This document shows positions 1 to 64,000 of a stretch of 64,000 nt of DNA, piece by piece. The translations under genes and the position numbers were made by a program. A model generated the notes under the pieces. The model was not told the DNA's origin, made no database searches, and worked only from the letters and a program-made list of their open reading frames with translations. Source of the stretch: Rhodocyclales bacterium (GTDB lineage: Bacteria > Pseudomonadota > Gammaproteobacteria > Burkholderiales > Rhodocyclaceae); assembly GCA_026399435.1 (NCBI GenBank), contig JAPLQX010000029.1, positions 1 to 64,000 on the forward strand, in the 5' to 3' direction. Each line of letters begins with the position of its first letter. Within the stretch, counting starts at the first letter, position 1.

Positions 1-486
1 GAAAAGGTGATCAGAGACTATGGCGAAGAACGGTTTGCTCATGCGATTGCAAAGGCGCTTGTTGCTGCTCGGAGCGAGCACGGTATTTCAAGGACAGGAC
101 AGCTTGCCACGCTCGTGGCGCAAGTCGTCCGCACGCGGGAACCGGGTCAGCACCCGGCGACGCGCACTTTTCAGGCTCTACGGATTCACGTCAATCGGGA
201 GCTTGAGGAACTGTCGTTAACCCTGCCCCGGGCGGTTGAACGACTGGCTCCGGGTGGGCGCCTCGCCGTGATCTGTTTTCATTCGCTGGAGGACCGCATC
301 GTCAAGCGCTTCATGCGCGATGCGGCCAATCCACCGCAGCCGCCCAAGGGTGTGCCGGTACGCGCGGTCGATCTGCCGCAGCCGGTAGTCAGGCTGGTGG
401 GCAAGGCGATGTTTCCGTCGGACGCCGAAATCGCCGCCAACCCGCGCTGCCGCAGCGCGGTGCTGCGGGTAGCCCAGAAGATCTGA
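1..486 (+). CDS. rsmH: 16S rRNA m4C1402 methyltransferase RsmH, C-terminal part (cut by window edge)
   Basis: The open frame runs in from the left edge, so only about the last 161 residues are present. RsmH (MraW) methylates N4 of C1402 in 16S rRNA and is normally the first or second gene of the dcw cluster. Recognisable family segments are [37 protein letters not shown] and the C-terminal [12 protein letters not shown]. The SAM-binding N-terminus lies outside the window. The stop codon is directly followed by ftsL, as in other Proteobacteria. Confidence 0.95.
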
Positions 487-488
487 GC

Positions 489-761
489 ATGGCGCGCCTA
501 AATCTCATCCTGATTCTGATCACCCTGGCTTGCGCCCTGTCGACAGTGAGTGCCAATCATCGCGCGCGCAAACTGTTCACCGAGCTGGAGGCCGCGCAGA
601 AGCGCATGCGTGATCTGGACGTGGAATGGGGGCAGTTGCAGCTCGAACAAAGCACCCTGGCCGCCCACGTGCGGGTCGAGCGGGCCGCGCGCGAGAAGCT
701 CGGCATGAAACCGCCTGCGCCGGGACAGATCATTTCTGTCGACCCGGTGCCGGGGAATTGA
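489..761 (+). CDS. ftsL: Cell division protein FtsL
   Basis: This is a 90-residue bitopic membrane protein. It has one hydrophobic segment at about residues 4-22 (LNLILILITLACALSTVSA), then a periplasmic stretch compatible with a coiled coil (KLFTELEAAQKRMRDL). FtsL forms the FtsQLB complex with FtsB and FtsQ and helps activate FtsWI septal synthesis. The identification rests on size, topology and the position between rsmH and ftsI, because FtsL is poorly conserved in sequence. It starts 3 nt after the rsmH stop, implying translational coupling. Confidence 0.93.
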   Translation: MARLNLILILITLACALSTVSANHRARKLFTELEAAQKRMRDLDVEWGQLQLEQSTLAAHVRVERAAREKLGMKPPAPGQIISVDPVPGN

Positions 762-768
762 TGCTGCC

Positions 769-2502
769 ATGAAGGCGATCAAGTTTTCCAGAAGTCCGCT
801 GCTCTCCGAGCGTCTGCCGCCCTGGCGGCAGCGCCTGGTGCTGGTGCTGCTGCTGGGCGCCTTCGTCGCGCTGATCGGGCGGTCGCTGTATCTGCAGGGC
901 TTCAACAACGAATTCCTCGGCGACAAGGGCCGCGCCCGTTTCGAACGGGTGATCGACATCTCGGCCACCCGCGGCCGCATTACCGACCGCCACGGCGACG
1001 TGCTGGCGGTGTCCACCCCGGTGCGCTCGATCTGGGCGATTCCGGAAGATGCCCAGATGTCGCCCGCGCAGGCGCGCGGCTTGGCCGCCCTGCTCGACAT
1101 GGACGTGCGCGAGGTCACGCGCAAACTGGCCTCCGAACGCGAGTTCATCTACGTCAAGCGCCAGCTGCCACCGGAACTCGCTGACCGGGTCACGGCACTG
1201 AAACTGCCCGGCATCCACCAGAAGGATGAATACCGGCGCTACTACCCTTCGGGCGAGGTGGCGGCGCACATGCTGGGCTTCACCGGGATCGAAGACGCCG
1301 GACAGGAAGGCATCGAACTGGCTTTCAACAACGAGCTGTCCGGCAAACCCGGTTCGCGCCGCGTCATCAAGGACAGGCGCGGCAACGTCGTCGAGGATGT
1401 CGAAAGCATCCATCCGCCGCTGGAGGGTCGGGACATCGTGCTGGCGCTCGATTCGAAGCTGCAGTACCTCGCGTATAGCCATCTCAAGCAGGCGCTCGAG
1501 GAGAATCGGGCCAAGGCGGGCGGCGTCGTCGTGCTCGACGCCAGGAGTGGCGAAATTCTGGCCCTGGCCAATCTGCCGACCTACAACCCGAACAATCGCG
1601 TCAAGCTGAGCGGCGCCCAATTGCGCAATCGCGCATTGACCGACAGTTTCGAGCCGGGCTCGACCATGAAACCCTTCACTGCGGCACTGGCGCTGGAAAA
1701 GGGCAAGGTGCGCTTCGACACGCCGATCCAGACCGCGCCGGGGAAAATGACCATCGGCACGGCGACGATTCACGACGCGCACATGCATGGCGTATTGACC
1801 GTGGCGCAGGTGATCCAGAAGTCCTCCAACGTCGGCGCCGCGAAGCTGGCCTTGTCGATGAAGCCCGAAGAAATGTGGAGCATGTTCGACAGCCTCGGCT
1901 TCGGCGCGCCGCTGAAACTCGGCTTTCCGGGCGAGGTCGGCGGCCGCTTGCGGCCGGCAAAAACCTGGAAGCCGATCGAGCAGGCCACCATGTCCTATGG
2001 CCATGGCATCTCGGTGACGCTGATCCAGTTGGCGCGCGCCTACCAGGTCTTTGCCCGCGACGGCGATCTGGTGCCGATTTCGCTGGCGCGTCTGGATACG
2101 CCGCCGCAGAGCGGCAAGCAGGTGTTCTCGGCGCAGACGGCGCGCGAGGTCCGCGCCATGCTGGAGATGGCCGTGTTGCCGGGCGGCACCGCGCCCAAGG
2201 CGCAGATTGCCGGCTATCGCGTGGCAGGCAAGACTGGAACCGCGCACAAGATCGAAGGCGGCTCCTACGCCGACAAGTATGTGGCGTCGTTTGTCGGCTT
2301 CGCCCCGGTTTCCGATCCGCGGCTGATCATCGCCGTGATGATCGACGAACCATCCAACGGCAAGTATTACGGCGGCGACGTGGCGGCGCCGGTATTCGCC
2401 CAGGTCATGGCCGGCAGCCTGCGCACACTTGGCGTGGCGCCGGATGCACCCCTGAAGCCGCTCTTGATGACCAGCGCCGGGCCGGTCAAGGAAGAGATGT
2501 GA
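769..2502 (+). CDS. ftsI: Peptidoglycan D,D-transpeptidase FtsI (PBP3)
   Basis: This 577-residue septal transpeptidase has a short cytoplasmic tail, one transmembrane segment (about residues 23-43), a pedestal domain and a C-terminal transpeptidase domain. The three active-site motifs are visible: STMK with the nucleophile near Ser298, the SSN motif in QKSSNVG, and KTG in AGKTGTAHK. It cross-links septal peptidoglycan together with FtsW, which is encoded further along the cluster. The stop overlaps the GTG start of murE. Length is normal for the family. Confidence 0.97.
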   Translation: MKAIKFSRSPLLSERLPPWRQRLVLVLLLGAFVALIGRSLYLQGFNNEFLGDKGRARFERVIDISATRGRITDRHGDVLAVSTPVRSIWAIPEDAQMSPAQARGLAALLDMDVREVTRKLASEREFIYVKRQLPPELADRVTALKLPGIHQKDEYRRYYPSGEVAAHMLGFTGIEDAGQEGIELAFNNELSGKPGSRRVIKDRRGNVVEDVESIHPPLEGRDIVLALDSKLQYLAYSHLKQALEENRAKAGGVVVLDARSGEILALANLPTYNPNNRVKLSGAQLRNRALTDSFEPGSTMKPFTAALALEKGKVRFDTPIQTAPGKMTIGTATIHDAHMHGVLTVAQVIQKSSNVGAAKLALSMKPEEMWSMFDSLGFGAPLKLGFPGEVGGRLRPAKTWKPIEQATMSYGHGISVTLIQLARAYQVFARDGDLVPISLARLDTPPQSGKQVFSAQTAREVRAMLEMAVLPGGTAPKAQIAGYRVAGKTGTAHKIEGGSYADKYVASFVGFAPVSDPRLIIAVMIDEPSNGKYYGGDVAAPVFAQVMAGSLRTLGVAPDAPLKPLLMTSAGPVKEEM

Positions 2503-3962
2503 ATACCGCCATGGCGATACTCGAACAACTCAAAGGGAAAGGTGTCGTGGTAACACGCCTTACCGCCGACTCGCGGCGCGTCCAGCCTGGCGATGTCTTC
2601 GTCGCCTTCCCCGGTGCGCAGGCCGATGGCCGCGACTTCATCGCGCAGGCGGTGGCGAGGGGTGCGGCAGCGGTGATTGCGGAAGCAGGAAGAAGTGTCG
2701 GTGCCGGTGACCTGCCGCTTGTCGAAGTGAAAGGTCTCGCAGCGCTCTCCGGAGAAATCGCGCATCTAATTTACGGTCGACCCTCGGAGCATCTCTGGCT
2801 CGCCGGCGTGACCGGCACCAATGGCAAGACCTCGGTATCGCAATGGATCGCGCAGGCGATGAACGCGCTGCAGCATCGGTGTGCCGTGATCGGCACGCTG
2901 GGCAACGGCTTTCTCGATGCGCTCGACGAAAGCCCGAACACCACGCCGGATGCGATAACGCTGCATGCGGTACTTGCTCGCTACGTCGCGCGAGGTGCGG
3001 AGGCCTGCTCGATGGAGGTTTCCTCCATCGGACTCGATCAGGGGCGCGTCAATGGCGCGGCCTTCGATGTCGCGGTGCTTACCAACCTGACCCGCGATCA
3101 CCTCGAATACCACGGCACGATGGCGGACTATGCGGCGGCCAAGGAGAAGCTGTTCCTTGCGCCCGGCCTTGCCGCGGCCGTGCTCAACCTCGACGATCCG
3201 GTCGGGGTGGGGCTTGCCGCAAAGCTCAAAGGCAGTGTGCGTACGATCGGCTATACGCTGGGTGCGGCTGAGGGATGCGGCACCGATGAAATTCTCCGTG
3301 CAGAGAATTTGGGCATGGGCGCCGCCGGCGTCGAGTTCGATCTGCGCAGCGTGCATTTCACGGCGCCCGTGGTGGGGCGCTTCAACGTTTCCAATCTGCT
3401 CGCGGTGATCGGCGCGCTGCTGACGCGCAACGAGCGCCTTGAGGACATCGCTGCGGCGCTGCGCGGTATCCAGCCGCCGCCGGGACGCATGCAGGCAGTC
3501 GGCGGCGTGGATCAACCCTTGATCGTGGTGGACTACGCCCATACGCCGGACGCGATGGAAAAGGCGCTCGGCGTTCTGCGCGAAACGGCGGCGGCGCGCG
3601 GCGGCCGGCTGATCTGCGTGTTCGGCTGCGGCGGCGAGCGCGATCCCGGCAAGCGGCCGCAGATGGGTGCCATCGCCGAGCGTCTGGCCGATCGCGTGGT
3701 GATCACCAGCGACAATCCGCGCAAGGAAGACCCGCAAGCCATCATCGACGACATCCTCGCCGGGCTGCAGCGTGCGCCGGCCGTCGAGATCGATCGCGGC
3801 CGCGCCATCGCCGCCGCGGTGGCCGAGGCGGATCGGCGTGACGTGATCCTGCTCGCCGGCAAGGGTCACGAGCCCTACCAGGAAATTGCCGGCGTGCTGC
3901 ATGTGTTCTCCGACCTCGATGCCGCAAAGTCGGCGCTGGCGCTACGGGGATCATCGCGGTGA
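2499..3962 (+). CDS. murE: UDP-MurNAc-tripeptide synthetase MurE (meso-DAP adding)
   Basis: This ligase adds the third amino acid to UDP-MurNAc-L-Ala-D-Glu. The ATP loop is GTNGKTS, and the substrate signature DNPR (in ITSDNPRKEDP) indicates meso-diaminopimelate rather than lysine. The GTG at 2499 gives a 4-nt overlap with ftsI and 487 residues. An ATG four codons later (2511) is an equally acceptable start. An open frame extends far upstream, but there it merely shadows ftsI. Length fits the family. Confidence 0.96.
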   Translation: MNTAMAILEQLKGKGVVVTRLTADSRRVQPGDVFVAFPGAQADGRDFIAQAVARGAAAVIAEAGRSVGAGDLPLVEVKGLAALSGEIAHLIYGRPSEHLWLAGVTGTNGKTSVSQWIAQAMNALQHRCAVIGTLGNGFLDALDESPNTTPDAITLHAVLARYVARGAEACSMEVSSIGLDQGRVNGAAFDVAVLTNLTRDHLEYHGTMADYAAAKEKLFLAPGLAAAVLNLDDPVGVGLAAKLKGSVRTIGYTLGAAEGCGTDEILRAENLGMGAAGVEFDLRSVHFTAPVVGRFNVSNLLAVIGALLTRNERLEDIAAALRGIQPPPGRMQAVGGVDQPLIVVDYAHTPDAMEKALGVLRETAAARGGRLICVFGCGGERDPGKRPQMGAIAERLADRVVITSDNPRKEDPQAIIDDILAGLQRAPAVEIDRGRAIAAAVAEADRRDVILLAGKGHEPYQEIAGVLHVFSDLDAAKSALALRGSSR

Positions 3963-5446
3963 CCATGACGACGTCCATGATGATGACTCTGCACGAGGCT
4001 GCCGCCGCCATCGCTGCCCGCACACAGGGCGCCGACGCAGGCTTCAGCGCCGTCTCCACCGATTCGCGCAGCATCGCTGCCGGCGAACTCTTCGTCGCGT
4101 TGAAGGGCGACAAGTTCGACGGCCATGCCTACGTCGGCGACGTCCTCGCGCGCGGCGCGGCCGGTGCCGTGGTGAGTGAGGGATTCGCCGCCGCCCATCC
4201 GGATCTGCCGCTGATCTGCGTTGCCGACACGCGCCTGGCGCTGGGTGCGCTGGCGGCGCAGTGGCGCGGGCGCTTTGCGCTGTCGCTGCTGGGCATCACC
4301 GGCAGCAATGGCAAGACCACGGTGAAGGAAATGTGCGCGGCGATTCTGCGCGCGCAGTTCGGCAGCGCTGATGCCGTCCTCGCTACCATCGGCAACCTCA
4401 ATAACGACATCGGCCTGCCGTTGACCCTGCTCAGGCTGCGCACAACGCACCGTGCCGCGGTGATCGAGATGGGGATGAACCATCCCGGAGAGATCGACTA
4501 TCTGACGCGCCTCGCGCAACCTTCTGTGGCACTGGTGAACAACGCCCATCGCGCACACCTGGAGGGCCTCGGCTCGGTGCAGGATGTCGCGCTGGCCAAG
4601 GGCGAAATATTCGCCGGCCTGGCTGCCGACGGCGTCGCGGTGTTCAATGCCGACGACGCACATGCCGGTGTCTGGCGCGAACTTTCGCGTGACCGGCGTC
4701 AGCTGACCTTCGGCCTCGACCAGCCCGCCGACGTGCAAGGACAGTTCACCAGTCACGGCCTCGGCGGGGAACTGCGTTTGAGCACGCCGTGGGGAGCGCT
4801 CACCGTGACGCTGGCCGTGCCGGGCAGCCACAACGCCCGCAATGCCTGTGCAGCAGCGGCGGCGACACTGGCGGCAGGCGCGTCGCCCGCCGCGGTCGAA
4901 CAGGGACTCACAAGCTATGCCGGCATCAAGGGTCGCCTGCAACAGCGCGCCGGCCGCGAGGGCTCGCGCGTGGTGGATGACAGCTACAACGCCAATCCCG
5001 ATTCGATGCGCGCCGCGATCGACGTGCTGGCGTCGGTGCCGGGCCGGCGCATCCTGGTCATGGGCGACATGGGCGAGGCGGGGGCCGCTGCAGGGCAGTT
5101 CCACGACGAGATCGGCGGCTACGCCAAGAGCCACGGCATCGACCGCCTGCTCTGCCTGGGCGAATTGTCGGCGGCGGCGGCACACAACTTCGGCGAGGGC
5201 GGCCAGCACTTTCCGCGCGTCGAGGATCTGATCAAAACACTGCTGACCGAGCTCGAGCCGCAGACCACGGTGCTGGTCAAGGGCTCGCGCTTCATGCGCA
5301 TGGAGCGCGTCGTCGACGCGATCGTGGACAGCGCCGACGCCGGGCCGTCCCAAGGCGGCGCAAGCCATCAACCGGAGCGGGCGCAGCCCGCGAACAGCCG
5401 TCACCCCCTTCCCGGGGAAGGGGGCGGGGGAAAGGTAAATGAATAA
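3959..5446 (+). CDS. murF: UDP-MurNAc-tripeptide-D-Ala-D-Ala ligase MurF with a repeat-derived tail
   Basis: This ATP-dependent ligase joins D-Ala-D-Ala to the UDP-MurNAc-tripeptide. The ATP loop is GSNGKTT and the Mur ligase hallmark [13 protein letters not shown] is intact. The GTG at 3959 overlaps the murE stop; an ATG two codons later (3965) is an alternative. The conserved protein ends near [10 protein letters not shown]. About 35 further residues, low in complexity and rich in Pro, Gly and Gln, follow, and the last part is encoded by a GC-rich palindromic repeat (5400-5436). That tail is probably not functional MurF sequence. Confidence 0.96.
5400..5436. repeat. Palindromic repeat, single-hairpin copy A (3' end of murF)
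   Basis: A GTCAC end is followed by a near-perfect palindrome (5404-5424, arms CCCCCTTCCC and GGGGAAGGGGG) and a purine-rich tail. It resembles one half of the full element seen at 14407-14490 and 63877-63957. It lies inside the murF reading frame and encodes the residues [13 protein letters not shown] before the stop. The similarity was judged by eye, so the boundaries are approximate. Confidence 0.75.
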
Positions 5447-6615
5447 TGCTGCTTGAACTCGCTCAATGGCTGGCCAAGGATCTCCGCGCCTTCAACGTCT
5501 TCGGCTACATCACGCTGCGCGCGGTGCTGGCGACCATGACCGCGCTGGCGATTTCCTTCGTCTTCGGTCCGGCGGTGATCCGCTGGCTGGCGGCCAAGAA
5601 GATCGGCCAGTCGGTGCGCACCGACGGACCGCAGACGCATCTGGTCAAGGCCGGCACGCCGACCATGGGCGGCGCGCTGATCCTGATTTCGCTCGGTGTG
5701 TCCACGCTGCTGTGGGCGGATCTTTCCAACCGTTTCATCTGGATCGTGCTGATCGTCACCTTCGGCTTCGGCGCGATCGGCTGGGTCGACGACTGGCGCA
5801 AGGTGGTTTACCGCAATCCTGCCGGACTCTCGGCTCGCTCCAAGTTCTTCTGGCAATCTGTGGTGGGCCTGATCGCCGCGATCTATCTCGCATTTTCGAT
5901 CTCGGCGCCCAACAACGAAAAGGTCGTCCAGCTGTTCTTCCAGTGGGTATCGAGCGGCTTCACGCTGGAGCTGCCGCAGCAGACCGCCCTGATCGTGCCC
6001 TTCTTCAAAAGCGTGACCTACCCGCTAGGCATGTTCGGCTTCATCCTGCTGACCTACCTGGTGATCGTCGGCAGCAGCAATGCGGTGAACCTGACCGACG
6101 GCCTCGATGGCCTCGCGATCATGCCGACGGTGCTGGTCGGCGCCGCGCTGGGCATCTTTACCTACGTTGCCGGCAACTCGGTGTTCTCCAAATATCTGCT
6201 GCTGCCCTATATCCCGGGCGCCGGCGAGCTGACGGTGTTCTGCGGCGCGCTGGCCGGCGCCGGCCTCGGCTTTCTGTGGTTCAACGCCTATCCCGCCGAA
6301 GTCTTCATGGGCGACGTCGGCGCGCTGGCCATCGGTGCGGCGCTCGGCGCGGTGGCCGTGGTCGCGCGCCAGGAGATCGTGCTGTTCATCATGGGTGGCG
6401 TGTTCGTCGCCGAGACCCTGTCGGTGATGCTCCAGGTCGGCTACTTCAAGTACACCAAGAAGCGCTACGGCGAAGGCCGGCGGATCCTGCTCATGGCGCC
6501 GCTGCACCATCACTTCGAACAGACCGGATGGAAGGAGACGCAGGTGGTGGTGCGCTTCTGGATCATCACGATTCTGCTCGTGCTGTTCGGCTTGTCGACG
6601 CTGAAGATACGATGA
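5446..6615 (+). CDS. mraY: Phospho-MurNAc-pentapeptide transferase MraY
   Basis: This polytopic membrane enzyme (389 residues, about ten hydrophobic segments) transfers phospho-MurNAc-pentapeptide to undecaprenyl phosphate to make lipid I. Family signatures are [32 protein letters not shown] and the histidine-rich MAPLHHHFE. The ATG shares a base with the murF TAA stop (TAATG), and the stop overlaps the murD ATG, so the gene is tightly coupled on both sides. Confidence 0.97.
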
Positions 6616-8105
6616 ATCTCGCCGGCAAACACGTCCTCGTTCTCGGCCTCGGTGAATCGGGGCTGGCCTCCGCGTGCTGGTGCGCGCGGCAGGGCGCACG
6701 GGTGCGGGTGGCCGATACGCGTACGGCACCACCGTATCTGGACGAGTTGAATCGCCGTGTCGCCAGTGCCGACTCCCGGGTCGAATTCGTTGCCGGCGAG
6801 TTCGACAAGGCACTGCTCGACGGCATCGACCTGCTGGTGCTGTCGCCGGGTCTCTCGGGCGGTCTGATGGTGGTGATTCATGCGCGCGCCGCCCGGATTC
6901 CGGTGGTCGGCGAAATCGAATTGTTCGCCCAGGGCTTGCGCAGCCTGGACTCGGTTGCACCGGTGCTGGCGATCACCGGCACCAACGGCAAGACCACCAC
7001 CACCGCGTTGACCGGGCATCTGCTGCGCGCCACGGGCAAGACGGTCGGTGTTGCCGGCAACATTTCCCCCGCGGCGCTCACGGCATTGATGGATGCGCTG
7101 GATGCGGATGCCCTGCCGCAGATCTGGGTGCTGGAGCTGTCCAGTTTCCAGCTGGAAACCACCGAGACGCTGAATGCCGCTGCCGCAACGGTGCTCAATA
7201 TTTCCGACGACCATCTCGATCGCTACATCGATCTCGACGAATACGCATCGGCCAAGGCCAAGGTCTTTCAAAGCGCCGAGGGTGCGCCTGGCGTCCAGGT
7301 GCTGAATCGTGCCGATCCGCGCGTCTGCCGGATGGCGCTGGCGGACCGTCACATCATCAGCTTCGGCCTCGACGCTCCCGCCGGCGAGGATGATTTCGGC
7401 CTGCGCGAGAACCGCGGTGAAGCCTGGCTGGTGCAGGGCCAGCGGCTCCTGTTACCGGTTTCCGAGTTGCCGCTGGCCGGGCTGCACAATGCGGCCAACG
7501 CCATGGCGGCGCTGGCGCTGTGCAGCGCGCTCGGTTTCGATGCCGCAGCCTTGCTGCCGGCCTTGCGCAGCTTCCGCGGCCTGCCGCACCGGGTCGAGCG
7601 GGTGGCCGAGATCGACGGCGTGACCTGGTATGACGATTCCAAGGGCACCAACGTCGGCGCCACGGTCGCCGCACTGAATGGCATTGGCGGCCAACTGGCC
7701 GCCCTGAATAGTCACCTCCCTCCCCCGGGGAGGGAGGTCGGGAGGGAGGGCTCGTCGTCGACGCCTTGCGCTCCGAAGGATCGCAAGATCGTGGTGATCC
7801 TGGGCGGCGACGGGAAAGGGCAGGATTTTTCTCCGCTTGAGAAAGCCGTGGCGAGGCACGCGCGAACCGCAGTGCTGATCGGGCGCGACGGGCCGCTGAT
7901 CGAGAAGGCAATCATCGGCGCCGGGGTGGCGATCGAAAACGCAGCCGACATGGGTGATGCCGTGCGGCGGGCGCGGCGACGGGCGCAGCCTGGCGACGCC
8001 GTGCTGCTGTCGCCGGCCTGCGCCAGCTTCGACATGTTCCGCAATTACGAGCATCGGGCGCAGGTATTCGTCGCCGCAGTGCGCGCACTGGAGAGCGAAG
8101 CGTGA
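6612..8105 (+). CDS. murD: UDP-MurNAc-L-Ala:D-Glu ligase MurD with an internal repeat insertion
   Basis: MurD adds D-glutamate to UDP-MurNAc-L-Ala. The ATP loop is GTNGKTTTT, and the conserved [17 protein letters not shown] and [13 protein letters not shown] segments are present. Between those two segments, which normally lie only a few residues apart, about 25-28 extra residues appear ([15 protein letters not shown] and flanks). They are encoded by a palindromic repeat at 7711-7750. The frame stays open through it, giving 497 residues against a usual 445-470. The site falls on a loop near the central/C-terminal domain junction, so folding could be tolerated. The ATG overlaps the mraY stop. 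Confidence 0.96.
7711..7750. repeat. Palindromic repeat, single-hairpin copy B (inside murD, in frame)
   Basis: A GTCAC end is followed by a perfect 12-bp inverted repeat (arms ACCTCCCTCCCC and GGGGAGGGAGGT, one-base centre, 7714-7738) and a tail CGGGAGGGAGGG. It matches the right half of the full element in ftsQ. It is translated in frame inside murD. About 30 bases further on, a GTCGAC...TTGCGC pattern also resembles the sequence flanking the ftsQ copy, so the mobile unit may be longer than the hairpin. Confidence 0.82.
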
Positions 8106-9265
8106 GTCGCGCCTATGCCGCGCCGGCGCAGCACGCGCCCGCCGAACTCGACGCCTTCCTGCTGTGGCCGGCGGTTGGCCTGCTGCTGCTGGGATTGGTG
8201 ATGGTGTATTCGTCCTCGATCGCGATGGCCGAGGGCAGCCGCTTCACCGGCAACCAGTCGGCCTATTTCCTGTTCCGCCATGCGGTGTTTCTCGCCGTCG
8301 GACTGGTCGCCGGCGTGATGGCTTTCCAGATCCCGTTGCGCCTGTGGCAGCAGGCGGCGCCCTGGCTGTTCCTGACCGGAGTCGTGCTGCTGCTGCTGGT
8401 GTTGATTCCTCATGTCGGCCGTTCGGTCAACGGCGCCCAGCGCTGGATCGGCCTCGGTCCGATCAACCTGCAGCCATCCGAACTGATGAAGCTCTTCGTC
8501 GTGCTCTACGCCGCCGACTACACGACGCGCAAGCTCGACGACATGGGCAGTTTCCTGCGCGGCTTCGGGCCGATGGCGCTGGTCATGGTGCTGGTCGGCG
8601 CCCTGCTGCTGAGAGAGCCGGATTTCGGCGCGCTGGTGGTGATCCTTTGCATCGCCACCGGCATCCTGTTTCTCGGCGGCATCAATGCGCGGGTGTTCGG
8701 CGTGCTGGTGGTGGTCCTGGCGGTCAGCTTCGTCATCATGATCTGGGTTTCGCCCTACCGGCGCGAGCGCATTTTCGGTTTCATGGATCCCTGGCAGGAT
8801 GCCTTCGGCAAGGGCTACCAGCTCTCGCACGCCCTGATCGCCTTCGGCCGCGGCGAGTGGTTCGGCGTCGGGCTCGGCGCCAGCGTCGAGAAGCTGTTCT
8901 ATCTGCCCGAGGCACACACCGATTTCCTGCTGGCGGTGATTGCCGAGGAACTCGGCTTTGTTGGTGTCTGCGTCGTAGTCGGGCTGTTCGCCCTGCTGGT
9001 GCAGCGCTCCTTCGCCATCGGCCGCCAGGCGCTGGTGCTCGGCCGCGTGCATTCCGGCCTGGTCGCACAAGGCATCGGCATCTGGCTCGGCGTGCAGGGT
9101 TTCATCAACATGGGCGTGAACATGGGCCTGTTGCCGACCAAGGGCCTCACCTTGCCGCTGATGAGCTTCGGCGGCTCGGGCATCGTGGCGAACTGTTTGG
9201 CGCTGGGAATTCTGCTGCGGGTCGATTGGGAAAATAGGCAATTGATGAGAGGTCAGCAGGTATGA
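8102..9265 (+). CDS. ftsW: Septal peptidoglycan glycosyltransferase FtsW
   Basis: This SEDS-family membrane protein of 387 residues has about ten transmembrane helices. Recognisable SEDS segments are [46 protein letters not shown] and the C-terminal [10 protein letters not shown]. FtsW polymerises lipid II at the septum together with FtsI. It starts with GTG overlapping the murD stop and ends in an ATGA overlap with murG. Confidence 0.96.
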
Positions 9266-10320
9266 GCAAGACCCTTCTCGTCATGGCCGGCGGCACGGGC
9301 GGGCACATCATGCCGGGCCTTGCCGTGGCCGAGCACCTGCGCGAGCAGGGCTGGAAGATCGCCTGGATGGGCAATCCGGATGGCATGGAGACGCGCCTGA
9401 CCACGGGGCGCGGCTACGAGATGGCCTGGGTGCACTTCACGGCGCTGCGCGGCAAGGGCCTGCTGCGCAAACTGCTGCTGCCCTTCAACCTGCTGCGCGG
9501 CTTCAGTCAGGCGTGGTCGCAGCTCAAGCGCATCCGGCCCGACGTGGTCCTCGGCATGGGCGGCTATGTCAGCTTTCCCGGAGGCATGATGGCCGTGCTG
9601 CGGGGCATTCCGCTGCTGCTGCACGAGCAAAATTCGGTGGCCGGCCTCGCCAACCGCGTACTGGCGGGAGTTGCCGATCGCATTCTCAGCGGCTTTCCCG
9701 AGGTGCTGAGGAAGGCTACCTGGGTCGGCAATCCGGTGCGTCCGGAAATCGCCGCCTTGCCGGCGCCGACTGTTCGCTACGCGCAGCACAACGGCCCGTT
9801 ACGGGTGCTGGTGGTAGGCGGCAGCCTCGGCGCGCAAGCCCTGAACGAGGTCCTGCCGAAGGCGCTGGCGCTGATAGCGGAAGACCGGCGACCGGCGGTG
9901 CTGCACCAGGCGGGCGAGAAGCATCTGCCGATGCTGAAAAGCCTCTACCTCTCGGCGGGTGTTCAGGCCGACTGCGTGGCCTTCATCAACGACATGGCCG
10001 GCGCTTACGACTGGGCCGATCTGGTGATTTGTCGCGCTGGCGCGCTGACCGTAGCGGAACTGGCGGCAGCCGGCGTCGCCAGCCTGCTGGTGCCCTTCCC
10101 GCACGCGGTCGATGACCACCAGACCTCGAACGCGCGCTTTCTCAGCACGGCCGGCGCCGCGATCCTGCTGCCGCAGGACGAGATGACGCCGGCGCGGTTG
10201 GCCGAGATTGCGAATCTGCCGCGTCAGCAACTCGCCCAGATGGCCGAAAAGGCCCGTGAGCTGGCGCGGCCCGACGCGACGGCGGCCGTGGCGCAGGCCT
10301 GCGCGGAACTGGCCAAATGA
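9262..10320 (+). CDS. murG: UDP-GlcNAc:lipid I GlcNAc transferase MurG
   Basis: MurG converts lipid I to lipid II at the inner face of the membrane. This GT-B enzyme of 352 residues has the N-terminal glycine loop [11 protein letters not shown], a second glycine motif [13 protein letters not shown], and donor-site segments [15 protein letters not shown] and [14 protein letters not shown]. It overlaps ftsW by 4 nt, and murC starts 10 nt after its stop. Confidence 0.97.
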
Positions 10321-10330
10321 AAGGCACGCC

Positions 10331-11761
10331 ATGAAACATAAAGTCAAACGCATCCACTTCGTCGGCATCGGCGGTTCCGGCATGTCGGGCATCGCCGAGG
10401 TGCTGGCGAATCAGGGCTTCGAGGTCAGCGGCTCCGATCTCGGCGAGAGCGCGACGACGCGCCGCCTGGCGGCGCTGGGCATCCGCATCGCGATCGGCCA
10501 CAGCGCGCAGAACGCCGCAACGGCCGATGCAGTCGTGGTGTCCACCGCTGTGCGCGAAGACAACCCGGAAGTGCAGATGGCACGCGAGCGCCGCGTGCCG
10601 GTGGTGCCCCGGGCGCAGATGCTGGCGGAGCTGATGCGCATCAAGCAGGGCATCGCGATTGCAGGCACCCATGGCAAGACGACGACGACCAGCCTGGTAG
10701 CCAGCCTCCTGGCCGAGGGCGGCCTCGATCCGACCTTCGTCATCGGCGGCCGGCTGAATTCCGCGGGCGCCAATGCGAAGCTGGGCAGCGGCGAATTCCT
10801 GGTGGCCGAGGCCGACGAGTCGGATGCCTCTTTCCTCTATCTGTCGCCCGTGGTTTCAGTGGTCACCAACATCGACGCCGATCACATGGAAACCTACGGC
10901 CACGATTTCGGCCGGCTGAAGCAGGCCTTCGTCGATTTTCTGCACCGGCTGCCCTTCTATGGCGTCGCCGTGGTCTGCGGCGACGATCCGAATGTGCGCG
11001 AAATCATCCCCCGCGTGGCGAAGCAGATCGTCACCTACGGGATCGACAACGAGGCCAACTTCCGCGCCGAAGATGTGGTGGCCGACGGCGGCACGATGCG
11101 CTTTACCTGCGTGCGCACCAACGGCGGCGTCAGTCGTCTGCCAATCGTGCTCAATCTGCCGGGGCGGCACAATGTGCTCAACGCGCTGGCCGCCATTGCG
11201 GTGGCGACAGAAGTCGGCGTTGGCGACACGGCGATCATCAGGGCACTGGCCGAGTTCCGCGGCGTCGGCCGGCGCTTCCAGCGCTACGGCGAGCTTGCCT
11301 GTCCTGCCGGCGGCAGCTTCACCCTGGTCGATGACTACGGCCATCATCCGGTGGAAATGGCCGCGACGCTGGCTGCGGCGCGCGGCGCTTTCCCCGGTCG
11401 CCGGCTGCTGCTGGCGTTTCAGCCGCATCGCTACACGCGCACGCGGGATTGTTTCGAGGACTTCGTCAAGGTGCTGTCCGGGGTCGATGCGCTGGTGCTC
11501 GGCGAAGTGTATGCCGCCGGCGAGGCGCCGATCATCGCCGCCGACGCCCGCGCGCTGGTGCGTGCCTTGCGCGTTGCCTGCGCGCAAAGCGCCATTCCAG
11601 GCATGCAAGGCACCGGCAAGGTGGAGCCGATTTTCGTCGAAGACATAGCGGCCATGCCGGCAGCGATTCTCGCCGCCGTGCGTGACGGCGACGTGGTGAT
11701 CACCATGGGCGCCGGTTCCATCGGCGGCGTGCCAGGGCGATTGAGCGGGGCAGCTGCATGA
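10331..11761 (+). CDS. murC: UDP-MurNAc-L-alanine ligase MurC
   Basis: MurC adds L-alanine to UDP-MurNAc, the first step of stem-peptide synthesis. The protein has 476 residues. The N-terminal UDP-binding motif is [17 protein letters not shown] and the ATP loop is [10 protein letters not shown]. The middle domain shows [14 protein letters not shown] and the C-terminal domain [11 protein letters not shown]. The ATG at 10331 places the motif at the usual distance from the N-terminus. The stop overlaps murB. Confidence 0.97.
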
Positions 11762-12681
11762 CCGAGTCCGTCCGGGGCGCGCTGCGCGAATTCGAGCCGA
11801 TGGCCAGCCATGTCTCATGGCGCACCGGCGGAGCCGTGGCACGTGGATTCTTCCCGGCGGACCTGGCGGATCTCGCTGTCTTCCTGCATCTGATGCGCCA
11901 CGACGAGCCCGTGCTGATGGTGGGCCTCGGCAGCAATCTGCTGGTGCGCGACGGCGGCTTCGACGGCACGGCGATCTTCACCCACGGCGTGCTCGATGTC
12001 CTGCGGCGGGAAGCGGACGGCAGCTTCTACGCCGAAGCCGGGGTCGCCTCGCCGAAACTGGCCCGCTTTGCCGGCAGGCAGGGCTGCGCCGAAGCCGAGT
12101 TCCTCGCCGGCATTCCCGGCACGGTGGGCGGCGCGCTGGCGATGAATGCCGGCTGCCATGGCGGCGAGACCTGGCGCTATGTGGAACGGGTGCTGATGCT
12201 GAATCGCAATGGCGAGCAGATCATTCGCGGTCCCGAGGATTTCGCCATCGGCTACCGCCACGTTGGCCTGAAAGCAGCCACCGATGAAGTATTCGCTGCC
12301 GCCTGGTTCCGCTTTCCGGAGGGCAACGCCGAGGTCGCCGCAGCGCGTCTGCGCGAACTGCTGGAACGACGCATTGCCACGCAGCCGCTGCAATTGCCGA
12401 ATGCCGGCTCGGTGTTCAGGAATCCGCCCGGCGACCATGCGGCACGCCTGATCGAGGCCGCTGGCCTCAAGGGCACACAGATCGATGGCGCGCAGGTTTC
12501 CGAAAAGCATGCGAATTTCATCGTTAATCCAGACGGCAAGGCGAGCGCTAGTGCGATAGAAATGCTAATCGGCCGGATTCAGGCGGAAGTAGCGGAAAAA
12601 TTCGGTGTTGCCCTGGTGTGCGAGGTGCGCATCGTGGGCGAGGTCGACAGGCAGTCAGGGCAGGGCGGAGAAGGAGTTTGA
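11758..12681 (+). CDS. murB: UDP-N-acetylenolpyruvoylglucosamine reductase MurB
   Basis: This FAD-dependent reductase makes UDP-MurNAc from the enolpyruvyl precursor. The 307-residue protein shows the FAD-binding segments [14 protein letters not shown] and [16 protein letters not shown], the catalytic-serine region [10 protein letters not shown] and the C-terminal EKHANFIVN. The short form fits type II-like MurB. It overlaps both murC and ddl. Confidence 0.96.
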
Positions 12682-13589
12682 TGGATTTCGGCAAGGTGGC
12701 GGTGATGATGGGCGGCAAGTCGGCCGAGCGCGAGGTCTCGCTGAAAAGCGGAACCGCGGTGCTGGCCGCATTGCGTTCGTCCGGAGTCGATGCGCACAGT
12801 TTCGATCCGCAGGACAAGGCGCTCGAGGCGCTGCGTGCCGAGGGCTTCCAGCGCGTATTCATCGCCCTGCATGGCCGCGGCGGCGAAGACGGCACGCTGC
12901 AGGGCGCGCTCGATCTGCTGGCCATTCCCTACACCGGCAGCGGTGTGCTGGCTTCGGCCCTGGCGATGGACAAGTGGCGATCCAAGCTGGTCTGGCAGGC
13001 CGCGGGCTTGCCGGTGCCGGATTTCGTCGTGCTCGATGCCGCCAGCGACTTTGCGGCCGCGGAGGCCCGCCTCGGTCTGCCGCTGTTCGTCAAGCCGTCC
13101 AATGAAGGCTCCAGCATCGGCATCAGCAAGGTCAAGCAGGCGGGCGGTTTGCGCGCCGCCTATGAACTGGCTGCCCGCTATGACGCATGCGTGATCGCCG
13201 AGAAATTCCTCGGCGGCGGCGAGTACACGGTCGGCATACTCGCCGGCCAGGCCTTGCCCGTGATCCGCATCGTGCCGGCAACCGAGTTCTACGACTACGA
13301 TGCCAAGTATCTGCGCGACGACACGGAGTACCGCATTCCGAGCGGTCTCGGTGAAGTGCGCGAAGGCGAAATGCGCGATCTGGCGCTGCGTGCCTTCGCC
13401 GTGCTCGGCGGGCGCGGCTGGGGCCGCATGGACCTGATGCTGGATGCCGCGGGGCGCATCTATTGCCTCGAGGCGAACACTTCGCCCGGCATGACCGACC
13501 ATTCGCTGGTGCCGATGGCGGCGCGGGCAGCCGGAATTCCGTTTGCGCAACTCGTGCTCAAATTGCTCGCGGAGGCCCGCTGTGGCTAG
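12681..13589 (+). CDS. ddl: D-alanine-D-alanine ligase Ddl
   Basis: This ATP-grasp ligase of 302 residues makes the D-Ala-D-Ala dipeptide used by MurF. Segments seen are the N-terminal [33 protein letters not shown], the ATP-grasp core [14 protein letters not shown], and the metal and phosphate site [14 protein letters not shown]. The ATG shares one base with the murB TGA. An open frame upstream is a shadow of murB. Confidence 0.96.
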
Positions 13590-14538
13590 GGCGCGCGGAA
13601 ACCCGACAGGCAAGGGCCGGGGCAACAGCCGGATCGAAAACGGCGGCGACGGCTTCTGGGATCGCCCGATGCTGATCAACCTGCTGGCCGATGTACTGCT
13701 GCTCGCGGGTGGCGCCTTGCTGGCATGGTCTGGCGCCATGGCACTGCAGCGCTTGCCCGTGTTCCCTCTGAATCAGCTGGTGGTGGCGACGCCGCTCGAC
13801 CAGGTGTCGCGGGCGCAGATTGAACAAACGGCGCACAATGTCCTGACGGGGAACTTTTTCACGGTGAATCTGGAAACGGCACAGAGCGCTTTCCAGCAGA
13901 TGCCCTGGGTGCGCTCGGCCTCGCTGCGCCGTCGCTGGCCGGACGGAATCGAACTGGAACTCGAAGAACATCGCGCTGCCGGTCGCTGGACCCCGAAGGA
14001 AGGCGAGTCGCGCCTGGTCAGCACGCGCGGCGAAGTATTCATGGCGGCCACGTCCGACAAGGCGCTGCCCGTATTTGCCGGCCCCGAGGGTTCGGCAAGC
14101 CGTGTGCTGGCGCGCTACCAGGAGTTCAACGACAGCCTGGCGGCGATCGGCCGCAAGCCGGTCGCCATTCATCTTTCGGCGCGCGAGGCCTGGCAAATCA
14201 GGCTCGACGATGGCGTGCTGCTCGAATTGGGCCGCGACCAGCCCAGGCACCCGCTGCTCGACCGCCTGAATCGATTCACGACCCACTATGCAGCCGTGAG
14301 CAGCTCGGCCAGGAGCCGCCTGCAAACCATCGGCGTGGTGGATATGCGTTACCCCAATGGATTCGCCCTCAGGGGGATAGCTGCGCTATCCCCCGAGGGG
14401 AAATTGCGCCCCCCATCCCCCTTCCCCCGCCCCGGGGCGGGGGTGACTAGTCACCTCCCCCGCCTGGCGGGGGAGGCAGGGAGGGGGTGTGGTCGACTAC
14501 TGGCGCTTGCGCCGGACGGCCAGGCGGAGGCAGCATGA
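13582..14538 (+). CDS. ftsQ: Cell division protein FtsQ with a repeat-derived C-terminal tail
   Basis: This bitopic division protein has one transmembrane segment (about residues 33-52), then POTRA and beta domains that dock FtsB/FtsL. The GTG at 13582 is chosen because GGAGG lies 6 nt upstream and it overlaps the ddl stop. Family-typical sequence ends at [12 protein letters not shown]. The last roughly 54 of 318 residues (Pro/Gly/Arg-rich, for example [11 protein letters not shown]) are encoded by hairpins of a palindromic repeat. The appended tail adjoins the region that binds FtsB in E. coli. Confidence 0.93.
14367..14398. repeat. GC-rich stem-loop at the start of the ftsQ tail
   Basis: Arms CCTC-A-GGGGGATAG and CTATCCCCC-GAGG form a 13-bp stem with one bulged A around the loop CTGCG. 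It directly precedes the dispersed repeat in the ftsQ tail and marks where family-typical FtsQ sequence stops. It may be a separate repeat type or the outer arm of the same composite insertion. Confidence 0.7.
14407..14490. repeat. Palindromic repeat, full two-hairpin copy C (3' end of ftsQ)
   Basis: Two perfect hairpins flank a palindromic joint. Hairpin one is CCCCCGCCCC/GGGGCGGGGG (14424-14443). The joint is GTGACTAGTCAC (14443-14454). Hairpin two is CCTCCCCCGCC-T-GGCGGGGGAGG (14454-14476). Pyrimidine-rich and purine-rich tails lie outside. The reverse complement of the copy at the right edge of the window has the same layout with a joint differing by one base. The whole copy is translated as part of FtsQ. 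Confidence 0.88.
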
Positions 14539-15628
14539 GCAAAGAAGCGAAACGTGATCTGATCGTCGGCCTCGACATCGGCACCTCGAAGATCGTCGCC
14601 ATCGTCGGCGAACTGGATGCCGAAGGGCGACTGGCCATACTCGGGCTGGGCACCCAGGAGTCCAGCGGCCTGAAGCGCGGCATGGTGATCAATATCGAGG
14701 CCACCGTGCATTCGATATCCAAGGCCATCGCCGAAGTCGAGATGATGGCGGGCTGCAAGGTGCGCGAGGTGTACACGGGCATTGCCGGCAGCCACATCAA
14801 GAGCAAGGATTCCACCGGCATGGCCGTGGTGCGCGACAAGGAAGTCACCCAGTTCGATGTCGAACGCGCGATCGAGGCGGCCAATGCGACCTCGATTTCG
14901 GCCGACGACCAGATATTGCATACGCTGGTGCAGGAATTCATCGTCGACGGCCAGGACGGCGTCAAGGAACCGATAGGCATGGATGCCAAGCGGCTCGACG
15001 TCAAGGTGCATCTGGTTACCGGCGCGGTCACCGCCGTGCAGAACATCGTCAAGTGCGTGCATCGCTGCGGCCTCGAAGTGGTCGACCTGGTGCTGCAACC
15101 GTTGGCCTCGGGCTACGCGGTGCTGACCGAGGACGAAAAGGACGTCGGCGTCTGTCTCGTCGATATCGGCGGCGGCACCACCGACGTAGCTGTCTTCGTG
15201 CACGGCGCGATCCGCCACACCGCGGTGATTCCGATCGCGGGCGACCAGTTGACCAACGACATTGCGATTGCCTTGCGCACCTCGACCCAGGATGCCGAGG
15301 AAATCAAGATCCGCTACGGCGTCGCGCTGCAGCAACTGGCCGATCCGGAAGACATGATCGAAGTGCCCGGCGTCGGCGATCGTCCGGCGACCCAGCTGTC
15401 GCGCCAGACCCTGGCGGGCTTCATCCAGCCGCGTGTCGAGGAAATCTTCCAGAAGGTACAGGAAGAGCTGCATCGCAGCGGCACGTGCGTAATCCGCGCT
15501 ATTCCACGGCGATGGGTTTGTTGCTGGAAGGGGTGGCGCAGCGCCATCGTGGCATGAAGGCGCAGAGCCCGAAGAGTTTCGGGCAGGTGCTGGCGCGGAT
15601 GCGGGCGTGGTTTACCAAGAATTTTTGA
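14535..15628 (+). pseudogene. ftsA: ftsA, internally deleted and frameshifted
   Basis: The first frame (ATG 14535, GGAGG upstream, overlapping the ftsQ stop) encodes normal FtsA up to EELHRSG near 15482, including phosphate-1 (GLDIGTSKIVAIV) and phosphate-2 (LVDIGGGTTDVAVF). It then runs through unrelated residues to a stop at 15557. The genuine FtsA C-terminus (VRNPRYSTAMGLLLEGVAQ, then the amphipathic anchor near LARMRAWFTKNF) resumes in another frame at 15485-15628. About 47 expected codons are missing between them, including the adenosine motif resembling G-(IV)-VLTGG. A product from the first frame would be 340 residues, without ATP-site closure or membrane anchor. Real deletion and assembly error are both possible. 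Confidence 0.85.
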
Positions 15629-15654
15629 TTCAGTGGGTCTAAAAGGAGGCGAGT

Positions 15655-16839
15655 ATGTTTGAACTTGAGGAAGTAGTGACGGCGGAGACGGGCTCGACGG
15701 TCATCAAGGTCGTCGGCGTCGGTGGCGCAGGCGGCAACGCGGTCGAGCACATGATCCGCGAAGGCGTCGGCGGCGTCGAATTCATTTGCTGCAACACCGA
15801 TGCGCAGGCGCTGAACAAAAGCACTGCCCACGTCAAACTGCAGCTCGGCCCAGGCCTGGGCGCCGGCGGGAAACCGGAAAAGGCCAGGGAGCTGGCTGTG
15901 CTCGACCGCGAACGCATCGCCGACGCGCTGCGCGGTGCGCACATGGTCTTCATCACCGCCGGCATGGGTGGCGGCACGGGCACCGGCGCCGGTCCGGTGG
16001 TTGCAGAGGTCGCGCGCGAGCTCGGCATCCTGACCGTGGCGGTGGTGACCAAACCCTTCGAATACGAGGGCAAGCGCAAACGCCTGGCCGAAGAAGGCGT
16101 GGCCGAACTCGCGCTTCATGTCGACTCGCTGATCATCATCCTCAACGAGAAGCTCGAAGAAGTGCTCGGCGACGAGGTCAGCATGCTCGAAGCCTTCCAG
16201 GCGGCCGACAACGTGCTGCGCAATGCGGTGGGCGGAATCGCCGAAATCATCAATGTGCCGGGTCTGGTCAACGTCGACTTCGAAGACGTGCGCACGGTGA
16301 TGGGCGAGATGGGCAAGGCGATGATGGGTTCCGCCGTCGCCGCCGGCGTCGATCGCGCCCGCGTCGCTGCCGAAGAGGCGGTGGCCAGTCCGTTGCTCGA
16401 AGGCATCGAGCTTTCAGGCGCGCGCGGCGTGCTGGTGAACATTACCGCCAGCACCACGCTGGGCCTCAAGGAATACAAGGAGGTGATGCGGACCATCCGT
16501 CAATACACGGCCCCCGAAGCCACCGTGATCTGCGGCGCGGTGTTCGACGAGAGCATGGAAGACCAGTTGCGGGTTACCGTGGTTGCGACCGGCCTCGGCA
16601 TCGTCGCGACGCGCGAGGCGGCCAAGCCGAGCATGCGCGTAGTCGAGACCGTCGGTCTGCGCACCGGAACCGACAACCTGCAGGTGTTCGATGTCGGGGC
16701 TGGCCAGGGCATTGATCTTTCCAGCGTTACCAGCAGCGGGCGCGGCAGCATGCCGCGCAACGCCCAGGCGGATGCCATGGCGGCCTCCGGAGTGGACAAG
16801 TACGACATACCCGCCTTCCTGCGCCGCCAGTCGGACTGA
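15655..16839 (+). CDS. ftsZ: Cell division GTPase FtsZ
   Basis: FtsZ, the tubulin homologue forming the Z-ring, has 394 residues. The tubulin signature [16 protein letters not shown], the N-terminal [12 protein letters not shown] and the T7-loop segment [11 protein letters not shown] are intact. The conserved C-terminal peptide DIPAFLRRQ, which binds FtsA and ZipA, is complete even though ftsA upstream is broken. A strong ribosome-binding site (AAAAGGAGG, 5 nt before ATG) suggests high expression independent of upstream coupling. Confidence 0.98.
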
Positions 16840-16860
16840 ATGGCCGGCCGCAGAACCGGT

Positions 16861-16884
16861 CCGGCGGGCGCCTCCTCCCGTCGG
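16861..16884 (+). terminator. Possible stem-loop after ftsZ
   Basis: The arms CCGGCGGG and CCCGTCGG (8 bp with one G-U pair) surround an 8-nt loop shortly after the ftsZ stop. No T-run follows, so termination is uncertain; it could instead be a processing or stability hairpin. Confidence 0.35.
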
Positions 16885-16896
16885 GCCGGGCTTGCG

Positions 16897-16905
16897 TGGT
16901 AGAAT
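16897..16905 (+). promoter_or_regulatory. Extended -10 promoter for lpxC
   Basis: TGGTAGAAT is an extended -10 element (TG-N-TAGAAT) in the ftsZ-lpxC gap, about 48 nt before the lpxC ATG. No convincing -35 box is seen, which is compatible with an extended -10 promoter. It implies lpxC can be transcribed separately from the division cluster. Confidence 0.55.
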
Positions 16906-16952
16906 TATTGCCCCGCATCATTCCAGCATCATTCCATTTACATCGCAGCACC

Positions 16953-17867
16953 ATGCTTCGTCAGCGCACCCTCAAATCAGTCGTCAAGGCCACCGGCGTG
17001 GGTCTCCACTCCGGGGTCAAGGTGTCGCTCGTGCTGCGTCCGGCGCAGGCCAATACCGGTGTTGTCTTCCGTCGCGTCGATCTGACGCCCCCGGTCGACC
17101 TCAAGGCGGATCCCTTTGGTGTCGGCGATACACGGCTGGCGTCCTGCCTGGAACAGGATGGCGTCAAGGTCGCGACGGTCGAGCATTTGATGTCGGCACT
17201 GGCCGGGCTCGGCATCGACAACATCTATGTCGATGTCGACGCCGCGGAACTGCCGATCATGGATGGATCGGCGGCCCCCTTCGTGTTCCTGCTGCAATCC
17301 GCCGGCATCGAAGAACAGAACGCCGCGAAGAAATTCCTCCGCGTGAAGAAGACCGTGGAAGTGAAGGATGGCGACAAATGGGCCAAGCTGTCGCCCTACG
17401 ACGGCTTCAGCCTCGACTTTTCTATCGTCTTCAACCACCCGGCCGTAGATCGCGCCGCCTCGCGCGCCCACATCGATTTCGCCGATCAATCCTATTTGCG
17501 TGAAGTGGCGCGGGCGCGCACCTTCGGCTTCATGCAGGACGTCGAAACCCTGCGCGATCAGGGTCTGGCGCTGGGCGGCAGCCTCGAAAACGCCATCGTG
17601 ATGGACGAATACCGGGTGCTCAACAGCGAAGGCCTGCGTTACGCCGACGAGTTCGTCAAGCACAAAATCCTCGACGCCATCGGCGACCTCTACCTCGCCG
17701 GCCATCCCCTGCTGGGGGCGTTTTCGGCGCACAAGTCGGGGCATGCATTGAACAACCAGCTGCTGCGCGCCTTGCTGGCCGACTCTTCGGCCTGGGAACT
17801 GGTCAGCTTCCAGCGTGCCGAGGAAGCGCCGGGGAGCATCGCCCGGTTGTATCCCAAGCTGGCCTAG
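16953..17867 (+). CDS. lpxC: UDP-3-O-acyl-N-acetylglucosamine deacetylase LpxC
   Basis: This zinc deacetylase catalyses the committed step of lipid A synthesis. The 304-residue protein shows the zinc-site segments [14 protein letters not shown] and [11 protein letters not shown] (His and Asp ligands), plus the catalytic-histidine segment [15 protein letters not shown]. The ATG at 16953 gives the conserved N-terminus MLRQRTLKS; the frame is open further upstream but that stretch is non-conserved. Its place after ftsZ is the standard proteobacterial arrangement. Confidence 0.97.
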
Positions 17868-17869
17868 CC

Positions 17870-18052
17870 ATGCTGCTGCTCAGGATCGTCGGCATACTTA
17901 CGGCGATCACCATTGGCAGCGGGATCGTCGCCTGGTTGTTCACCCGTGATCGACGCTATCTGGTCCTTTCGGCCCGCGTCGCCAAGGGGGCGCTGATCTT
18001 CTCGCTCGTTGTGCTGGTCCTGATGGCCGCCGAGCGCCTGATCATTCTTTGA
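17870..18052 (+). CDS. Small two-helix membrane protein
   Basis: This 60-residue protein begins 2 nt after the lpxC stop. It has two hydrophobic segments (about residues 3-24 and 37-59) separated by a basic loop (FTRDRRYL). No catalytic motif is visible and no function can be assigned. Close coupling to lpxC and a clean start and stop support a real gene. Its 3' end overlaps the end of the convergent DUF721 gene by about 11 nt. Confidence 0.7.
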   Translation: MLLLRIVGILTAITIGSGIVAWLFTRDRRYLVLSARVAKGALIFSLVVLVLMAAERLIIL

Positions 18053-18479
18053 CGCTGCGGAGCAAACGCTCCAGCGCATCCTTCAACGGAGACTCAACGG
18101 GCAGGCGTTGCGCCAAGGCAGTGAGTCCTTGCTTTTGTTTCAGCCCAGGCAGGGCGGGCCTTTCGTGGGGAGGCTGGGGCGGGGAAGGGTTGCGGGCTTG
18201 CACTCGTACCTCGATTTGAGTAACCTTCACCTCCTTGTTCGACAAATCGCTGGCGAGACTAGGTCCGAATTGACGGATTTTCGCGGCGACCGCGCCATTG
18301 GCGGCGTGGATAAAAAGTTTCCCCAGACGGAAGTTGGCTACCCGGACATGAGGCCTCAGAGCCTCCGGCAAAGCCGCTTCCAGAAGACGCTGGAATTGGA
18401 GCAGGCGTTGGGCGTGGGCCGCAAGCCGCGCCATGCTGTCACCGGAGGCAAGATGTTCCTGGAGACTGCGCGCTGTCAT
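18042..18479 (-). CDS. DUF721 family protein (DciA-like)
   Basis: This 145-residue protein has a DUF721-type core (residues about 10-85, with LPEALRPHVRVANFRLGKLFIH partly visible). A Pro-rich linker (NPSPPQPPHERPALPG) and a helical C-terminus follow. Some DUF721 members (DciA) load the replicative helicase DnaB; whether this short form does is inferred only. The start MTARSLQEHL is preferred over upstream in-frame starts, because those would run into the divergent M23 peptidase gene. Location between lpxC and an M23 peptidase/secA is typical for Betaproteobacteria. Confidence 0.75.
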   Translation of the reverse strand: MTARSLQEHLASGDSMARLAAHAQRLLQFQRLLEAALPEALRPHVRVANFRLGKLFIHAANGAVAAKIRQFGPSLASDLSNKEVKVTQIEVRVQARNPSPPQPPHERPALPGLKQKQGLTALAQRLPVESPLKDALERLLRSVKE

Positions 18480-18507
18480 CGCAAACGAACCTGAAGGGAG
18501 GGAAGGG

Positions 18508-19455
18508 ATGCATATTATTCTCGTCTCTAACCGGCTGGCAACCGCAAGAAGCATTACGCTGAGTTGGCGCCATGCTGTTCTCTTTGCGGGCGCCCTGTTT
18601 GGCTCGGTCATTGTATTGTCTTCGCTGTTTTCCTATGTCACCGTCCGTCATGCGGCGGAAATCCGCCTGCCCTTCCTGCAGGATCTGGTCCGCGCCGTGA
18701 ATGCCGAAGAGACCCAGCGTTCGAAGGATTTCGTCCGTGAAAACCTCAACGCCATGGCGGTCAAACTGGGCGAGATGCAGGCGCAGCTGATGCGCCTCGA
18801 CACCATAGGCGAGCGACTCGCCGCCATGGCCGGCGTAAAGCCGCAGGCGCTCAAGGCATTCGACGCCAGCGCCGATGGCCGTGGCGGGCCGCTGGTGCTG
18901 CCCGCAGCGATGTCTTCAACCGACCTGCAGCGCGCGGTCGATGCGCTGGCGAATCAGGTGGAAGCGAAATCCGACGCAATTTCGATGATCGAGTCCCAGA
19001 TGCTGGAGGACCGGATCAGAAAAAGCCTGTTGCCCACCAGCCTGCCGGTCGAGGCTCAATGGAACGCGTCGACCTACGGCTGGCGTGTCGATCCCTTCAC
19101 CGGCGAGCGGGCGATGCACGAAGGGGTCGATTTCGTGGCGAATCCGGGTACCGGCATCCGTGCGGCGGCGGCGGGAGTCGTGATCAGTGCAGAGCGCCAT
19201 CCGCAATACGGAAATATGGTCGAAATCGATCACGGCAAGGATTTGACCACGCGCTACGCCCATGCATCGAAGCTTCTGGTCAAGGCAGGGCAACTGGTCA
19301 AACGTGGCCAGAAGATTGCCGAAGTGGGTACCACCGGCCGTTCCACCGGGCCGCACCTGCATTTTGAAGTACGCATTCGCGGTCTGGCGCAAAATCCGGA
19401 TCGATTCCTGCGCATGGCGCAGGCGACGCAACGGCCGGCCGCGCATCGTCACTGA
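18508..19455 (+). CDS. M23 family metallopeptidase (LytM domain), membrane anchored
   Basis: The 315-residue protein has an N-terminal transmembrane helix (about residues 20-45) and a helical, coiled-coil-like stretch. The C-terminal LytM/M23 domain shows the zinc motif HEGVDF and the distal HLHFEVR with TGRSTGPH. The usual GxRxDPFTG segment (GWRVDPFTGERAMHEGVD) is present. It is likely a periplasmic peptidoglycan endopeptidase or a catalytically competent relative. The ATG at 18508 has a purine-rich site (GGGAGGGAAGGG) immediately upstream. It is divergent from the DUF721 gene and followed by secA. Confidence 0.9.
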   Translation: MHIILVSNRLATARSITLSWRHAVLFAGALFGSVIVLSSLFSYVTVRHAAEIRLPFLQDLVRAVNAEETQRSKDFVRENLNAMAVKLGEMQAQLMRLDTIGERLAAMAGVKPQALKAFDASADGRGGPLVLPAAMSSTDLQRAVDALANQVEAKSDAISMIESQMLEDRIRKSLLPTSLPVEAQWNASTYGWRVDPFTGERAMHEGVDFVANPGTGIRAAAAGVVISAERHPQYGNMVEIDHGKDLTTRYAHASKLLVKAGQLVKRGQKIAEVGTTGRSTGPHLHFEVRIRGLAQNPDRFLRMAQATQRPAAHRH

Positions 19456-19460
19456 GCTTC

Positions 19461-19481
19461 CGGGGAGGTCTGCCCTCCCCG
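19461..19481 (+). terminator. Stem-loop after the M23 peptidase gene
   Basis: The arms CGGGGAGG and CCTCCCCG close a 5-nt loop, starting 6 nt after the stop codon. No T-run follows, so it may be a weak or Rho-assisted terminator. A candidate secA promoter follows directly. Confidence 0.45.
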
Positions 19482-19483
19482 CA

Positions 19484-19492
19484 TGCTAAAAT
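19484..19492 (+). promoter_or_regulatory. Extended -10 promoter for secA
   Basis: TGCTAAAAT (TG-N-TAAAAT) lies about 125 nt before the secA ATG. The leader that follows contains a GC hairpin at 19564-19579 (GCCCGC-TTGC-GCGGGC). No clear -35 box is seen. Confidence 0.5.
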
Positions 19493-19616
19493 TGCCGCTT
19501 CGATTTTCCCGGCCAATTTGCGGCCGCGTACCCCATGATCTCCGGTTTTGGTTGCAGCATAAGGCCCGCTTGCGCGGGCATTGGCTTTCTCTGAAGCTGG
19601 CCTCTGATTGAGAAAA

Positions 19617-22343
<2,727 letters not shown>

Positions 22344-22344
22344 G

Positions 22345-23379
22345 TTGAGCCAGGAGCGGTACCCGACACTGACCGAGGACGACAGCGCTCGCGAGGCGGC
22401 CGTCCTCATCCTCGACCAGACGCGCTTGCCGCGCGAAGCCGTCATGCTGCGGCTGGCCACACTGGAAGATGTCGCCCACGCCATTCGCGTCATGCAGGTA
22501 CGCGGCGCGCCGCTGATCGGTGCCACCGCCGCTTACGGTGTGGCACTCGGGCTGGCCGCCGATGCCAGCGACGCGCGTCTCGCCCAAGTGATCGAAACGC
22601 TGGCCGCGACACGGCCCACCGCCGTCAATCTGCACTGGGCGCTGGCGCGCATGCAGCGCGTGCTGCAAGAGTTCCCGCAGGGACGCACCGCGCTGGCGCT
22701 GGCGACACGGCGCGACATGGCCTGGAACGAGGCCCGGGAGATTGCTACCGAAGACAAGGCGGCCAATGCGGCGATAGGTCAGCATGGATTGTCGCTGTTG
22801 CAGGAAAAGCGACGGGGCGATCAGCCGATCAACGTTATGACCCACTGCAACGCCGGCCGTTTGGCGACCGTAGAACATGGCACCGCCATCGCGCCGGTGT
22901 ATGCCGCCCATGCGGCCGGTTTGCCGGTGCACGTGTGGGTTTCGGAAACGCGACCGCGCAACCAGGGGCTGCTCACCGCCTGGGAACTGCGCGAGGCCGG
23001 CGTGCCGCATACGCTGGTTGTCGACAATGCCGCGGGCCTGCTGTTGATGCAGGGCAAGGTCGACTTGGTGATGGTCGGTGCCGACCGTATTGCCGCCAAC
23101 GGCGACACGGCGAACAAGGTCGGCACCTATCTCAAGGCACTCGCCGCGCGCGCCCACGGCGTGCCGTTCTATGTCGCAGCGCCGCTGTCGACCATCGATT
23201 TTGCCTGCCCTTCGGGTGCGGCGATTCCGATCGAGGAGCGCGCCGCCGAAGAACTCGGTGCGGGCGATGTCCCGGTCGCGAACCCGGCCTTCGACGTGAC
23301 GCCGGCAGACCTGATCAGCGGCATCGTTTCCGAGCGCGGCATCGCCCGGCCCGGGGAGCTTGACCAATGGCGGCCATGA
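22345..23379 (+). CDS. mtnA: S-methyl-5-thioribose-1-phosphate isomerase MtnA
   Basis: MtnA isomerises 5-methylthioribose-1-phosphate (and 5-deoxyribose-1-phosphate) to the ribulose form. The 344-residue protein has the substrate segment VRGAPLIG, the catalytic cysteine in HCNAGRLAT and the aspartate in GADRIAANGD. Only a TTG at 22345 gives a full-length N-terminus; the next in-frame ATG would remove about 33 residues. It starts 2 nt after secA and overlaps the aldolase gene, suggesting a shared transcript. Confidence 0.92.
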   Translation: MSQERYPTLTEDDSAREAAVLILDQTRLPREAVMLRLATLEDVAHAIRVMQVRGAPLIGATAAYGVALGLAADASDARLAQVIETLAATRPTAVNLHWALARMQRVLQEFPQGRTALALATRRDMAWNEAREIATEDKAANAAIGQHGLSLLQEKRRGDQPINVMTHCNAGRLATVEHGTAIAPVYAAHAAGLPVHVWVSETRPRNQGLLTAWELREAGVPHTLVVDNAAGLLLMQGKVDLVMVGADRIAANGDTANKVGTYLKALAARAHGVPFYVAAPLSTIDFACPSGAAIPIEERAAEELGAGDVPVANPAFDVTPADLISGIVSERGIARPGELDQWRP

Positions 23380-24038
23380 ACGATTCGAACTCAGGGCTGG
23401 CCGCCGAATTGGCAACCAAGGTGCTCGCCACGGCGCGGGCGATGAACGCTTCGGGCATCAATCGCGGCAGCGCGGGCAACGTCAGTGCGCGCAGCGAAGG
23501 CGGTTTCCTGATCACGCCGACCGGCATGGCCTACGACGCCTGCGAGCCTGCCGACATGGCAAAGGTCGGCGCTGACGGTACGGTGAGCGCGGAAACGCAG
23601 CGCGAGCCCTCATCCGAATGGCGTTTCCATCGCGATATCTATGCCGCGCGATCCGAGGCAGGCGCCGTGGTGCATACGCATTCGCCCTTCGCCACCGCGC
23701 TGGCCTGCCAGGAGCAGGGCGTTCCGGCGTTTCATTACATGGTGGCGCGCTTCGGCGGCGCCGATGTGCGCTGCGCGGCCTACGCCACCTTCGGCAGCCA
23801 GGAGTTGTCCGACGCCATCGTCAGTGCGCTAGACGGTCGCTGCGCCTGCCTGATGGCGCATCACGGCATGGTGGTGTTCGGTCGCGACCTGGATCACGCG
23901 CTGGCCCTGGCGGTGGAACTCGAAACCTTGTGCGAGCAGTACTGGCGAGTGCTGCAACTGGGTGCGCCAAAGCTGTTGTCGGCCGATGAGATGACGCGTG
24001 TGGTGGCGAAGTTCGCCACCTACGGACAGCAGGACTGA
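23367..24038 (+). CDS. Class II aldolase (fuculose-1-phosphate aldolase-like, probable Ald2)
   Basis: This 223-residue class II aldolase/adducin-fold enzyme has the zinc and phosphate segments SAGNVSAR, LITPTGMAYD, HTHSPFATAL and HHGMVVFGRD. Overlap with mtnA suggests it cleaves 5-methylthioribulose-1-phosphate or 5-deoxyribulose-1-phosphate to DHAP and an aldehyde (the DHAP shunt). MtnB dehydratases share this fold, but no mtnC or mtnD neighbour is present. The start at 23367 is supported by GGGGAG 8 nt upstream; ATG 23376 is an alternative. Confidence 0.85.
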   Translation: MAAMNDSNSGLAAELATKVLATARAMNASGINRGSAGNVSARSEGGFLITPTGMAYDACEPADMAKVGADGTVSAETQREPSSEWRFHRDIYAARSEAGAVVHTHSPFATALACQEQGVPAFHYMVARFGGADVRCAAYATFGSQELSDAIVSALDGRCACLMAHHGMVVFGRDLDHALALAVELETLCEQYWRVLQLGAPKLLSADEMTRVVAKFATYGQQD

Positions 24039-24042
24039 TCCG

Positions 24043-25041
24043 CTATTCGGTGTGGTAGCGACTAACGCGCTCGACTTCCCGCTTCGAGCCGAGGATCACC
24101 GGGACGCGCTGATGCAGTCTCTCCGGCTGGATCTCGAGGATGCGCCGGTGGCCATCGGTTGCCGCGCCCCCCGCCTGTTCGACAATCATCGCCATGGGAT
24201 TCGCTTCGTACATCAGCCGCAGCTTGCCGCCCTGGGCGCGTGTCTTGCTGTCGATGGGATAGAGGAAGACGCCGCCGCGGCTGAGGATGCGGTGCACATC
24301 GGCGACCATCGATGCCACCCAGCGCATGTTGAAGTCCTGCCCGCGCGGGCCGTCCTTGCCCGCCAGCAGTTCATCGACGTAGCGCTTGACCGGCTCGTCC
24401 CAGTAGCGCGCGTTGGAAGCGTTGATCGCGAATTCGCGCGTTTCCTCGGGGATCTTCACGTTGTCCTGGGTGAGGATGAAACGGCCGAATTCACGGTCGA
24501 GTGTGAATACGTTCACGCCGTCACCGAGCGTCAGCACCAGCAGGGTCGTCGGTCCATACACGGCATAACCGGCGCAAACCTGTCGCGTGCCGGGCTGAAG
24601 AAAGGCTTGCTCGGTCGGATCCATGCCCTCGGGGCATTGCAGCACCGAGAAGATGGTGCCGACCGAGACATTCACGTCGATGTTCGACGAGCCGTCGAGC
24701 GGGTCGAACAGCAGCAGGTATTCGCCTTTCGGGTAGCGGTTGGGAATGGCGTGCGGCAGTTCCATTTCTTCCGAAGCCATGCCCGCCAGATGGCCGCCCC
24801 ATTCGTTGGCCTCGAGCAGGATCTCGTTGGAGATCACGTCGAGTTTCTTCTGCACCTCGCCCTGCACGTTGTCGCTGCCTGCGCTGCCCAGCACTCCGGC
24901 CAGACTGCCCTTGCCGATGGCGATGGAAATCGCCTTGCAGGCGCGCGAGACAACCTCGATCAGCAGCCGCAGATCGGGGGAAATGACCTCCCGGTTGCGT
25001 TGCTTTTCGATGAGGAACCGGGACAGAGTTATGGGGCGCAT
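24043..25041 (-). CDS. fbp: Fructose-1,6-bisphosphatase class 1
   Basis: Fbp hydrolyses fructose-1,6-bisphosphate in gluconeogenesis. The 332-residue protein carries the metal-site motif [13 protein letters not shown], the substrate segment [10 protein letters not shown] and the C-terminal [20 protein letters not shown]. The start MRPITLSRF matches family N-termini; the frame continues upstream only as a shadow. It is convergent with the aldolase gene, 4 nt apart. A TATAAT box lies 34 nt upstream of its start. Confidence 0.96.
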
Positions 25042-25074
25042 GGGTGTTAGCCGTTGATGGACGAAGAAACAGGA

Positions 25075-25080
25075 ATTATA
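25075..25080 (-). promoter_or_regulatory. -10 box for fbp
   Basis: A perfect TATAAT on the minus strand lies 34 nt upstream of the fbp start codon. No good -35 match was found at 16-18 nt spacing, so the promoter may depend on an activator. Confidence 0.5.
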
Positions 25081-25136
25081 CCGACCCGCTGTTCTCCCTT
25101 GCGGCATGGCGGCTGCGCCGCGGCGCCCGTCTTTGC

Positions 25137-25145
25137 TGCTATTCT
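25137..25145 (+). promoter_or_regulatory. Extended -10 for the CBS-PAS-GGDEF-EAL gene
   Basis: TGCTATTCT (TG-N-TATTCT) lies about 30 nt before a GTG start at 25175. If used, it makes the upstream in-frame ATG at 25106 untranslatable and supports the GTG start. Confidence 0.4.
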
Positions 25146-25174
25146 GGACGGCATGTCCAGCGCTGGTTGATTGC

Positions 25175-28100
25175 GTGAACGCAGTTTCCCTGAAATCGAT
25201 TCTCACTACCGATGTAGTGACTTGCGGCGCCGAAGAGGTGCTGGGCGATGTGCTGCGCGCCATGGAGAGCAAACGGATCAGCTGCGTCGTCGTGGTCGAT
25301 GGGGAACGGCGCCCCTGCGGCATTTTCACCAAGCGCGATGCGGTGGCGCTGCTGGCCGCGGGCGGGCTCTCTCCAGCAAGGCCCATCGGCGAGGTGATGA
25401 GCTGCCCGGTGGTGAGCTTTCCATTGTCGTTCGACTCCCGCGATGCGTATCGGCTCATGCTGGCGAACGACGTGCAGCTTCTGGTGGCAGTGGATGCCGA
25501 GGGGCGGTTTGCGGGAGTGATGTCCGAAGCGGATTTTCTTGCGGATATCGGCGACGAAAGCCTGGTTGAAGCGAAGACCGTCGGCGCGGCGATGACGAAG
25601 GACGTCACGACGCCGGATGGCGGCGCGTCGATGGACGACGCCCTGCGTCGCGAAGTGGTCAGATCCGGCCGGCGTCACGGCGAGCTCGGCCGGCACATGA
25701 TTCTCGGTAGCGTCTTCGACCGCATCGGCGACGGTGTTTTCCTCGCGGACGCGACGACCGGCGCCTACGTCGAAGCCAACGACCGGGCCTGCGAGCTTCT
25801 CGGCTACGCGCGCGACGAAATCCTTGGTCGGCACGTCTGGGAGATTTCGACCAGTTTTGCCGATGCCGCGGCCTGGCGTGTCTGGAGTGCCGGCCTGACG
25901 GAACAGGTGCGCGTGGTCAATACCGACTACCGGCGCCGCGACGGAAGCCTGCTTCCGGTCGAGGTTCGCGTCTATCAGGTGCACGATGGCGAGCGCCTGC
26001 TGCACGTCGCGATTCTTCGCGATGTCTCGGCCACGCGCAAGATCGAAGTCGCGCTGCGCGAGGGCGAACGCTACTACCGGCATGTGATCGACAGCGCCGT
26101 TGACGGCTACTTCGCCATGGACCCCCAGCGCCGCTTCATTGAAGTGAATGACACGCTGTGCAATCTGTTCGGCTATCCGCGCAACGAATGGCTGGGACAG
26201 ACGCCGATCGGCTTCATCGCCGAGGAGAGTCGTGCCGAGCTGATCGCCCAGATGCAGCGCATCGACACTACCGATCGCCGCCGCTATCAACTGTTTGCCC
26301 GCCGCAAGGATGGCACCACCTTTCCCATCCTGCTCAACAACTCCACTCATCGCAACGAGAAGGGCGATGCAGTCGGTTCCTTCGGCTTCATCACCGACCT
26401 TACGCCTATTGTCGAAGCGCAACGCGCCGTGGCCGAATCGGAGCGCGAGCTGCGCGGCATCCTCGACGACCTGCAGGATACCTACTACCGCACCGACCAG
26501 ACCGGCACGGTCGTGCGCGCCTCGCGCTCCGTCGAGCAACTGCTCGGCTATACGGCGGAGGAGATGCTGGGCCGCAAGCTGGCCGATTTTTACTGTTCGC
26601 AGGCCGACCGCGAAGAGTTTCTCGCCAGGATGCAGGCCAATGGCGGCCATATCGTCGGTGGCGAGTCGCGTCTGCGACACAAGGACGGCCACGAGCTGTG
26701 GGTGCGCACCACAGCGCATTTCATTCGTGATGCCGCCGGCAATATCGTCGGCGTCGAGGGCACCACCCGCGACAACACCCGCCAGCGTCGCGCCGAAGAG
26801 GAGCTGCGGCTTGCGGCAAAGGTGTTCGAGAGCAGTGGCGAAGCGATCATGATCACCGACGCCGCAGGCTGCATGATCTCCGTCAATCAGGCATTTTCAA
26901 GGATTACCGGTTATGCCGCAGCCGATGCCGTCGGTCGCAACGCCAGCATGCTGGCATCAGGCAGGCATGGCCGCGAGTTCTTTGCCGAAATGTGGCGTGC
27001 CATGCTCGATACCGGATACTGGCATGGCGAGATATGGAACCGGCGCCGCAATGGTGAGGTCTTTCCCGAGTGGCTGGGCATTTCTTCGGTGCGAGATGGG
27101 AATGGAAAGATCACGCATTTTGTCGGGATCTTCTCCGACATCAGCGAACGCAAGGCGGCCGACGCCAAGATCGCGTTTCTCGCCCATCACGATCCGCTGA
27201 CCGGCCTGCCCAATCGCCTGCTGCTGAAGGACCGCATGGAGCAGGCCATGGTTCACAGCGAGCGCAGCGGCAACAAGGTAGCGTTGCTGTTTGTCGATCT
27301 CGATCGCTTCAAGGCGGTGAATGATGCCTTCGGCCATCCGGTGGGCGATGCGCTGTTGCGTGATGCGGCGCAGCGACTGCTGGACTGCGTGCGCGACTCC
27401 GACACCATCAGCCGTCACGGCGGTGACGAATTCCTGGTGGTGCTCACCGATCTGACCAGTTCCGAAGTGCCGGCCCGGATCGCGGGCAAGATCATGGCGG
27501 TGCTGGGCGAACCGTTTCACATTGAAGGGCACGAGGCGACGATCTCCGCCTCCGTCGGTATTGCGGTGTATCCGGAAGACGGTGCGGTGTTCGACGAACT
27601 GCTGAAGAAGGCCGACATCGCCATGTACCACGCCAAGGAAGCCGGCCGCAACGCCTTCCGCTTCTACACCGAACGCATGAACGCGGATGCGCAGGGACGG
27701 ATAGATCTGCACAGTCGCATGCGCCGCGCAGTGGAGCGTGCCGAGTTCGTGCTGCACTACCAGCCGCTGGTCGATCTGAAGAGCGGCCGCATCGTCGGCG
27801 GCGAAGCGTTGCTGCGCTGGCAGAGCCCCGAGCACGGCCTGATCGAGCCGGAGCATTTCATTACCGCTGCAGAGCACAGCGGTCTGATAGTGCCGCTCGG
27901 TGAATGGGTATTGCAGGAAGCCTGCCGCGAGCTGGCGCACTGGCACGCGCAGGGCTGCCTGGAGCTTTCAATGGCGGTGAATATCTCCGCTATCCAGTTC
28001 CGCCGCGGCGACGTCGAGGAGACGGTGCTGCGTGCGCTGGCCGCGTCCGGCGCGACACCTGCAGCGCTGGAACTGGAACTTACCGAATCGATCCTGATCG

Positions 28101-28489
28101 ACGGCGCCGAACAGGTGCTGGCGACCATCACGCGCCTGCAGGCGCTGGGCGTGCGGCTGGCGATCGACGATTTCGGTACCGGTTATTCCAGCCTCGCCTA
28201 CCTCAAGCGCTTCGCGGTGGACAAGCTCAAGATCGACCAGTCCTTCGTGCGCGACATCGTGACCGATCAGGATGACGCGGCGATCGTGCGCGCCGTGATC
28301 CAGATGGCCCGCAGCCTCAATCTGAAGGTGTTGGCCGAAGGCGTCGAGAGCGAAGCGGTGGCCGCCGAACTGCGCGCCATGGATTGCGATCTGGTGCAGG
28401 GCTACCATTTCGGCCGGCCCATGCCGGCGGCGGAATTCCGCCGCCTGATCGAGATGGGTATTCCAGCGGTCGAACGGGATGTGCCATGA
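25175..28489 (+). CDS. CBS-PAS-GGDEF-EAL bifunctional c-di-GMP protein
   Basis: This cytosolic signalling protein of about 1,104 residues has a CBS pair (about residues 3-130), four PAS/PAC units (about 180-680), then GGDEF and EAL domains. The GGDEF site (RHGGDEF) is intact, with an inhibitory RxxD (RDSD) five residues before it. The EAL domain has [20 protein letters not shown] and KIDQSFV, so both synthesis and hydrolysis look possible. No transmembrane segment is seen. CBS pairs often bind adenosine nucleotides, suggesting energy sensing. The start could instead be ATG 25106. Confidence 0.9.
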
Positions 28490-28540
28490 TGGCGGGCCGT
28501 TGGCGGAACCGGACATTCACATGAATTGGAGATTAGCCTC

Positions 28541-29545
28541 ATGAAGCGCGGTCAACTGATTATCGCCTGCGTTCTGCTGACCCTGAGCGCGGCGATATCC
28601 GCCCAGCAGCCGATCGTCATCAAGTTCAGCCATGTGGCCGCGGCGGACGCGCCCAAGGGCAAAGCGGCCGAGCGCTTCAAGAAGCTTGCCGAGGAGGGGA
28701 CCAAGGGACGCGTCAAGGTCGAGCTCTATCCGAACAGCATGCTGTACAAGGACAAGGAGGAGCTGGAGGCTCTTCAGCTCGGCGCCGTGCAAATGCTGGC
28801 GCCGGCGCCGGGCAAGTTCGGTCCGATGGGGGTCAAGGAGTTCGAAGTGCTCGACTTGCCCTATCTGTTCGACAACATGGCGGTTGCGCAGCGCGTGACG
28901 CAGGGCGCCGTCGGTCAGGCCCTGCTGAAGAAGCTCGAGGCCAGGGGCATCGCCGGTCTTGCCTTCTGGGATAACGGCTTTCGCGTGTTCACCTCGAACA
29001 AGCCGGTCAGGCGGCCGGGCGATCTCAAGGGCCAGAAGATACGCATCCAGTCGTCCAAGGTGACGGAATCACAGATGCGCGACGTCGGTGCCCTGCCCCA
29101 GGTGATGGCCTTCGGCGAGCTGTACCAGGCGTTGCAGAGCGGCGTGGTCGACGGGCAGGAGAACCCCGTGACGCATGTCTATACGCAGAAGTTCTACGAA
29201 GTGCAGAAGTACATGACGCTGACCGATCACACCTACCACGGCTATGTCGTGATCGCCAACAAGAAGTTCTGGGACGGCCTGCCGCCCGAGATCCGCGCGG
29301 CCCTGACGGCGGCCTTGAAGGACACTACCGCTTATTTCTACAGCATGGCCAAGCAGGAGGATGACGCGGCGCTGGAGGCCGTCAGGAAGCTTGGCAGGAT
29401 GGAGATATACACTCCGACCGCGGCGGAACAGGGCGAGTGGAAAAAGGCCTTCAGCAAGGTTCACCGCGACATGGAAGGCCGCGTCGGCAAGGAAATGCTG
29501 GAGTCGATTTACCGGGAAACCGGCGTCGATCCGAACAAGCTTTAG
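28541..29545 (+). CDS. TRAP transporter substrate-binding protein, DctP family (orphan)
   Basis: The 334-residue periplasmic protein has a signal peptide (about residues 1-22, cleavage after ISA). DctP-fold segments follow: FSHVAAADAPKGKAAERFK, the ligand-region FWDNGFRVFTS and QKIRIQSSKV. These proteins deliver organic acids to DctQM permeases. No dctQ or dctM lies nearby, so its permease must be elsewhere. ATG 28541 has GGAG 9 nt upstream. It sits 51 nt behind the c-di-GMP gene and may be cotranscribed with it. Confidence 0.88.
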   Translation: MKRGQLIIACVLLTLSAAISAQQPIVIKFSHVAAADAPKGKAAERFKKLAEEGTKGRVKVELYPNSMLYKDKEELEALQLGAVQMLAPAPGKFGPMGVKEFEVLDLPYLFDNMAVAQRVTQGAVGQALLKKLEARGIAGLAFWDNGFRVFTSNKPVRRPGDLKGQKIRIQSSKVTESQMRDVGALPQVMAFGELYQALQSGVVDGQENPVTHVYTQKFYEVQKYMTLTDHTYHGYVVIANKKFWDGLPPEIRAALTAALKDTTAYFYSMAKQEDDAALEAVRKLGRMEIYTPTAAEQGEWKKAFSKVHRDMEGRVGKEMLESIYRETGVDPNKL

Positions 29546-29562
29546 TATCCCCGCCGCTGGTG

Positions 29563-29590
29563 GCCTGACCGGAGTGGTCGCCGGTCAGGC
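29563..29590. terminator. Stem-loop between dctP and convergent glnS
   Basis: A perfect 10-bp stem (GCCTGACCGG / CCGGTCAGGC) with an 8-nt loop lies between the two convergent genes and overlaps the glnS stop codon. It could serve both transcripts. No T-run is present on either side. Confidence 0.6.
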
Positions 29591-31336
29591 TCTGCCCTTG
29601 GCCCACGAATCCTTCAGCGTCACCGCGCGGTTGAACACCGGTGCGCCGGCCTTGGAGTCGAGGCGGTCGGCGACGAAATAGCCGTGGCGCTCGAACTGGA
29701 AGCGGTCTTCGGCGGCCGCGCCCTGCAGCGCCGCTTCGAGCTGCGCGGTGATGACGATCTTCGAATTCGGGTTGAGATCGGCGATGAAGTCGCCGCCGTC
29801 CGCGCCCGGCGCCTCGGCGGCGAACAGGCGGTCGTACAGGCGCACCTCGGCGGCATAGGCGTGTTTCGCCGAGACCCAGTGGATGTTGCCCTTGACCTTG
29901 TAGTTGTCCGAACCCGGCGTGCCGGACTTGGAGTCGGGCATGTATTCGCAATGCACCGCCGTGATCCTGCCGTCGACATCTTTGTCGCAGCCTAGGCACT
30001 TGACCACGAAACCGTAGCGCAGGCGCACGGTGTTGCCGGGGAAAAGCCGGAAGTAGCCCTTGGACGGCGCTTCCATGAAGTCCTCGCGCTCGATCCAGAG
30101 TTCCTGCGAAAACAGCACCGGGCGCTTGCCCCACTCGGGCTTTTGCGGATGATTCGGGGCCAGGCATTCTTCTTCCTGTCCGGCGGGGTAATTGTCGATG
30201 ATCAGCTTGACCGGATCGAGTACGGCGATGCGGCGCGGCGCGGTTTCGTTCAGGTGGTCGCGCTGGCATTCCTCCAGCACGCTGATGTCGATCCAGGAAT
30301 CGGACTTGGTGACGCCATTCATTTCGTTGAAGCGGCGGAAGGCCTCGGGCGTGAAACCGCGGCGGCGGGCGCCGACCAGGGTCGGCAGGCGCGGATCATC
30401 CCAGCCGTCGACGTAGCCTTCCTCGACCAGCTGGATCAGCTTGCGCTTGGAGAGCACGACATAGGAAAGATTGAGCCGGGCGAATTCGATCTGCTGGGGC
30501 AGGGGGCTATTGACGCAACCAAGCTCGGCCAGCCGCGCCAGCAGCCAGTCGTAGAAGGGGCGCTGATCCTCGAATTCCAGGGTGCAGATGGAGTGGGTAA
30601 TATTCTCCAGCGCATCCTCGATGGGATGGGCGTAGGTGTACATCGGGTAGATGCACCAGGCATCGCCGGTGGCGTGGTGGGTGGCGTGGCGGATGCGGTA
30701 GATGGCCGGGTCGCGCAGGTTGATGTTGCCGGAAGCCATGTCTACCTTGGCGCGCAGGATGTGGGTGCCGTCGGCGAATTCGCCGGCGCGCATGGCGCGG
30801 AACAGGGCAAGGTTCTCTTCCGGCGTGCGATCCCGGTAGGGCGAGTTCTTCCCGGCCTCCGTCAGCGTGCCGCGGCTGGCGCGCATTTCGTCGGCGGATT
30901 GCGAATCGACGTAGGCGTGGCCGGCTTCGATCAGCTTCTCGGCGAAGTCGTACATCCACTGGAAGTAGTCGGACGCAAAATACTGGTTGTCATGCCAGTC
31001 GAAACCCAGCCAGTGCACTGCGTCGATGATGGAATCGACATACTCCTGCTCCTCCTTTTCCGGATTGGTGTCGTCGAAGCGCAAGTGGCAAGCGCCCTGG
31101 TAATCCAGCGCGAGGCCGAAATTCAGGCAGATCGACTTGGCGTGGCCGAAGTGCAGGTAGCCGTTCGGCTCCGGCGGAAAGCGGGTGCGGATACAGGCTG
31201 GATCGAGAGGAGCACCTTTGTGTGCCTCTGCGGGGCCGGGCTTGCCGGCCCACGTGCGGTCGACATACCGAAAGCCTTTGCGGTCGGCGTCGATGATGTG
31301 ACGAATGAAGTTGGAAGGCTTGTCTGTGTCGGCCAT
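29585..31336 (-). CDS. glnS: Glutaminyl-tRNA synthetase GlnS
   Basis: This class I synthetase (583 residues) charges tRNA-Gln. The HIGH-type motif is in PNGYLHFGHAKS and the KMSKS-type loop is VLSKRKL. Other conserved segments are RFDDTNPEKEEQEY and the C-terminal beta-barrel region. It is divergent from crcB, with a TAGAAT box about 31-36 nt upstream of its start. Confidence 0.97.
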   Translation of the reverse strand: MADTDKPSNFIRHIIDADRKGFRYVDRTWAGKPGPAEAHKGAPLDPACIRTRFPPEPNGYLHFGHAKSICLNFGLALDYQGACHLRFDDTNPEKEEQEYVDSIIDAVHWLGFDWHDNQYFASDYFQWMYDFAEKLIEAGHAYVDSQSADEMRASRGTLTEAGKNSPYRDRTPEENLALFRAMRAGEFADGTHILRAKVDMASGNINLRDPAIYRIRHATHHATGDAWCIYPMYTYAHPIEDALENITHSICTLEFEDQRPFYDWLLARLAELGCVNSPLPQQIEFARLNLSYVVLSKRKLIQLVEEGYVDGWDDPRLPTLVGARRRGFTPEAFRRFNEMNGVTKSDSWIDISVLEECQRDHLNETAPRRIAVLDPVKLIIDNYPAGQEEECLAPNHPQKPEWGKRPVLFSQELWIEREDFMEAPSKGYFRLFPGNTVRLRYGFVVKCLGCDKDVDGRITAVHCEYMPDSKSGTPGSDNYKVKGNIHWVSAKHAYAAEVRLYDRLFAAEAPGADGGDFIADLNPNSKIVITAQLEAALQGAAAEDRFQFERHGYFVADRLDSKAGAPVFNRAVTLKDSWAKGRA

Positions 31337-31366
31337 GGTGGCGGTGGGCTTTGCGGCGAAGCTGCA

Positions 31367-31388
31367 ATTCTACCGGCAGGCGTAAAAT
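31367..31388. promoter_or_regulatory. Divergent -10 boxes for glnS and crcB
   Basis: TAGAAT on the minus strand (31367-31372) points to glnS. TAAAAT on the plus strand (31383-31388) points to crcB and ends only 7 nt before the ATG at 31396. The gap is too short for two separate full promoters, so they must overlap. Confidence 0.45.
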
Positions 31389-31395
31389 GACGACA

Positions 31396-31779
31396 ATGAA
31401 TTGGACAAGTCTTCTCGCCATTGGCGGCGGTGCCGTATTGGGCGCCTGGCTGCGCTACGGGCTGGGGCTCTGGCTGAATCCGGTGTTCGTCGCCGTGCCG
31501 ATGGGCACGCTCGCCGCCAATCTGATCGGCGGTTATCTGGTGGGTGCCGCGGTGATGGTGTTCCACATCAATGCCGAGATGCCGCCCGAACTCAAGCTGT
31601 TCTTCATCACCGGTTTCCTCGGCGCGCTGACGACTTTCTCGACTTTTTCGGCCGAGGTGGTGCACCTGATTCAGAACGCACGCTACGGCTGGGCGGCGGG
31701 AGCGGCCGCCCTGCACCTGTTCGGCTCCCTGCTGATGACCGGGCTGGGCATTTTCACCATCCACAAGCTGGCGCAATGA
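31396..31779 (+). CDS. crcB: Fluoride channel CrcB/FluC
   Basis: CrcB exports fluoride as a dual-topology dimer. It has about 127 residues, four transmembrane helices and the family segments GGGAVLGAWLRYGLG, GTLAANLIGGYLVG and GFLGALTTFSTFS. Starts at ATG 31387 or 31396 are both possible. The 31396 choice places a TAAAAT box exactly where a leaderless transcript would begin. No fluoride riboswitch is recognisable in the short glnS-crcB gap. The stop overlaps hrpA. Confidence 0.93.
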   Translation: MNWTSLLAIGGGAVLGAWLRYGLGLWLNPVFVAVPMGTLAANLIGGYLVGAAVMVFHINAEMPPELKLFFITGFLGALTTFSTFSAEVVHLIQNARYGWAAGAAALHLFGSLLMTGLGIFTIHKLAQ

Positions 31780-34700
31780 GGTTTGACCCCGAGGTGCGGC
31801 GGGCGGCGCGGCCCGCGCTGAGCTATGACGAAGCGCTGCCGGTGAATGTGCGGCGGCAGGAAATCGGCGAAGCCATCGAACGCAATCAGGTGGTGGTGAT
31901 CTGCGGCGAAACCGGTTCGGGCAAGACCACGCAACTGCCGAAAATCTGCCTTGAAATCGGGCGCGGGCTGCACGGGCTGATCGGCCACACCCAGCCGCGG
32001 CGCATCGCGGCGCGCGCGACCGCGACGCGCATCGCGCAGGAGCTGAAGTCCGAACTCGGCCGCCATGTCGGCTTCAAGATCCGCTTCACCGATCGCGTGA
32101 CCTCGGACAGCTACATCAAGCTGATGACCGACGGCATCCTGCTGGCCGAAACCCAGACCGATCCGCGGCTAGCGCAGTACGACACGATACTGATCGACGA
32201 GGCGCACGAGCGCAGCCTGAACATCGACTTTCTGCTCGGCTATCTCAAGCAGCTCCTGCCCAGGCGGCCGGACCTGAAAGTCATCGTGACCTCGGCCACG
32301 CTCGATGCCGAACGCTTCAGCCGGCACTTCGACGGCGCTCCGGTGGTCGAGGTTTCGGGGCGGCTCTACCCGATCGAGACGCGCTTTCGCCCGTGGGAAG
32401 ACAAGCGGGACGGCGACCTCAACACTGCGATTGTCGCCGCGGTGTCGGAAGCGCATCGCGAAGGGCCGGGCGACGTGCTGGTGTTCCTGCCCGGTGAGCG
32501 CGAGATACGCGAGGCGGCCGAGGCGCTGCGCAAGCACTATCCGCCGGGCCTCGAAGTGCTGCCCCTGTTCGCGCGTCAATCTGCGGTGGAGCAGGCGCGC
32601 GTGTTTTCCGGGCACCAGGGCCGGCGCGTGGTGCTGGCGACCAACGTCGCCGAGACCTCGCTGACCGTGCCCGGCATCCGCTATGTGATCGACTCGGGGC
32701 TGGCGCGGGTCAAGCGCTACTCGCATCGCAACAAGGTCGAGCAGTTGCAGGTCGAGCCGATCTCGCGCGCTGCGGCCGGCCAGCGCGCGGGGCGCTGCGG
32801 CCGGGTCTCGGCCGGCATCTGTTTCAAGCTCTACGACGAGGAGGACTTCAACAAGCGTCCGGCCTATACCGAGCCTGAAATTCTGCGTTCCAGCCTGGCC
32901 GGTGTGATCCTGCGCATGAAGTCGCTGCATTTGGGCGATGTCGAGGATTTCCCTTTCCTCGAAGCGCCGGCACCGCGCATGATCGCCGACGGTTACCAGT
33001 TGCTCGCCGAGCTGGGTGCCATCGACGAAACGACGAAGGATCTGACCAAGGTCGGGGTCGAGCTGGCCAAGCTGCCGCTGGACCCGAAGATCGGGCGCAT
33101 GATGCTGGCGGCGCGCGAGCACGGCTGCCTCAGGGAAATGCTGATCATCGCCGCTGTCCTATCGGTGCAGGACCCGCGCGAGCGGCCGCAGGAGGCGGCC
33201 GGGTCGGCCGATCAGGCCCATGCCAAATGGAAAGACGAGAAGTCCGAGTTTCTGTCCTATCTCAAGCTCTGGCAGGCCAGCGACGAAGTGTGGAAGCACG
33301 AGACGACGAACAAGCAGCGCCAGTGGTGCCGGCAGAATTTCCTGTCGTGGCTGCGTGTGCGCGAGTGGCGCGACGTGCATGCGCAACTGCACGTGCTGTG
33401 CACCGAACACGGCTGGAAGGAGAACCAGCTCGCCGCTTCCTACGAGGGCATCCACAAGGCGCTGTTGACCGGCCTGCTCGGCCACATCGGGCTGAAGAAC
33501 GAGGAGGACAACAACTACCTCGGCGCGCGCGGCATCCGTTTCTACATCCATCCCGGATCGTCACTGCTGAAGAAGGCCGGGCGCTGGATCGTCGCTGCCG
33601 AACTGGTGGAAACCTCGCGCCTGTTCGCCCGCTGCATCGCCAAGGTCGAGCCGGAATGGCTGGAGCAGGTCGGCGCGCACCTGATTCGCACGCATGTCTA
33701 TGAGCCGCACTGGGAAAAGGGGCCGGGTCAGGTCGTGGCCTGGGAGCGCGTCACGCTGCACGGCCTGATGCTCCACGCCAAGCGGCGGGTGCACTATGGG
33801 CCGAGCGATCCGAAACTGGCGCGCGAAATCCTGATCCGCGAGGCGCTGGTCGAGGGCCAGGTCGGCGAAGACTGGGTACGCAAGTGGCGCTTCTTCCAGC
33901 ACAACGCCAAGCTGATGAAGGAAATCCAGGCGCTGGAGCACAAGTCGCGGCGGCCCGATGTGCTGGTCGATGACGAATTGATCCATGCCTTCTACGATGA
34001 CAAGATTCCCGAGGGTGTCATCACGCTGGCGGCCTTCGATCACTGGCGGCGCGAGGCCGAGGCCGCCAACCCGAAACTGCTCTGCCTGGAAAAGGAGCAG
34101 TTGATGCGCCACGAGGCGGCGGGCATCACCACCGATGCCTTTCCGCCGGCACTGACCCATCGCGGCCAGAGCTTCAAGCTGAGCTACCACCACGATCCCG
34201 GTGCCGCCGATGATGGGGTCACGCTGATGCTGCCGCTGGCCGCGCTCAACCAGTTGCCGGTCAATCGCTGCGAATGGCTGGTGCCGGGCCTGCTCAAGGA
34301 GAAAATCCTTGCGCTGCTGAAGACGCTGCAGCAGAAGTACCGCCATCGCCTGCAGCCGCTCGACGAGTTCGCCGGCGACTTCTGCGAGGCCCATGGTAAC
34401 AATGGTGATTTCGACGAGCCGCTGGTGCGCGCGCTGACGCGTGCCGCGGAGGAGCATCTGGCCATGAAGCTGCCGCTCGACGCCTTCCGCAGCGGCGAGT
34501 TGCGCCCGCATCTGTTCATGAATTTCCGCCTGGTCGACGAGCATGGCGGCACGCTGGCGATCTCGCGCAATCTTGCCGAATTGCGCGCCGAGTATCGCGA
34601 CCGTGTCGAGCAGGTCTATGCCACGGCCGAAGTGCAGCACGAGGCCGCGGCCGGCGATTTGTCCGGCCTCACGGCCTGGACCTTCGGCGCTCTGCCCGAA

Positions 34701-35531
34701 CTCATGGAAGTGAAAGTCGGCGCTGGCACTACGGTGGGTTTTCCGGCGCTGGTCGACACCGGCGAAGCGGTGCGCCTGACCGCCTTCGACACCGAGGACA
34801 AGGCCCGCGCCGAGCATCGCCGGGGCATGGCGCGGCTGTTCGCGCTGCAACTCGCCGCCCAGGTCAAGGCCATCGAGAAGTTGCCGGGCCTGCGCGAGAC
34901 TGCGTTGCAGTTCGTCGCGTTGGGAACCGAGAAGGAACTCCGCGAACAGTTGATCGCCGTGACCCTCGAGCGCACCTGCCTGATGGATCCGCTGCCCACA
35001 GAAGAGTCGGCGTTCGCGACACGGCGCGACGCGGCGCGCGGACGCATCCTGCTGGTGGCGCAGGAGATCCTGCGCCTGATCGGGACGATTCTGGCCGAGC
35101 ATGCCGTGCTGGCGAAGAAGCTCGCCGCGATGCAGAAAGCCTTTCCGCCGGCCTGTGCAGATATTGCGGCGCAGCTGGCCGAGCTGATGCGCAGTGGACA
35201 AAATGCGCGATTCATCGCCACCACGCCCTTCGAGCGGCTTCAGCACTATCCGCGTTACCTCAAGGCCATCAGCCTGCGGCTCGAAAAAGCCCGCAGCGAT
35301 CCGGCGCGCGACACGCGCTTGATGGCAGACTGGCAGGCGCTGGGCAAGCCATGGGAGCGCGAACGCAACGCGATGCTGAAATCCGGGCAGACGGGGGATG
35401 CGTTTCTCGACGAGTTCCGCTGGCTGCTCGAGGAACTGCGCGTCGCCCTGTTCGCGCAGGAACTCAAGACCTCGTCGCCCGTGTCGGTGAAGCGATTGCA
35501 GAAGATGTGGGATAGTCGGATACACAAATGA
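31776..35531 (+). CDS. hrpA: ATP-dependent RNA helicase HrpA (DEAH box)
   Basis: The 1,251-residue helicase is close to the usual length for HrpA. Walker A is GETGSGKT (residues 44-51) and the DEAH box is at residues 141-144 (IDEAHERSLN). Motif III is TSATLDAERFS and motif VI AAGQRAGRCGR. The long C-terminal region with a DUF3418-like end is present. HrpA resolves stalled ribosomes on mRNA in E. coli. The ATG overlaps the crcB stop; an upstream open frame is a shadow of crcB. Confidence 0.95.
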   Translation: MRFDPEVRRAARPALSYDEALPVNVRRQEIGEAIERNQVVVICGETGSGKTTQLPKICLEIGRGLHGLIGHTQPRRIAARATATRIAQELKSELGRHVGFKIRFTDRVTSDSYIKLMTDGILLAETQTDPRLAQYDTILIDEAHERSLNIDFLLGYLKQLLPRRPDLKVIVTSATLDAERFSRHFDGAPVVEVSGRLYPIETRFRPWEDKRDGDLNTAIVAAVSEAHREGPGDVLVFLPGEREIREAAEALRKHYPPGLEVLPLFARQSAVEQARVFSGHQGRRVVLATNVAETSLTVPGIRYVIDSGLARVKRYSHRNKVEQLQVEPISRAAAGQRAGRCGRVSAGICFKLYDEEDFNKRPAYTEPEILRSSLAGVILRMKSLHLGDVEDFPFLEAPAPRMIADGYQLLAELGAIDETTKDLTKVGVELAKLPLDPKIGRMMLAAREHGCLREMLIIAAVLSVQDPRERPQEAAGSADQAHAKWKDEKSEFLSYLKLWQASDEVWKHETTNKQRQWCRQNFLSWLRVREWRDVHAQLHVLCTEHGWKENQLAASYEGIHKALLTGLLGHIGLKNEEDNNYLGARGIRFYIHPGSSLLKKAGRWIVAAELVETSRLFARCIAKVEPEWLEQVGAHLIRTHVYEPHWEKGPGQVVAWERVTLHGLMLHAKRRVHYGPSDPKLAREILIREALVEGQVGEDWVRKWRFFQHNAKLMKEIQALEHKSRRPDVLVDDELIHAFYDDKIPEGVITLAAFDHWRREAEAANPKLLCLEKEQLMRHEAAGITTDAFPPALTHRGQSFKLSYHHDPGAADDGVTLMLPLAALNQLPVNRCEWLVPGLLKEKILALLKTLQQKYRHRLQPLDEFAGDFCEAHGNNGDFDEPLVRALTRAAEEHLAMKLPLDAFRSGELRPHLFMNFRLVDEHGGTLAISRNLAELRAEYRDRVEQVYATAEVQHEAAAGDLSGLTAWTFGALPELMEVKVGAGTTVGFPALVDTGEAVRLTAFDTEDKARAEHRRGMARLFALQLAAQVKAIEKLPGLRETALQFVALGTEKELREQLIAVTLERTCLMDPLPTEESAFATRRDAARGRILLVAQEILRLIGTILAEHAVLAKKLAAMQKAFPPACADIAAQLAELMRSGQNARFIATTPFERLQHYPRYLKAISLRLEKARSDPARDTRLMADWQALGKPWERERNAMLKSGQTGDAFLDEFRWLLEELRVALFAQELKTSSPVSVKRLQKMWDSRIHK

Positions 35532-35553
35532 ACTGCATCCGGAAGGGAAGCCG

Positions 35554-36267
35554 ATGATTGAGGTAGTTGCGGCATTCAGCAAATCGCTGCGCGATCTGAC
35601 GCGGGCCGATGTGCTGTGGCAGGCGCTCTGGCCGCCGCTGGTCGCGCTGGTATTCTGGATTGCGGTGGCATTCGCCGTATGGGCGCATGGCGTGGCGCTG
35701 ATGGCGCGCGTCGTGCCCGAATTGCCGTGGTCAGGATGGGAATGGGTGGCGCACTGGGGTGCCGTGTTCCTGTTGCTGGCATCCTTCGCTGCGCTGGTCT
35801 ATTTCACCGCGATTTTCCTGGTGGCGGTATTTGCCCTGCCGCGCCTGGTCAATCTCGTTGCGGCGTCTGATTATCCGGATCTCGGACGCCATGGTGAAAA
35901 CGTGTTCTGGGGCAGCCTGGGCAATACTCTGGGGGTTGGCGCGATCTTCGTTGCGGGATGTCTGGCGACGCTGCCCCTGCTGCTGATCCCGGGAGTGCTG
36001 CTGGTCCTGCCGCTGTTGTGGGCAAGCTGGTTGAACCAGCGTACCTTCCGCTTCGATGCCCTGGCCGAGCATGCGACGCGTGCGGAAATGCAGCGGCTGG
36101 TGGCGGAAAATCGCAGCCGCTTTTACTTTGCCGGAGTCGGTACGGCGGCCGCGGCGCATCTGCCGCTGGTCAATCTGCTGGTACCCGCTTTCACGGCGCT
36201 GGTCTTCGTGCATCTGGGTCTGGCAGCGCTGCGGCGCCAGCGTCATGAAGGAGGGATCGAGCTATGA
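35554..36267 (+). CDS. EI24 domain-containing membrane protein
   Basis: This 237-residue membrane protein has about four to five hydrophobic segments and the EI24/CysZ-type organisation, with the central motif WASWLNQRTFRFDALAEHA. The family includes the sulfate permease CysZ, but most EI24 members in Betaproteobacteria have no assigned substrate. It lies 22 nt after hrpA and overlaps the following gene by 4 nt. Confidence 0.85.
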   Translation: MIEVVAAFSKSLRDLTRADVLWQALWPPLVALVFWIAVAFAVWAHGVALMARVVPELPWSGWEWVAHWGAVFLLLASFAALVYFTAIFLVAVFALPRLVNLVAASDYPDLGRHGENVFWGSLGNTLGVGAIFVAGCLATLPLLLIPGVLLVLPLLWASWLNQRTFRFDALAEHATRAEMQRLVAENRSRFYFAGVGTAAAAHLPLVNLLVPAFTALVFVHLGLAALRRQRHEGGIEL

Positions 36268-37025
36268 AGGGCATCGGCGCCATCATCATCGGTGACGAGA
36301 TCACGCGCGGCAAGCGCGAGGACAAGCACTTCCCCAAGCTCATCGAGCTCCTGTCGGCGCGCGGCCTGGTGCTGGATTGGGCGCTGCACATCGGCGACGA
36401 CCGGGAACGCCTGACCGAGACCCTGCGCCGCACGCTGGCGAGCGAAGACATCGTGTTCAGCTTCGGCGGCATCGGCAACACGCCGGACGACCACACGCGG
36501 CAGGCCGCCGCGGCGGCGGCGGGCGTCGACCTGGTACTGCATCCGGACGCCGAGCGCGAGATCAAGGCGCGTTTTGCCGAGCTCAAGTTCGAACTCACCG
36601 AGATGCAGCTGGCGCTGGGCAAATTTCCGAAGGGCAGCCGCATCATTCCCAATCCCTTCAATCGCATTCCCGGCTTTTCACTGGGCGACCATCATTTCGT
36701 GCCGGGCTTCCCGCAGATGGCCTGGCCGATGATCGAGTGGGTACTCGACAGCTACTATTCCTGGCGCTTTCACCAGCATCCCACCGACGAGGCTGCCATC
36801 CTGGTGTGGAAGGGCAGCGAGGGCGCGCTGATTCCCCTGATGCGGCAAGTCGAAGCCGATTTTCCCGACGTCAAGGTGTTCAGCCTGCCCTTCCTCGGCT
36901 CGAAGGAAATCCAGCGCCATATCGAACTTGGAGTGCGCGGCGCGCCGCAACAGGTGCCGGCGGCGATGGACGCGATCCGGCGCGGGGTGGCGGAGCTGGG
37001 TTACCAATTCGATCCCAAGCTCTGA
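36264..37025 (+). CDS. Molybdopterin-binding domain protein (CinA N-terminus-like)
   Basis: The 253-residue cytosolic protein has a MoCF/MoaB-type domain: IIIGDEITRGKREDKH at the N-terminus and the nucleotide-fold segment SFGGIGNTPDDHTRQ. It lacks the deamidase C-terminus of full CinA. Relatives are annotated as competence/damage or molybdopterin-binding proteins without a proven role. It is translationally coupled to the EI24 gene. Confidence 0.85.
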   Translation: MKGIGAIIIGDEITRGKREDKHFPKLIELLSARGLVLDWALHIGDDRERLTETLRRTLASEDIVFSFGGIGNTPDDHTRQAAAAAAGVDLVLHPDAEREIKARFAELKFELTEMQLALGKFPKGSRIIPNPFNRIPGFSLGDHHFVPGFPQMAWPMIEWVLDSYYSWRFHQHPTDEAAILVWKGSEGALIPLMRQVEADFPDVKVFSLPFLGSKEIQRHIELGVRGAPQQVPAAMDAIRRGVAELGYQFDPKL

Positions 37026-37061
37026 GAATTCTTTACTCGCTGATCATTCGGAGTTCGCTAC

Positions 37062-37430
37062 TTGTCTGCCGCCGCCTTGTTCTTCTGGATCTTGAATGCC
37101 GCACTGGATACGGCCGGACACCTGGCCCTGAAGGCTGCTGCCGTTACCGAGCACGAAACCGAGTGGCGGCGCTGGAAGACCATGCTCTCCCTGCCTGTCA
37201 TGTGGCTGGGCCTCGGCTGCTTTGTGTTCGAGTTTTTTGCCTGGCTTGCGCTCTTGTCGCTGATACCGCTCTCGCTTGCGGTGCTGATAGGTTCGATCAA
37301 TATCGTCGTCGTCATGCTGGCCGGCAAGCTGTTGTTCCATGAACGCCTGGACCGCATGCGGGTGGCGGGGATGTGGCTGATTTCGATGGGTGTGGCGATG
37401 GCGGGCGGCTTCGCCGGGGTGGGCACATGA
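37062..37430 (+). CDS. Four-helix EamA/SMR-type transporter subunit 1
   Basis: This 122-residue hydrophobic protein has four predicted helices and resembles half-size DMT transporters (ArnE/ArnF or SMR size). A conserved acidic residue lies in helix 1 (NAALDTAGHLALK). The start is TTG 37062, supported by GGAG 8 nt upstream; no ATG or GTG fits. It overlaps the next, similar gene by 4 nt, which suggests a heteromeric pair. Confidence 0.82.
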   Translation: MSAAALFFWILNAALDTAGHLALKAAAVTEHETEWRRWKTMLSLPVMWLGLGCFVFEFFAWLALLSLIPLSLAVLIGSINIVVVMLAGKLLFHERLDRMRVAGMWLISMGVAMAGGFAGVGT

Positions 37431-37816
37431 GCACGCCGCGCTTCTACGTCATCGGCTTCGGGGCGCTGATGTTGTTCGATACCTGCACCCAGATTTCCTT
37501 CAAGCTCGCCGGTGTCGAGGCCGGCGAATTCGTTCCGCATCTGCATTGGTTGCGCGACATCCTTTCCAGTCCATGGACCTGGGCTGCGGTGCTGGGCTAC
37601 CTGTGTGCATTCGTTACCTGGATGACGCTGCTCAAGCACGCCCCGGTGGGTCCGGCGTTTGCTGCCTCGCATCTTGAGGTGGTGATGGTGCTGATCATTT
37701 CGGTGCTGGTATTCGACGAGAAGCTGAGCCTGATGCAGTGCATCGGCGGACTCAGCATCGTGCTCGGAATCGTGTGTCTGAGCATGAGCAAGGCTGGGCA
37801 CCCGGAGGACGCATAA
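37427..37816 (+). CDS. Four-helix EamA/SMR-type transporter subunit 2
   Basis: This 129-residue, four-helix protein has an acidic residue in helix 1 (LMLFDTCTQISFKLAG) and a C-terminal helix pair (MVLIISVLVFDEKLS) matching the layout of subunit 1. Paired small DMT proteins usually act as antiparallel heterodimers, either as drug/metabolite exporters or lipid-linked sugar flippases. The substrate is unknown. It ends 3 nt from the convergent arginase-like gene. Confidence 0.82.
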   Translation: MSTPRFYVIGFGALMLFDTCTQISFKLAGVEAGEFVPHLHWLRDILSSPWTWAAVLGYLCAFVTWMTLLKHAPVGPAFAASHLEVVMVLIISVLVFDEKLSLMQCIGGLSIVLGIVCLSMSKAGHPEDA

Positions 37817-37819
37817 GCG

Positions 37820-38683
37820 TTATGGGTTCAGCCAGTCGAGCAGCCGCTGGTTGATCGACTGGTGTTGCGTCTGCCACCGCAGCAACTCGTCGGGCGCAAT
37901 TTCCGGTTGCGCATCGAGGCCGCTGAGCAGGCGCTTGAGACGGCTGCGGTAGCGGTAGATCGATACGTCTCCGGTGATGTCACTGGCGACGATTCTTCCC
38001 TTCAGCAGACGAATCGCCGCGCCGAGTTCGTCGACCCGCATCACGCCCTGATCCCAGTTGGTGCGCGCTTCGGTGGAGGCCAGTACGTCCTTGTCGATCG
38101 AAAGGTAGATGGGGCCGGATGTTGCGTCGACGTGCGCGCTGAACGCCTCAAGCATTGCCGCGACGGAGGCGAAGGACCTGCTGCCGGTGATGCCGAGAAC
38201 CTTCATCCAGTCCAGGTTCGGTCCGACGCACCAGTAGCGCACCCGATCCTGGCGCAACGGGCCCAGGCGATTCTCCCAGGCATGCGTCATCCCGACATCC
38301 GGCGAGGTAATGCCCAGCACATGCACGCAGGCGACGAAGGGCAGTCGGCTGACGTGCGCCACCCAGGAGCCGCAGTGAATCCCGAACGGGTAGCGCATGT
38401 TGTCCGGGTGATTGTCGAAGACGACGACCTGCAACATTTCGCCTCGCTCCGCATGCCGCTGCACCAGCAGATGGCTGAGATGGTGGAAGTCGCCGCTGCC
38501 CAGGAACACCGTGCTTCGATCTGCGGCTGCCGGCTCGATTTCGCCGGCAAGACGCTGCAGCACCTTCAGCGTGCAGCCGAAACGTATGTCCTCCTGCCAT
38601 TCTCCGAGCGACAGCCGTTCGCTGTCCGGCAGGGGCAGCACCGACTGGTCGAAGTCGAGTATCAGTGCGCTCGCACGTACCAC
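37820..38683 (-). CDS. Arginase/ureohydrolase-fold protein, divergent
   Basis: This 287-residue protein has degenerate but recognisable ureohydrolase metal motifs: GSGDFHHLS in place of GGDHS, FDNHPDNM in place of DAHxD, and LSIDKDVLAS in place of SxDxD. All six expected Mn ligands (one His, then Asp-His-Asp, then Asp-Asp) appear retained, while the substrate loop after DKD is different. It may hydrolyse another amidine or amide. It is the last gene of a five-gene minus-strand run and overlaps the upstream acyltransferase. Confidence 0.75.
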   Translation of the reverse strand: MVRASALILDFDQSVLPLPDSERLSLGEWQEDIRFGCTLKVLQRLAGEIEPAAADRSTVFLGSGDFHHLSHLLVQRHAERGEMLQVVVFDNHPDNMRYPFGIHCGSWVAHVSRLPFVACVHVLGITSPDVGMTHAWENRLGPLRQDRVRYWCVGPNLDWMKVLGITGSRSFASVAAMLEAFSAHVDATSGPIYLSIDKDVLASTEARTNWDQGVMRVDELGAAIRLLKGRIVASDITGDVSIYRYRSRLKRLLSGLDAQPEIAPDELLRWQTQHQSINQRLLDWLNP

Positions 38684-39582
38684 CGGGAATCCGCTTCAAA
38701 AAAGCGTTTGAGGGGGCGCAGTAGCGTTCGCAGGATTGGATTGCGGACATACACGGCGTGCTGCGTGAAGGTGAATTGCGCGCCGAGCTGGCGCTTGATT
38801 TCAGGGTCTGTCCAGCCCGCGACGTAGCAGTTCAAGCCTTTGGCCAGCGCGTAGTCGAGGTTGTGGAACCAGCTGACGACGTACAGGTTGAAGTGTCTGG
38901 CCTGCGGGTAGGCAAAGCCGACATACTTGTCGATCAGCATGCCCTTCGACTCGAAGCAGAGGTTGTAGCCGATCAGTTCGCTTGCGGCGCGATACAGGAA
39001 TACCACGCCACCGCTGGTGGCGTCCTGCAGGACGCTGCGGAAGAAATCGGCGGAGAGCAGGTCGAAGTGAATCTCGCTCTGGTCGTAGACATTGCGGTAC
39101 AGCCGATAGAGCTCGGCGAGCAGGGCTTCGTCATTGAACCGGGAATCGCCGGTGGGGACGGCTTCGATTGCCAGTTCGTCGCGGCTCTTGAGTTTGCGCT
39201 TGATGCTTTTGCGCCGCGAGTGCGACATGCGGGCAAGGAAACTCGCCATGGAATCGAAATCAATCGGCACATAGGCCAGCGCCTGTCCTTCCACCAGCAT
39301 GAAGCCGGCTCGCTTGCAGGCGGCGAGCAGATCCCGTGTGTAGTCCATGGCGGCGTTGCCGACCAGCACCGCTTCGCCGGGAATGTCCTTGATGATCAGA
39401 AACGGAAACCCCCGCCCTGCACGCAACAGTTCCGCGACCAGAATGCCGGGTGGGGGTTGCGCGGGCAAGGGTACAAACTCGGTCACCGTGCTGCCAACAA
39501 ACAGGGTGTTGGGTCGCAGCAGACGGTGCCATTGGCTCCACCACGGCAGGCTGGCCAGCCAACGCCGCTGTTCCGTCTCCAT
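38662..39582 (-). CDS. GNAT/FemAB-fold acyltransferase-like protein
   Basis: This protein of about 306 residues resembles GNAT/FemAB-type N-acyltransferases. It has a basic central segment (SHSRRKSIKRKLKSRDEL) and the fold segment ELIGYNLCFESKGMLIDKYVG. No function can be fixed. The frame continues upstream for 43 plausible residues (LIEPPSLLERFLSHPPAGFV and more) with no ATG, GTG or TTG. An ATT at 39711-39709 lies 6 nt after AGGAG and may be the true start, so the annotated ATG 39582 may be too short. Confidence 0.7.
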   Translation of the reverse strand: METEQRRWLASLPWWSQWHRLLRPNTLFVGSTVTEFVPLPAQPPPGILVAELLRAGRGFPFLIIKDIPGEAVLVGNAAMDYTRDLLAACKRAGFMLVEGQALAYVPIDFDSMASFLARMSHSRRKSIKRKLKSRDELAIEAVPTGDSRFNDEALLAELYRLYRNVYDQSEIHFDLLSADFFRSVLQDATSGGVVFLYRAASELIGYNLCFESKGMLIDKYVGFAYPQARHFNLYVVSWFHNLDYALAKGLNCYVAGWTDPEIKRQLGAQFTFTQHAVYVRNPILRTLLRPLKRFFEADSRWYVRAH

Positions 39583-39754
39583 GGTGGTGGTGAGATCGAA
39601 CGCGGTGGCAAATGCAGGTGGTGCGCCGTTGATCCGCGAGGCGACAAAGCCCGCCGGGGGGTGGCTGAGAAACCGTTCCAGCAGCGACGGTGGCTCGATC
39701 AGATTATGAATGGACCACTCCTGATCGCCTGATGACCACCGGCCAGTGGATTGC

Positions 39755-40612
39755 TCAGGCTGTTGCGAGTTGCCTGGCCGTGCAGCCGCGGAAGAAATCG
39801 GCGAGCCGGTGGGCGATATCGTATTTGCGCTTGTCCAGGGTCAGCACGTGGTAGCTATCGTCGACAAAAAAGGTTTCCACCTTGTTCGAAGAAATGCGAT
39901 TGGCGACGTAGTGCGCGTTCTTCACGCTGGCCATGTCGTCTTCGTTGGCATGCACGATCAGGGTCGGCGCATGCACACCGGGCAGCGCTTTCCGGGTGGC
40001 GCGAATCAGCCGGATGCTTTCATGAATCGTCACCGCCGGTGTGCGGAAAATCCCGACTTTCTCGGCGGCCTGCGCATCGCGATTGGTCAGTACGGCATGC
40101 ACCATGGCGCGGGTACGTTCGCACTTGATGCCGTAGGGCGCCGTTTCCTTCCAGGAGATGAAGTAACGCAAGGGACTGTAGATCACCATCGGCAGCAGCC
40201 ATTTGCGCCTTTGATGCGGCATGTTCCAGCCATCGTAAAAAAACGTGGTGGACAAGAGGCCCAGTCCGGAAACGCGCGAACCTTTTTCTTCCGCCAGTTT
40301 GAGCGCCATCAGCGCGCCCATCGACAGGCCGGTGACATAGACGCGCTCATGCGTCAGTTTGAGCGCTTCGAATGCGCTCTCGACTGTCTTGTACCAATCC
40401 TGCCACTTCGAGCGCTTGAGCGCGCCGACGCTGCCGCAATGTCCGGCCAGTTGCGGGCACATCACGCTGAAGCCTTGTTTGGTCAGCCGCTTGGCCACGG
40501 CGCGCATTTCCGCGGGCGTCCCGGTCAGGCCATGCACCAGCAGCACGGCATCGTCGCCGTGCTTCTCGTAGAAGCCCGTGGGCCCCAGATGCTGCTGTAT
40601 GGCGGAAGTCAT
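39755..40612 (-). CDS. Alpha/beta hydrolase (carboxylesterase/monoacylglycerol lipase-like)
   Basis: This 285-residue serine hydrolase has the oxyanion segment LLVHGLTGTPAEM, the nucleophile in GLSMGALMA, a likely acid in ANEDDMAS and the histidine in DDSYHVLTLD. The pattern fits Est30-type carboxylesterases. No signal peptide is seen. It lies between the aminotransferase and acyltransferase genes on the same strand. The ATG at 40612 is chosen because the upstream frame is a shadow of the aminotransferase. Confidence 0.85.
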   Translation of the reverse strand: MTSAIQQHLGPTGFYEKHGDDAVLLVHGLTGTPAEMRAVAKRLTKQGFSVMCPQLAGHCGSVGALKRSKWQDWYKTVESAFEALKLTHERVYVTGLSMGALMALKLAEEKGSRVSGLGLLSTTFFYDGWNMPHQRRKWLLPMVIYSPLRYFISWKETAPYGIKCERTRAMVHAVLTNRDAQAAEKVGIFRTPAVTIHESIRLIRATRKALPGVHAPTLIVHANEDDMASVKNAHYVANRISSNKVETFFVDDSYHVLTLDKRKYDIAHRLADFFRGCTARQLATA

Positions 40613-40623
40613 AGAAGCGCAGT

Positions 40624-41997
40624 CTACACTGCGCCGCAGCGATGCAGCACTATTTCGAGCAGGGTTATCCCGAGATCGATTTCTGCCTCGGTAATCAGCA
40701 ACGAGGGCGCGAGGGTAATCACGTTCTTGTAGTAGCCGCCGATATCCAGCACCAGACCGTACTTCTTGTCGCCGACCGGCAGGTCGCCCTTGAGGCCTTC
40801 GTTGAAAACGCGATCCGCAAGCTTTCGGCTGGGGGTGAAGCCGTCGTCTTCGCAAAGCTCGATGCGCAAGGCCATGCCGATGCCGCTGACGTCACCTACG
40901 ACTTTCCAGCGGCTCTTGAGTTCCTGGATTTTTTTCAGGAAATAAGCCCCTTTGGCACGAATCTCCGGTTCGAAATCCTTTTCCTGGGTCATGCGCAGCA
41001 CTTCCAGGGCGCAGGCGGTGCCCAGCGGGTTGGAGGCGAAGGTGGAGTGGGTCGAGCCGGGCGGGAATTTTTCCGGGTTGATCAATTCCTCGCGGGCCCA
41101 GATGCCGGAAATCGGATTGAGGCCATTGGTGATGGCCTTGCCGAAAATGAACACGTCCGGAACGATGCCGAAGTTCTCCCAGGACCACAGCTTGCCGGTG
41201 CGATACACGCCCATCTGGATTTCATCCACCACCAGCAGGATGTTGCGTTCCTTGAGCGTCTGCGCCAGCTTCTGCATGTAACCCTCGGGCGGAATGACGT
41301 AGCCGCCGGTGCCCTGGATGGTCTCGATGTAGAAGGCGCCGAATTCGCATTCGCCGACCTTGTCATCCCAGAACGAGTTGTATTCGGTTTCGAACAGCCG
41401 CTCGAATTCATGATGGCAATAGGTATTGCAGGTCTCCACCTTCATGCCGTAGGGGCAGCGGAAGCAGTAGGGGAAGGGCACGAAGTGCGCGCGATCGGAA
41501 AAATGCCCGTAGCGGCGGCGATAGCGGTAGCTCGAGGTGATCGCCGAAGCGCCCAGGCTGCGACCGTGATAGCCGCCCATGAAGGCGAACTGCATGGTCT
41601 TGCCGGTGTGGTTGCGCACGATCTTGAGCGAGTCATCCACTGCCTGCGCACCGCCGACGTTGAAGTGCACGCGGCCCTTGACGCCATATTTTTCTTCGAT
41701 GTAGCTGCAGATGGTCTCGGCCAGTTCGACCTTTTCCTTGTGCAGATACTGGCAGGCCAGTTGCGGCAGGGTATCGATCTGGCGCTTGAGTTCGTTGTTC
41801 AGGCGCTGGTTCTTGTAGCCGAAGTTGACCGCCGAATACCACATCTGCAGGTCGAGATAGGTAGTGTTGTCCTCGTCGTAAAGATAGCTTCCGTCGCAGG
41901 AGGCGAACACCTTGGGCGGATCGGCGTAATGCACGGTGTCGCCGTAGGAGCAATAGCGCGCATCCTTTTCCAGCAGAGTCAATTTTTTGGGGGCCAT
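40624..41997 (-). CDS. Class III PLP-dependent aminotransferase
   Basis: This 457-residue fold-type I aminotransferase of the ornithine/4-aminobutyrate group has the PLP lysine in FGKAITNG, the aspartate in VVDEIQMG, and FMGGYHGRSLG. A cysteine-rich loop (PYCFRCPYG ... CNTYC) occurs in some GabT-like enzymes. The amino donor and acceptor cannot be told from sequence. It lies 22 nt after the HAD phosphatase stop and 11 nt before the hydrolase start. Confidence 0.88.
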   Translation of the reverse strand: MAPKKLTLLEKDARYCSYGDTVHYADPPKVFASCDGSYLYDEDNTTYLDLQMWYSAVNFGYKNQRLNNELKRQIDTLPQLACQYLHKEKVELAETICSYIEEKYGVKGRVHFNVGGAQAVDDSLKIVRNHTGKTMQFAFMGGYHGRSLGASAITSSYRYRRRYGHFSDRAHFVPFPYCFRCPYGMKVETCNTYCHHEFERLFETEYNSFWDDKVGECEFGAFYIETIQGTGGYVIPPEGYMQKLAQTLKERNILLVVDEIQMGVYRTGKLWSWENFGIVPDVFIFGKAITNGLNPISGIWAREELINPEKFPPGSTHSTFASNPLGTACALEVLRMTQEKDFEPEIRAKGAYFLKKIQELKSRWKVVGDVSGIGMALRIELCEDDGFTPSRKLADRVFNEGLKGDLPVGDKKYGLVLDIGGYYKNVITLAPSLLITEAEIDLGITLLEIVLHRCGAV

Positions 41998-42019
41998 GAA
42001 TGATCCGGGAGCAAGGAGG

Positions 42020-42688
42020 TCAGGCGACGAGGGAAAGGTTCATGGGCGGATGAGCGTCCCATTTCCTGACGACGGCCAGTACATCTTCGAAGTTGTCGAA
42101 GGGAATGTGTCCAATGTTATTTGCCACACAATAGGCGAGCAGGGATTTCTTGGCGAAAACAACATCGGCACGGCGCGCCAGGCAGATATCGGACTTGCCG
42201 TCACCGATCAGGACCATCAGTCCGCCCAGAGGTTGCGCCAGGTCGCGCGCCACGGCGCATTTGCAGACGCCATTGCCGGCGGCGCAATGGGCGTCGAGAT
42301 GGGGAAAGGCAATGTCGATTCCGTCGGCGACGAAATCCAGCCGGTTGGCAAAGACAGGGATGTTGGGCAGCCCGGCCTTGTGGGTGGCGACTTGAATCGG
42401 GTGATCCAGGCCGTCGCTGACGATGGCCACGGCGGCATATCGACATACATGATGGTAGAAAGGCAGGAAGGAGGCGTCGAGTTCGATGGACTGGAAAAAT
42501 TCTTCCAGCGTTTCCCGGTCGGCCCGCACCATGCGAATCTGCCGCCCCATGCACTCTACCGCCGTAATGCGCTCCTGCAGCCAGTCCTGCTCGACATCCT
42601 TCCATGCCGCAGGGGCGAACTTTTCCAGCAGGGAGTCGACCGTATCCCTTAGCGCCAGCGTGCCATCAAAATCGATAACAAATAACAT
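42020..42688 (-). CDS. HAD-IB family phosphatase (MtnX/SerB-like)
   Basis: This 222-residue HAD phosphatase has motif I DFDGTLALRD, motif II in AIVSDG and motif III/IV in IGDGKSDICLA. A cysteine cluster (HCAAGNGVCKC) sits in the cap or core. HAD-IB enzymes act on small phosphomonoesters such as phosphoserine. The start MLFVIDFDG is chosen because family proteins begin just before motif I. It is the first gene of the five-gene minus-strand run. Confidence 0.85.
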   Translation of the reverse strand: MLFVIDFDGTLALRDTVDSLLEKFAPAAWKDVEQDWLQERITAVECMGRQIRMVRADRETLEEFFQSIELDASFLPFYHHVCRYAAVAIVSDGLDHPIQVATHKAGLPNIPVFANRLDFVADGIDIAFPHLDAHCAAGNGVCKCAVARDLAQPLGGLMVLIGDGKSDICLARRADVVFAKKSLLAYCVANNIGHIPFDNFEDVLAVVRKWDAHPPMNLSLVA

Positions 42689-43032
42689 TCGCTTATACAA
42701 ACCTCTTCGTGCGATCGGACCCCGTCGCATTGACTACGCGACCAGGGATCCTTCTTGGCAGGGAGTTTCAAGCGTTGTACCGCGCTAGTCCTTATTGTTT
42801 TTTTGTGCGCAGCGACTGGCCAGGCGACATGATAGCCGATGTTTGCCTTTGGACTGGCCGCGGCTACCGTTTGTCCGGCAAGGCCAAGACTTCTGCCGAA
42901 GCCGGCTCCGTTTTGGTTACAGCCGGTGCGCTTAACGCCGATCAGGCCGGCGTTAGCCTTCACTGAAACTCGGCTGCGCCTCATTTTGATTTATGCTGTT
43001 GATCCTTGGTCAAGGAAAAATCAGGTACCGTC
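42689..43032. other. Intergenic region between divergent HAD phosphatase and cNMP-GGDEF genes
   Basis: This 344-nt non-coding stretch is less GC-rich than its surroundings. It contains an 8-bp hairpin (TAACGCCG / CGGCGTTA, 42933-42955) and a seven-T tract followed by GTGC (42798-42808). Promoters for both flanking genes must lie here, but no convincing -35/-10 pair was found. Small open frames in it have no protein-like features. Confidence 0.5.
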
Positions 43033-43977
43033 ATGATCGACAGCGAAGACCGTCAACGTATCGAACGCGTCAACTTGTTCGCCGGCGTCAGCCTGGAAAG
43101 CGTCGAGCACTTGTTCGAACACTGCTATCGGCTGGATCTTGAACGCGGCCAACATCTGCTGGAAGCCGGTGCGGCCAACAGCAATCTGTATCTGATTCTT
43201 GACGGCGAGCTGCGCGTTTACCTGAGCGATCGCAACCTGCCTCCGCATGCGGTGTTCGGTGCCGGCGATTGCGTCGGCGAGATGTCGCTGCTGGATGGCC
43301 AGACGGCCTCCGCCCTGGTGCTGGCGGCGAGGGAAACGCGACTGCTCGCGGTGCCGCGAGACGCGCTCTGGTCGCTGGTGGATTGCTCCCACGGTGTGGC
43401 GCGCAACCTGTTGGCGATTCTTTCAGGGCGCATGCGCGACACGAGCCAGGCGCTGGTCGCCGCGCAGAGCCAGAGTCTCGAATTCGAACAGGCCACGAGC
43501 GTCGATGCGCTGACCGGAATCCACAATCGGCGCTGGGCGCTCGAGGCGTTTCCGCGCGCCATCGCTCGTTGCGACCACGACCACGACCCGCTCTGCCTGA
43601 TCATCGCCGATATCGATTTGTTCAAGCATTTCAATGAGCGCTTCGGCCACCTCGCCGGCGATGCGGTATTGCGTCGCATGGCGCGCCGCCTGGCCGACGG
43701 TTTGCGCCCCCAGGACCTGATTGCCCGCTACGGCGGTGAGGAATTCCTGATCCTGCTGCCGCATGCGACGGTGGATGAGGCGCTGCCGATTGCCGAGCGC
43801 CTGCGCGAACTGGTGGCGATCGGCAGCGGGCTGCAGGCAGGTCAGGGCGTGACGCTCAGTTGCGGTGTGGCCCAGATGTTCCGCGGCGAAACGCTCGAGG
43901 AACTGCTGTCCCGCGTCGATGCTGCCTTGCAGCGCGCCAAGGAAGACGGCCGCGACCGGGTTGAAATCGCCGGCTGA
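43033..43977 (+). CDS. Cyclic-nucleotide-binding-domain diguanylate cyclase
   Basis: This cytosolic protein of 314 residues has an N-terminal cNMP-binding (Crp-like) fold (about residues 12-125, FGAGDCVGEMSLLDGQTASA) and a C-terminal GGDEF domain. The active motif is RYGGEEF, with an inhibitory RxxD (RPQD) five residues earlier, so it probably makes c-di-GMP with product inhibition. ATG 43033 is chosen; a TTG at 43006 is open but lacks a ribosome site. It ends immediately against the convergent tldD stop. Confidence 0.9.
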   Translation: MIDSEDRQRIERVNLFAGVSLESVEHLFEHCYRLDLERGQHLLEAGAANSNLYLILDGELRVYLSDRNLPPHAVFGAGDCVGEMSLLDGQTASALVLAARETRLLAVPRDALWSLVDCSHGVARNLLAILSGRMRDTSQALVAAQSQSLEFEQATSVDALTGIHNRRWALEAFPRAIARCDHDHDPLCLIIADIDLFKHFNERFGHLAGDAVLRRMARRLADGLRPQDLIARYGGEEFLILLPHATVDEALPIAERLRELVAIGSGLQAGQGVTLSCGVAQMFRGETLEELLSRVDAALQRAKEDGRDRVEIAG

Positions 43978-45447
43978 CTAGCCCGTTCCACCCACCGTCA
44001 GCCCGTCGATGCGCACGGTCGGCTGGCCGACGCCGACTGGCACGCTCTGGCCTTCCTTGCCGCAGGTGCCGACGCCCGAATCGAGCGCCATGTCGTTCCC
44101 GATCATGGAGACGCGGTTCATCGCGTCGGGGCCGTTGCCGATCAGCGTGGCGCCCTTGACCGGGGTGGTGATCCTGCCGTTTTCGATCAGATAGGCCTCG
44201 GCGGTCGAAAAGACGAATTTTCCGCTGGTGATGTCTACCTGTCCGCCGCCGAAGTTGGCGGCATACAGACCCTTCTTCACCGACTTGATGATTTCCTCGG
44301 GATCGTGGTTGCCATTGAGCATCGTGGTGTTGGTCATGCGCGGCAGCGGCAGATGGGCAAAGGACTCGCGGCGCGCATTGCCGGTGATGGGGACGCCCAT
44401 CAGGCGGGCATTCAGCGTGTCCTGCAGGTAAGCCACGAGAATGCCGTCTTCGATCAACACGGTACGTTGCGTCGGGTTGCCTTCGTCGTCGATGGTCAGC
44501 GATCCCCGGCGGTCGGCGATCGTGCCGTCATCGACCACGGTGACGCCTTTCGCCGCGACGCGCTGGCCGATGCGTCCGGCAAAGGTCGAGCTGCCCTTGC
44601 GGTTGAAGTCGCCCTCCAGACCGTGGCCGACCGCCTCGTGGAGCAGGATGCCGGGCCAGCCCGGGCCCAGTACCACGGTCATTTCGCCGGCCGGCGCGGG
44701 CTTCGCGGCAAGATTGACGCTGGCCTGATGCACGGCGCGGCTGGCGTAGTCATGCAGCACGGCATCGGTGAAATAGGCGTAATCGAAACGACCGCCGCCG
44801 CCAGCGGAACCCTGTTCGCGCCTGCGCCCGGTGCCAACCCCGTCTTCCATGATGACGGAGATCGAAACCCGCACCAGCGGCCGCACATCGGCTGCCATAT
44901 GGCCATCGGCGCGGGCCACCAGCACGACTTCCCAGGTGCCGGCGATGCTGGCCATGACTTCCCTGACGCGCGGATCGGCGGCGCGCGCCATGGTTTCGAG
45001 GCGCTCCAGCAGCGTGACCTTGGCGGCATCGTCGAGCGAGGCGATCGGATCGTTGCCGGCATAGAGCGGCGCCGGTTGCCTGCTTCGGCGCAGCAGCGGC
45101 GCCAGGCGCTGGGCGCCCGCTGCGGCAATCGCGCGGGTCGTGTTGGCGGCCGCCTTCAGTGCCTCCAGGCTGATGTCATCGGAGTAGGCAAAGGCAGTTT
45201 TCTCACCGGATATCGCGCGCACGCCGACGCCCTGTTCGATATTGAAACTGCCCGACTTGACGATGCCTTCTTCCAGACTCCAGGCTTCGGAGCGGGCGTA
45301 CTGGAAATACAGGTCGGCGTAATCGACATGATTGCCGAAGAGCTGGCCGAACACGCGTTCGAGCATATGGGGCGCCAGGCCGTGCGGTTTGAGCAGGACT
45401 TGTTCGGCAACTTCGAAGTGAGGTATGGGGCTGGCGGGAGCGTTCAT
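43978..45447 (-). CDS. tldD: Metalloprotease TldD
   Basis: TldD forms a heterodimeric zinc protease with TldE/PmbA that trims unfolded or modified peptides. The 489-residue protein has the HExxxH zinc motif ([13 protein letters not shown]) and the C-terminal [16 protein letters not shown]. It lies downstream of the Nit-type amidase and yhdP on the same strand, a common betaproteobacterial order. No tldE is in this window. Confidence 0.95.
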
Positions 45448-45464
45448 GGCTATCCTTTTGGTTC

Positions 45465-46259
45465 TTACAGTATGCGGTGTTTCAGGGCGGGAAGGCTGGC
45501 CCTGATGTCGACCAGGCGTTCCCGGTTCAGTTCAGCAATGACCACGCCTTCGCCCTTGTCCATGCGTGCCAGTACTTCGCCCCAGGGATCGATGACCATG
45601 CTGTTGCCATGGGTCATGCGTCCGTTCGGATGCTGGCCGCCTTGCGCCGCGGCCAGAACATAACACTGGTTCTCCACCGCGCGGGCGCGCAGCAGCATTT
45701 CCCAGTGGGCGCGGCCGGTGGTATCGGTGAAGGCGGACGGCAGGACCAGCAGATCAAGCTCGCCCATGGCGCGGAACAGTTCCGGAAAGCGCAGGTCGTA
45801 GCAGATGGCGATGCCGACGCGTCCCAGCGGCGAGTCGAAGCTCACGACCTGGTCCCCGCGTTCGATGGTGGCGGCTTCGTCGTAGGCTTCGTCACCCTTC
45901 TTGAAGCCGAACAGATGGATCTTGTCGTAGCGCGCGACGCGCTGGCCTTGGGGATCGAACACCAGGCAGGCGTTGCGCAGCTTGGCCGGGTCATCCGCGC
46001 GCAGTGGAATCGAGCCGCCGATCAGCCACAGGCCGTGTTTCTTTGCGGCGCCGGCGAGAAAATCCTGGATCGGCCCGCTTCCATCCATTTCGCGCGCCGC
46101 CAGCCGGTCCGCGTCGGTGGCGCCGATCAGCGGAAAGTATTCGGGCAGGGCGACAAGCTGCGCGCCCGCTGCAGCCGCCTCGGCAATCAGGCATCCGGCG
46201 GTGGCGAGATTCGGCGCCACGTCCGGCCCTGAAATCATCTGCACTGCGGCGATTTTCAT
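45465..46259 (-). CDS. Carbon-nitrogen hydrolase, Nit1-like (probable deaminated-glutathione amidase)
   Basis: This 264-residue nitrilase-superfamily amidase has the Glu-Lys-Cys triad in LPEYFPL, KIHLFGF and CYDLRFPE. The [14 protein letters not shown] segment and the [11 protein letters not shown] stretch fit Nit1/NitA-type amidases that repair deaminated glutathione; that specificity is inferred. The ATG overlaps the yhdP stop by 4 nt. Confidence 0.9.
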
Positions 46260-49200
46260 TTCTTCTCCTCCGTCGTTTTCGGTTGCGCCTTCCCCAGCTT
46301 TTCCACTTTCGGGTCGGCCCAGCCGCCTGTCACGCCGTATTCGAAGGCGAAGGCCCGATCGAGGGGGTCTCTGAGAATCTTCTGCGCTGCCCAGACGACC
46401 GCTCCGGCCAGCGGGTTGGCGATCATGGTTCCGACCGCAATCGATTCGCCCACGGCCGGCTGGACGCGCACCTTGAGGCTCTGCGTTTCGGCCACGAGAT
46501 TGACCGAGCCGCTCATCAACACTTTTGCTGACGGGCCCTGGATTTGGAGCTCCTTCGTTTCCATCACGCCTCGCGCGACGGAAAATTGGCCGTCGATGTT
46601 GTCGAAGGCAAAGCCTTCGCTGAAGATATCGCGAAAATCCAGCGTGATGCGGCGCGGCAGGGATTGCAGGCTGAGAATCCCGAGCAGGCGACCGACGCCA
46701 GGTTCGAGCTTGACGAACTGGCCGCCGGAGGCGGCGAGGTCGAAGTTGCCGCCGAGGGTCGGATAGTCGATGGTGAAGGGCGAACCGGTCCATGACAGGT
46801 TGCCGGAGAGGTTGGCGCTGCCGCGCCGCACCGTGTTCGGGTAGCCGATGCGTGCCAGCAGTTTCTCTATGCTCTTGGCGTCGAGCTTGAACTCGATGCG
46901 GGTGTCGGGCTGGGTCGGACTGGGCCGCCAGTGCCCCGTGGCCTCCAGCGTGCCATCGTCGTTCTTCACATCGATTTTGGTGTTCCAGTAGCCCTCGCGA
47001 TTTTCGGCAGCGATGCGCACGGCGCCGAGCGCCCGATCCTTGAACGAAAGCTGGTCGACCGTGATGTCGAGCGCGGGAATCCGGTCAATCACCTCGGTGG
47101 CCTTGGCTTGCAGCACTGCCGGCGTCGCGACCGCTTCGGGAATCGAAAACTGGGCAATGCGCCCGGACAGCTTGCCGCCGCCGGCGCTGTTCCACTCGAA
47201 GTTGCCAGCCAGTTCGCGGCTCTTCAGCTCGAAGCGTGTACCGGGTGCGCCTTCGGGCCGGCTGCCGTTGATGCGCACTTCATGAAAGCTCTTGTCGAGC
47301 AGGCTCAGCTCGGCCGTACGCAGGTCGAACTGCACGGCAGGCAGGGGCGGCAGCATCGATTCGCCTTGAGCCGTGCCGTTGCCCTGCAGCAGCTTGCGCC
47401 AGAAATCGGCGTTGATGCGCGGCAGATTCACGGCCACCAGCAGGCTGCGCTCGGGTGAGGTGGCGCTGACATCGCCGACGGCCAGCAGGCCGCGCATGAT
47501 CGCCGGCGGGCTGCTGTCGTGGCGGCGCACGAGATTGAAACGCAAGGCGCGACCGAGGCTGATGTCGATCATGTCCTGCGCCGCGGCAGGAGTTATGCCT
47601 CCGGCGGAGCCGGGGGCGGTATCCCTCGCGGACGGCGCTCGCGCTACGGCCGCACCGGCTCTGGCGCCGTTGCGTGGCGCGGCATCGGGTGGCGGCTTGC
47701 GTTCGAAGCTGAAGGCCAGTGCATCGGTGGCCGATTTGTTGAAGGGCTCCGGCAGGCTCGATGAGAGTCCGATCAGATTCGAGCTCAGCTTCACCTCCGC
47801 GGATTTCTTCCTTACCCGCACGTTGCCGGTCCATTTTGCGCTGCCCGCCAGATGTTCGAACACGGGATGCGCAAACTGTCGTCGCAGCGTGGCGATGTTG
47901 ACTTCTCCGCTGGCGCTGACCTGGACGTTGCCATCGCCCGCTGTCCGCAGGTCCACAGTCAGCGGCGTGCCCAGCAGGGTGCCGCGAATGCCGCGTGCTT
48001 CCAGATGATTGGCGGAAAAGTGCAAGGTGCCGCGAACCTCGGCCAGCGGTGCCAGGTCGCTGTCGACCGTCAGGCGGTTGCCATCGAAACGATAGCTGCC
48101 GTCGACGGCGGAATTGCTCAGTTGCCGCAATGGCAGCTTGAGCTTGAGATCGAGTTCGCCGCTGCCTTCCGCCTTCATCTCTTCGGTGAAATGATCGATC
48201 CGCTCGCCGACCGGACTGGCCTCGATGAAGCGCAGGAAGTCCGCCGTCGGTCCGGCGGCCTTGCCGGTCACGATCAGCAGCTCGTCCGCCTGTTCGATAT
48301 CGGCAATCTCGGCGCGCACTTCACGCAAGTCGACGCCGAAGATTTTTCCGCTCTTGCCGGTGATCAGCATGCGTGGGCCTGCGAACAGCAATTCGCCCTC
48401 GATACCGTTGATTTCCGGCCAGCTGCCGGCATATTTCAGGCTTGCGTCGTGGAACTTGCCGCGCACTTCGAACACGCCGCCCTTGCCGTCGCGGAAAGGA
48501 AACTGGCGCAAGTCGCCGCGCAACTTCAGCGTTGCTTCGGTCGCTTTGCCGCCAATGATGGCGACGCGCAGCCAGTCGCGCACGTTCTTGCCCACGGCCA
48601 GCGGCATGTAGCGCCAGACGCTCTCGCCGCTGCCGCGCGTGAGGCGTGCGTCGAGCTCGATCGCGCCCGGCCCTTCGGGGAGGGCATGCCAGTTGCCGCT
48701 GCCTTCCCCGGCGGCATCCTTGTTGTGGAAGGTCGCCTTGCGCAGATTCACCCGCAAACCATCGGCGGCGCCGGTGCCGATGCGCCAGTCGAGGTCGGCG
48801 GCGAAGGCTTCCAGGTCCAGTTTCGGATCGGCGAATACGGTGGGCAGTACGAAAGTCGCGCGCTGTCCGTCGAGCTTGAGGGTACCGGCTTTTTCGTTGC
48901 CGTCGATGCGGCCATTGATGCCGGAAATGCCCGGGACCGGTCCCAGGGCAGTCAGTCCGAGGCCTTCGAAGCGGCTCTTGACGCTCCATGTCTGAAGCGC
49001 TCCGGGATTGTCGGCAACGCCCTTCCAGTCCAGTTTCAGGTCGAAGACGCGGCCGTGCGGTGCGTGGCGCGCGAGGCGCGCGCGGCTGGCGTCGTCGAGC
49101 GGCAGATGCGCGGCGAGACTCGCCAGTGCGTCGAGATCGAGGCCGTTGGCACTGGCCGTGCCCTGCGGCGGACGGTTGGCGGCGACGTCTTGCCAAGCCA

Positions 49201-50269
49201 CTTTCAGGTCCGTGGGTTGCAGCGCCAGACCATCCCGGGTCGCCAGCGTCAGGTGTTTCAGTTCGGCTTCAAAACCGCCGTCGAGGCGGCGTCCGGCGAG
49301 GCGCCCGTCAAGCCGGAGCAGGTCCAGTTCCGGCAGGTCGGGACGCAGTTGCAGGCGCAGGTCTGCCAGGCGCACATCGGCGGTGGCCGAGCTTAATTGC
49401 TTGTCGGCAAATTCCAGCCACAGTCTCAGGGCGCCGCTGCCTTGCGGCAAGGCGACCGGATAGTCGACCCAGGCGCGCCAGCCGGCGAGGTCGGCATAGT
49501 CCAGTTCCGTGTAGACCTCCCCTTTCCAGGTTTCAAGCTGATCCAGGTCGCGCCCCTTGAAATCACCGCGGACGTCGATTCGCGCCGCCAGTTGGCGTGG
49601 GGGCTCGGCGGTCAGGCCAAAGCGATGGCGATTGCCGCTGTTGTCGAGCCGAAAATTAAGGTGTTTCAATTCCAGGGGCGCCGCGCCGCGCAACTCGTCG
49701 TGCCAGGCGATGCTCGCATCGCTGATGATGACGCGCTCCTGTGCCAGCAACCAGTCGGTGAAGTCCGCTTCGTCGTTCGGCTGCGGCGTGATTTCAAGCC
49801 CGGCGGCGAAGAAGCGCCCGTCGCGGTCGCGGCGCAGCAGCAGCGTCGGCGCGTTCAGCTCCAGCCGTGCCAGGCGAAGCTGGAAGTGCCACAGCGAACT
49901 CCATGACAGCTCGGCGCCGACCTGATCGAAAGCCAGCGCGGTACGGCCCTGAGTGTCACGAATCTCGAAGCCTTCAAGATTCAGCGCGGGGCGCAGGCCG
50001 GCCCAGTGCGTCTCGATCCGGCGAATGGCGACCGGGCGATTGATCGCGCTGCTGATCATTTGCTCGACATCGCCGCGATAGCTTTCGATCTGCGGCAGGA
50101 TCGCGTAGCGCAAGGCCAGCAGCAGCAGGGCAAAGGCGAAGTAGCCCAGCGTCAGCCCCCACAGGAGCACGCGCAGCACAACCCCGAGCCTTGGGTAGGC
50201 TTCGGGCAACTGGCGCACACGGGAAAGCAGTTGGGAAATGATGGGCTTGTCGGTTCTTGATGCTGACAT
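46256..50269 (-). CDS. yhdP: YhdP family AsmA-like envelope protein
   Basis: This very large protein (about 1,337 residues) has one N-terminal transmembrane helix (about residues 28-52). A long periplasmic AsmA-like/DUF3971 region follows, built of repetitive beta-strands with the C-terminal segment VGRLLGILSLQSLPRRITLDFRD. In E. coli, YhdP, TamB and YdbH carry phospholipids to the outer membrane. ATG 50269 is preferred; the frame is open to 50329 but overlaps a candidate promoter. It is divergent from glnE. Confidence 0.9.
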   Translation of the reverse strand: MSASRTDKPIISQLLSRVRQLPEAYPRLGVVLRVLLWGLTLGYFAFALLLLALRYAILPQIESYRGDVEQMISSAINRPVAIRRIETHWAGLRPALNLEGFEIRDTQGRTALAFDQVGAELSWSSLWHFQLRLARLELNAPTLLLRRDRDGRFFAAGLEITPQPNDEADFTDWLLAQERVIISDASIAWHDELRGAAPLELKHLNFRLDNSGNRHRFGLTAEPPRQLAARIDVRGDFKGRDLDQLETWKGEVYTELDYADLAGWRAWVDYPVALPQGSGALRLWLEFADKQLSSATADVRLADLRLQLRPDLPELDLLRLDGRLAGRRLDGGFEAELKHLTLATRDGLALQPTDLKVAWQDVAANRPPQGTASANGLDLDALASLAAHLPLDDASRARLARHAPHGRVFDLKLDWKGVADNPGALQTWSVKSRFEGLGLTALGPVPGISGINGRIDGNEKAGTLKLDGQRATFVLPTVFADPKLDLEAFAADLDWRIGTGAADGLRVNLRKATFHNKDAAGEGSGNWHALPEGPGAIELDARLTRGSGESVWRYMPLAVGKNVRDWLRVAIIGGKATEATLKLRGDLRQFPFRDGKGGVFEVRGKFHDASLKYAGSWPEINGIEGELLFAGPRMLITGKSGKIFGVDLREVRAEIADIEQADELLIVTGKAAGPTADFLRFIEASPVGERIDHFTEEMKAEGSGELDLKLKLPLRQLSNSAVDGSYRFDGNRLTVDSDLAPLAEVRGTLHFSANHLEARGIRGTLLGTPLTVDLRTAGDGNVQVSASGEVNIATLRRQFAHPVFEHLAGSAKWTGNVRVRKKSAEVKLSSNLIGLSSSLPEPFNKSATDALAFSFERKPPPDAAPRNGARAGAAVARAPSARDTAPGSAGGITPAAAQDMIDISLGRALRFNLVRRHDSSPPAIMRGLLAVGDVSATSPERSLLVAVNLPRINADFWRKLLQGNGTAQGESMLPPLPAVQFDLRTAELSLLDKSFHEVRINGSRPEGAPGTRFELKSRELAGNFEWNSAGGGKLSGRIAQFSIPEAVATPAVLQAKATEVIDRIPALDITVDQLSFKDRALGAVRIAAENREGYWNTKIDVKNDDGTLEATGHWRPSPTQPDTRIEFKLDAKSIEKLLARIGYPNTVRRGSANLSGNLSWTGSPFTIDYPTLGGNFDLAASGGQFVKLEPGVGRLLGILSLQSLPRRITLDFRDIFSEGFAFDNIDGQFSVARGVMETKELQIQGPSAKVLMSGSVNLVAETQSLKVRVQPAVGESIAVGTMIANPLAGAVVWAAQKILRDPLDRAFAFEYGVTGGWADPKVEKLGKAQPKTTEEKK

Positions 50270-50295
50270 TGAGGGAGGCTGCGCCTGCCCCACGT

Positions 50296-50335
50296 TAAAA
50301 TGGGCGATCACAGCGCGCTTTAGGCACAAATTCTA
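50296..50335. promoter_or_regulatory. Divergent -10 boxes for glnE and yhdP
   Basis: TAAAAT on the plus strand (50296-50301) precedes glnE by about 39 nt. TAGAAT on the minus strand (50330-50335) precedes yhdP. The boxes face so that predicted transcripts would overlap by roughly 15 nt at their 5' ends. No consensus -35 was seen for either. Confidence 0.4.
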
Positions 50336-50339
50336 ACCG

Positions 50340-53030
50340 ATGCCCCCCCTCGTCGATATCGTTGAAACATCGCCTTACCTCGGGCGCCTGCTGGAAGCGA
50401 GGCCGGCGCTGGCGGCTGAAGTCGAGTCCTCCCTGGATCAGCCGGTAAGCGCCGGCGAGTTGTCGACCTGGCTGGAGGCCCAGCCGGTCACCGAAGGCAA
50501 TCTCAAGCCTGTTCTGCGGCAGCTCAAGCAGCGGGCTTATGCCCGCATCGCCGCGCGCGATCTGGCCGGCCTGGCGCCCCTGTCCGAAGTCACGGAATGC
50601 ATGACCCTGATCGCCGAACTGGCGGTAAGGAAGGCTGTGGAAGTGCTCGGCCAGGGTCTGCTCGAACGCTACGGGACGCCGCGCGGCACGGGGGAGGGAA
50701 ATTCGGGCCGGGCCCAGGAATTGATCGTGATCGGGATGGGCAAGCTCGGCGGGCGCGAACTGAATGTGTCGTCCGACATCGATCTGATTTTCGTCTTTCC
50801 CGAAGACGGGCAGACCGACGCAGTTAACGCAAATTCGCGGTCGATTTCCAATTTCGAGTTTTTCACCCGCCTCGGACGCGCCCTGATCAACGCCATTGCC
50901 GAGGCGACCGAGGACGGCCGGGTGTTTCGCGTCGACATGCGCCTGCGGCCCAATGGCGATTCCGGTCCACTGGTGTGCTCATTCGAGATGCTGGAGAACT
51001 ACCTGATCACCCAGGGCCGCGAATGGGAGCGCTACGCCTGGATCAAGGCACGGCCGCTGACGGGAACCCGTCACGAGGAGCTGGAACAGATCCGGCAGCC
51101 CTTCGTCTTTCGCAAGTATTTCGATTTCGGCGCCATCAATGCGATGCGCGAACTGCACGCGCAGATTCGGCGCGAGGTGGCGAAGAAGGACATGGCCGAC
51201 AACGTCAAGCTCGGTCCCGGCGGCATACGCGAAATCGAATTCATCGCCCAGGTATTCCAGCTGATTCGCGGTGGGCGCGATACTCCCTTGCAGATCAAGC
51301 CGACGCAGGAGGTGCTGAAGCTTCTGGCAGCGCGCGGCATTTTAACGACGGATGCGGCGGCGGAGCTTGCGTCCGCCTACGTTTTCCTGCGCCGCCTCGA
51401 ACATCGCCTGCAATACCTCGACGATGCCCAGACGCACAGCCTGCCGGCGGCCGGCGAGGATCGCCGGCGGGTGGCCAAGGCGATGGGTTTTGCCAGCTTC
51501 GAGGCTCTGCTCGAGGAATTGGACGATCACCGCGCCGCGGTATCGCGCCACTTCGAACAGGTCTTCGCCGATCCGAATCATGGCGAACATGCCTTGGCGG
51601 GACTTTGGCACGATGCCGGCGGCGAGGCGCAGGAAGAAAATTTCGAACGCCTGGGCTACCGCAATCCACCGGCCGCCGCGCAGCGGATCTCGGCACTGCG
51701 AGGGGGGCCGCTCTATCAGCAGATGTCGCAGGAGATTCGCAGCCGTTTCGATGTTCTCGTGCCGCGCCTGATCGAGGCCGCGGCAGCTCTGCCGAACCCG
51801 GATGAAACGCTGTCGCGTGGCGTCGACCTGCTCGAGTCGATTTCACGGCGCGCGGCCTATCTGGCCTTGTTGCAGCAGTATCCGCAGGCGCTGCAAAAAG
51901 TCGCGCAGCTGGTCAGCAGTTCGAGTTGGGCCGCGGCTTACCTGCAGCGCCACCCGATCCTGCTCGATGAATTGCTTGATCCGCGCTTGCTCGATGCCGT
52001 GCCGGACTGGACGGGGTTTCGCGCCCAGTTGTCGGCGCTGCTTGAGGAACAGGAGCCCGATACCGAGCGGCAGATGGACATCCTGCGCGAAGCGCATCAC
52101 GCCCAGGTGTTCCGCCTGCTGACACAGGATGTCGCCGGCTTGCTGACCGTCGAAAAACTGGCCGACCACCTCTCGGAGCTCGCCGACATCCTGCTCGCTG
52201 CCGCGATCCAGCGGGCCTGGCTGAAGATGCCGAAACGCCACATCGAGAGCCCCAGATTCGCCGTCATCAGCTACGGCAAGCTGGGCGGCAAGGAACTGGG
52301 TTACGCCTCGGATCTCGACCTGGTGTTCCTGTTCGACGATCCCGCGCCCGAGGCCGGCGAAAACTACGGGCGCCTCGGTACCCGGCTCAATACCTGGCTA
52401 TCGGCGCAGACATCGGCCGGACAGTTGTTCGAAACCGATTTGCGGCTGCGGCCCAACGGCGACTCAGGTCTCGCGGTGAGTTCCATCGCGGCCTTCCGCA
52501 AGTACCAGCTCGAATCGGCCTGGGTCTGGGAACATCAGGCCCTGACCCGTGCCCGCTTTTCGGCCGGGGACCGCGCGGTCGGCGATGCCTTCGAGCGCAT
52601 TCGCTGCGAAGTGCTGCGGCAGCAGCGCGATCTCGCCAAATTGCGCGAGGAGGTGCTGGCCATGCGGCAGAAGATGATCGATGCGCACGGCACCAAGGGC
52701 GATGAGCGTGAACGCGTGTTCGACCTCAAGCATGATCCGGGCGGACTGGTCGACGTCGAGTTCATCGTGCAGTATCTGGTGCTCGGCCATGCCCATCAGC
52801 ACGCCGAACTTACCGGCAACCTGGGCAACATCGCGCTGCTGAAGATCGCCGCCGGTCTTGGCCTGATACCGGCCGCTCTCGCCGAGGAAGTGCGCAATGC
52901 CTATCGCGACTATCGCCGCATGCAGCACGCGCTGCGCCTCAACGCCGCCCGAGCGCGCGTCGCTCCCGAGTCGGTGCGGCAGCGCGTCGATGCGGTGCGC
53001 AGCTTGTGGCGTTTCGTGTTTGAATCTTGA
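50340..53030 (+). CDS. glnE: Bifunctional glutamine synthetase adenylyltransferase/deadenylase GlnE
   Basis: GlnE adjusts glutamine synthetase activity to nitrogen status by adding and removing AMP. The 896-residue protein has two nucleotidyltransferase domains. Their paired active-site motifs are GMGKLGGRELNVSSDIDLIF (N-terminal, deadenylase) and SYGKLGGKELGYASDLDLVF (C-terminal, adenylylase). The short upstream gap carries divergent promoter-like boxes. Confidence 0.97.
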   Translation: MPPLVDIVETSPYLGRLLEARPALAAEVESSLDQPVSAGELSTWLEAQPVTEGNLKPVLRQLKQRAYARIAARDLAGLAPLSEVTECMTLIAELAVRKAVEVLGQGLLERYGTPRGTGEGNSGRAQELIVIGMGKLGGRELNVSSDIDLIFVFPEDGQTDAVNANSRSISNFEFFTRLGRALINAIAEATEDGRVFRVDMRLRPNGDSGPLVCSFEMLENYLITQGREWERYAWIKARPLTGTRHEELEQIRQPFVFRKYFDFGAINAMRELHAQIRREVAKKDMADNVKLGPGGIREIEFIAQVFQLIRGGRDTPLQIKPTQEVLKLLAARGILTTDAAAELASAYVFLRRLEHRLQYLDDAQTHSLPAAGEDRRRVAKAMGFASFEALLEELDDHRAAVSRHFEQVFADPNHGEHALAGLWHDAGGEAQEENFERLGYRNPPAAAQRISALRGGPLYQQMSQEIRSRFDVLVPRLIEAAAALPNPDETLSRGVDLLESISRRAAYLALLQQYPQALQKVAQLVSSSSWAAAYLQRHPILLDELLDPRLLDAVPDWTGFRAQLSALLEEQEPDTERQMDILREAHHAQVFRLLTQDVAGLLTVEKLADHLSELADILLAAAIQRAWLKMPKRHIESPRFAVISYGKLGGKELGYASDLDLVFLFDDPAPEAGENYGRLGTRLNTWLSAQTSAGQLFETDLRLRPNGDSGLAVSSIAAFRKYQLESAWVWEHQALTRARFSAGDRAVGDAFERIRCEVLRQQRDLAKLREEVLAMRQKMIDAHGTKGDERERVFDLKHDPGGLVDVEFIVQYLVLGHAHQHAELTGNLGNIALLKIAAGLGLIPAALAEEVRNAYRDYRRMQHALRLNAARARVAPESVRQRVDAVRSLWRFVFES

Positions 53031-53050
53031 TCGTATTCCAGGAGTGATCC

Positions 53051-54301
53051 ATGCCCGTCAATTACGCTACCCCCGCCCCTGAAGCCCTGTTCCCCGTTGC
53101 CGGAGTTCGCCTCGGAACGGCGGAAGCGGGCATTCGCAAGAAGAACCGGCGCGACCTGACGCTGATCGAGTTTGCGCCCGGCAGCCGCGCTGCCGGCGTG
53201 TTCACCCAGAATCGCTGTTGCGCGGCACCGGTCACCCTGTGCCGCGAGCATCTGGCGACCGATAGCCGCATTCGCGCGCTGGTGATCAACACCGGCATTG
53301 CCAACGCCGCTACCGGCGAGCAGGGCATGCGGGCCGCGCGTGACACCTGCGCCGCCGTGGCGCAACTACTCGGATGCGCAGCCGATGAAGTGCTGCCGTT
53401 TTCGACCGGGGTGATCCTCGAACATCTGCCGGTGGATCGCCTGATCGCCGGCCTGCCGGCGGCGCAGGCCGACCTCGCGGCCGATCACTGGCACGCGGCG
53501 GCACACGCCATCATGACCACCGATACGGTCGCCAAGGCCGCTTCACGCCGCATTGCTCTGGATGGCAAGACCGTTGCCGTTACCGGCATCAGCAAGGGCG
53601 CCGGCATGATCCGGCCCAACATGGCGACCATGCTCGGCTTTGTGGCCACCGATGCGGGCATCGCTCCGGCCCTGTTGCAGACGTTGGCGAAAAGCGCCGC
53701 CGACGCGTCGTTCAACTGCATCACGGTCGATGGCGACACGTCGACCAACGATTCCTTTGTCGTCATCGCCACCGGCGCGTCGGGCTGCATGATCGACAGC
53801 GAGGCGTCACCGCACTGGCCTGCGGTGCGCGATGCGGTGATCGGCGTGGCGCGGGAACTGGCGCAGGCCATCGTGCGCGACGGCGAGGGCGCCACCAAGT
53901 TCATCACCGTGAAAGTCGGCGGTGGCGGTACGGTGGCGGAGTGCCGTCTGGTGGCCTATGCGATCGGCCACTCACCGCTGGTGAAGACGGCCTTTTTCGC
54001 GTCCGATCCGAATCTCGGCCGGATTCTCGCTGCCATCGGCTACGCCGGCATTGCCGACCTCGATGCAGCCGGCGTGAAGGTCTGGCTCGGAAGTGGCGAC
54101 GAAGAGGTGCTGGTGTCGGAAAACGGCGGCCGGGCGGGCAGCTACCGCGAGGACGATGGCGCACGGATCATGCAGGCCGCGGAAATCTCGGTCCGCGTCG
54201 ATCTCGGCCGCGCGATTGATGGCAAAGGCGCAGAGGCCACCGTCTGGACCTGCGATTTCTCCTATGATTACGTCAAGATCAACGCCGACTATCGCTCATG
54301 A
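53051..54301 (+). CDS. argJ: Glutamate N-acetyltransferase/amino-acid acetyltransferase ArgJ
   Basis: ArgJ transfers acetyl from N-acetylornithine to glutamate in arginine synthesis. The 416-residue precursor self-cleaves before the threonine in [16 protein letters not shown]. The N-terminal segment [15 protein letters not shown] and the C-terminal [16 protein letters not shown] are typical. Whether it is mono- or bifunctional cannot be told. Its stop overlaps the DUF4202 gene by 4 nt. Confidence 0.96.
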
Positions 54302-54897
54302 CCATTCAAGATCAGCAACGCTTCGACCGCGCCATCGTCCTGTTCGATACCGCCAACGCGCAGGATCCGAACCAGGACGAGGGCCAGCCCAAGGAACTGC
54401 TCTACGCAAGACGCATGACCGGGATGATCGGCCGCTATGCGCCGGATGCGAGCGAGGCTGCGCAACTCGCCGTTCGCGCCCAGCACATCGAGCGCTGGAC
54501 CGTGCCGCGCAGCAACTATCCGATGACCAAGGAAGGCTATTACGCCTGGCGCACCGGGCTCTATATGTTCCATGCCGAAACGGCGGGGGAGCTGATGAAA
54601 CAGGCCGGCTACGACGACGCAATGATCGAACGCGTGAAGGCGGCCGTGGGCAAGCGGGGCCTCAAGGTCAACGCGGATACTCAGATGCTGGAGGATGTGA
54701 CCGACCTCGTGTTCATCGAGCACTACATGCTCGGCTTTGCCTGCCAGCATGCCGATTACAGCGAGGAAAAGTGGCTCGACATCATCCGCAAGACATGGAG
54801 AAAAATGTCGGAGCGCGCCCATGCGTTTGCCACCGGTGGCGGCCTGAAGCTGCCGGAGCCTCTGGTGCCCCTGATCCTCAAGGCGATCGGCGTCTGA
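54298..54897 (+). CDS. DUF4202 family protein
   Basis: This 199-residue cytosolic protein is recognised as DUF4202-like by segments such as [29 protein letters not shown] and the acidic [13 protein letters not shown]. The conserved histidines and acidic residues suggest a metal-dependent fold, but no activity is known to me. Translational coupling with argJ hints at a link to amino-acid or nitrogen metabolism. Confidence 0.82.
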
Positions 54898-54936
54898 CAG
54901 GACGCACAACATAACAATCCCCAAGGAGACAGCATC

Positions 54937-55815
54937 ATGAAAGTCGGATTCATAGGTCTTGGCCTGATGGGCCGCCCGATGGCACTGCATCTGGAAAAAG
55001 CCGGCCACGAACTGCATCTGTGGGCGCGCCGGCCGGAGTCGCTGGCCCCCTTTGCTGCCGTCAACGCCAGGACGCATGCCAGCCCGGCGGAGGTGGCGAA
55101 GCATGCCGATGTGGTCATTGTCATGGTGGCCGACGCGCCCGACGTGGAAGCGGTCTGCCTCGGTGCGGACGGGCTTGCCGCTGGCGGCAAGGCAGGCCTG
55201 ATCGTGGTCGACATGTCGACCATCAACCCCAATGCGGCGCGCAGCATCGGCCTTCGTCTCGCGGAGAAGTGCATCGAGTTCGTCGATGCGCCGGTGTCCG
55301 GCGGCGAAACCGGGGCGATCAACGCCGCGCTGACGATCATGGCCGGCGGCAAGGCCGCAGCCTTCGAGAAGGTGAAGCCGCTCCTGGAAAAGATGGGCAA
55401 GTCGGTGACGCTGATCGGGGATTCCGGCGCCGGACAGGTGGCCAAGGCCTGCAACCAGATCCTCACCGGCGTCGGCGTCCTCGCCGTGGCGGAAGCCTTC
55501 AACTTTGCGACGAAAAGCGGCGTCGATGCGGGCAAGGTGCGCGAAGCCCTGCTGGGTGGTTTCGCCTATTCCAAGATTCTGGAAAATCACGGCCAGCGCA
55601 TGCTCGATCGCAACTTCAAGCCCGGCTTCAAGGCCTGGATGCACCAGAAGGACTTGCGCATCGTGATGGAAGAGGCACACCGCATGGGCCTGATGCTGCC
55701 TTCGGCGGCGGCCACGGCACAAGTCTTCAACGCCATCGTCGGCAGCGGCATGGGCGAGAACGACTCGATCTCGGCGCTGATGCTGCTGGAGAAGATGTCC
55801 ACGCCGGCGACATGA
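54937..55815 (+). CDS. Beta-hydroxyacid dehydrogenase family oxidoreductase, copy 1
   Basis: This 292-residue NAD(P)-dependent enzyme is of the GarR/GlxR/3-hydroxyisobutyrate dehydrogenase type. The dinucleotide loop is GFIGLGLMGRPMA, the substrate motif FVDAPVSGG, and the catalytic lysine is in GQVAKACNQ. Substrate is unassigned; tartronate semialdehyde or succinic semialdehyde reductase are possibilities. A Shine-Dalgarno AAGGAG lies 8 nt upstream. Its stop overlaps the second copy. Confidence 0.9.
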   Translation: MKVGFIGLGLMGRPMALHLEKAGHELHLWARRPESLAPFAAVNARTHASPAEVAKHADVVIVMVADAPDVEAVCLGADGLAAGGKAGLIVVDMSTINPNAARSIGLRLAEKCIEFVDAPVSGGETGAINAALTIMAGGKAAAFEKVKPLLEKMGKSVTLIGDSGAGQVAKACNQILTGVGVLAVAEAFNFATKSGVDAGKVREALLGGFAYSKILENHGQRMLDRNFKPGFKAWMHQKDLRIVMEEAHRMGLMLPSAAATAQVFNAIVGSGMGENDSISALMLLEKMSTPAT

Positions 55816-56696
55816 AAATAGGCTTCATCGGCCTGGGTGCCATGGGGGCGCCGATGGTCGGACATCTGCTGCGTGCGGGATACTCCGTGGGCGTATGGAG
55901 CCGCCGTGCTGCCAGCGCCGACTCCGTGGTCGCCCTGGGTGCGATGCGGTGCGCGTCGCCCGCCGAGGTCGCGCGCGATGCAGGGATTGTCTGCACCAAT
56001 GTCACCGGCAGCGCCGATGTGGAGGGACTGGCCTTTGGCCCGCAGGGCTTGGCCCAAGGCTTTGCCGCAGGCAGCCTGCACGTCGATTTTTCCACCATCG
56101 CGCCGTCCGCCGCGCGCCGCATCGCGGCACGCTACGCCGCGCACGGCGTCGACTTCGTCGATGCTCCGGTGTCGGGTGGCAGCGCTGGCGCTCAGGGTGC
56201 CACGCTGGCCATCATGTGGGGCGGAGAGTCGGCGCTGGCGACACGCCTGCAGCCGATCTTCGACGTGCTCGGCAAGACCGTTGTGCATGTCGGCGCGACG
56301 GGCGCCGGGCAGGTGGCCAAGGCCTGCAACCAGATGGTGATGGTAGCAGCGATCGAAGCGGCAGCGGAAGCGGCGCGGCTGGCGGCCGCTGCCGGCATCG
56401 ACTTTGCCAGGGTTCGCGCCGCGATGCTGCATGGCTCGGCCGGCTCGCGGGTGCTGGAGGTGTTCGGTGGCCGCATGGCGACACGCGAGTTTGCGGCGGG
56501 CGTCGAAGCACGGCTGCATCACAAGGACTACGCACTGCTGCTGGACGAAGCAACGCGGATCGGCGTGCCTTTGCCGATGTCGGCCGCCGTAGGGCAGCAA
56601 TTGAACGCGTTGATGGCTCTGGGCTGGGGGAGGGATGACACATCATCGCTGCTGCGCGTGCTCGAAACAGGCGACCAACGGCGTCCGGCACAATGA
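55812..56696 (+). CDS. Beta-hydroxyacid dehydrogenase family oxidoreductase, copy 2
   Basis: This 294-residue paralogue of the preceding gene shows the same motif set: GFIGLGAMGAPMVG, FVDAPVSGGSAG and GQVAKACNQMVM. The two differ widely outside the motifs, so the duplication is old and substrates probably differ. It overlaps its neighbours on both sides by 4 nt, which places it in one transcript with the c-di-GMP gene downstream. Confidence 0.9.
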   Translation: MKIGFIGLGAMGAPMVGHLLRAGYSVGVWSRRAASADSVVALGAMRCASPAEVARDAGIVCTNVTGSADVEGLAFGPQGLAQGFAAGSLHVDFSTIAPSAARRIAARYAAHGVDFVDAPVSGGSAGAQGATLAIMWGGESALATRLQPIFDVLGKTVVHVGATGAGQVAKACNQMVMVAAIEAAAEAARLAAAAGIDFARVRAAMLHGSAGSRVLEVFGGRMATREFAAGVEARLHHKDYALLLDEATRIGVPLPMSAAVGQQLNALMALGWGRDDTSSLLRVLETGDQRRPAQ

Positions 56697-59269
56697 GCAG
56701 CGGTGCGGTCGTGCGGCCACCGAAGAAAGCCGTACTCGAGCTCAACGCGATTTTCGAGAACGCCACGGTCGGCATTCTGTTCACCCACAATCGGCGGCTG
56801 ATTCAGGCCAATCGCCTGTGTGCGGAGATGTTCGGTTACTCGCTGGACGAATTCATCGACCAGTCTGCGCTGATTCTCTATGCCGACCAGGAAGCCTACT
56901 CCGCGCTAGGACGCGAGGCCGGCCCGGTGCTCGCCGCCGGGCGTTCTTTTCGCGCCGAGACTCGGCTCAAGCGCAAGGATGGCAGCCTGTTCTGGTGCCG
57001 TGTTTCGGCCAAGGCGGTCGATCCAGAGCATCCCCGGGATGGCACCCTGTGGATCATCGAGGACATCGCCGAAGACCGCTTGATGATCGAAGCGCTCGAA
57101 GGCAGCACGCGCGAGCTGTCGGCCATCCTGGATACGGCTTCGGCAGGCATTGCGGTCGTGCGCAATCGCGTCTTCGTTCGTAGCAATCGTCGTTTCGAAG
57201 AAATACTGAATCTGCCGGCGGGATCGCTGGTGGGCCAGTCCGTACGACGCATGTTCAACAGTGACGAGGAATTCCAGCGTATTGGCGAAGAGGTCTATGC
57301 CGAGTTTTCCGCTGGTGAGGTGCATCGGCGCGAGCAGGCCTATCTGCGCGGCGACGGCGGGACGGTTTGGCTGCGCATCAGCGGCAGCGCCTTCGATGCG
57401 GCGAACCCCCACGCCGGTTCGGTCTGGCTGATCGAGGACTTCACTGCCACGCGCGAGGCTGAAGAGCGTGCGCGGCAGGCCTTCGACGAGCAGCAGCTGA
57501 TTTTCGACAATGCAGCGATGGGTATCCTGTTTGTGCGGGACCGCGTGGTGCAGCGCTGCAATCGCAGGCTGGCGGAGATCTTCGGCTACCGGCCGGAGGA
57601 ACTGACGGGACGTTCGACCCACGTGTTCTATCTCACCGAAGAGGACTACCAGCGCGACGGCGTCCTGGTCGAGCCGGTCGTCAGGGAAGGTCGAACGCAT
57701 ATTGGCGAGAACCGGGTGCGCCACAAGGATGGCCATGCGTTCTGGGTGCGTACCACCGGGCGGCGCGTCGACACCGAGAACGACAGCGTCATCTGGATAG
57801 TCGAGGACGTGACGGAGCGCCATCAGGCGGAGGAGGCGCTGCTGCGCGCCCATGACGAACTGGAGCAGCGCGTGGTTGAGCGCACTGCCGAGCTGGCAAC
57901 TGCCAATACGCAGTTGCAGGAGGAGGTGTTCGAGCGGATGCAGGCCGAGCAGCGCATCTGGCATGTCGCCCACCACGACAGCCTGACCGGCCTGCCCAAT
58001 CGCACCCTGCTGCATGACCGGCTGCAGCAGGCCCTGGCGCAGGCGCAGCGCGGCCGGCATCGTGTCGCGGTGATGTTTCTGGATCTCGATCGGTTCAAGA
58101 CCATCAACGATACCCTCGGCCACGCCGTCGGCGATGAGCTGTTAAAGCAGGTGGCAGAGCGCTTGAGCAGCGTGGTGCGGGCAGTCGATACCGTGTCGCG
58201 CCTGGGCGGCGATGAGTTCGTCGTCGTCCTCCACGAAATGTCCTCGCCTGATGATGTGGTACAGGTAGCGGAAAAGATTCTGCAGGCGCTGGCGACCGTG
58301 GCGACGATCGACGGCCACCAGTTGCACGTCACCTCGTCGATCGGCATCAGCATTTTCCCCGATGACGGTGACGAGGTTTTCGCCCTCATGAAGAATGCCG
58401 ATACGGCGATGTATCGCGCCAAGGCGGCCGGGCGAAACAACTTCCAGTTCTTTGCGCTCAAGATGAACGAGCAGGCCTCGCACTTCTTCACGCTCGAGAA
58501 CAGGCTGCGCGAGGCGATCGGCACACGCCAACTGGTCCTGCACTATCAGCCCCTGGTCGACTGGCCGCGCCGCGCCGTGTGCGGCATGGAGGCGCTGGTG
58601 CGCTGGAACGACGCGGAGCAGGGGCTGATCGATCCGGGCGAGTTCATTGCGGTCGCCGAGGAAACCGGGCTCATCGTGCCGCTGGGTGAATGGGTGCTGG
58701 GCGAGGCGCTGCGGCAGAATAGCGTCTGGCAGCAGGAGGGGCGGCCGCTTCTGCCCATCTCGGTCAACCTCTCGCTGCGTCAGTTCCGGCAGAAGGATCT
58801 GGTCGAGACCCTGCGCCGCATCCTGGCCGACACCGGGCAGCCGGCCCGGCTCCTGGAACTCGAAATCACCGAGACGACTCTGATGCACGACATCGAAGAT
58901 GCCCGGGCCAGGCTGCAGGAAATTGCCGCCATGGGTGTGCGGCTGGTCATCGATGACTTCGGCACGGGTTATTCGAGCCTGAGTTACCTCAAGCGCTTTC
59001 CGGTGCATAAGCTGAAAATCGACCAGAGTTTCGTGCGTGACCTCAACGTCGATCCCGATGATGCGGCGATCGTCACGGCGATCATCGGACTGGCCAGGAG
59101 CCTGGGCCTCGACACGCTGGCCGAGGGCGTGGACACCCGCGAGCAGCTCGATGCCCTGCTCGGACTCGGCTGTGAGAAGTTTCAGGGATTTCTGTTCTCG
59201 CACCCGCTGCCGCCAGCCGAGGCCGATCGAATCTTCGGACCGGTGCTGGGGCCGGGCTCTCGGGCATAA
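56693..59269 (+). CDS. PAS-GGDEF-EAL bifunctional c-di-GMP protein
   Basis: The 858-residue cytosolic protein has three PAS/PAC units (about residues 15-385), a coiled-coil linker ([20 protein letters not shown]), then GGDEF and EAL domains. RLGGDEF is intact with an RxxD I-site (RAVD) before it. The EAL domain has [22 protein letters not shown] and KIDQSFV. Both activities look competent. It is coupled to the upstream dehydrogenase by a 4-nt overlap. Confidence 0.92.
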
Positions 59270-59270
59270 T
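59265..59270 (+). promoter_or_regulatory. -10 box for the FKBP gene
   Basis: CATAAT overlaps the stop codon of the preceding gene and lies 36 nt before the FKBP start. No -35 box was identified. Confidence 0.35.
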
Positions 59271-59306
59271 GCGCAGATCGATAAATTACCAACATGGAGT
59301 AGCGCA

Positions 59307-59651
59307 ATGAGTCAGATCACCACGGCCAGCGGCCTCGTCATCGAAGAATTGCTTGTCGGCGAAGGTGCAGAAGCCTGCGCCGGGCAGACCGTTAGCGTGC
59401 ATTACACGGGCTGGCTGACGAACGGTTCGAAATTCGATTCGAGCAAGGATCGCAATGAGCCTTTCGAGTTCCCGCTCGGAGGTCGCTACGTGATTGCCGG
59501 CTGGGACGAGGGCGTGCAGGGGATGAAAATCGGCGGCAAGCGCAAGCTGACGATCCCGCCAGCGCTCGGCTACGGCGCTCGCGGCGCGGGTGGCGCGATT
59601 CCGCCCAATGCGACGCTGGTGTTCGAGGTGGAACTGCTCGGACTGAATTGA
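59307..59651 (+). CDS. FKBP-type peptidyl-prolyl cis-trans isomerase
   Basis: This 114-residue single-domain FKBP lacks a signal peptide, so it is cytosolic. The full fold is visible: [18 protein letters not shown], the active-site [20 protein letters not shown] and [26 protein letters not shown] 59307 has GGAG 7 nt upstream; the open frame further upstream is a shadow of the GGDEF-EAL gene. Confidence 0.95.
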
Positions 59652-59694
59652 TTTTCAGGAGGGAGGACAGCGCGCCCCGGTCCTCTCGCCCGCC

Positions 59695-60867
59695 ATGAAC
59701 CTCTTCCTTCCTTCCCGTCTGCCGAACGTCGGCACCACGATTTTTACCGTCATGTCGCGGCTGGCCGCGGAACATGGTGCGATCAACCTGTCGCAGGGCT
59801 TTCCCGACTTTTCCCCGTCGCCGCTCCTGCTCGATCGTGTCACGCATCACATGGCGGCTGGCGCCAACCAGTATCCACCCATGGCCGGTGTCCCCTCGTT
59901 GCGCGAGGCCATTGTCGAAAAGGTCGCGCGGCTGTATCTCGCCACCTATGACCCTGAAACCGAAGTGACTGTGACGGCCGGGGCGACCCAGGCGATCTAC
60001 ACGGCCATTGCTGCCTGCGTCCGGCCGGGCGACGAGGTGATCGTGTTTGCGCCGGTCTATGACTCCTACGTGCCCGGCATCGATCTCAATGGCGGCCACG
60101 CCGTGTTTGCCCATTTGCGCTTTCCCGAGTTCAAGCCTGATTGGGACGAAGTCCGCGCGTTGATCACGCCTCGCACGCGCATGATCATCATCAATTCACC
60201 GCATAACCCGAGCGGGTCGGTATGGTCGGCCGACGACATGGCGATGCTGGAATCCCTGGTGCGGGACACGAAGATCGTCGTTGTCAGCGACGAGGTCTAC
60301 GAACACGTGGTGTTCGACCAGAAGCAAGACGGGAATGGAATGCTGGGACACCAAAGCGTGACCCGCTATCCCGGGCTGCGCGAGCGCAGCTTCGTCGTTT
60401 CCAGTTTCGGCAAGACCTATCACGTGACCGGCTGGAAGGTCGCCTACTGTTTGGCGCCGCGCGCCTTGATGAACGAATTTCGCAAGGCCCACCAGTTCAT
60501 CGTATTCACCGTGCATCATCCGGCGCAGCTCGCGCTCGCCGATTTCATGCGCGAACACCCGGAGTTCGCTGATCAGTTGGCCGCCTTCTATCAGGCCAAG
60601 CGTGATTTCTTCCGCAAGCAGCTCGAGGGCTCGCGTTTTGTTCTGCTGCCCTGTGCCGGCACTTACTTCCAGCTGGCAACCTACGCCGCGATCAGCGACG
60701 AACCGGATACGCGCTTTGTCCAGCGTCTGACCACCGAACACGGCGTCGCGGCGATTCCCGTTTCGGCCTTCAATCCGGACGGCGAAGATCAACGCGTGAT
60801 TCGTTTTTGCTTTGCCAAGAACGAGACCACGCTGGCGGCGGCCGGCGAACGCCTGCGGGCGCTCTAG
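59695..60867 (+). CDS. PLP-dependent aminotransferase, methionine aminotransferase (YbdL)-like
   Basis: This 390-residue class I/II aminotransferase has the N-terminal GAINLSQGFPDF, NSPHNPSGSVWS, and the PLP lysine in SSFGKTYHVTGWK. The pattern fits the YbdL/kynurenine aminotransferase group, which transaminates methionine and aromatic amino acids. It follows the FKBP gene by 43 nt and converges on the phasin gene. Confidence 0.9.
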   Translation: MNLFLPSRLPNVGTTIFTVMSRLAAEHGAINLSQGFPDFSPSPLLLDRVTHHMAAGANQYPPMAGVPSLREAIVEKVARLYLATYDPETEVTVTAGATQAIYTAIAACVRPGDEVIVFAPVYDSYVPGIDLNGGHAVFAHLRFPEFKPDWDEVRALITPRTRMIIINSPHNPSGSVWSADDMAMLESLVRDTKIVVVSDEVYEHVVFDQKQDGNGMLGHQSVTRYPGLRERSFVVSSFGKTYHVTGWKVAYCLAPRALMNEFRKAHQFIVFTVHHPAQLALADFMREHPEFADQLAAFYQAKRDFFRKQLEGSRFVLLPCAGTYFQLATYAAISDEPDTRFVQRLTTEHGVAAIPVSAFNPDGEDQRVIRFCFAKNETTLAAAGERLRAL

Positions 60868-60960
60868 CGTCGCCGTACCACCAGCGCCGACTTTCGACAC
60901 CGTCCGCGCTCGAATGGACTGGGCTTTGCCCGCCTGGGATTCCGCTTCGCGGGCAGGCGA

Positions 60961-60993
60961 AAAAAGACCCGACGCCTTGCGGGGTCGGGTCTG
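60961..60993 (-). terminator. Intrinsic terminator of the phasin gene
   Basis: On the minus strand a 9-bp stem (AGACCCGAC / GTCGGGTCT) is followed directly by TTTTTT, 48 nt after the phasin stop. A second, weaker hairpin (TGCCCGC / GCGGGCA, 60927-60955) lies beside it and may serve the convergent aminotransferase. Confidence 0.8.
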
Positions 60994-61041
60994 AAACCAG
61001 CCCTTTTGCGGGGCCGGAGGAGGAGACGTTACGAAAGTCGC

Positions 61042-61605
61042 TTAGGCGGCTTTCTTGGCCTTCGGCGCAGCGGCGCTGGTGCCGACAGCTTTGACGGTCG
61101 CGGTAGTAGCAGCGGCGACGTTGGCTTCAGCGATTTCGGCGACTTGCTTGGCAGCCTTGGTCATGCTGTCGTAAGCCGAGTTGGCGGCGGCAATCGCCGA
61201 CTTCACGGCAGCCACGGCGACATCGGAACCAGCCGGGGCGTTCTTGGCGGCCTTGTCGAGGGCGGAAGCGACATTCTTGTTGATTTCGGAGAACTGGCCT
61301 TCGACGACTTTGGACAGTTCTTCCTGGGTCTGGGTGGCGATCTCATACACGCTGCGCGAGTAGGCGACGGCTTTTTCGACAGCGGGCTGGGCCAGCGTGG
61401 TTTGCATGGCGATCAGTTGCTGTACGTCCTTGACGCCGAGCAGAGCCTTGGCGTTGGCAACGCTGTCTTCCAGCATGGCGCGGGCGGTGTTGAGGTTCAG
61501 GGCGGCAAGGCGCTCGGCGCTGGCGAATGCCGTGTTGGCAATGGTCAGCATGGTTTCTACGTTGGCCTTGTTGGCGCTGGCGAATTGTTCGGTGGTGGCG
61601 TTCAT
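61042..61605 (-). CDS. phaP: Phasin PhaP
   Basis: This 187-residue, alanine-rich, helical protein coats polyhydroxyalkanoate granules. Family-type segments are MNATTEQFASANKANVETML, VQQLIAMQTTLAQPAVEKAV and an Ala/Lys-rich tail ending PKAKKAA. It stands alone between its own promoter and a strong terminator. An A/G-rich ribosome site (GGAGAAC) precedes the ATG. It implies the host makes PHA, though no phaC or phaA is in the window. Confidence 0.94.
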   Translation of the reverse strand: MNATTEQFASANKANVETMLTIANTAFASAERLAALNLNTARAMLEDSVANAKALLGVKDVQQLIAMQTTLAQPAVEKAVAYSRSVYEIATQTQEELSKVVEGQFSEINKNVASALDKAAKNAPAGSDVAVAAVKSAIAAANSAYDSMTKAAKQVAEIAEANVAAATTATVKAVGTSAAAPKAKKAA

Positions 61606-61685
61606 GGTGTTCTCCTGAGAATGAGTGTCGAAAAGGATTTCAGATTCGGTTTTTGTCGCTCACCCCCATGTGCCCGGGGCGATGT

Positions 61686-61694
61686 TGCAGTGCA
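61686..61694 (-). promoter_or_regulatory. TGCA-N-TGCA operator just downstream of the phaP start site
   Basis: TGCACTGCA (minus strand) lies about 5-13 nt downstream of the predicted phaP transcription start. It shares the TGCA-N-TGCA core with the centre of the palindrome upstream of the -35 box. The phasin regulator PhaR is known to bind TGC...GCA-type sites, so a repressor site is likely. Confidence 0.55.
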
Positions 61695-61705
61695 TCATGG
61701 TTCGT

Positions 61706-61733
61706 ATTATAGGGGTCAAAGCCGGTATGTCAA
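61706..61733 (-). promoter_or_regulatory. Sigma70 promoter of phaP
   Basis: TTGACA (61728-61733) and TATAAT (61706-61711), both perfect consensus boxes with a 16-bp spacer, lie about 100 nt upstream of the phaP start. This is the strongest promoter match in the window and fits the high expression of phasins. Confidence 0.85.
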
Positions 61734-61765
61734 GATTTTTTTGTGCAATGCACAAAAAAATCTTG
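61731..61765. promoter_or_regulatory. 35-nt perfect palindrome overlapping the phaP -35 box
   Basis: Two 17-nt arms (CAAGATTTTTTTGTGCA and its exact complement) surround one base. The inner core is TGCAATGCA, flanked by seven-base T and A tracts. Its promoter-proximal end overlaps the -35 box by 3 nt. It is most likely a regulator-binding site, with PhaR the obvious candidate. Confidence 0.8.
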
Positions 61766-61809
61766 AACGGAAGACAGTCGTTAGAAAACAGGTTGTTACA
61801 AAATAACAA

Positions 61810-61827
61810 AAGGCCCCGAAGGGCCTT
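61810..61827 (-). terminator. Intrinsic terminator after the enoyl-CoA hydratase gene
   Basis: A 7-bp stem (AAGGCCC / GGGCCTT) with a 4-nt loop is followed on the minus strand by TTTTGTTATTTTG. It lies 25 nt after the stop codon and separates this operon from phaP. Confidence 0.8.
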
Positions 61828-61851
61828 GGATGTTGCGGTGCGAAAGATAGC

Positions 61852-62628
61852 TTAGCGGTTGCGGAAGGCGGGCTTTCGCTTTTCGACAAAGGCCGTCATG
61901 CCTTCCTTCTGGTCGGCGAGGGCAAAAGCCGAATGGAAGGTGCGGCGCTCGAACAGCAGGCCTTCCTGCAGGCCTGACTCGTAGGCGCGATTGACGGATT
62001 CCTTGATCATCATGACGACCGGCAAGGAATAACCGGCGATGGTTTCCGCGGCCGCCAGGGTTTCCTCGAGCAGCCTGTCGGCGGCGATGACGCGCGCCAC
62101 CAGCCCGGCGCGTTCGGCCTCCTGGGCATCGATGAAACGGGCCGTGAGGCACATGTCCATGGCCTTGGCCTTGCTCACGGCGCGCGGCAGGCGCTGAGTG
62201 CCGCCGGCGCCGGGGATGACGCCGAGCTTGATCTCCGGCTGGCCGAACTTGGCGGTATCGGCCGCATAGATCATGTCGCACATCATGGCGAGTTCGCAGC
62301 CGCCGCCCAGGGCGAAGCCGGCAACCGCCGCAATGATCGGCTTGCGGCAGCGAGGGATGCGGTCCCAGTTGCGGCTGATGTAATTGGCCTGATAGACGTC
62401 CATGAAGTCCCAGCCGGCCATGGCGCCGATGTCGGCACCGGCGGCGAAGGCCTTTTCGGAACCGGTGATGACGATGCAGCCGATATTCGCGTCGCTTTCG
62501 AAACCATCCAGCGCGGCGCCGACCTCGTCGATCAGGGTGTCATTCAGCGCATTCATTGCCTTGGGCCGGTTGAGCGTGATGAGCCCGACCTTGCCGCGGA
62601 TTTCGGTGATGATGTTTTCGTAGCTCAC
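61852..62628 (-). CDS. Enoyl-CoA hydratase
   Basis: This 258-residue crotonase-fold enzyme hydrates short trans-2-enoyl-CoAs. The two catalytic glutamates are visible in [11 protein letters not shown] and [13 protein letters not shown], and the CoA oxyanion segment is AAGADIGAM. Its ATG overlaps the lptA stop by 4 nt, which is odd: the ABC ATPase gene lptB usually occupies this place. Substrate may be crotonyl-CoA, given the phasin next door, but this is inference. Confidence 0.93.
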
Positions 62629-63260
62629 TGCGCTGCCTCCTGACGGGGGATGGTGATGTTGGGTGCGCCTTTCAGCGGCGGCGATATGGCTGCTGCCGCG
62701 CGTGGCGGCGTTACGGCCCCGGCGTCCTTGTTCTTCGGCTGGATCACGGCACGCACGCGCTCGCCGCTTTCCGGGCGGGCGCGGGTTCCGTTGGGTCCGC
62801 TGGTGACAAAGTAGTTTTCGGACCTGGCGTCGTAGGAAATGAACTGGCCGCGAACTTCGTCGAGGCCGCTCTTGACCCAGGCGCGGTTGAAGAACTCGGT
62901 CTTTTCGGCCTTGGCATCGTGTTCGATGCGCTCGGCTTCGCCTTCGATGTACTCGTCCTGGCCCTCGCGCTTCTGGCGGAAGCGCGGCAGCGTTGTCGCG
63001 CTTCCGGTGGCGACGCCGCGCTGGTAGCCGTCGTCGTCCTGGGTGACGACGATACGCTCGGCGCGGATGGTCAGGGTGCCCTTGACCAGTTGCACGTTGC
63101 CCTCGAAGGTCTGGACCTTCTTCACGTCATCGACCGAGACCCGGTCGGCTTCAATATTGACCGGCTTGTCGCGGTCGGCCTTTTCGGCCTTTGCCACCGT
63201 TGCGGCGAGCGTTGCACCGGCAATGCCGGCAATGAAAGCGAGTCGAAGAAAAGGTTTCAT
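62625..63260 (-). CDS. lptA: Lipopolysaccharide transport periplasmic protein LptA
   Basis: LptA bridges the periplasm for LPS export. The 211-residue protein has a signal peptide (about residues 1-25, cleavage after AKA) and an OstA-type beta-jellyroll ([37 protein letters not shown]). A Pro/Ala-rich tail extends past the fold. It overlaps lptC by 4 nt and enoyl-CoA hydratase by 4 nt. Confidence 0.94.
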
Positions 63261-63832
63261 GGTGTCTCGGTCCGGTTGCGATGGAGGGTGCCGGTAACGC
63301 GGCCGCGCAGGACCGTGATGCCGGACCTGTTGTCAATGTCGAGTCCGGTGCCGTGCATGACGCTCTTGCCCTGGGAAATGACTACTGCATCCTTGGTGCT
63401 TCCCCTTTCGGCGTCGGGAAAGACCTTCAGGGTTCGGGTTTCAAGCACTGTGGGCGCTGAATCGCCCAATGCGCTGTGACGAATCACCCGCACCTCGTCG
63501 ACCAGATCGACTTCCTTGCCATCCCTGCCGATGTAGGCCATGCGGGCAGAGATCTCGGAAGGTGGTTGCTGATGGTAGGTGATGTGCGGCGTGGTGACGA
63601 TCGTCGTGTCGTCGTCAGGGTAATGCAGCAGCTTGGCGGCGACCAGGGTATGTTGCAGCTTGCCTTCGATGTCGAAGCGGCGCACCTCGAAGCGCTCCAC
63701 CCAGTAGTCGGGATCATGGCGCTGCGGCCCGCGCGGAGTGTCACCCTGGATCACCCGGTTGAGCCAGAAGGTGAGGGCGGCCAGCAGCAACAGCATGACC
63801 AGCGGGAAAAGGGAGGCGGCGCGATCCTTCAT
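63257..63832 (-). CDS. lptC: LPS export protein LptC
   Basis: This inner-membrane-anchored LPS transport protein has 191 residues. One transmembrane helix (about residues 8-26, FPLVMLLLLAALTFWL) is followed by a periplasmic jellyroll (PDYWVERFEVRRFDIEGKLQ, DTTIVTTPHITY). The ATG at 63832 is preferred; the frame stays open upstream only because it reads through a palindromic repeat. It is the first of lptC-lptA-enoyl-CoA hydratase. Confidence 0.93.
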   Translation of the reverse strand: MKDRAASLFPLVMLLLLAALTFWLNRVIQGDTPRGPQRHDPDYWVERFEVRRFDIEGKLQHTLVAAKLLHYPDDDTTIVTTPHITYHQQPPSEISARMAYIGRDGKEVDLVDEVRVIRHSALGDSAPTVLETRTLKVFPDAERGSTKDAVVISQGKSVMHGTGLDIDNRSGITVLRGRVTGTLHRNRTETP

Positions 63833-63876
63833 TGGTCTGTCGTCGGGCCGCCCGCGCTGTCGCGGGATAAGACTGG

Positions 63877-63957
63877 ACACCCCCTCCCATCCTCCCCCGT
63901 CTGGCGGGGGAGGTGACCAGTCACCCCCGCCCAATGGGCGGGGGATGGGGGGTGGGC
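63877..63957. repeat. Palindromic repeat, full two-hairpin copy D (upstream of lptC)
   Basis: Hairpin CCTCCCCCG/CGGGGGAGG (63891-63913), joint GTGACCAGTCAC (63913-63924) and hairpin CCCCCGCCC/GGGCGGGGG (63924-63944) are flanked by C-rich and G-rich tails. It is the reverse-complement arrangement of the copy in ftsQ, with a one-base difference in the joint. It lies about 45 nt upstream of lptC. The remaining bases to the window edge show no gene; kdsC would be expected beyond it. Confidence 0.88.
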
Positions 63958-64000
63958 CGTTATGTTTCCGGAAGGGGCGGGGGATAAGCTGTTCATGCCA

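What the first reader, a model, noticed from the sequence alone, without database searches (positions are those of the whole stretch)
5400..63957. Dispersed palindromic repeat family that has entered coding sequences
Four copies (5400-5436, 7711-7750, 14407-14490, 63877-63957) share a GTCAC terminus and a CCCCCG-rich hairpin. Two full copies are head-to-head pairs of different hairpins joined at GTGACTRGTCAC. The two single copies each match one half and also begin at GTCAC, so the unit may be a half-element that dimerises, like REP/BIME elements. Three of the four lie in frame within essential cell-wall or division genes, recalling the Rickettsia palindromic elements. I know of no description of this exact unit.
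Basis: partly seen in the sequence, partly recalled or inferred. Interest (0 to 1): 0.76.

Follow-up and report, generated by a model that had tools for sequence, protein, structure and literature searches.

The report
Mobile spacer that keeps genes coupled
Small hairpin-rich DNA pieces have spread between neighbouring genes of certain water bacteria, and each appears to carry a tiny reading frame that hands the ribosome from one gene to the next; related pieces have slipped, in frame, into essential proteins.

Summary
The four repeats are real but are parts of something larger. A half unit, (A)GTCAC + 9-bp hairpin + G-rich tail, sits in frame inside MurD (7 of 15 genus genomes; a 94% identical relative lacks it), HrpA (2 of 26) and CobT. 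The head-to-head form is the core of a ~160-200-bp cassette; a ~115-bp type shares its ends. Cassettes fill the space from one gene's stop codon to the next gene's start and end in GGAGGC-ATG. Of 84 sites, 80 carry a mini-ORF that ends on the downstream start; 76 of these also begin at the upstream stop. Where both ends read RTGA, spacing is 2 mod 3 at 60 of 62 sites and for 18 of 20 distinct lengths, yet the peptide shows no sign of selection (pooled pN/pS 0.91; next gene 0.19). In the short type a stem covers the Shine-Dalgarno and its arms covary. Presence/absence at ftsQ-ftsA, fdx-iscX and kdsC-lptC points to insertion at stop/start overlaps. Best reading: a mobile spacer that preserves translational coupling with a relay ORF. 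The RAYT link is not supported. Repeats inside genes are known; I saw no description of the relay cassette. Enzyme unknown; no expression data.

The parts
5330..5446 (+). ~116-bp insert forming the C-terminal tail of MurF (contains the reported 5400-5436 hairpin); MurF's stop TAA overlaps the mraY start (TAATG)
   Evidence: tail in G000, G005, G007, G011; absent in the other 8 of 12 genus genomes examined; start context; left edge by eye
7710..7751 (+). half unit AGTCAC-hairpin-G-rich tail, in frame inside MurD (6612-8105), peptide [14 protein letters not shown]
   Evidence: the MurD model has pLDDT below 50 at residues 368-388, a loop between helix 348-367 and strand 393-399
14374..14534 (+). 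type-A cassette between ftsQ and ftsA; FtsQ reads through it and stops at the TGA that overlaps the ftsA start (ATGA at 14535)
   Evidence: 8 of 24 genomes filled, 16 empty; left edge by eye
14405..14490 (+). head-to-head core of the ftsQ-ftsA cassette (two half units joined at GTGACTAGTCAC, 14443-14454)
63829..63996 (-). type-A cassette between kdsC and lptC: mini-ORF MNSLSPAPSGN...GGPTTDQ starts in the ATGA of the kdsC stop and ends at the TGA overlapping the lptC start (63832)
   Evidence: filled in 4 of 24 genomes
63877..63957 (-). head-to-head core of the kdsC-lptC cassette (junction GTGACYRGTCAC, 63913-63924)

Best explanation
A family of short, mobile, hairpin-built DNA cassettes has spread in Sulfuritalea-like Rhodocyclaceae. 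A cassette enters where one gene's stop codon overlaps the next gene's start (ATGA, TGATG). After insertion an overlap exists at both ends: the upstream stop overlaps or adjoins the start of a mini-ORF inside the cassette, and the mini-ORF's stop overlaps the downstream start. Ribosomes that finish the upstream gene can restart on the mini-ORF, travel through the cassette, open the stem that covers the downstream Shine-Dalgarno (short type), and hand over to the next gene. Thus operon coupling survives the insertion. The peptide itself seems not to matter; an open frame that ends in the right place does. Variants fuse the relay to the upstream protein (FtsQ tail), and single half units also insert in frame into proteins (MurD, HrpA, CobT). 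Shown from sequence: insertion polymorphism, position, frame rule, no excess of synonymous change in the peptide, covarying stem arms. Inferred: translation, handover, mobility by a transposase (not identified).
For: Tail motif (which contains GGAG, so the Shine-Dalgarno is by construction) sought in all held loci without regard to genes: 87 of 90 distinct sites have a start codon with an open frame within 16 nt, 84 also an upstream stop after an open frame of 60+ codons. Mini-ORF from upstream stop to downstream start at 78 of 84; 76 end between 6 nt before and 1 nt after the first base of the start, 2 run 7 and 11 nt past; 4 of the other 6 have an ORF ending on the start. RTGA-to-RTGA spacing 2 mod 3 at 60 of 62 sites, 38 of 40 independent downstream genes, 18 of 20 distinct lengths; seven mini-ORFs checked one by one, lengths 107-200, all 2 mod 3 and ending on ATGA. 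Six different FtsQ read-through lengths (173-260 bp) all keep the stop on ATGA. Nested repeats inside cassettes keep an open frame; in G001 kdsC-lptC a one-base-shorter 3' end puts the stop of a shifted frame back on ATGA. Pooled pN/pS of the mini-ORF 0.91 (shifted frames 0.84, 0.90) versus 0.19 in the downstream gene. Outer three pairs of the stem over the Shine-Dalgarno: 2.58 of 3 paired, shuffled 1.48 (sd 0.13), 0 of 2000; GGAG more buried than with shuffled upstream sequence at 43 of 53 short-type sites. Sites without cassette: fdx-iscX 21 of 24, ftsQ-ftsA 16 of 24, kdsC-lptC 20 of 24; at fdx-iscX GAAATGA stands on both sides in G000 and G014.
Against: No ribosome profiling or reporter data. 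Target duplication beyond ATG(A) is seen at few sites: mean 0.83 bp further identity to the left of ATG versus 0.48 shuffled (0 of 1000); to the right 1.06 versus 1.04 (365 of 1000). No transposase tied to the cassettes. Many sites are shared between species, so insertions are fewer than copies; some cassettes could be inherited, lost or moved by recombination. pN/pS varies greatly between the nine sites (0.20 to 3.95, one without synonymous change) and rests on 27 short sequences; pS is lower in the mini-ORF (0.13) than in the downstream gene (0.33), and third codon positions are somewhat more variable (entropy 0.94 against 0.79 and 0.73), so the DNA is constrained or homogenised and weak peptide constraint is not excluded. 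In the long type the Shine-Dalgarno is hardly more buried than in shuffles (0.23 vs 0.27; 11 of 16). L272 has no relay and L263 only a short inner one. The stem shuffle test ignores relatedness; its inner six pairs carry no information (5.47 of 6 observed and shuffled).
Confidence: 0.72

Rival explanations
1. Ordinary REP/BIME elements moved by a RAYT transposase; position near start codons is coincidental.
For: Half unit has a conserved 5' tag and a hairpin, and pairs head-to-head; two Y1-transposase genes exist in the genome, the one tested scoring 69.6 bits on NCBIfam REP_Tyr_transpos (cut-off 80).
Against: Tag is (A)GTCAC, not GTAG; 2 to 13 model hits per genus genome (lower bounds); the own transposase genes are flanked by unrelated terminal repeats; 87 of 90 tail sites abut a start codon; frame rule.
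Confidence: 0.1
2. A cis-regulatory RNA (riboswitch- or thermometer-like leader) copied to operons that need it, not a mobile spacer.
For: Stem over the Shine-Dalgarno covaries; fixed orientation and place.
Against: No Rfam family above threshold; about 50 unrelated downstream genes (51 clusters, 54); present or absent at the same junction in related species; cores differ (A or B) at one junction; the frame rule is not expected of a pure RNA switch.
Confidence: 0.12
3. The mini-ORF is a functional small protein gene that spreads by itself.
For: Recurring peptide MTTFPPAPFPRKG...PPWGGPAEAA; 17 matches in own genome, 6 of 300 order genomes; pN/pS is low at some sites (0.20, 0.35, 0.53).
Against: Pooled pN/pS 0.91, same as shifted frames; no Pfam or NCBIfam match for the copies tested; some copies use another frame and still end on ATGA (L222, L271; G001 kdsC-lptC).
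Confidence: 0.06

Closest known systems
REP elements and REPs inside genes (PMC3733652; abstract, sections 5, 6, 15, 16 and passages read)
   Same: Short tagged hairpins, head-to-head dimers, in-frame inserts in unrelated proteins, two inserts in one gene; Thauera among hosts.
   Different: Tag (A)GTCAC is neither GTAG nor CGTC; unit is nested in a longer cassette; REPs between codirectional genes are described as close to the upstream gene's 3' end at varying distance from the next gene, here the distance to the start codon is nearly fixed; no relay ORF in the parts I read.
Rickettsia palindromic elements (via PMC3733652; otherwise recalled)
   Same: Palindromes inserted in frame in essential proteins.
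   Different: Different host class; sequence not compared; no inter-gene relay cassette recalled.
ERIC/YPAL repeat units with ORFs (PMC2759123; part 1 of 6 and passages read)
   Same: ~100-170 bp MITE-like repeats with open frames, fused to the C-terminus of neighbours.
   Different: TA target duplication; no stop/start overlap or coupling in the passages seen (terms operon, start codon, translational coupling: 0 hits).
Betaproteobacterial repeat element BRE (PMC3110155; passages read)
   Same: ~90 bp, GC-rich, tandem copies, some inside coding sequence, beta-proteobacteria.
   Different: Sequence not in the passages seen, so homology untested; relay not mentioned there.
Translational coupling at ATGA/TGATG overlaps (PMC6728339; passages read)
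   Same: Termination-reinitiation, or opening of structure by the upstream ribosome.
   Different: Describes native gene pairs; 'transposon' has 0 hits in that paper.

Membership tests
REP (GTAG or CGTC superfamily) | GTAG or CGTC tag at the hairpin foot | tested here: not met
   GTCAC invariant in 38 aligned half units; those copies were partly chosen by this motif
REP/RAYT system | Y1 transposase gene flanked by the same hairpins | tested here: not met
   Flanks are other terminal repeats; only the two genes of the own genome examined
Rickettsia palindromic element-like | in-frame palindrome in conserved protein with empty orthologues | tested here: met
   MurD 7 of 15 genus genomes; HrpA 2 of 26
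Rickettsia palindromic element-like | sequence homology to RPE | not tested
   no RPE sequence fetched
MITE | terminal inverted repeats and target duplication | tested here: inconclusive
   ATG(A) at both ends; longer duplication at few sites; terminal inverted repeats only looked at by eye, weak
BRE | sequence match | not testable with these tools
Translational coupling device | mini-ORF ends on downstream start, frame conserved | tested here: met
Translational coupling device | downstream expression depends on mini-ORF translation | not testable with these tools
   needs reporters or ribosome profiling

The most novel reading that the evidence does not exclude
A class of selfish element that targets translational stop/start overlaps and carries a meaningless but translated relay ORF plus its own Shine-Dalgarno switch, so that it can invade essential operons (division, cell wall, Fe-S, LPS) without breaking coupling; half units of the same kind then seed new loops and tails in proteins.
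Probability: 0.45. Interest if true: 0.88.

Novelty: new variant of a known kind. Interest (0 to 1): 0.74.

Why it matters
Much bacterial mobile DNA disturbs operons by polarity. An element that keeps translation running through itself would be a new solution for living inside operons, and it makes testable how much selection cares about coupling: the frame is kept while the peptide drifts. It also gives a system outside obligate intracellular bacteria, with several empty/filled pairs, for how palindromes become new protein segments.

Tried and rejected
RAYT link: flanking repeats unrelated. Rfam: window, no match at gathering level; 19 loci, 4 sub-threshold matches that I take as chance. Plasmids: no match for the mini-ORF. 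Pfam/NCBIfam for mini-ORFs: none for the 4 and 2 peptides given. Burial of the Shine-Dalgarno in type A: not clearly supported. Long target duplication: rejected as general rule; a CCARTTGGC repeat flanks the MurD insert in G007 and G013, not seen in the others. The bare 12-mer junction: not specific in relatives. A first automatic search for the IscX start missed most genomes and was redone. My first family filter dropped real elements L060 and L076. The script chose a wrong upstream stop at L233 and L244. Model R1 scored 150 of 1547-3546 candidates per genus genome, so its copy numbers are lower bounds; it hit 16 of 16 genus genomes and 0 of 9 others. Of the ten own-genome mini-ORF matches looked at, six have the tail and five of these a relay. 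Papers: in the listings of ten searches I saw no title or abstract start that describes a relay cassette or repeats in Sulfuritalea; most subscription papers are not held.
Full report
WHAT IS IN THE WINDOW. The window is contig C21 of a 2.88-Mb draft genome, 81% complete. Records with the same element are mostly Sulfuritalea and Rhodocyclaceae drafts, so the genus is inferred to be Sulfuritalea or close. The four reported copies exist. MurD, MurF and FtsQ are confirmed by Pfam; all other gene names below are my reading of translations.

THE HALF UNIT. Thirty-eight copies align without gaps over 42 columns: AGTCAC, a 9-bp stem with a 3-base loop, then a G-rich tail. The MurD copies differ from the others in the stem by changes on both arms. 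In MurD the unit reads [14 protein letters not shown]. Of 15 genus genomes examined, 7 carry a palindrome there (G003 and G015 with a duplicated unit), 8 do not; five genomes of other families have none (the split MurD of G006 was not examined). The closest MurD (G005, 94% identical) is empty. The model of MurD places the insert in a stretch with pLDDT below 50 (368-388), between a helix and a strand. HrpA has a reversed half unit in frame in 2 of 26 genomes. CobT has one in G002 and G005; other CobT genes were not examined.

THE CASSETTE. Six copies of the head-to-head form in the own genome (five with GTGACYRGTCAC, one with GTGATTAGTCAC) lie between ftsQ-ftsA, kdsC-lptC, fdx-iscX, PTS EIIA-HPr, pilH-pilI and an O-antigen ligase-glycosyltransferase pair, all six in the direction of transcription. 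The right end reads GGCGGCCCGGCGGAGGC, or close to it, and then a start codon. Searching for that end alone in 26 genus genomes (23 with a match) revealed a second, shorter type (B, ~115 bp) with the same ends and another middle. A and B can occupy the same junction in different species.

POSITION AND FRAME. From all DNA held at that point I collected 90 distinct tail sites; 87 have a start codon within 16 nt, 84 also an upstream stop after an open frame of at least 60 codons (6 sites dropped before the next counts; upstream frames were not checked as genes one by one). At 78 of 84 an ORF begins within a few bases of the upstream stop and ends near the downstream start: 64 with the stop overlapping the start as RTGA, 76 between 6 nt before and 1 nt after, 2 running 7 and 11 nt past it (L220, L223). 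Of the other six, three are folB sites where the ORF has its own Shine-Dalgarno and ends on the start, one (L233) had a wrongly chosen upstream stop and has a relay, L263 has only a short inner ORF, L272 fails. Without using frame as a criterion, the distance between the two RTGA motifs, measurable at 62 of the 84 sites, is 2 mod 3 at 60, for 38 of 40 independent downstream genes (P 2.6e-16 against one third) and for 18 of 20 distinct lengths (P 2.3e-7). The last figure matters most, because copies inherit length from one another. The relay frame has no stop before the downstream start in 67 of 78 (the rest stop just before it); the other forward frames in 37 and 19.

PEPTIDE. At nine orthologous sites (27 sequences) pooled pN/pS of the short-type mini-ORF is 0.91, close to shifted frames (0.84, 0.90); in the first 38 codons of the downstream gene it is 0.19. 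Single sites range from 0.20 to 3.95. Synonymous divergence is lower in the mini-ORF (0.13) than in the gene (0.33), so the cassette DNA is constrained or homogenised as such, and third positions are slightly more variable than first and second (all). Copies L222 and L271 run in another frame and still end on ATGA. In G001 kdsC-lptC a nested repeat shifts the frame, and the 3' end is one base shorter than in G000, G017 and G023, so that the stop falls on ATGA again.

THE STEM OVER THE SHINE-DALGARNO. In type B the nine bases before TTGGGGCGGCCCGGC pair with GGAGGCNNN. The inner six hardly vary. The three outer pairs vary between genes and covary: 2.58 of 3 paired, 1.48 (sd 0.13) when arms are exchanged, 0 of 2000, 36 distinct arm pairs from 57 sites (relatedness not corrected). 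Folding buries GGAG more than controls at 43 of 53 B sites; for type A the effect is slight, 11 of 16. This is the known layout for coupling in which the upstream ribosome opens the site of the next gene, or terminates and restarts there (PMC6728339, passages).

INSERTION. fdx-iscX: 3 of 24 genomes filled (G000 A, G014 B, G017 a diverged short one whose frame is kept), 21 empty with an ATGA or GTGA overlap. ftsQ-ftsA: 8 of 24 filled (six fused to FtsQ; G013 and G014 with separate mini-ORFs ending on ATGA), 16 empty. kdsC-lptC: of 24 read (G007 not parsed, G016 without match), 4 filled, 17 with a four-base overlap, G008 with another overlap, G012 and G020 with another upstream sequence. At fdx-iscX GAAATGA stands on both sides in G000 and G014. 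Elsewhere the shared bases are mostly ATG(A) alone. Outside the genus the short mini-ORF was found in 5 genomes of the 300 searched in the order (own genome makes 6), four of the same family and one of another; two of them have two copies in a row.

WHAT IT IS NOT. Not a RAYT-REP pair as far as tested. No Rfam family at threshold. No known small protein family for the peptides tested. REPs and ERIC-type repeats inside genes are known (PMC3733652, PMC2759123), so the coding inserts alone are a new member of a known kind. I saw no relay cassette in the listings of ten paper searches; BRE (PMC3110155) is the candidate relative that I could not compare.

LIMITS.

Noticed in passing
window 7752-7830 and MurD of L108, L110, L111, L116: Next to the MurD insert, G007, G011, G013 and G003 carry a hairpin whose left arm is an inverted copy of the adjoining conserved MurD codons, different in each species yet (nearly) self-complementary; the window's own copy shows it only weakly: looks like templated quasi-palindrome copying.
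   Followed up: partly
L074, L090, L105, L181, L253, L265, L304; another one in L176, L233, L249: Other palindromic repeats (about 60-75 bp) nest inside hairpins of cassettes; the mini-ORF or FtsQ tail stays open through those checked.
   Followed up: partly
L058:10277-12856: Two tandem units of a lipoprotein-like gene and a Y1-type transposase with shared terminal repeats.
   Followed up: partly
L293, L294 (G175, G045): Two cassettes in a row, each ATGA-linked to the next, before one gene.
   Followed up: no
L116, L117: MurD of G003 and G015 carries a tandem duplication of the palindromic insert, one copy decayed.
   Followed up: no
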